From positions 1 to 20,980 of IMG/VR virus record IMGVR_UViG_3300028548_000510: 20,980 bases of DNA. One strand, given 5' to 3'. The notes beneath the pieces were generated by a model, which was not told the DNA's origin, searched no databases, and saw nothing but the letters and a program-made list of their open reading frames with translations. The DNA is from a virus. The position numbers and the translations under genes were made by a program. Positions 1-20,980 of this stretch are shown here, piece after piece (the first letter of the stretch is position 1; each line of letters starts with the position of its first letter).

Positions 1-645
1 GGTACTACTGCGTGTAAATGGGATTCAGTAATAGACTTTGAATTAATGTGGGAGCAACTCAACAGGATAATAAAGCCTAATGGAGCAATAGTTTTATTTG
101 GAAGTGAACCATTTAGTTCTGCTTTAAGAATGAGTAATATTAAAAATTATAAGTATGATTGGATATGGCAAAAAAACAGACCGTCTCTATTCCAGCATGC
201 AAAAAGAAGACCAATGAAGGATCATGAAAATATATGCGTATTTTACAGTAAGCAAGTGACTTACAATTTAGAGTTAAGAGATAAAAAAATTCCTACAAAT
301 AATTATAGAAAAAACAAGTCAGGTACTTTCATGAGTGGAGGTTGTGATAACAAAAATCAAATACAAACAAAGACAGGATACCCTAGGCAGATAATTAATT
401 GCGGAATGCACAATGTAGGTCAAGTACATCCAACACAAAAACCAATAGCATTAATGGAGTACCTAATAAAAACTTATACAAATGAAGGTGAAGCAGTATT
501 AGACTTTACTATGGGTTCAGGAAGTACAGGAGTAGCTGCTAAGAATCTAAACAGAAAGTTTATGGGAATAGAGCAAGAAACTGATTACTTTAACATAGCA
601 ACAGATAGAATTAACAAGGAAGAAAAACAATTAAAGATATTATGA
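1..645 (+). CDS. DNA methyltransferase, C-terminal part (5' truncated by window edge)
   Basis: This is the C-terminal part of an S-adenosylmethionine-dependent DNA amino-methyltransferase (N6-adenine or N4-cytosine). The frame is open from base 1, so the gene begins upstream. The first residues, GTTACKWDS, are what normally follows the catalytic DPPY-type motif in this family, so that motif probably lies just outside the window. An internal ATG at 46 is unlikely to be the start. Visible family marks are WIWQKNRP near the target-recognition part, VHPTQKP, and the AdoMet-binding loop DFTMGSGSTG near the C-terminus. Catalytic motif before AdoMet motif is the beta-class order. The stop overlaps the next start as ATGA. 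No restriction endonuclease is adjacent, so it is probably an orphan methylase protecting or marking phage DNA. The target sequence cannot be read from the protein. Confidence 0.9.
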   Translation, partial: GTTACKWDSVIDFELMWEQLNRIIKPNGAIVLFGSEPFSSALRMSNIKNYKYDWIWQKNRPSLFQHAKRRPMKDHENICVFYSKQVTYNLELRDKKIPTNNYRKNKSGTFMSGGCDNKNQIQTKTGYPRQIINCGMHNVGQVHPTQKPIALMEYLIKTYTNEGEAVLDFTMGSGSTGVAAKNLNRKFMGIEQETDYFNIATDRINKEEKQLKIL

Positions 646-890
646 CACTATACACTTGCAAATGTGGTAACACTAGAGAGCTAGCGAAAGTAACCATAGT
701 ACATAGGGACGGTAATTGGGAAGCAAAGGAAGCAGAATGCGAGTGTGGGTTGTACATGGATAGCGTGCCAACAGAAGGAATACCAACTTTACAGAGAACA
801 GAACCTAGCCTAAGCAAGAATAGAGAAAACTTATGGAAAGGATTTAAAGAAAAAGCTACAGGTACAAGAGGCATCAATGAGGACTTTTAA
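642..890 (+). CDS. Small zinc-ribbon-like protein, function unknown
   Basis: This 82-aa protein has two CxC knuckles, CKCG at residues 6-9 and CECG near residues 33-36. They are spaced as in a single zinc ribbon, so it probably binds one Zn ion. The C-terminal half is charged and has no recognisable domain. It starts at an ATGA overlap with the upstream methyltransferase stop, implying translational coupling and a shared transcript. A possible role is a small nucleic-acid-binding or accessory protein of the modification/packaging cluster. That role is inferred from the zinc knuckles and position only. Confidence 0.7.
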   Translation: MTLYTCKCGNTRELAKVTIVHRDGNWEAKEAECECGLYMDSVPTEGIPTLQRTEPSLSKNRENLWKGFKEKATGTRGINEDF

Positions 891-917
891 ATAAATTACA
901 TTAATTTCTATTATATA
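886..917 (+). promoter_or_regulatory. Putative phage promoter P1 (TTTAAA - 17 nt - TCTATTATATA)
   Basis: TTTAAA at 886-891 is followed after 17 nt by TATTAT (909-914) inside TTTCTATTATATA (905-917). The ATG of the ParB/methyltransferase gene is at 920. The 18-mer ending in that ATG is identical to the one ending in the ATG at 3708. The TATTAT box matches the sigma70-type -10 box at five of six positions and does not fit the Bacteroidota TAnnTTTG box. A start about 7 nt downstream would fall on the ATG. Confidence 0.55.
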
Positions 918-919
918 CT

Positions 920-2062
920 ATGAAACAACAAGTTAAGATCAGTAAAGTAAAGGGAAACCCAAGCAACCCTAGAATAATTAAGAATGATAAGTTTAAAAAG
1001 CTAGTAAAGTCAATACAAGAATTTCCTGAAATGTTAAAGCTAAGACCTATTGTAGTTGATGAGGACATGATGGTACTAGGTGGCAATATGAGATTAAAGG
1101 CAAGTAAAGAAGCAGGACTATCAGAAGTATGGATAGACATAGCTGAAGGACTTACAGAAGAACAGAAGAAAGAGTTTATAGTTAAAGACAATGTAGGGTT
1201 TGGAGAATGGGAATGGGATATACTAGCAAACGAATGGGATAGCGTACAACTGGCTGAATGGGGTTTAGATGTATGGGAAAACCTAGATGATGCAGAACCT
1301 GAATCAGGACTTATTGATGATCATGAAATACCTGAAGTAACTGAAAGCATAGTTAAGCGTGGGGATATTTGGCAACTAGGAGAGCATAGGATAATGTGTG
1401 GAGATAGTACAAGCTCAGATGATGTAGAGAAACTAATGAATGGAGAAAAAGCTGATATGGTATTTACAGACCCTCCTTATGGAGTTGACTATATTGGTGG
1501 AAGTAAAAAAAGAGATGGATTAAGAGGAGATGAAAAAGAAACTACTATATATGAAGATGTAATTCCTATTATATCAGATATTTCAAATGGTCCTTGTTAT
1601 GTATGGTATGCAGATAAAAACCCTAACGGACTTTATAGTGCTGTAAAAAAATATGGAGAAATACATTCAGTTATTATATGGAATAAAAATAACAGCACCT
1701 TTAATATGAATATACATTATAAGGCGAAACACGAACCTTGTTTATATTGGAAACCAAAAAACAAAACTTTAAAATGGATAGGAAATAATAAAGAAGAAAC
1801 TGTTTGGAATGTAGATAGAGAAAGCTCTAATAAATTACACCCTACACAAAAACCAATACAACTTGCATTAAGAGCAATAGGAAACCATAAAGCAAATATT
1901 GTAGCTGATTTATTTTTAGGAAGTGGCTCAACACTAATAGCAGCAGAAAAACTAAATAGAAAATGTTACGGAATGGAGTTAGATGAAAAGTATTGTGATG
2001 TAATAATAGAAAGATGGGAACAATTTACAGGTAAAAAAGCAATTAAAAATGGAACAGAATAG
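920..2062 (+). CDS. ParB-like / DNA methyltransferase fusion
   Basis: This 380-aa protein has two parts. Residues 1 to about 110 are a ParB/sulfiredoxin-like domain: NPR near 16-18, RPIVVDED near 42-49, and GGNMRLKA (54-61) in place of the ParB GxRR-type motif. Residues about 145-375 form a beta-class amino-methyltransferase: catalytic DPPYG at 184-188, HPTQKP at 307-312, and the AdoMet loop FLGSGST at 332-338. The fusion is a common phage architecture in which the ParB-like part may bind DNA or hydrolyse nucleotide. The catalytic motifs are intact, so activity is expected. It lies directly upstream of the terminase genes and overlaps the small terminase by 14 nt, so methylation may be coordinated with packaging (inference). 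Putative promoter P1 abuts its ATG. Confidence 0.92.
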   Translation: MKQQVKISKVKGNPSNPRIIKNDKFKKLVKSIQEFPEMLKLRPIVVDEDMMVLGGNMRLKASKEAGLSEVWIDIAEGLTEEQKKEFIVKDNVGFGEWEWDILANEWDSVQLAEWGLDVWENLDDAEPESGLIDDHEIPEVTESIVKRGDIWQLGEHRIMCGDSTSSDDVEKLMNGEKADMVFTDPPYGVDYIGGSKKRDGLRGDEKETTIYEDVIPIISDISNGPCYVWYADKNPNGLYSAVKKYGEIHSVIIWNKNNSTFNMNIHYKAKHEPCLYWKPKNKTLKWIGNNKEETVWNVDRESSNKLHPTQKPIQLALRAIGNHKANIVADLFLGSGSTLIAAEKLNRKCYGMELDEKYCDVIIERWEQFTGKKAIKNGTE

Positions 2063-2402
2063 AACAAAAATAGCAAAGGAACAAATGTTAAAAGCACTAG
2101 AGGGAAGTCTAGGGATAGTTACAACAGCTTTAAAGTCTTGCGACCTTTCAAGAACTAACTACTATAAGTGGCTAAAAGAGGATGAGGTCTTTGCTCAAGC
2201 AGTAAATGATGTAGAGTTAATAGCTAAAGACTTTGTAATGTCTAAATTCTATGAATGTATAAAAGACAAAGTGCCTTCAGTTGTAATACACGGAGCTAAA
2301 AACATTTGTGGAATGAATGAAACTAATAGAGTAGATTTAACTTCAGGCGATAAAGCTCTTAACCTTCCTTTAATTACATTCATTGACACTGATACTGAGT
2401 AA
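2049..2402 (+). CDS. Terminase small subunit (putative)
   Basis: This 117-aa protein has an N-terminal helix-turn-helix-like region (roughly residues 10-45, including ALEGSLGIVTTALKSC and RTNYYKWL). It resembles phBC6A51-type small terminases, which recognise phage DNA and deliver it to the motor. The rest is helical, with an NxxxxVDLTSGD-like stretch near the C-terminus that is typical of these proteins in phages of this kind. It overlaps the methyltransferase by 14 nt and the large subunit by about 20 nt, and sits directly before an unmistakable large terminase. The sequence match is moderate, but the context makes the assignment likely. Confidence 0.8.
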   Translation: MEQNRTKIAKEQMLKALEGSLGIVTTALKSCDLSRTNYYKWLKEDEVFAQAVNDVELIAKDFVMSKFYECIKDKVPSVVIHGAKNICGMNETNRVDLTSGDKALNLPLITFIDTDTE

Positions 2403-3591
2403 GAAATACAATCCTTTATTTGACTCAAAGGCTAGATACTTTATTATAACAGGAGGTAGGGGTTCAGGAAAGTCTTTTGCAGTTACAGTCTTTCTTACAC
2501 TCTTAACAATGTCAAGGGGTATAAGGGTTTTATTTACAAGGTTTACAATGACTTCAGCTCACTTGTCAATCATTCCTGAGTTCTTAGAAAAGATAGGATT
2601 ACTTGGATTTGATGAAACCTTTAATATCAATAAGTCAGAAGTAGTTAATGCTAAGAACCAATCAGACATTCTTTTTAGAGGTATTAAGACATCAGCAGGT
2701 AACCAAACTGCAAGCCTAAAATCTTTACAAGGTGTGAGCACGTGGGTACTTGATGAAGCTGAGGAACTTGTAGATGAAAATATATTCGATACTATTGATT
2801 TAAGTATAAGAGAAAAAAATATACAAAATAGAGTAATCTTAATTTTAAACCCAACAACTAAAGAGCATTGGATATACAAAAGGTTTTTTGAGGACAAAGG
2901 AGTAGAAGGTGGTTTTAATGGCGTTAAAGACAATGTATGCTATATACATAGTACATACTTAGATAATGAAGTTAATCTATCTGAGAGCTTCCTAGACCGC
3001 ATCAAGAGTATAAAGCATAATAACTTTAAAAAGTATCAACATAAGATTCTTGGAGGGTGGTTAGCGAAAGCTGAAGGAGTAGTCTTTGAGAATTGGAGCA
3101 TAGGAGAATTTAATCCTGATAACTTACAGACTTCTTGTGGCATGGATTTCGGATTTAGTGTGGATCCTGACTCACTTACTGAAGTAGCTATTGATAAGAA
3201 ACATAGAAAAATATACTTAAAGGAGCACATCTATCGGAATGGTTTAAAGTCCCATGAACTAGCTAGGATAGTGTTAGATAAGGTAGGGGATAAACTTATA
3301 ATAGCAGACTCAGCAGAACCTAGACTTATAGAAGATTTAAGACACCAAGGAGTAAACATTAAAGCTGTAAAGAAAGGGACTATTGAAAGTGGTATTACTA
3401 GGATGCAAGATTATGAATTGATAGTAACCCCTGAGTCAACTAACATAGCTAAGGAGCTAAATAATTATATATATTCAGATAAAAGCTCAAAGCTATATGT
3501 AGATAATTATAACCATGCTATTGATGGTATTCGTTATAATGTGATATACCACTTAGATAATCCAAATGCAGGTAAATATTATGTTCAATAA
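2383..3591 (+). CDS. terL: Terminase large subunit (PBSX-like)
   Basis: This is the ATP-driven DNA packaging motor and headful or site nuclease. In the 402-aa protein the ATPase has Walker A GGRGSGKS (24-31), Walker B VLDEAEE (122-128) and a coupling-motif region LNPTTKEHW (155-163). The RNase H-like nuclease has acidic residues in MDFGFSVDPDS (Asp255), IIADSAEP (Asp309) and NHAIDGIRY (Asp381). There is no ATG before Walker A. The frame opens after a TAA at 2371, and the first plausible start is TTG at 2383, with CTG at 2389 or 2395 as alternatives. It therefore begins inside the small-terminase gene and is probably translated by coupling. A terminator follows within 3 nt of the stop. Confidence 0.97.
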   Translation: MTLILSKKYNPLFDSKARYFIITGGRGSGKSFAVTVFLTLLTMSRGIRVLFTRFTMTSAHLSIIPEFLEKIGLLGFDETFNINKSEVVNAKNQSDILFRGIKTSAGNQTASLKSLQGVSTWVLDEAEELVDENIFDTIDLSIREKNIQNRVILILNPTTKEHWIYKRFFEDKGVEGGFNGVKDNVCYIHSTYLDNEVNLSESFLDRIKSIKHNNFKKYQHKILGGWLAKAEGVVFENWSIGEFNPDNLQTSCGMDFGFSVDPDSLTEVAIDKKHRKIYLKEHIYRNGLKSHELARIVLDKVGDKLIIADSAEPRLIEDLRHQGVNIKAVKKGTIESGITRMQDYELIVTPESTNIAKELNNYIYSDKSSKLYVDNYNHAIDGIRYNVIYHLDNPNAGKYYVQ

Positions 3592-3593
3592 AA

Positions 3594-3632
3594 AAAAGGA
3601 GCTACCAAATCTCACAATTAGTAACTCCTTTT
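3594..3632 (+). terminator. Intrinsic terminator after terL
   Basis: AAAAGGAG (3594-3601) pairs with CTCCTTTT (3625-3632), extended inward past one C.A mismatch by TAC (3603-3605) with GTA (3621-3623). The loop is 15 nt. The A-tract/U-tract arms make it a plausible terminator closing the methyltransferase/terminase unit before promoter P2. Confidence 0.75.
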
Positions 3633-3672
3633 CAAAACAGAAAACAGATAAGAAGATTGCAAACATACACCT

Positions 3673-3705
3673 TTTAAACTAAATAACAACTTTTTCTATT
3701 ATATA
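3673..3705 (+). promoter_or_regulatory. Putative phage promoter P2 (TTTAAA - 18 nt - TCTATTATATA)
   Basis: TTTAAA (3673-3678) is followed after 18 nt by TATTAT (3697-3702) within TTTCTATTATATA (3693-3705). The ATG of the next gene is at 3708, and the 18 nt ending in that ATG are identical to those at P1. It lies between a terminator and the first gene of the long tail operon, as expected for a promoter. Confidence 0.6.
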
Positions 3706-3707
3706 CT

Positions 3708-4349
3708 ATGCAAGTAAACATTGAGCAGGATGGTAAAAAAAATAAATTCAATCTAATTAATAATTGGGATGATGTTTCTTTAGAAACCTATGCTAAATTA
3801 ATTGACTACAAGAAGGGTAGTAAAACATCAGATGCTATTCATATACTACAAGTAATGACTGATGTACCTGATAAGTTCTTGAAAACTTTAGAACTACAAG
3901 ATGCTTTAACTTTACTAGCTAAAATAGCTGTAATACAAAATGATGAGGACTCGCAGTTAAAAGAAAGATTTACAATAAATGATGTCACTTACGCATTCCA
4001 TCCTAAATTAGATAATATTACTTTAGGAGAATATGCAGACATAGAACATTTTATTGAGTTAGGGTTTCACGAACACCTGCCTGAAATTATGGCGGTACTA
4101 TTCAGACCGATAACAAAACAAAGTGCTGAAGGATATACTATTGAAGCGTATGATGGGGAGATAGAAGAAAGGACAAAGATATTTAAAGATATGAAAGCTG
4201 AACAGGTGCAAAGTGCATTGGTTTTTTTTTGGAGTTTAGGCAGCGAACTATTACTAATTTTGAAATCGTTTTCAATACAGGAACATCTGAAAGTGAGTCT
4301 AAAGGATTTGATGGAGATTTTGCCGATAAATGGGGATGGTTCGGAGTAA
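3708..4349 (+). CDS. Putative tail assembly chaperone, short (G-like) form
   Basis: This 213-aa protein is probably a tail assembly chaperone or related early tail-morphogenesis factor. It is acidic, predicted mostly helical and cytoplasmic, with no membrane segment or signal peptide. Recognisable stretches are NNWDDVSLETYAKL (residues 18-31), LDNITLGEYADIEHFIELG, and LPEIMAVLFRPI in the middle. They resemble proteins found between terminase and tail genes in Bacteroidota phages. The assignment rests mainly on the T9 run at 4222-4230, which makes a perfect in-frame slippery heptamer (4223-4229), and on a -1 frame open for a further 85 codons. That is the G/GT arrangement of tail chaperones. 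It is not adjacent to the tape-measure gene (11188), unlike the usual order. Promoter P2 abuts its ATG. Confidence 0.65.
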   Translation: MQVNIEQDGKKNKFNLINNWDDVSLETYAKLIDYKKGSKTSDAIHILQVMTDVPDKFLKTLELQDALTLLAKIAVIQNDEDSQLKERFTINDVTYAFHPKLDNITLGEYADIEHFIELGFHEHLPEIMAVLFRPITKQSAEGYTIEAYDGEIEERTKIFKDMKAEQVQSALVFFWSLGSELLLILKSFSIQEHLKVSLKDLMEILPINGDGSE

Positions 4350-4486
4350 TGTATAGGCTCACAGATGGGAAAATTCACGACCTAGAAAGGATTACAAAGC
4401 TAAGTCTTTTGGAGTGCCTTACTTGGTTAAGTTATGAAACAGATTTACAAGAAACAAATAAGGTTCAATTAGACAATAAACAATAA
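3708..4486 (+). CDS. Putative tail assembly chaperone, -1 frameshifted long (GT-like) form
   Basis: If ribosomes, or the polymerase, slip at the U-UUU-UUU heptamer (4223-4229), translation passes to the -1 frame and continues to the TAA at 4484-4486. This gives a 259-aa product: 174 shared residues plus 85 new ones. The new segment contains FADKWGWFGVMYRLTDGK and then KLSLLECLTWLSYE, which looks like a real compact helical domain. The -1 frame is closed by TGA at 4199-4201 and has no ATG before 4349, so the WGW part cannot be reached from an ATG. TTG at 4229, or a separate 45-aa gene from ATG 4349 (TAATG coupled), are the alternatives. In lambda-like phages the T part binds the tape measure. 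Confidence 0.55.
4223..4229 (+). other. Programmed -1 frameshift / slippage site (T TTT TTT)
   Basis: Nine consecutive T (4222-4230) contain T TTT TTT in the zero frame, read as Val-Phe-Phe-Trp. A -1 slip keeps full codon-anticodon pairing on both tRNAs. The run is also long enough for transcriptional slippage, and one extra U would give the same frame. No clear stimulatory pseudoknot was seen just downstream. Confidence 0.6.
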
Positions 4487-5035
4487 ATGGTAAACAATAA
4501 AACATACAACAACACTGTAAATACTCTTTTACGAATAGGGGAATACCATGAGCAAATACATAGTACCTCAGTTGGAGATATTTGGAAGGTTAACATAGAA
4601 AAAATGCAAAAGTTTCCTTTAATGCATATAAACCCTGCTGATGTTCAAGCAGGACAGGGAAGCCTTATATATAACTTTCAAATTTTTATCATGGACTTAG
4701 TAGTAGAAAGGGAAGATTGGACTATGAATAATAAAAAAGCAGACTTTAACAAACTTGTAAAAGATCTTAGTAACGAACAAGATGTATTCAATGAAACACT
4801 ACAAATAGCAACAGACTTCATTAGTATGCTAAGACATAGTAAACAGCAGTCATTAGAAGGGGTTAATAATATAAATGATGCAATCTATTTTACAGATGGA
4901 GATTTTACATTACAACCTTTTCAGGAACGATTTGATAATCTACTTTGTGGGTGGGTGTTTAGTGTTGGGATAGAAGTTACAAATACCTTTGAAGCATGCA
5001 CAATACCTGTTACTAATTTAGGAGCAGGGTATTAA
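4487..5035 (+). CDS. Putative tail terminator / tail completion protein
   Basis: This 182-aa protein resembles small mixed alpha/beta proteins encoded early in tail modules of Bacteroidota phages. Seen in the sequence are a basic N-terminus and KFPLMHINPADVQAG (near residues 42-56). These are followed by a hydrophobic beta-like stretch FQIFIMDLV, NEQDVFNETLQIATDFISML, and QPFQERFDNLLCGWVFSVGIEV near the C-terminus. The pattern of an alternating strand/helix fold ending in ERFxNxxxGW suggests a terminator or completion protein capping the tail tube, but I cannot confirm the fold. The ATG directly follows the stop of the preceding frame, and the stop overlaps a micro-ORF as TAATG. Confidence 0.55.
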   Translation: MVNNKTYNNTVNTLLRIGEYHEQIHSTSVGDIWKVNIEKMQKFPLMHINPADVQAGQGSLIYNFQIFIMDLVVEREDWTMNNKKADFNKLVKDLSNEQDVFNETLQIATDFISMLRHSKQQSLEGVNNINDAIYFTDGDFTLQPFQERFDNLLCGWVFSVGIEVTNTFEACTIPVTNLGAGY

Positions 5036-5106
5036 TGAAGTTTAAAATAGGTAGGTGGGCAATAGAGATAGGATGGAAAAAGTTTAAAATAACAATTAAT
5101 TTATAA
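5035..5106 (+). CDS. Micro-ORF, 23 aa, basic peptide
   Basis: A 23-codon frame begins at an ATG overlapping the previous stop (TAATG at 5033-5037) and ends at TAA 5104-5106, 9 nt before the next gene. The peptide, MKFKIGRWAIEIGWKKFKI plus four residues, is basic with alternating hydrophobic and charged positions. The coupled start is the main argument for translation. It could equally be a fortuitous spacer. Confidence 0.3.
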   Translation: MKFKIGRWAIEIGWKKFKITINL

Positions 5107-5115
5107 AAAAATAAC

Positions 5116-5565
5116 ATGGCAAATTTAGTAACAACAATTACCGAGTCGGTAGTTTTAAATGGAGCCCTCAGAGGTTCAAGTAACACTGTAACAACAGCAG
5201 GAATAAATGATGTTATGGAAAGAATATTAGTGTGTACTGCAGCACAGAAAACTACAATTGCAGTATTTGCTGCAAATGCTTATACAACTGCAGGGGCTAT
5301 CAAAGTAGCTGATGTAAGATATGTTAGAGTAACAAACTTAGATGAAACAAATGATATTCAATTAGCAGTAACTACAGCAACTACTAATTTTGAGATTTTA
5401 ATTTCAGCAGGTAACTCTTATGTAATGTCTGTATCTTTATTATCTGTTAAAGGAGCAACAGGAGTGCCTACATTTGGAGCAGGTGGAACTTTAACAAGTT
5501 TAATAGTACAGCCAACACATGCTACAGCAGATGCTTCAGTAGAGCTATTTGTAGGATTAGCATAA
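5116..5565 (+). CDS. Small beta-rich structural protein, function unknown
   Basis: This 149-aa protein is rich in Thr, Ala and Val, with alternating hydrophobic strands, and has no Cys-based or catalytic motif. It looks like an immunoglobulin-like or jelly-roll virion protein. The opening ITESVVLNGALRGSSNTVTTAGINDV is followed by VRYVRVTNLDETNDIQLAV and a C-terminal series of short strands. Similar small proteins accompany tail genes in marine Bacteroidota phages, where they may be decoration or tail-surface proteins (inference). The start has an A-rich leader (AAAAAAATAAC before ATG) and the stop overlaps the next ATG by 1 nt (TAATG). Confidence 0.6.
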   Translation: MANLVTTITESVVLNGALRGSSNTVTTAGINDVMERILVCTAAQKTTIAVFAANAYTTAGAIKVADVRYVRVTNLDETNDIQLAVTTATTNFEILISAGNSYVMSVSLLSVKGATGVPTFGAGGTLTSLIVQPTHATADASVELFVGLA

Positions 5566-6149
5566 TGGATTACCCTTCACTTGAAAAATATCTAAATTCT
5601 TTTGGGAAGCAGGTTGTAAATAAAGCAAAAGGTATTCTCCAAAGAACAGGGAAAGGTGGGGGTAATTTAGAGAAATCTATACGCTTTAAAGTTACAGATA
5701 GTGGAGATGGTAAAACTCAGGACATAAGTTTCTACATGGAAAGCTATGGGAAGTATGTAGATGCAGGGGTATCAGGAGCAGGTGGAGTAATAAAATCAGG
5801 TGATCATAAAGGGAGCTATTCAGGACAGCAGACTTTTAAAAACTACAAGGATGCTGTAGTACCTACTCCTTTTAGGTATGGTAGTGGGTTGGGGAAAAGG
5901 AATGGTATTTATAAAGGAATAGGCTCATTTATAAAGAAGAAGGGTATGCAGCCGAGAAATGAAAAAGGTCAGTATCAAACTACAGTAGGGTTAAAAATAG
6001 CAATAGTAAAAGTCCTGTGGACAAAAGGTATAAAAGGTGTAGAGTTTTTTCAGAAACCTATAAGTTTAGGACTTAAAGAATTTAAAGATAAATTACTTAC
6101 AGAAATCAAAGAGGACATCATAGAAGAAATAAGAAAACAAATAAAATAA
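5565..6149 (+). CDS. HK97 gp10-like / minor tail protein (putative)
   Basis: This 194-aa basic protein starts with a helical segment (EKYLNSFGKQVVNKAKGIL). A Gly-rich loop, LQRTGKGGGNLEKSIRF, is followed by strand-like FYMESYGKYVDAGVSG. That Tyr-Gly-x-Tyr-Val-Asp-x-Gly pattern is typical of gp10-like neck/tail-completion proteins. The C-terminus is a long charged helix. It would act at the head-tail junction or tail end during assembly. It overlaps the upstream gene by 1 nt and ends 4 nt before the next start. The family match is moderate and the exact role is inferred. Confidence 0.55.
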   Translation: MDYPSLEKYLNSFGKQVVNKAKGILQRTGKGGGNLEKSIRFKVTDSGDGKTQDISFYMESYGKYVDAGVSGAGGVIKSGDHKGSYSGQQTFKNYKDAVVPTPFRYGSGLGKRNGIYKGIGSFIKKKGMQPRNEKGQYQTTVGLKIAIVKVLWTKGIKGVEFFQKPISLGLKEFKDKLLTEIKEDIIEEIRKQIK

Positions 6150-6153
6150 AACA

Positions 6154-7608
6154 ATGGCAACAACTATAATACAGAAACCTCTCTACCCAACACTTCCTGT
6201 AGGGCAACCTGTAATTTTTACAGTAGAAAATAATGGAATAGTTTATGGGCAGGAGCAGGTTAAGTTTACGGCAGAAGTTCATATCAGTGATACCATTACA
6301 CCTGATTTAACCTCTACCACACATATAGTAGGAACATTTAAAACTACACCTAATAATGCAGGTTCAGGTATTTTTGATTTAAGCTCTGTTATAGAAAATT
6401 ATGTAAGTGCTGACAATGTACCAATAAATGAAAGCCTGTGTACTTATAAGACTCTTGCACTAAATAAATTCCCTTCATTGCCTATCCACTTAATAGATAA
6501 GTATTCAGGAAATAAAAATACTGCAAGATGGTTGGCAATAAAATTTAAGGTTGAATACTTAGATTTGGATGTTACAAGTAATACTTATAATCAAATTATA
6601 AGTGTAGAAGAAATAAATACGCAAGAATATATTGTATTCAATGGATACTTAAAGGAAGATGATGAGCTAGAAGAAGCATTATATACCAATAACTTTGGAT
6701 ATAATTTACAAGACTTTTATTTTATAGAAAACAAAGAAAGAAAGTTTTTAAGTAATGCTCCGCTCATTCAGTATGCTAACATAGATGATTATGGAACCGT
6801 GGCATTAGATATGAGAAACCCCATAACAAAAGGATTCACAAACCCTTTAACAGCAGGAAGCTCAGGAGTTAGAATTAAGTATTACGACCATGATGGTTCT
6901 GCTATAGGTTCTGAAGTAGTAACTCATAATGTTTCAAATGGAGGTTTTAGTTATGCAAATGCTAATATATATTCAAGGATTTTATATTTAGGCATTTTCC
7001 CTGCAAATCTTAAGGGGTGGAGTACAATGTTTCAGGGGTATGTAACAGCAGGAACTGTTGCAAGTTATACATTGGCAGTTGTTACAGGTGGATTAGTGAA
7101 CATGTCATCAACTTATCAGATTAAAATAAACTGCCCTACTTTAAAAGGTTACAAGCCTATCAGACTTACTTGGTTGAATCAATGGGGGGCGTGGGATTAC
7201 TATACATTTACTATGAAATCTTCAAAATCCCTTACAACAAAGAAAACAAAATACCAACAGTTAGCAGGAACATGGAATGAATCAACATATAAGATAAACG
7301 GTTACAAAGGGGGTAATAAAACCTTTAGGGTAAATGCAACAGAAGTAATTAAAATGAATACAGACTTTGTAAATGAAGATGAATCAGCATGGTTTGAAGA
7401 ATTAATTAACAGCCCTGAAGTATATTTATTAGAAGGATTTCAAGATGACAAAGTAAGTACATCTACAACATCTGCTTTAAATAAATATGTAACTCCTGTA
7501 ATGTTAAAGACATCACAATGGACAAAAAAAACAAAGGCAAATGATAAGCTAATACAATACACATTTGAAGTTGAAAAAAGTAAGACACTTAGAACACAGT
7601 CAATATAA
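6154..7608 (+). CDS. Distal tail / baseplate-like protein (putative)
   Basis: This 484-aa beta-rich protein has no signal peptide or membrane segment. The N-terminal third starts PTLPVGQPVIFTVENN, which reads like an Ig-like strand repeat. A central region carries GFTNPLTAGSSGVRIKYYD. A distinctive stretch near residue 350, RLTWLNQWGAWDYYTFTMKS, is shared by tail proteins of Bacteroidota phages, and the C-terminal part (SPEVYLLEG to the end) resembles the galectin-like or ring-forming part of Dit-type proteins. It lies directly before the hub-like 904-aa gene and overlaps it by 1 nt, as dit precedes tal. An A-rich leader precedes the ATG. Tail location is well supported, but the specific Dit role is inference. 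Confidence 0.6.
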   Translation: MATTIIQKPLYPTLPVGQPVIFTVENNGIVYGQEQVKFTAEVHISDTITPDLTSTTHIVGTFKTTPNNAGSGIFDLSSVIENYVSADNVPINESLCTYKTLALNKFPSLPIHLIDKYSGNKNTARWLAIKFKVEYLDLDVTSNTYNQIISVEEINTQEYIVFNGYLKEDDELEEALYTNNFGYNLQDFYFIENKERKFLSNAPLIQYANIDDYGTVALDMRNPITKGFTNPLTAGSSGVRIKYYDHDGSAIGSEVVTHNVSNGGFSYANANIYSRILYLGIFPANLKGWSTMFQGYVTAGTVASYTLAVVTGGLVNMSSTYQIKINCPTLKGYKPIRLTWLNQWGAWDYYTFTMKSSKSLTTKKTKYQQLAGTWNESTYKINGYKGGNKTFRVNATEVIKMNTDFVNEDESAWFEELINSPEVYLLEGFQDDKVSTSTTSALNKYVTPVMLKTSQWTKKTKANDKLIQYTFEVEKSKTLRTQSI

Positions 7609-10322
7609 TGAGTGTTCAACTAATAATACAACCTCAGAATTATCATGGTTTTAGTAATTCAAATAATACAGCTAACCAATTTTTAATAGATGGTATTGAT
7701 TTCAATAATGTCAATACTTCAGTAAACACAATAGCAGCTAATCCTTTGCCACAGGTTGCTATTAACCTTTATAACCCCACTATGTCTGTTAATACATGGT
7801 ATCGATATTATGATATTTTATCTACACAGGTAGTTAAGGTAGGTGCATATTTAAGTATAAGTTCAAGTGCTTCAGCTAAAAATAATGGAATTATTCAAAA
7901 GCTATCTAACTTAACAATAGGCTCAGTATATAATATAGAATTTAATACTCATCTAATAACAGGACAAGCAAGTATATTAATTTATTCAGGGACTATATTA
8001 CAAAGTACAAATGCATTATCAGTAGCAGGTATTCAAACAATACAATTCACAGCAAATTCTACTGAAGATACTATAGTAATAGCTAGTAGGTACACTACTA
8101 CAACTAATCTTTTACAATTAAATTCAATTAGTGTTACTGCAGCACCTTCAGAAGTAATTCAGTTTTATGGAGATGGGCAGGTTATTTTAGATTTATATGA
8201 AGATGAGAATTTACCTTTAACTTTTAGTGTAGATGATTTTAAAAATGTAGCTGAGAATGTACAGTCTTACTCCAAGGCTTTTAAATTACCTGCTACTAAA
8301 AGGAATAGTCAAATATTCGATAATATTTTTGAAATAACAAGGTCAGTAGAAAGTAGGGGAGGGTTGCAATTCAATCCTTATAAAAGATCTAAATGTATAT
8401 TGAAACAAGATGGGTTGCTTTTGTTTCAAGGATTTTTAAGGCTGCTAGAAATATCAGAAAAAAATGGAGAGGTCAGTTATAATATTAATCTATATGCAGA
8501 AGTAATAGCACTCGCTGATACTTTGAGGGACAGGACATTTAGGGACTTAGATTTTTCAGAGTTAGCACATACTTACAACTATAGCTCAATCAGGGATAGT
8601 TGGCAGGGAATTTTGCCTGTAGCACCTCTACCAGTAGGGAGTTTTGCAGGAGCAGCAGGAGCAACAGTTACAAATGTTTTAAAGTACCCTTTTATAGATT
8701 GGAACCATCAATACACTTACACAAATGGAGGAATGCCTAAACTACTTACACTAGAAACAGCGTTTAGACCATGTATAAGGATTAAGTATTTAATAGATAG
8801 AATATTTGAAGCATCTCCTTTTACATTTACATCTGATTTCTTTAATACTTCAGAGTTCAGCAAGTTATACATGGATTTTAATTGGGGTTCAGATGATGGA
8901 CCTGTAACATTTAATGAAGATGGAGAAGGAGATATTGGAACAGACCAAATAGGAACAGGTACATTTGCTACAATTATTACTGATGCAGGTTCAGGAGGTG
9001 GTGGGGGTAATACTTTCGGATCTAATTTAGGGTATAGTTCAGGAGTTTATACGGCAATAGCAGAGAACCAAACTTACAGTATAAATTATAAATACATATA
9101 TGAAGTAACAGGCTCAGGAAATTGGGAAATAGAAACAGAGTGGGAAGTAGTTAGGGCATCAGGGCTTGTAGAGTTACCCATAAACAATACAATAACATCC
9201 GGAAGTGGTATATCAGGATTACTACCACAGATAGCAGGTAATTTTACAACAATTTTAGATATTGGTGATACATTAAGACCAAAATTCAAAGTATCAACTA
9301 CAGGAACAAATGTATCAACTTTATTAGCCATAAGTGGATTTGGGTTAGGAGTAACTTTAGCAACTACAAGTTCTACAGCAACTACAAGTGATACAATGCT
9401 ACAAAGATTAAGAGGGGATTTGAAACAATGGGATTTCCTAAAGGGGCTTTTAACTATGTTTAATTTAGTAACCCTACCTGATGAAGATAACCCTAATAAT
9501 ATTAGGATTGAACCATATACTAATATATTTATAAATAACCCAAATAGCAAGCAATTAGATTGGACAGAAAAGGTAGATACTTCAGAGATAAAATTAACAC
9601 CTTTAACAGACCTAAATAAAAGTACTTTCTTTAAATTTGTAGAAGATGAAGATGATTATGCATTTAATAAATATAAAAATTCAGTAGGTGGTCATTTATA
9701 CGGAAGTCAAAAATATAATGCAGGTAATGAGTTTAATATATTAAGTGGAGAAAACGAAATTACTGCAGACCCTTTTGCAGCTACATTAATAAAGCCTTTA
9801 GATGATGATTACCCTGATTTCATTACCCCTGCTATTTATGCTATGAATGATGATGGTCTATCGGAAGGGTTTGATAACAGCCCTAGGATTTTGTATGATA
9901 ATGGGGTAGTAGATATGACAAGTACAACCTATAGTGTACCTGCACAAAGTGGAAGTGCAGCAAATGCTTTTGAAAGTGAATTTTTACAATTCAGCCACTT
10001 ATCGGATATACCTACTGTAACATCTACCCCTCCTTCAGGTACAGATACTAAAGATTTTCATTTTGGTGCATGTCAATTAATGACAGGAGTAGGGGCACCC
10101 ACTGTAAATAATTTATTTAATCTATATTGGCTACCTTACTATTCAGAACTTTACAATCCTAATACGAGGACTATGGCTATTAAAGTAAATTTAAGCCCTG
10201 CAGATATCAATACATTTAATTTCTTTGACACAATATTAATTAAAAACCGAGTATTTAGAGTGAATAAAATTGACTACAAACCTAACAACTTAGCAAAAGT
10301 TGAATTTATACTTATACCATAA
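7608..10322 (+). CDS. Baseplate hub / Tal-like tail protein with extra beta domains
   Basis: This 904-aa protein has a core that appears to start near residue 182. GDGQVILDLYEDENLPLTFSVDD, YSKAFKLPATKRNSQIF, FNPYKRSKCIL and LLLFQGFLRLLEI form a series typical of hub-like tail proteins in Bacteroidota phages. The core resumes at LRGDLKQWDFLKGLLTMFNLV and IRIEPYTNIF (about 600-645). Residues 1 to about 180 form a separate beta-sandwich-like region that could bind carbohydrate. Another insert of about 150 residues (about 445-595) follows a Gly-rich segment with GSGGGGGNTFGS. The protein would form the tail tip that meets the cell surface. It is flanked by the Dit-like and fibre genes with 1-nt overlaps on both sides. 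No peptidase or lysozyme motif was recognised. Confidence 0.65.
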   Translation: MSVQLIIQPQNYHGFSNSNNTANQFLIDGIDFNNVNTSVNTIAANPLPQVAINLYNPTMSVNTWYRYYDILSTQVVKVGAYLSISSSASAKNNGIIQKLSNLTIGSVYNIEFNTHLITGQASILIYSGTILQSTNALSVAGIQTIQFTANSTEDTIVIASRYTTTTNLLQLNSISVTAAPSEVIQFYGDGQVILDLYEDENLPLTFSVDDFKNVAENVQSYSKAFKLPATKRNSQIFDNIFEITRSVESRGGLQFNPYKRSKCILKQDGLLLFQGFLRLLEISEKNGEVSYNINLYAEVIALADTLRDRTFRDLDFSELAHTYNYSSIRDSWQGILPVAPLPVGSFAGAAGATVTNVLKYPFIDWNHQYTYTNGGMPKLLTLETAFRPCIRIKYLIDRIFEASPFTFTSDFFNTSEFSKLYMDFNWGSDDGPVTFNEDGEGDIGTDQIGTGTFATIITDAGSGGGGGNTFGSNLGYSSGVYTAIAENQTYSINYKYIYEVTGSGNWEIETEWEVVRASGLVELPINNTITSGSGISGLLPQIAGNFTTILDIGDTLRPKFKVSTTGTNVSTLLAISGFGLGVTLATTSSTATTSDTMLQRLRGDLKQWDFLKGLLTMFNLVTLPDEDNPNNIRIEPYTNIFINNPNSKQLDWTEKVDTSEIKLTPLTDLNKSTFFKFVEDEDDYAFNKYKNSVGGHLYGSQKYNAGNEFNILSGENEITADPFAATLIKPLDDDYPDFITPAIYAMNDDGLSEGFDNSPRILYDNGVVDMTSTTYSVPAQSGSAANAFESEFLQFSHLSDIPTVTSTPPSGTDTKDFHFGACQLMTGVGAPTVNNLFNLYWLPYYSELYNPNTRTMAIKVNLSPADINTFNFFDTILIKNRVFRVNKIDYKPNNLAKVEFILIP

Positions 10323-11176
10323 TGTCAAAATATGATACAATACAATACATAAAAGGTTTTAGCGTAAGACCTTCAACAATTTCAGGGCTTGGAATTGTAA
10401 CATTTGATGATGGGGTTAATTTAATAACACCTAATCAGCTACAATGTGAAGCATACGGTTACACGTACAACAAAGCAGATGGTACATGTTCGGTGTTTAA
10501 TTATAGCACAAATCTAATAAGTAATTTTAGTAATGAGAACAACAAAACTTTTGGTTCAGGAAACTCTACACAAACAGGGACAAATAATACCTTAATAATG
10601 GGTGAAAATAATATTGTTAGGGGTTTCTCTAGGAATAGTATTATAACAGGTAACAAGAATGAAATAGCCAATGGAGTAAACAATGCAAATGTATCAGGGG
10701 TTTTGGGGGAGTCAACAGCAGACAACTCTATAGTATTAGGAGGTAATGCTTTTGATGATGCTTTAGGAGAACGACAGTCAATAACTTTAATGTATGGAAC
10801 AGCCACTACAGGAAGTAGCACAGTAGATTCATATTTAAATAACACAACAGATAGTTATTTTACAATACCTACAGATACAATAGTTATTTTTGAAACACAA
10901 ACAGTAGCAGTTAGAACAGGAGGAACAGGAGGAGGTGCAAGGGGGGACTACAAAGCATGGTCGGAAGTAGGAGTAGCAATTAACAAATCAGGAGTATTAA
11001 GTATTGACAGTTCAAGAGATACAATATCAAGTTCAGGTAGTGTTTCAGGGTGGGTTCCAACAGTAGGAGTTTCAGGAATAAAATTCTTACAACAAGTAAA
11101 GGGTGCAAATAATAGGGATATAATGTGGGCTACTACGATTAGACTTACACAAATTAAAACAGGAGTTGGACTTTAA
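10322..11176 (+). CDS. Tail fibre / receptor-binding protein with YadA-head-like repeats
   Basis: The N-terminal part of this 284-aa protein (1 to about 60), with ITPNQLQCEAYGYTYNKADGTC, matches the attachment domain of Bacteroidota-phage fibres. Residues about 68-140 are a run of short Asn/Gly-centred repeats (GSGNSTQTGTNNTLIMGENN, RNSIITGNKNEI, DNSIVLGGNAF), spaced about 14 residues. This is the pattern of the left-handed beta-roll of trimeric adhesin heads. The C-terminal part (150-284) is a beta-rich domain with FTIPTDTIVIFETQTVAVR and a Gly-rich turn, similar to C-terminal domains of phage fibres/spikes. The protein is probably trimeric and binds the host surface. It sits between the hub and tape-measure genes. 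Confidence 0.72.
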   Translation: MSKYDTIQYIKGFSVRPSTISGLGIVTFDDGVNLITPNQLQCEAYGYTYNKADGTCSVFNYSTNLISNFSNENNKTFGSGNSTQTGTNNTLIMGENNIVRGFSRNSIITGNKNEIANGVNNANVSGVLGESTADNSIVLGGNAFDDALGERQSITLMYGTATTGSSTVDSYLNNTTDSYFTIPTDTIVIFETQTVAVRTGGTGGGARGDYKAWSEVGVAINKSGVLSIDSSRDTISSSGSVSGWVPTVGVSGIKFLQQVKGANNRDIMWATTIRLTQIKTGVGL

Positions 11177-11187
11177 AATAAAATAAA

Positions 11188-13425
11188 ATGGCAGAGGAAC
11201 TATATTTCAAAATAAATTCAGATGTATCAAGTGCTGTAAAAGGAACTAAAAGTTATGTGAACACTTTGGAAATGGCAGAAGGTAATGTTAAGGAATTAAA
11301 CGAGGGTATAAAAGCTCAGAACGAACTGATACTTATACAAGAGCAAGAGCTATTAAAACTTGAAGAAGCTCAAAGCAAGATAGGTAAAAATGCTTGGAAT
11401 GCAGGAGCTATAAAAAGGAAAGAAGATATACGGGAAAATACATTTGCGTTAAAACAAAATAGGCTTGGGTTAAAAGAATTAAAACAGGAACAAAAAAGTG
11501 CAACTTCACAAGTAAAGTCATTTAAAAAGGAACAAAAAGAAACATCAATAGGCTTAATAACAAATATTAAGAACTTTAAAGTAATGGGCTTTTCTATAAA
11601 TGGATTGTCTAAGTCTTTTAAAGGTATAATACCTGCAATTAGATTAATGTTTACCTCAATAAAAGTAGGGATTGCAAGCACAGGGATTGGATTATTAGTA
11701 GTGGCATTGGGTGGTTTAGTAGCATGGTTTACACAAACCAAAGCAGGTTCTGAAGGGTTAAGTAAAGCTCTTATATCAACAGGGGCAGCAGTACAAGTAT
11801 TTATTGACAGATATATTTCTTACTCGAAAATGATTTTCAATATTTTAACGTTGGATTGGGATGGCATTAGTAAAAATGGAAGTGAAGCGTTCAAGGGTTT
11901 AGGAGATGAGTTAGAAAGAGAGATAAAATTAGCAGGAGAATTAGCTGAAGCAACGAATACACTAACAGATAAGACACGAACTTTAAATGTAGAAACAGCA
12001 CAAAGGAGGGCAGACATACAAGACCTGACAGAAAAATCTCAGGATTTAAATTTAACAGAGTCTGAAAGGTTAGCAGCACTAGAACAGGCAGGGGCTATTG
12101 AAAAGGATTTAATGGCTAGGAGGGTGGACAATGCAGAGGAAGCACTTAGAATACAGGTTGCACAAATGACTATGTCTGATAACATGGCAGCAGATTTGGA
12201 TAAATTAGCAGATCTTGAAATTAACTTAGCAAATATAAGAAGGGAGTCATCTAAAACCTCAACAACACTTCTAAGGAAATCAAACGCAATACGAAAATCA
12301 GTAGCTGCAGAAGAAACTAGGAGGCAAAATGCATGGATAAGAAAACAGAATACAATCACGAGAGCTAATATAAAGTTAAAGGAAGAAGCAAACGAAATTT
12401 TATTCCAATTATCTTTAAGGAAAGAAATTAACGAGTCAACAGTAGAAAAAAGGATTTTAAGAAGGGCTAATGATGTAAAAAAGGAAATACTTGAAAAGAG
12501 TAAACTAGATGCAGATGATAAACGTAAAGCACTAAAAGCATTAAATGACCTGTTACTTTCAGATGAGTTAGCAATCACAGATAAATATGATGCGATAAAG
12601 AAAGCTAGAAGTAAAAAACTCACAAAAGAAATAAATGATTTAAACAATGAGAACTATTTACTGACTATTACAAAAGAAAGAACAAGATTAGACAAAGAAC
12701 TAGCAGCTGAAGGAGCAGCAGAAATAAAGGCTCTTGATTTAAGGAAGTTAAGTTTAGAAGCAAAGGGAAAATTATCGCATGAAATACAAGAAAAATATAA
12801 AAAATTAAGACAAATAAATAAAGATGAGGAAGCTGCTGAAGATAAGCAGAGAGCAGATGAATTAGCAGCTTATAAGACAGAATTACTTGAGCAAGGGTTA
12901 GGAGTTGTAATGCAAGGTATTAAAATACAAGAACAAGCACTTACAAAGAGTTATAAAAAGGATATGAAATTAGCTGAGGCTAATGGTAAAAGTACAGAGA
13001 AAATAGAAAAGGATTATCAGGCTAAAATGGTAGCTAATGCAAAAAAACAAAAAGCAATGAAAATAGGCTTAGCAATAGTAGATACATATCAATCAGCTGT
13101 AGCAGCTTATAATAATGCCTTGGCTATACCGGTAGTAGGAACAGCTATGGCTCCAATAGCAGCGGGGTTGGCAGTAGCAGCAGGATTAGCGAATGTAGCT
13201 ATGATACAAGGTACAGATGTAGGTGGTGGAGGTGGAGGTGGTGGTGGTGGAAGTGTAGGGGGTGGTGCTCCTGATGCAGCACCTCCTGCTCCTCAAATGA
13301 TGTCAGGCTCATTCGATATTAGTGGAGGGGTAGAACCTGAACCTTTGAAAGCATTTGTTGTAACTGATGAGATGACTTCAAGTCAAGACCAACTTGCAAA
13401 CATTAGAAGAAGGGCAACAATATAA
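11188..13425 (+). CDS. Tail tape measure protein
   Basis: This 745-aa protein sets tail length and helps DNA entry. It has a coiled-coil N-terminus (30-120, with EQELLKLEEAQ and similar heptads) and a hydrophobic, potentially membrane-inserting segment VGIASTGIGLLVVALGGLVAW at about 160-180. A long charged helical region follows (240-600). Next comes an Ala/Gly hydrophobic stretch (about 628-675, including YQSAVAAYNNALAIPVVGT and IAAGLAVAAGLANVAMI), typical of tape measures. Ten glycines (679-688) and a Pro/Ala linker lead to the conserved-looking C-terminus with AFVVTDEMTSSQDQLANIRRR. At about 0.15 nm per residue the tail would be roughly 110 nm. It lies downstream of the tip and fibre genes, an unusual order. 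The leader is A-rich with no Shine-Dalgarno sequence. Confidence 0.92.
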   Translation: MAEELYFKINSDVSSAVKGTKSYVNTLEMAEGNVKELNEGIKAQNELILIQEQELLKLEEAQSKIGKNAWNAGAIKRKEDIRENTFALKQNRLGLKELKQEQKSATSQVKSFKKEQKETSIGLITNIKNFKVMGFSINGLSKSFKGIIPAIRLMFTSIKVGIASTGIGLLVVALGGLVAWFTQTKAGSEGLSKALISTGAAVQVFIDRYISYSKMIFNILTLDWDGISKNGSEAFKGLGDELEREIKLAGELAEATNTLTDKTRTLNVETAQRRADIQDLTEKSQDLNLTESERLAALEQAGAIEKDLMARRVDNAEEALRIQVAQMTMSDNMAADLDKLADLEINLANIRRESSKTSTTLLRKSNAIRKSVAAEETRRQNAWIRKQNTITRANIKLKEEANEILFQLSLRKEINESTVEKRILRRANDVKKEILEKSKLDADDKRKALKALNDLLLSDELAITDKYDAIKKARSKKLTKEINDLNNENYLLTITKERTRLDKELAAEGAAEIKALDLRKLSLEAKGKLSHEIQEKYKKLRQINKDEEAAEDKQRADELAAYKTELLEQGLGVVMQGIKIQEQALTKSYKKDMKLAEANGKSTEKIEKDYQAKMVANAKKQKAMKIGLAIVDTYQSAVAAYNNALAIPVVGTAMAPIAAGLAVAAGLANVAMIQGTDVGGGGGGGGGGSVGGGAPDAAPPAPQMMSGSFDISGGVEPEPLKAFVVTDEMTSSQDQLANIRRRATI

Positions 13426-13456
13426 ATCAAATAAACCAACTTAATTTCTATTATAT
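13426..13456 (+). promoter_or_regulatory. Putative phage promoter P3 (ATCAAA - 17 nt - TCTATTATAT)
   Basis: ATCAAA (13426-13431) lies exactly 17 nt upstream of TATTAT (13449-13454). The 16-mer TTAATTTCTATTATAT (13441-13456) is identical to the one at P1. It is followed by TAAAAAGA, also found at P4. The ATG of the protease gene is at 13471, so the predicted mRNA has a leader of about 10 nt. It would start a head-gene transcript after the tape-measure gene. Confidence 0.55.
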
Positions 13457-13470
13457 TAAAAAGACTTTAT

Positions 13471-14187
13471 ATGCCTTGCGAACAATGTGAAAACGGAAAA
13501 TTTAAATGGGGGAAAACAGGAAGCTGTGAATATAACTCTATAGCTGAATGTGAAGAAGATAACAAAGACTATTATAATGATATGAAACCAACTAAAATTG
13601 TAGAGCTAATTATCAATGATGAAAATGAATCTCTTGCTATTGATTGTATTTCTTTAGTATCAGAACCTGCCATAGAAGAAAATCTAATTTTTATGAGTAA
13701 GGCAAAAAATAATTTAACCTTAGCTAAAATAGATACTGAGAAAAGGGAAATCATTTCTCCTGCATTAATCCCTGATAAGAATATATACAGGGTAGATGAA
13801 AATGGAGATGATTATTACGTTTACTTCAGTAAAGATACAGTAAAGAATTGTGCTTATAGTTTCTTAAAGAATAACAACCATCATAAAGCAACCTATCAGC
13901 ATAAGGAAAGAGTTTCAGGAGTTTTAACAGTTGAGTCTTGGATTATAGAAAACCCTAAGATGGATAAGGCAAACCTTTATGGATTTGAATTAAAAAAAGG
14001 GACTTGGATGGTTAAGATGAAAATTGAAAATGATGAGCTTTGGGAAAAAGTAAAGAAAGGAGATATTAAAGGATTAAGCATAGAAGGCTACTTCACTTCA
14101 AAATATCAGGAGATGCAAAAAGCAAAACCAACTAATGAAGAAGTGTTAAAAGCATTGAACGAAATAATCACAAAATCAAACAAATAA
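13471..14187 (+). CDS. XkdF-like prohead protease (putative serine protease)
   Basis: This protease would cleave scaffold and capsid precursors during head maturation. In the 238-aa protein, residues 3-30 are a Cys-rich cap (MPCEQCENGKFKWGKTGSCE, then AECEEDN; Cys 3, 6, 19, 27) seen in Bacteroidota-phage proteases. Residues about 42-210 are an XkdF-like domain: SLVSEPAIEENLIFM, SPALIPDKNIYRVDENGDDY, YYVYFSKDTV, TYQH (His144), VESWIIE (Ser156), KGTWMVKMKI and IKGLSIEGYF (Ser203). His144 with Ser156 or Ser203 are candidate catalytic residues, and I cannot decide between the serines. It lies immediately before the scaffold and capsid genes, as expected for a prohead protease. It has its own putative promoter, P3. 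Confidence 0.85.
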   Translation: MPCEQCENGKFKWGKTGSCEYNSIAECEEDNKDYYNDMKPTKIVELIINDENESLAIDCISLVSEPAIEENLIFMSKAKNNLTLAKIDTEKREIISPALIPDKNIYRVDENGDDYYVYFSKDTVKNCAYSFLKNNNHHKATYQHKERVSGVLTVESWIIENPKMDKANLYGFELKKGTWMVKMKIENDELWEKVKKGDIKGLSIEGYFTSKYQEMQKAKPTNEEVLKALNEIITKSNK

Positions 14188-14205
14188 CTAACTAATCTAT
14201 TATAT
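14175..14205 (+). promoter_or_regulatory. Putative phage promoter P4 (ATCAAA - 17 nt - TCTATTATAT)
   Basis: AATCAAA (14174-14180) and TCTATTATATTAAAAA (14196-14211) are separated by the same 15 nt as in P3. The spacer from ATCAAA to TATTAT is 17 nt. The ATCAAA box overlaps the 3' end of the protease gene (AAA-TCA-AAC codons). The scaffold ATG is at 14219, giving a predicted leader of about 9 nt. This would give the scaffold/capsid pair its own start. Confidence 0.55.
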
Positions 14206-14218
14206 TAAAAAAGAAACT

Positions 14219-14932
14219 ATGGACATTAAAGAACAAATATTAGTAGCACTAGGACTTGACAAAGGTACTGCTGTGAAATTAGAATGGCAAGCAAAGTCAG
14301 ATGATGGAACTATTTTCGTTTCAACAGCAGAAGAATTAGCTGAAGGGGTGGATGTAAGCGTTCTTACTGAAGATGGAACGACAATTCTATTACCAATCGG
14401 GACATATACTACTGATACAGGGGTAACTTTCAGAGTTGAAGAAGAAGGTATCGTTGCTGAAGTTTTAGAAACTGAAACTGAAGAAGAAGTAGAAGAAGAA
14501 GGAGCTCCTATGGAAGAAGATTTAGCTGAAGAAGCTGATGTAGCCGATTGGAAAGGGATGGAAAAAAGGATTCAAAACTTAGAGGATGCTGTAGCAGATC
14601 TAAAATCAGAATTAGCATCTGATGGTAAGGAAGAAAAAGATTGCCCTAATGGATATGATGATGATGGAAACTGTATTGAGGAAGAAGAATTATCTACACC
14701 TTCAGTAAACCCTAAAAGCATTAAGACAACTGAAGTAGTAGAGTTTGCAGTAGATACTACAGTAGAAGATTTAAAAGCTGAAAATGAATTGTTAAAAGCT
14801 GAGCTTAATGCAAAGCCATCTTCAGCACCTTTAGACACTAACAAGTTCAGTTCTGAAAGAGCAGAACCAACACAACAAGATTTCAGAAGAATGACAAAGC
14901 AAGAAAAATTCTTATATAACTTACATAAATAA
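14219..14932 (+). CDS. Head scaffolding protein (putative)
   Basis: This 237-aa, very acidic protein directly precedes the major capsid protein. An N-terminal beta-rich part includes TILLPIGTYTTDTGVTFRVE, a pattern found in scaffold-like proteins of related phages. An acidic stretch (near 82-107, EVLETETEEEVEEEG and similar) is followed by predicted coiled coil (MEKRIQNLEDAVADLKSEL, about 114-132, and VEDLKAENELLKAELN, about 182-197) and a basic C-terminus (QQDFRRMTKQEKFLYNLHK) that could contact the capsid protein. A small CPNGYDDDGNC motif sits in the middle. Acidic coiled-coil composition, basic tail and position support a scaffold processed by the upstream protease. Family identity was not recognised. 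Confidence 0.7.
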   Translation: MDIKEQILVALGLDKGTAVKLEWQAKSDDGTIFVSTAEELAEGVDVSVLTEDGTTILLPIGTYTTDTGVTFRVEEEGIVAEVLETETEEEVEEEGAPMEEDLAEEADVADWKGMEKRIQNLEDAVADLKSELASDGKEEKDCPNGYDDDGNCIEEEELSTPSVNPKSIKTTEVVEFAVDTTVEDLKAENELLKAELNAKPSSAPLDTNKFSSERAEPTQQDFRRMTKQEKFLYNLHK

Positions 14933-14954
14933 AATAACTTAAAAAACAAAAAAA

Positions 14955-15863
14955 ATGGCGTTAACTACAACATCAAACTTTGCAGGAAAAGCAGCAGGAT
15001 TTTACATCTCAGCTGCGTTAAAAGCATCAAACTCGTTAGACTACCTAACACTGATAGAAAATATCAAATTTAAAAGTAATATCCAAGCTTTAAATCAAAC
15101 TGTTGATACAGTTACGAATGCAGGATGTGATTTCGTATCAGTCGGAACATTAGCGTTAACTGAAAAGATATTAGAACCAAAAAACCTTCAAGTTAATCTT
15201 GACCTTTGCAAATCTACACTTCTTGACTCATGGGAAGCGTTACAAATGAGAGCAGGAGCAGGAGCACCACCACCTGCATCTTTTGATGACTATGTAATTT
15301 CTTACATGGGGGAAATCATTGCTGAAGCAACTGAAAATTCAATTTGGGATGGAACTGATGTGGCAGGGAAATTCAATGGCTTCAATGGAGCTGTAACAGG
15401 ATTATTATTACCGGGTGTAGATGCTACTGTAGTACAAGATGCTGCAACAGGGGCATATACTGCTGCAAACATTATAGCTAACTTAGAAGCTGCAGTTGCG
15501 GCTATTCCTGCTGCAGTATTAGGAAAAGAAGATTTACATATTTACATGAACCAAAAAACTTACCAATTATATATTGCTGCAGTATCTACTTTAGGATATG
15601 TTAATGCTTACAATATGAATGGGGATTACATACCTATGTTTAATGGGTACAAGATTGCAGTATGTAACGGAATGACTGCAAATGAAGTTGTAATAGCTCA
15701 AAAATCTAATTTGTTCTTTGGAACTGACTTGGTTTCAGATGCTACAAAAATTACTTTGATGGACATGGCTTCTTTGGATGGATCAGACAATATGAGATTA
15801 GTTGCTAGATACTCTGCAGGAGTTCAGTCAGGAACAGGAGCTGATATTGTAAGACAATCATAA
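14955..15863 (+). CDS. Major capsid protein (HK97-fold, putative)
   Basis: This 302-aa protein would form the icosahedral shell. Seen are a small Ala-rich N-terminus, a long middle region with FDDYVISYMGEIIAEATENSIWDG (helix/strand of a capsid P-domain), LHIYMNQKTYQLYIAA and YIPMFNGYKIAVCNGM. A C-terminal LVARYSAGVQSGT resembles the last strands of HK97-like capsid proteins. Codon choice, an A-rich leader (AAAAAACAAAAAAA before ATG) and a strong stem-loop directly after the gene fit high expression. It follows protease and scaffold with no gene between. It contains few Cys or Trp residues and has no signal peptide. The N-terminus is short, so processing may be limited to the scaffold. Confidence 0.85.
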   Translation: MALTTTSNFAGKAAGFYISAALKASNSLDYLTLIENIKFKSNIQALNQTVDTVTNAGCDFVSVGTLALTEKILEPKNLQVNLDLCKSTLLDSWEALQMRAGAGAPPPASFDDYVISYMGEIIAEATENSIWDGTDVAGKFNGFNGAVTGLLLPGVDATVVQDAATGAYTAANIIANLEAAVAAIPAAVLGKEDLHIYMNQKTYQLYIAAVSTLGYVNAYNMNGDYIPMFNGYKIAVCNGMTANEVVIAQKSNLFFGTDLVSDATKITLMDMASLDGSDNMRLVARYSAGVQSGTGADIVRQS

Positions 15864-15870
15864 TAAAAAC

Positions 15871-15902
15871 AAAGAGGGGAGGTGTAAAAACTTCCCCACT
15901 TT
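15871..15902 (+). terminator. Stem-loop terminator after the major capsid gene
   Basis: GGGGAGG (15876-15882) pairs with CTTCCCC (15891-15897) with one G.U pair and an 8-nt loop. Beyond an A.A mismatch, AAAG (15871-15874) pairs with CTTT (15899-15902). The downstream tract is only moderately U-rich (ATAACTTTT), so read-through is likely and could set the ratio of capsid to downstream products. The 11-mer AAAGAGGGGAG recurs at 16558. Confidence 0.7.
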
Positions 15903-15926
15903 ATAACTTTTAAAACATAAAATATC

Positions 15927-16529
15927 ATGGCATGTACGGCATTAACAAAAGGTAGAGGACTAGACTGTAACCGAGTTTCAGGTGGAGTAAAATACGTTTA
16001 TTTCGCAGTCTTTGACCAAGTATTATCAACAACAGCAGGAACAGGAGCTGATGCAGGGAGTATTACAGAGATAAGTATGGCAACAGCACCTTCAGCAGCA
16101 TCTTTATACCGATATACAGTCCCTAGAGGATCTACAACAGCAAATGAAGCTATTACAGGATCGACTGAAAACGGAACAATTTTTTACACTCCAACTGTTT
16201 CAATGGTTTTAAATAAATTAACTAAGGAAGATCAAAACGAAATTCGTTTATTAGGACAAACTCAGGTAATGGTATTCTGTCAAATGAATGCACAGATTGC
16301 AGGTACAGGAACTGATACAATTATTTGTATGGGGAGACAAAATGCAATGTCAATGAATGCAGGAACTGCTGATACCGGAGCTGCTTTTGGAGATAGAAAT
16401 GGTTACACACTTACATTCGACGGTTTGGAAGCTGAACCTTTCTTGATGGTAAAAGATTACCCAATTGCAACAGGACCTTTCTCTGATGCAGGTTTAGGTG
16501 GAATTGCAATTCCAATTATAGCAGTATAA
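15927..16529 (+). CDS. Putative major tail tube (or capsid-associated) protein
   Basis: The N-terminus of this 200-aa protein, MACTALTKGRGLDCNRVSGGVKYVYFAVFDQV, is characteristic of a structural protein found after the capsid gene in Bacteroidota phages. The central KLTKEDQNEIRLLGQTQVMVFCQMN and C-terminal RNGYTLTFDGLEAEPFLMVKDY read as the strands and loop of a tube-like beta-sandwich. I favour tail tube because of the last motif and abundant-protein features (own flanking terminators), but a head decoration or completion protein is possible, especially as it lies in the head module. No TCTATTATAT element precedes it, so it is probably read from upstream through the 15871 stem-loop. Confidence 0.5.
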   Translation: MACTALTKGRGLDCNRVSGGVKYVYFAVFDQVLSTTAGTGADAGSITEISMATAPSAASLYRYTVPRGSTTANEAITGSTENGTIFYTPTVSMVLNKLTKEDQNEIRLLGQTQVMVFCQMNAQIAGTGTDTIICMGRQNAMSMNAGTADTGAAFGDRNGYTLTFDGLEAEPFLMVKDYPIATGPFSDAGLGGIAIPIIAV

Positions 16530-16557
16530 TCACACTTGTAGTTTTAAATATATTCTT

Positions 16558-16590
16558 AAAGAGGGGAGTCAAATGACTTCCCTTTTTTTT
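16558..16590 (+). terminator. Strong intrinsic terminator before the 16628 gene
   Basis: GGGGAGTC (16563-16570) pairs with GACTTCCC (16575-16582), with one G.U pair and a 4-nt loop AAAT, followed by eight T (16583-16590). A-rich bases upstream (16558-16562) can extend the stem into the T-tract. It is the best terminator in the window and sits just before promoter P5. Confidence 0.88.
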
Positions 16591-16592
16591 AT

Positions 16593-16624
16593 ACCAAACA
16601 AAAACGGAACTTTTCTATTATATA
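16593..16624 (+). promoter_or_regulatory. Putative phage promoter P5 (ACCAAA - 17 nt - TCTATTATATA)
   Basis: ACCAAA (16593-16598) lies 17 nt upstream of TATTAT (16616-16621) within TTTCTATTATATA (16612-16624). It starts 2 nt after the T-tract of the terminator and the next ATG is at 16628, so the predicted start again falls on the ATG. Terminator-promoter juxtaposition is the same as at P2. Confidence 0.6.
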
Positions 16625-16627
16625 GTA

Positions 16628-17104
16628 ATGATACAAGCAATAACAGAAACTAACTTTACAGCGAATTTATCTACAGAAGATAACCGTATAGATACTTCAG
16701 TAGGGACAGACAAAATAAGATTTTTAATAAAATTTATTAATGACATGGATGGCTCTGTTTCATATTGCTACCCTACTATCACAATTAAAAATAGATATAC
16801 CTCTATGCTTTTTACTTATAATTTAGCACCTGATATGTTTGTTAATCAAGTTAAAATGTTACCATCAGGAAGTTGGAAGTATGAGGTATATGAAGTTTCA
16901 TGGATAGGTTCAGTAGTAGTTGCATTAGGAACAGCACCATCTACAGAAATAGAAGTTTTACCTGTATTAAATGATAATGGAGTAGTACAGGGAATTGTAA
17001 CAAAAGGTAAATTAAACCTTTCAGACAAATCAGGAACAGGGCAGGTTCAATATACTCAACACCCTGAACCTGAAGAAACGAACACTATATACTACGGACA
17101 ATAA
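16628..17104 (+). CDS. Structural protein of unknown function
   Basis: This 158-aa protein has alternating strands and no catalytic motif. The N-terminal part (TETNFTANLSTEDNRIDTSV) leads to KIRFLIKFINDMDGSVSYCYPTI, then MLPSGSWKYEVYEVSW and a C-terminal tail ending KSGTGQVQYTQHPEPEETN. The fold is probably a beta-sandwich like small virion adaptor or decoration proteins. Position between the tube-like and portal genes suggests a head or connector component. It is the first gene of a unit beginning at P5 and ends 9 nt before the portal gene. I do not recognise a named family. Confidence 0.55.
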   Translation: MIQAITETNFTANLSTEDNRIDTSVGTDKIRFLIKFINDMDGSVSYCYPTITIKNRYTSMLFTYNLAPDMFVNQVKMLPSGSWKYEVYEVSWIGSVVVALGTAPSTEIEVLPVLNDNGVVQGIVTKGKLNLSDKSGTGQVQYTQHPEPEETNTIYYGQ

Positions 17105-17113
17105 AATAACAAT

Positions 17114-18973
17114 ATGAATAATTTACTTTCAATAAATTTAGGAACATCAACAGCACCAAAAATACAAGAGGTAAGGGGAAGGGAATACATAGAATATTCT
17201 GATGAAGATGGATTATGGAAAAATTTGTACCCTCAATTTTTAATTGACCTTTATTATTCTTCTTCTACACATTCGGCTATTATTAATTCAACAGCAGAGA
17301 TGATAGCAGGGGAGGACTTGGTAGTAGATGAAGATGATACTAATTTAGAAGCGTATGTTAATTTAAAAAAGTTTCTTAGGCATGCAAATAGTAATGAGTC
17401 TTTACATCAGATAATTAAAAAGGTATCTTTTGATTTTAAATTACAGGGGGCTTATGCTTTACATGTAGTGTGGAATGTAGAAAGAACAGCTATAGTGGAA
17501 CTGTTTCATGTTCCTGTTGAAAGGGTTAGAGCAGGCAGACCGAATGAATTTGGTAAAGTGGATACTTACTATATAAGTGCTGATTGGGGAAATACAAGAG
17601 CTAACAAGCCTTACCCTGTAGCAGCCTTTAATACAACAGATAGAACAGCAGGAAGTCAATTAATATATACAGGTTCTTATAGTCCTAATATGGACATCTA
17701 CCACACACCTGATTACATAGCAGCAAATAATTGGGCTTTAATTGATTCTAAAGTATCAGAATTTCATCTTAATAATATCAACAATTCTTTTTCAGGCTCA
17801 TACATGTTTTCCTTTAATAATGGAATACCTTTAGAAGATGAAAGGAATAAGATAGAAAGGGATATAACAGATAAATTTACATCAGCAAGCAACGCAGGGA
17901 AATTCTTACTTTCGTTCTCAGATGACAAGACTAGAGCACCTGAAGTACACCCTTTAAATACATCAGACTTATCAGACCAATACTTAACGCTTCAAGCTCT
18001 TTTAGTTCAGAATATTCTTACAGGACACAGAGTAACCTCTAAGACACTTTTAGGTATAGACTCAGACAATGGTTTCTCTAGCAATGCTGATGAGCTTTTG
18101 AATGCAGCAAATTTCTATCAAAATACTGTAATCAGACCTTTTCAACTAAACATCTTAGATACTTTACAATCTATTTTTTCAGTTAATCAAATAGACTTAC
18201 CTGTAAGTTTTGTTCAATTAAAACCTATTACTATTCAATTTGACTCTGCTACTATTAGAGATGTAATGACTCAGGATGAAATACGAGAAGAACTAGGGTT
18301 AGCTCCATTAAAAGGAGAAGAACCTGTAGAAGTTAAAGAAGATTTGTCGGCAGAACAAAATAAGTTAGATTTATGGATTCAAGAATTTGGTGAAGATATG
18401 CCTGAAGAATGGGAACTAGTAGATGAAGAAGTGGTAGATGGAGAGCATAGGGACTTTAATTTTGAAGAAGTTTTAAATGAAATTGCAAATGATAAATTAG
18501 AGCTAGCTTCAGATGTAAAAGCTACACCGAACAAAAGAAGTAGTCAAGATGGAGTTAATAGGTCATACAATGATTTTTATAAGGTTAGATATGTTTATGC
18601 TACAGATAATTTCTTAACAAACAAATCAGGAACGAGTAGAGATTTTTGTAAGGACATGGTAGCTGCTAAAAAAATATATACTAAAGAAAATTTATCTAAT
18701 GCAGATAGTCTGATCCTAAACAAAGGGTTCGGAATAGATGGAAAAGAACCTTATGATATATTTTTATTTAAAGGCGGACCTCAATGCAGACATTTCTTTT
18801 TAAGAAGAATTTATAAAACTTCTTTAAGGGGAGCAAAGAGTAAAATATCAGATAGCCAATTAATAGGATATACTAAGGCTAGGTCTGAGGGGTTCACAGC
18901 AGAAAGAAACGATAAGCTAGTAGCAATAGCTCCGCAAAGAATGAAAAATAACGGATACAATAAACCAAGATAA
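17114..18973 (+). CDS. Portal protein with C-terminal MuF-like/minor-head domain
   Basis: This 619-aa protein would form the dodecameric DNA channel at one capsid vertex. Residues 1 to about 400 are portal-like: YPQFLIDLYYSSSTHSAIIN (39-58), FDFKLQGAYALHVVWNVER, LFHVPVERVRAG (130-141) and LALQ-type LTLQALLVQNILTGHRV (291-307). The part from about 385 to 460 is acidic linker. Residues about 485-600 look like a separate domain: YKVRYVYATDNF, SRDFCKDM (508-515), DSLILNKGFGIDGKEPYDIFLF and KGGPQCRHFF (553-562). Conserved-looking Cys512, Cys558 and His560 could bind metal. That C-terminal module resembles the minor-head/MuF-like region normally attached to other head proteins in these phages, and its fusion here is unusual. 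The leader is A-rich. Confidence 0.8.
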   Translation: MNNLLSINLGTSTAPKIQEVRGREYIEYSDEDGLWKNLYPQFLIDLYYSSSTHSAIINSTAEMIAGEDLVVDEDDTNLEAYVNLKKFLRHANSNESLHQIIKKVSFDFKLQGAYALHVVWNVERTAIVELFHVPVERVRAGRPNEFGKVDTYYISADWGNTRANKPYPVAAFNTTDRTAGSQLIYTGSYSPNMDIYHTPDYIAANNWALIDSKVSEFHLNNINNSFSGSYMFSFNNGIPLEDERNKIERDITDKFTSASNAGKFLLSFSDDKTRAPEVHPLNTSDLSDQYLTLQALLVQNILTGHRVTSKTLLGIDSDNGFSSNADELLNAANFYQNTVIRPFQLNILDTLQSIFSVNQIDLPVSFVQLKPITIQFDSATIRDVMTQDEIREELGLAPLKGEEPVEVKEDLSAEQNKLDLWIQEFGEDMPEEWELVDEEVVDGEHRDFNFEEVLNEIANDKLELASDVKATPNKRSSQDGVNRSYNDFYKVRYVYATDNFLTNKSGTSRDFCKDMVAAKKIYTKENLSNADSLILNKGFGIDGKEPYDIFLFKGGPQCRHFFLRRIYKTSLRGAKSKISDSQLIGYTKARSEGFTAERNDKLVAIAPQRMKNNGYNKPR

Positions 18974-18975
18974 TT

Positions 18976-19494
18976 ATGCCTACAGGATATGTACTATTCA
19001 TAAGTGAAATCAAGCTAAAAGACTCAACAGCCATTAACTTAAATGTTGATGTAGAATTACTACTTCCTTATGTACGCCAAGCACAAAAAGTGTATTGCGA
19101 GAGTAAGTTAGGGAGTAAACTTACACAAAAATTAAAAGATTTAATTATAGCAGGAACAGTTGGAAATGTAGGAAATGAATCTTATAAAACTTTACTTGAT
19201 GACTACATTGGCGATATGCTTCCAAATTGGGGGCTGTATTTATTAGTACCTTTTTTACGTTTTAAAGTGGAGAATGGAAATATTTATTCAAAGACATCCG
19301 AAACAGGAACTGCCCTTAGCACAGAAGAAGCACAGCACTTTAGAGAAGAAATAAGAAACACTTCAGAATACTACACAGAACGAATGATAAGCTACATCAC
19401 TAATAATCTTAGCTCATTTCCTGAGTACAGCACGAATACAGGTTCAGATGTAAACCCTTCAAAAAATGCTTACTTTAATGGATTACATATATAA
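18976..19494 (+). CDS. Head-tail connector / DUF6712-like protein
   Basis: This 172-aa protein is largely helical. It includes LLLPYVRQAQKVYCESKLGSKL (about 29-50), YKTLLDDYIGDMLPNWGLYLLVPFLRFK and EEAQHFREEIRNTSEYYTERM, ending in an S/N-rich tail with a terminal GLHI. This matches helical connector proteins of Bacteroidota phages (DUF6712-type), which sit between portal and tail. It starts 2 nt after the portal stop and overlaps the next micro-ORF at ATAATG. The role is inferred from family resemblance and position next to the portal. Confidence 0.7.
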   Translation: MPTGYVLFISEIKLKDSTAINLNVDVELLLPYVRQAQKVYCESKLGSKLTQKLKDLIIAGTVGNVGNESYKTLLDDYIGDMLPNWGLYLLVPFLRFKVENGNIYSKTSETGTALSTEEAQHFREEIRNTSEYYTERMISYITNNLSSFPEYSTNTGSDVNPSKNAYFNGLHI

Positions 19495-19613
19495 TGAAGA
19501 AACACTACAAACCAAAACAAATTAATATCACTAAATTAAAATCCTACTTGGATAAAAAGCCTAAAACAAATGAAAGAAGTACAAGACACAATACAGGTAG
19601 GAATAGTAAATAG
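19494..19613 (+). CDS. Basic micro-ORF, 39 aa
   Basis: A 39-codon frame begins at an ATG overlapping the connector stop (TAATG at 19492-19496) and ends at TAG 19611-19613. The peptide is strongly basic (MKKHYKPKQINITKLKSYL, then DKKPKTNERSTRHNTGRNSK), with no hydrophobic segment. It overlaps the next small ORF by 44 nt in another frame. The coupled start supports it, but I recognise no family. Confidence 0.4.
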   Translation: MKKHYKPKQINITKLKSYLDKKPKTNERSTRHNTGRNSK

Positions 19614-19728
19614 TTCGGCTATATTTCTGAATGTTACAAATTGTAATGAAATTTTAACTTTTGTCAGTTTGGTTCTAGCAATATCTTATACAATATATAA
19701 ATTTGTAAAATTTGAAGAAGAAAAATAG
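19570..19728 (+). CDS. Small single-TM protein, 52 aa (lysis-region)
   Basis: The ATG is at 19570 and the TAG at 19726-19728. The 52-aa product has a polar N-terminus (MKEVQDTIQVGIVNSSAIFL), one predicted membrane helix at about 28-47 (EILTFVSLVLAISYTIYKFV) and a short charged C-terminus (KFEEEK). Small one-TM proteins with this layout often sit in lysis clusters of Bacteroidota phages, just before endolysin or holin-like genes. It overlaps the basic micro-ORF upstream and the DUF5675 gene downstream (17 nt), so the whole region is nested. A second holin, pinholin or spanin-like role is possible but unproven. Confidence 0.6.
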   Translation: MKEVQDTIQVGIVNSSAIFLNVTNCNEILTFVSLVLAISYTIYKFVKFEEEK

Positions 19729-20137
19729 TATAGATCTCGTAATAATCCGAGATACATTCACAGATAAGAGTACAATTGGCGAACTCTTTTTGGATGGGGA
19801 AAGGCTCTGTGATACTTTAGAAAACCCTTGGCTAGACAATGCTAGGACTATTAGTTGTATTCCTGAAGGGGAATATTGTGTAAGGCTAAGGTATGCAAGG
19901 GAGTCAGGGACTAGGGACTACTTACACTTATTAGTCAAAGATGTTCCTAATAGAACATACATTCTTGTTCATATCGGAAATAAACCTGCTGACACAAGTG
20001 GATGCATCCTAGTGGGGTTGGGAAGTCAACAGGACTTTGTTAGTAACTCTAGGCTTGCTATGGACTTACTTATGAAAGAAATTATACATTTGGGGGGCGA
20101 AAACATAAATTTAATAATTAAAAAAAAAGTATCATGA
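19712..20137 (+). CDS. DUF5675 family protein (possible cell-wall enzyme)
   Basis: This 141-aa protein matches DUF5675: IIRDTFTDKSTIGELFLDGE (11-30), CDTLENPWL (33-41), IPEGEYCVRLRY (50-61), and YILVHIGNKPADTSGCILVG (83-102). The last segment carries His87 and Ser96-Gly97-Cys98, reminiscent of the catalytic His...S-[HG]-G-C signature of L,D-transpeptidase (YkuD-like) folds, though the order is not exact. Family function is not established, and its place beside the holin-like gene suggests a peptidoglycan-acting lysis or entry role. The only start that includes the conserved N-terminal part is TTG at 19712, inside the TM-protein gene (17-nt overlap), since there is no ATG or GTG upstream. It ends in an ATGA overlap with the holin-like gene. 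Confidence 0.8.
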   Translation: MKKKNSIDLVIIRDTFTDKSTIGELFLDGERLCDTLENPWLDNARTISCIPEGEYCVRLRYARESGTRDYLHLLVKDVPNRTYILVHIGNKPADTSGCILVGLGSQQDFVSNSRLAMDLLMKEIIHLGGENINLIIKKKVS

Positions 20138-20328
20138 AGAAATGGCTAATTTATCAGACACTGAAAAAGATGGTAACAAGTAAAAAATTCCTATATACAG
20201 TAGTGGGGATTATCGTACAACTATTAAGTGAAAAATGGGGAGTTGACCCTGAAGTATCACAAAACATTCTTTATTCTTTAGTAGCACTTGTAATCGGTCA
20301 AGGTATTGCTGATTCTAAAAAAGCATAG
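20134..20328 (+). CDS. Small holin-like protein
   Basis: The N-terminus of this 64-aa protein is basic (MKKWLIYQTLKKMVTSKK). Two hydrophobic segments follow, at about 19-33 (FLYTVVGIIVQLLSE) and about 45-60 (ILYSLVALVIGQGIAD), joined by the turn KWGVDPEVSQN. Such small two-helix proteins are typical of Bacteroidota-phage holins placed after a DUF5675 gene, and would permeabilise the inner membrane. It begins at an ATGA overlap with DUF5675. Membrane topology is predicted by eye only, and other small membrane roles are possible. Confidence 0.65.
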   Translation: MKKWLIYQTLKKMVTSKKFLYTVVGIIVQLLSEKWGVDPEVSQNILYSLVALVIGQGIADSKKA

Positions 20329-20340
20329 TTAAAAACTATG
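20324..20340 (+). promoter_or_regulatory. 7-bp inverted repeat spanning stop and start codons
   Basis: CATAGTT (20324-20330), AAA, AACTATG (20334-20340) is a perfect inverted repeat. The left arm includes the holin-like TAG stop and the right arm ends exactly in the ATG of the next gene. As RNA it would sequester that start until the ribosome on the holin gene opens it. The stem is short and AT-rich, so the effect is uncertain. Confidence 0.3.
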
Positions 20341-20980
20341 TCTATAAGGAATAATAGATACAGATTAAAACCTAGCGAGTTAGCCATCATTCAGAAAATG
20401 CGTGAGTCTGAAACTAGAAACATTCTAGTTATAGGAGATTTACATGAACCATTCTGTTTAGATGGTTACCTAGATTGGTGTTTAGAACAGTACGAAACCT
20501 TTAATTGCAACCAAGTTATATTTATAGGAGATATAATTGATGCTCATGGTTTCAGTTATCATGAACCTGATCCGGATGGAATGTCATCAGGGTTAGAGCT
20601 TGAAACGGCTATTAAGAAAATCGCTAAGTGGTATAAAGCATTCCCTGAAGCTGATGTTATGATAGGTAACCATGATAGAATGGCTAGTCGTAAGGCTATG
20701 TCAGGTGGTATTCCTGCAGCTTGGATTAGGTCTTACAATGAAGTCTTAGGAACTCCTGATTGGAATTGGTGTGAATCTATTATATATGATGACGTACTTT
20801 ACGAACACGGAGAAGGGGGGCAGGCAGCAGCTAAGTCAAAAAACAATTTAATGTCTAGTGTTTGTGGGCATACTCATACACTAGCTTATGTACAATGGTT
20901 CGTTGGAAAACGGTTCAAAGTCTTTGGAATGCAAGTGGGATGTGGGGTGGACTCAACTACTTACGCAGCAGCATACGCAA
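20338..20980 (+). CDS. Calcineurin-like metallophosphoesterase (3' truncated by window edge)
   Basis: The first 214 residues of a metal-dependent phosphoesterase are visible, and the gene runs off the window. All five family motifs are present in order: GDLHEPF (Asp34, His36), GDIID (Asp65), GNHD (Asn111, His112), a late His in EHGEGG (His157) and GHTH (His178, His180). A two-metal active site should form. Substrate is unknown. Phage members act on nucleic acids, cyclic nucleotides or protein phosphates, and here it may open a replication/nucleotide-metabolism module downstream. The ATG at 20338 lies 9 nt after the holin-like stop and within a small inverted repeat. Confidence 0.93.
   Translation, partial: MSIRNNRYRLKPSELAIIQKMRESETRNILVIGDLHEPFCLDGYLDWCLEQYETFNCNQVIFIGDIIDAHGFSYHEPDPDGMSSGLELETAIKKIAKWYKAFPEADVMIGNHDRMASRKAMSGGIPAAWIRSYNEVLGTPDWNWCESIIYDDVLYEHGEGGQAAAKSKNNLMSSVCGHTHTLAYVQWFVGKRFKVFGMQVGCGVDSTTYAAAYA

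Follow-up and report, generated by a model that had tools for sequence, protein, structure and literature searches.

A two-box element stands at the start of five late transcription units in the DNA analysed here (the window; a complete IMG/VR record of 20,980 bases), and a gene for a small sigma-like protein, whose operon carries a host-type promoter signal, lies just outside it in the same phage genome. We favour, with a probability of roughly 0.78, a cascade in which a host sigma factor would serve the phage sigma operon and an ECF-like phage sigma factor would then serve the late promoters. In such a scheme, the phage sigma would be expressed from a host-type promoter and redirect the host core RNA polymerase to the late elements, with its region 4 reading box 1 (AAAYRAA or AAACTAAA) and its region 2 reading box 2 (CTATTATATA). 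Transcription would begin about 12 nt past the C of box 2, which in the tightest copies is the A of the start codon. The five elements of the window would then be the late promoters of a tailed flavobacteriophage, and late transcription in an abundant group of marine flavobacterium viruses, most of them uncultured, appears to be turned on by a small sigma factor that they encode themselves.

The source of the window is a tailed phage. Its large terminase (terL product) shares 64% identity with the enzyme of two cultured Nonlabens phages, P12024S and P12024L. All the main ORFs read in the + direction, and most are late-region genes, among them genes for a ParB-methyltransferase, the small and large terminase, a head protease, the capsid, the portal and others. 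A near-identical contig, L344, overlaps both ends of the window: its positions 1-3171 correspond to the right end (window 17828-20980, 95.9% identity) and its positions 10708-13218 to the left end (window 1-2508, 98.1% identity), so that the genome is circular or circularly permuted and about 28.5 kb long. The window represents the late three quarters of this genome, and the bridging contig supplied the missing 7.5 kb of early genes. The genes to which we refer below are as follows.

920..3591, +, first late unit with ParB-methyltransferase, small terminase and large terminase genes
920-2062, +, ParB-methyltransferase gene, a DNA methyltransferase fused to a ParB-like domain
start 13471, +, head protease gene (Pfam Peptidase_S78_2)
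start 14955, +, capsid gene, downstream of ORF 14219
start 17114, +, portal gene (PHROG)

Close to the ParB-methyltransferase gene, at positions 1-645, there is a second, different DNA methyltransferase gene that is truncated at the window start.

Two-box elements in the window

The 10-mer TCTATTATAT occurs six times on the forward strand of the window and never on the reverse strand, compared with a mean of 0.067 and a maximum of 1 forward copies in 300 dinucleotide shuffles of the same DNA. Intergenic DNA makes up 2.5% of the window and holds five of the six copies (binomial P about 5e-8). These are located at 907, 3695, 13447, 14196 and 16614 (+), directly before ORFs 920, 3708, 13471, 14219 and 16628, the five genes at which a first-pass annotation of this DNA had placed the element. 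The same annotation had listed gene starts inside the units as lacking the element, and indeed none of them carries it. Its spacing also proved correct: in the copy at 3695 the AAA of box 1 and TATTAT are 18 nt apart, and in the other four copies 17 nt. The candidate late promoters, with distances to the start codon counted from the C of box 2, and the accompanying features are listed below.

889..917, +, putative late promoter 1: box 1 AAATAAA at 889-895, box 2 TCTATTATATA at 907-917; ParB-methyltransferase ATG at 920, 12 nt from the C; syntenic in relatives
3676..3705, +, putative late promoter 2: box 1 AAACTAA at 3676-3682 (longer spacer class), box 2 TCTATTATATA at 3695-3705; ATG at 3708, 12 nt from the C
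13429..13456, +, putative late promoter 3: box 1 AAATAAA at 13429-13435, box 2 TCTATTATAT at 13447-13456; head protease gene at 13471, 23 nt from the C
14178..14205, +, putative late promoter 4: box 1 AAACAAA at 14178-14184, overlapping the end of the upstream gene, box 2 TCTATTATAT at 14196-14205; ORF 14219, then capsid gene at 14955
16596..16624, +, putative late promoter 5: box 1 AAACAAA at 16596-16602, box 2 TCTATTATATA at 16614-16624; ORF 16628, 13 nt from the C, then portal gene at 17114
3594..3632, +, terminator-like hairpin closing the terL unit and preceding putative promoter 2 (fold -9.2 kcal/mol, z -4.55)
16558..16590, +, terminator-like hairpin with T-run, upstream of putative promoter 5 (fold -17.8 kcal/mol, z -4.68)
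20776..20785, +, chance copy of the word inside the metallophosphoesterase gene, no box 1, outside the system

The sixth exact copy, at 20776, was absent from the first-pass annotation. It was rejected as a further promoter, as it has no box 1 and is missing from the homologous gene of L344; the only copy of the word in that contig is at 11614, the equivalent of window position 907. Both hairpins, proposed earlier as terminators ahead of two of the copies, fold well (z about -4.6); they were missed by an automatic terminator scan and recovered by direct folding. A third stable hairpin (15866-15905, -16.6 kcal/mol, z -4.5) is located between the capsid gene and ORF 15927, and no promoter copy follows it. 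A scan of the window with the sigma-70 consensus was uninformative, as it gave only 66 matches vs. 85 in shuffles, although 886-914 and 3673-3702 are among the matches. The 11-mer AACAGCAGGAA was found five times in the window, the top count of any 11-mer.

The consensus is better written as AAA(C)YRAA-N11/12-TTTCTATTATATA. In a set of 99 distinct copies picked without regard to the upstream box, box 1 (AAAYRA at -19 or AAACTAA at -20 from the C of box 2) was present in 93%, while other offsets gave a mean of 1.9%. The two spacer classes differ by a single base, and the longer one, with AAACTAA at -20, is conserved in relatives at the locus of the 3695 copy. T-tracts precede the C of box 2 and TATA follows it. 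The spacer between the boxes varies in sequence; the boxes do not.

Distribution in relatives and distance to the start codon

In 80 relatives fetched by terminase, TCTATTATAT was the commonest 10-mer, with 164 forward and 11 reverse copies (the reversed word gave 4 and 26). Across nine genomes, the window among them, 42 of 45 copies were intergenic, and 400 anagrams of the word averaged 1.3 copies in all. An element as common inside genes as upstream of them, which the first-pass annotation had named as the outcome that would overturn its proposal, is thus clearly disfavoured. The near-complete 29-kb relatives carry copies at the same kinds of late-operon start (five each in G014, G028 and G035), and no full word with an upstream box was found in their replication region. 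Likewise, the early 7.5-kb segment of L344 holds no copy. The proposed scan of the whole genome and of relatives therefore placed the element at late-operon starts, in synteny throughout the clade, and not in the early region, in support of a two-box promoter of a phage regulon. The word was present in 162 of 163 loci whose terminase is at least 80% identical to that of the window and in 5 of 57 loci with 50-80% identity, which is near chance (loci not deduplicated in either count). In many relatives (L010-L035 type loci, e.g. L017 5582-5640 and L010 relatives) a palindrome, TTGATTAATCAA, occurs about 15 nt downstream of the copy before the small terminase gene; it is a possible operator.

The exact word of the window is absent from P12024S/L, the cultured phages of the sister clade. 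Late operon starts of these phages (Inhavirus) carry AAAAC-N17-CGTTAATATA, which has the same two-box layout, with a T-tract before the C, and again a sigma-like gene is found upstream of terL. The box 2 words of the two clades differ, and the sigma-like protein of P12024S/L has no BLAST similarity to that of the window clade. Of the 17 distinct copies with a start codon in the P12024S/L clade, 14 have the ATG at exactly 12 nt from the C, and none has it nearer. Among 103 distinct copies of the window clade, the distance was 12 nt in 35 and 12-14 nt in 56, and it was never less than 12 nt; the remaining copies are mostly up to 43 nt from the start codon, with one at 53. A sharp edge and a main peak at 12 nt are thus common to both clades, and they hold for only part of the copies.

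Leaderless mRNAs have a -10-like signal some 10-12 nt ahead of their start codon (PMC3160421), and part of the copies show spacing of this type. The -7 element of Flavobacterium johnsoniae has its first base at -12, and transcripts begin 4-5 nt past the end of the element (PMC6847099). Applying this ruler to the 12-nt spacing, we infer that in the commonest class the A of the start codon would be the first transcribed base. A spacing that is often exactly 12 nt and never less, in both clades, indicates that the late mRNAs of the tightest copies are probably leaderless or nearly so. Two of the five window copies are 22-23 nt from the ATG, so that not all units would be leaderless. This yields a concrete and testable prediction, namely leaderless late mRNAs in hosts whose mRNAs mostly have leaders (over 10 nt long for 87% of mRNAs of F. 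johnsoniae; PMC6847099). P12024S/L were isolated together with their host, which makes the main test feasible.

The sigma-like gene and host-type promoter signals

The first-pass annotation had suggested that polymerase specificity might be encoded by the phage and that a sigma factor should be sought in the rest of the genome. Such a gene was found in L344, and all examined relatives with enough DNA upstream of terL encode a sigma-like protein of about 180-195 aa beside the late region.

L344:8786-9343, sigma-like gene of the window's own phage, 185 aa, about 1.4 kb beyond the first base of the window

This conserved gene just outside the window supports a phage-encoded specificity; contact of the protein with the element and the position of transcription starts would follow from the proposed model. 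The family was reached via one sub-threshold Pfam Sigma70_r2 match among relatives (40 records searched). For the window-clade protein, the Pfam sigma matches are below the curated cut-offs (region 4; 18.1 vs. 24.1 bits). Pfam did not report region 2 for the protein of the window phage, and in this clade that region is visible mainly by fold. PHROG sigma-factor profiles match many family members, with E down to 2e-9. A tblastn search with the sigma-like protein against 50,697 named phage records gave no match, and a profile search of PDB sequences with the family gave nothing convincing; among comparisons with the PDB, only that of folds was informative.

An AlphaFold2 model (49 sequences, pLDDT 80) predicts two helical domains joined by a disordered linker (residues 94-118). 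Foldseek comparison of the model with the PDB returned almost only sigma factors, including full-length ECF matches, the best being the ECF factor SigL (E 5e-4), and comparison with viral predictions returned phage ECF sigma factors (best 5e-8). The region 4 domain alone reached a TM score of about 0.7 against the PDB; overall TM scores were low, as the prediction does not fix how the two domains sit relative to each other. Two helical domains with a flexible linker, about 160-200 aa in total and without regions 1.1 and 3, make up the ECF-type layout, which the 185-aa protein has. It appears to be a small ECF-like sigma factor, and under the proposed cascade it would bind core RNA polymerase and direct it to specific promoters.

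Immediately upstream of the sigma gene, and overlapping it, is a gene that carries TAnnTTTG, with its ATG 11 or 12 nt from the first T, in 182 of 191 loci (not deduplicated). The nn bases of this signal vary, and TA and TTTG are constant. The first early gene of L344 has TATATTTG-cagt-ATG and the sigma operon of P12024S/L starts with TATATTTG-acac-ATG. The late element is not a Bacteroidota -7 element of this kind, since TCTATTATATA has no TTTG; the earlier remark that the element is unlike TAnnTTTG thus holds, and the host signal is found elsewhere, at the early and sigma-gene operons. Judging by these motifs, early and sigma operons appear to be served by host-type promoters and late units by the phage-specific element.

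Co-variation, alternative readings and known systems

Sigma type and element match clade by clade. In L190, the sigma-like protein is 54% identical and the word is kept at syntenic places. P12024S gp33 is a different sigma-like protein, above the Pfam region 2 cut-off, and accompanies the different word of that clade. Other clades of the same terminase family have CGTTTATA, TGTTTATA, AGTTATAT, CGTTATAT or TATTATAT in the same register before the gene after terL; these elements, which were read by eye in the 12-nt register and in most cases at one or two sites of a genome, carry less certainty. Word counting in eight further clades gave no clear element, the 12-nt register upstream of the post-terL gene being clearer. 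Weak matches to one or both sigma profiles occur upstream of terL in many other clades, and the sigma-like protein of L214 matches both, which ties the two sigma families together. In a profile-profile comparison of the two families, only region 2 aligns (E 5e-4, probability 30). Co-occurrence within one clade is partly common descent. Whether the pattern extends to a whole flavobacteriophage lineage we consider evenly balanced: such a lineage would have fast-diverging ECF-like sigmas, each with its own late word in the same two-box layout (CTATTATATA, CGTTAATATA, CGTTTATA, AGTTATAT and others), forming mutually orthogonal pairs, with many late mRNAs starting at the start codon. Diverged sigma-promoter pairs of this kind could be orthogonal tools in flavobacteria.

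The elements might instead be read by a host sigma factor, either the primary sigma-ABfr or an alternative or ECF sigma of the host, with no phage specificity factor involved. Hosts of this phylum possess many ECF sigmas, and since no phage RNA polymerase was recognised, the host core polymerase would be needed in any case. Still, the late word has no TAnnTTTG, yet this host-type signal is conserved elsewhere in the same phages, and the element changes between phage clades along with the phage sigma, which makes this reading unlikely. We judge it decidedly unlikely that specificity comes from another phage protein, such as an activator, a polymerase-appropriating protein or an unrecognised RNA polymerase, and that the sigma-like protein has another role. 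Several conserved early genes of no known function would leave room for such a factor, as binding by the sigma is itself deduced; against this, the sigma-like gene is conserved, adjoins the late region and is of a type that follows the element type.

A translation-initiation or RNA-level signal, rather than a promoter, would agree with the nearness of start codons (within 12-14 nt of the C in just over half of the distinct copies) and with the lack of Shine-Dalgarno sites in Bacteroidota (PMC6847099). This is highly improbable, because the distance to the ATG ranges from 12 to 43 nt (one at 53) while that between the boxes is fixed, genes inside the units have no element, and two copies follow hairpins. 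A chance resemblance, or an AT-rich repeat that was duplicated recently and has no function, is already refuted by the shuffle, anagram, strand and synteny tests and by boxes that stay constant around a varying spacer, even though intergenic DNA is AT-rich and copies are free to vary outside the two boxes.

The preferred cascade from host sigma to phage ECF-like sigma to late promoters has a counterpart in phages phiEco32 and 7-11, in which a small phage (ECF) sigma uses phage-specific promoters on late structural genes and host promoters serve the upstream part of the early cluster (PMC4331800; PMC7881722). The same programme, phage-specific signals on structural genes and host-type signals on early genes beside a small phage sigma, is found here from sequence only. 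The present system differs in host phylum, in its words (TAATGTATA in phiEco32) and in sigma family. Further differences are its conserved upstream box, the 12-nt distance between the -10-like box and the start codon, and a sigma and an element that change from clade to clade. Our results would extend the strategy of phiEco32 to phages that infect Bacteroidota, a phylum with promoters unlike the textbook type. Compared with promoters of the Bacteroidota primary sigma (-33 TTTG / -7 TAnnTTTG), the start-codon register matches if the C of box 2 is set at -12 (PMC6847099). The late element differs from these promoters in having no TTTG and another upstream box.

Late promoters of the T4 type (gp55, TATAAATA) have no -35-like box and depend on a sliding-clamp co-activator. 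Both systems combine an AT-rich -10 word at late genes with a small phage protein of the sigma family; the upstream box, which is found here in 93% of copies, sets the present element apart from the T4 type. In the literature searched, to which the 2012 genome paper of P12024S/L did not belong, we found no published description of these promoters. These findings make it possible to read from DNA how an abundant group of uncultured marine phages would programme its transcription: host-type promoters are predicted for the early and sigma operons, and promoters of the phage sigma for five late units.

Two contigs of this phage group, L189 and L190, are binned in the MAGs Euryarchaeota archaeon SP3063 and Pseudooceanicola sp. 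SP158; these assignments are most likely binning errors rather than hosts. The record OQ791282.1 ("Shigella phage Henu10") gives the same terminase match as Riemerella phage PT15 (45.9%, coordinates 18324-19583), and the name or host given for it may be wrong.
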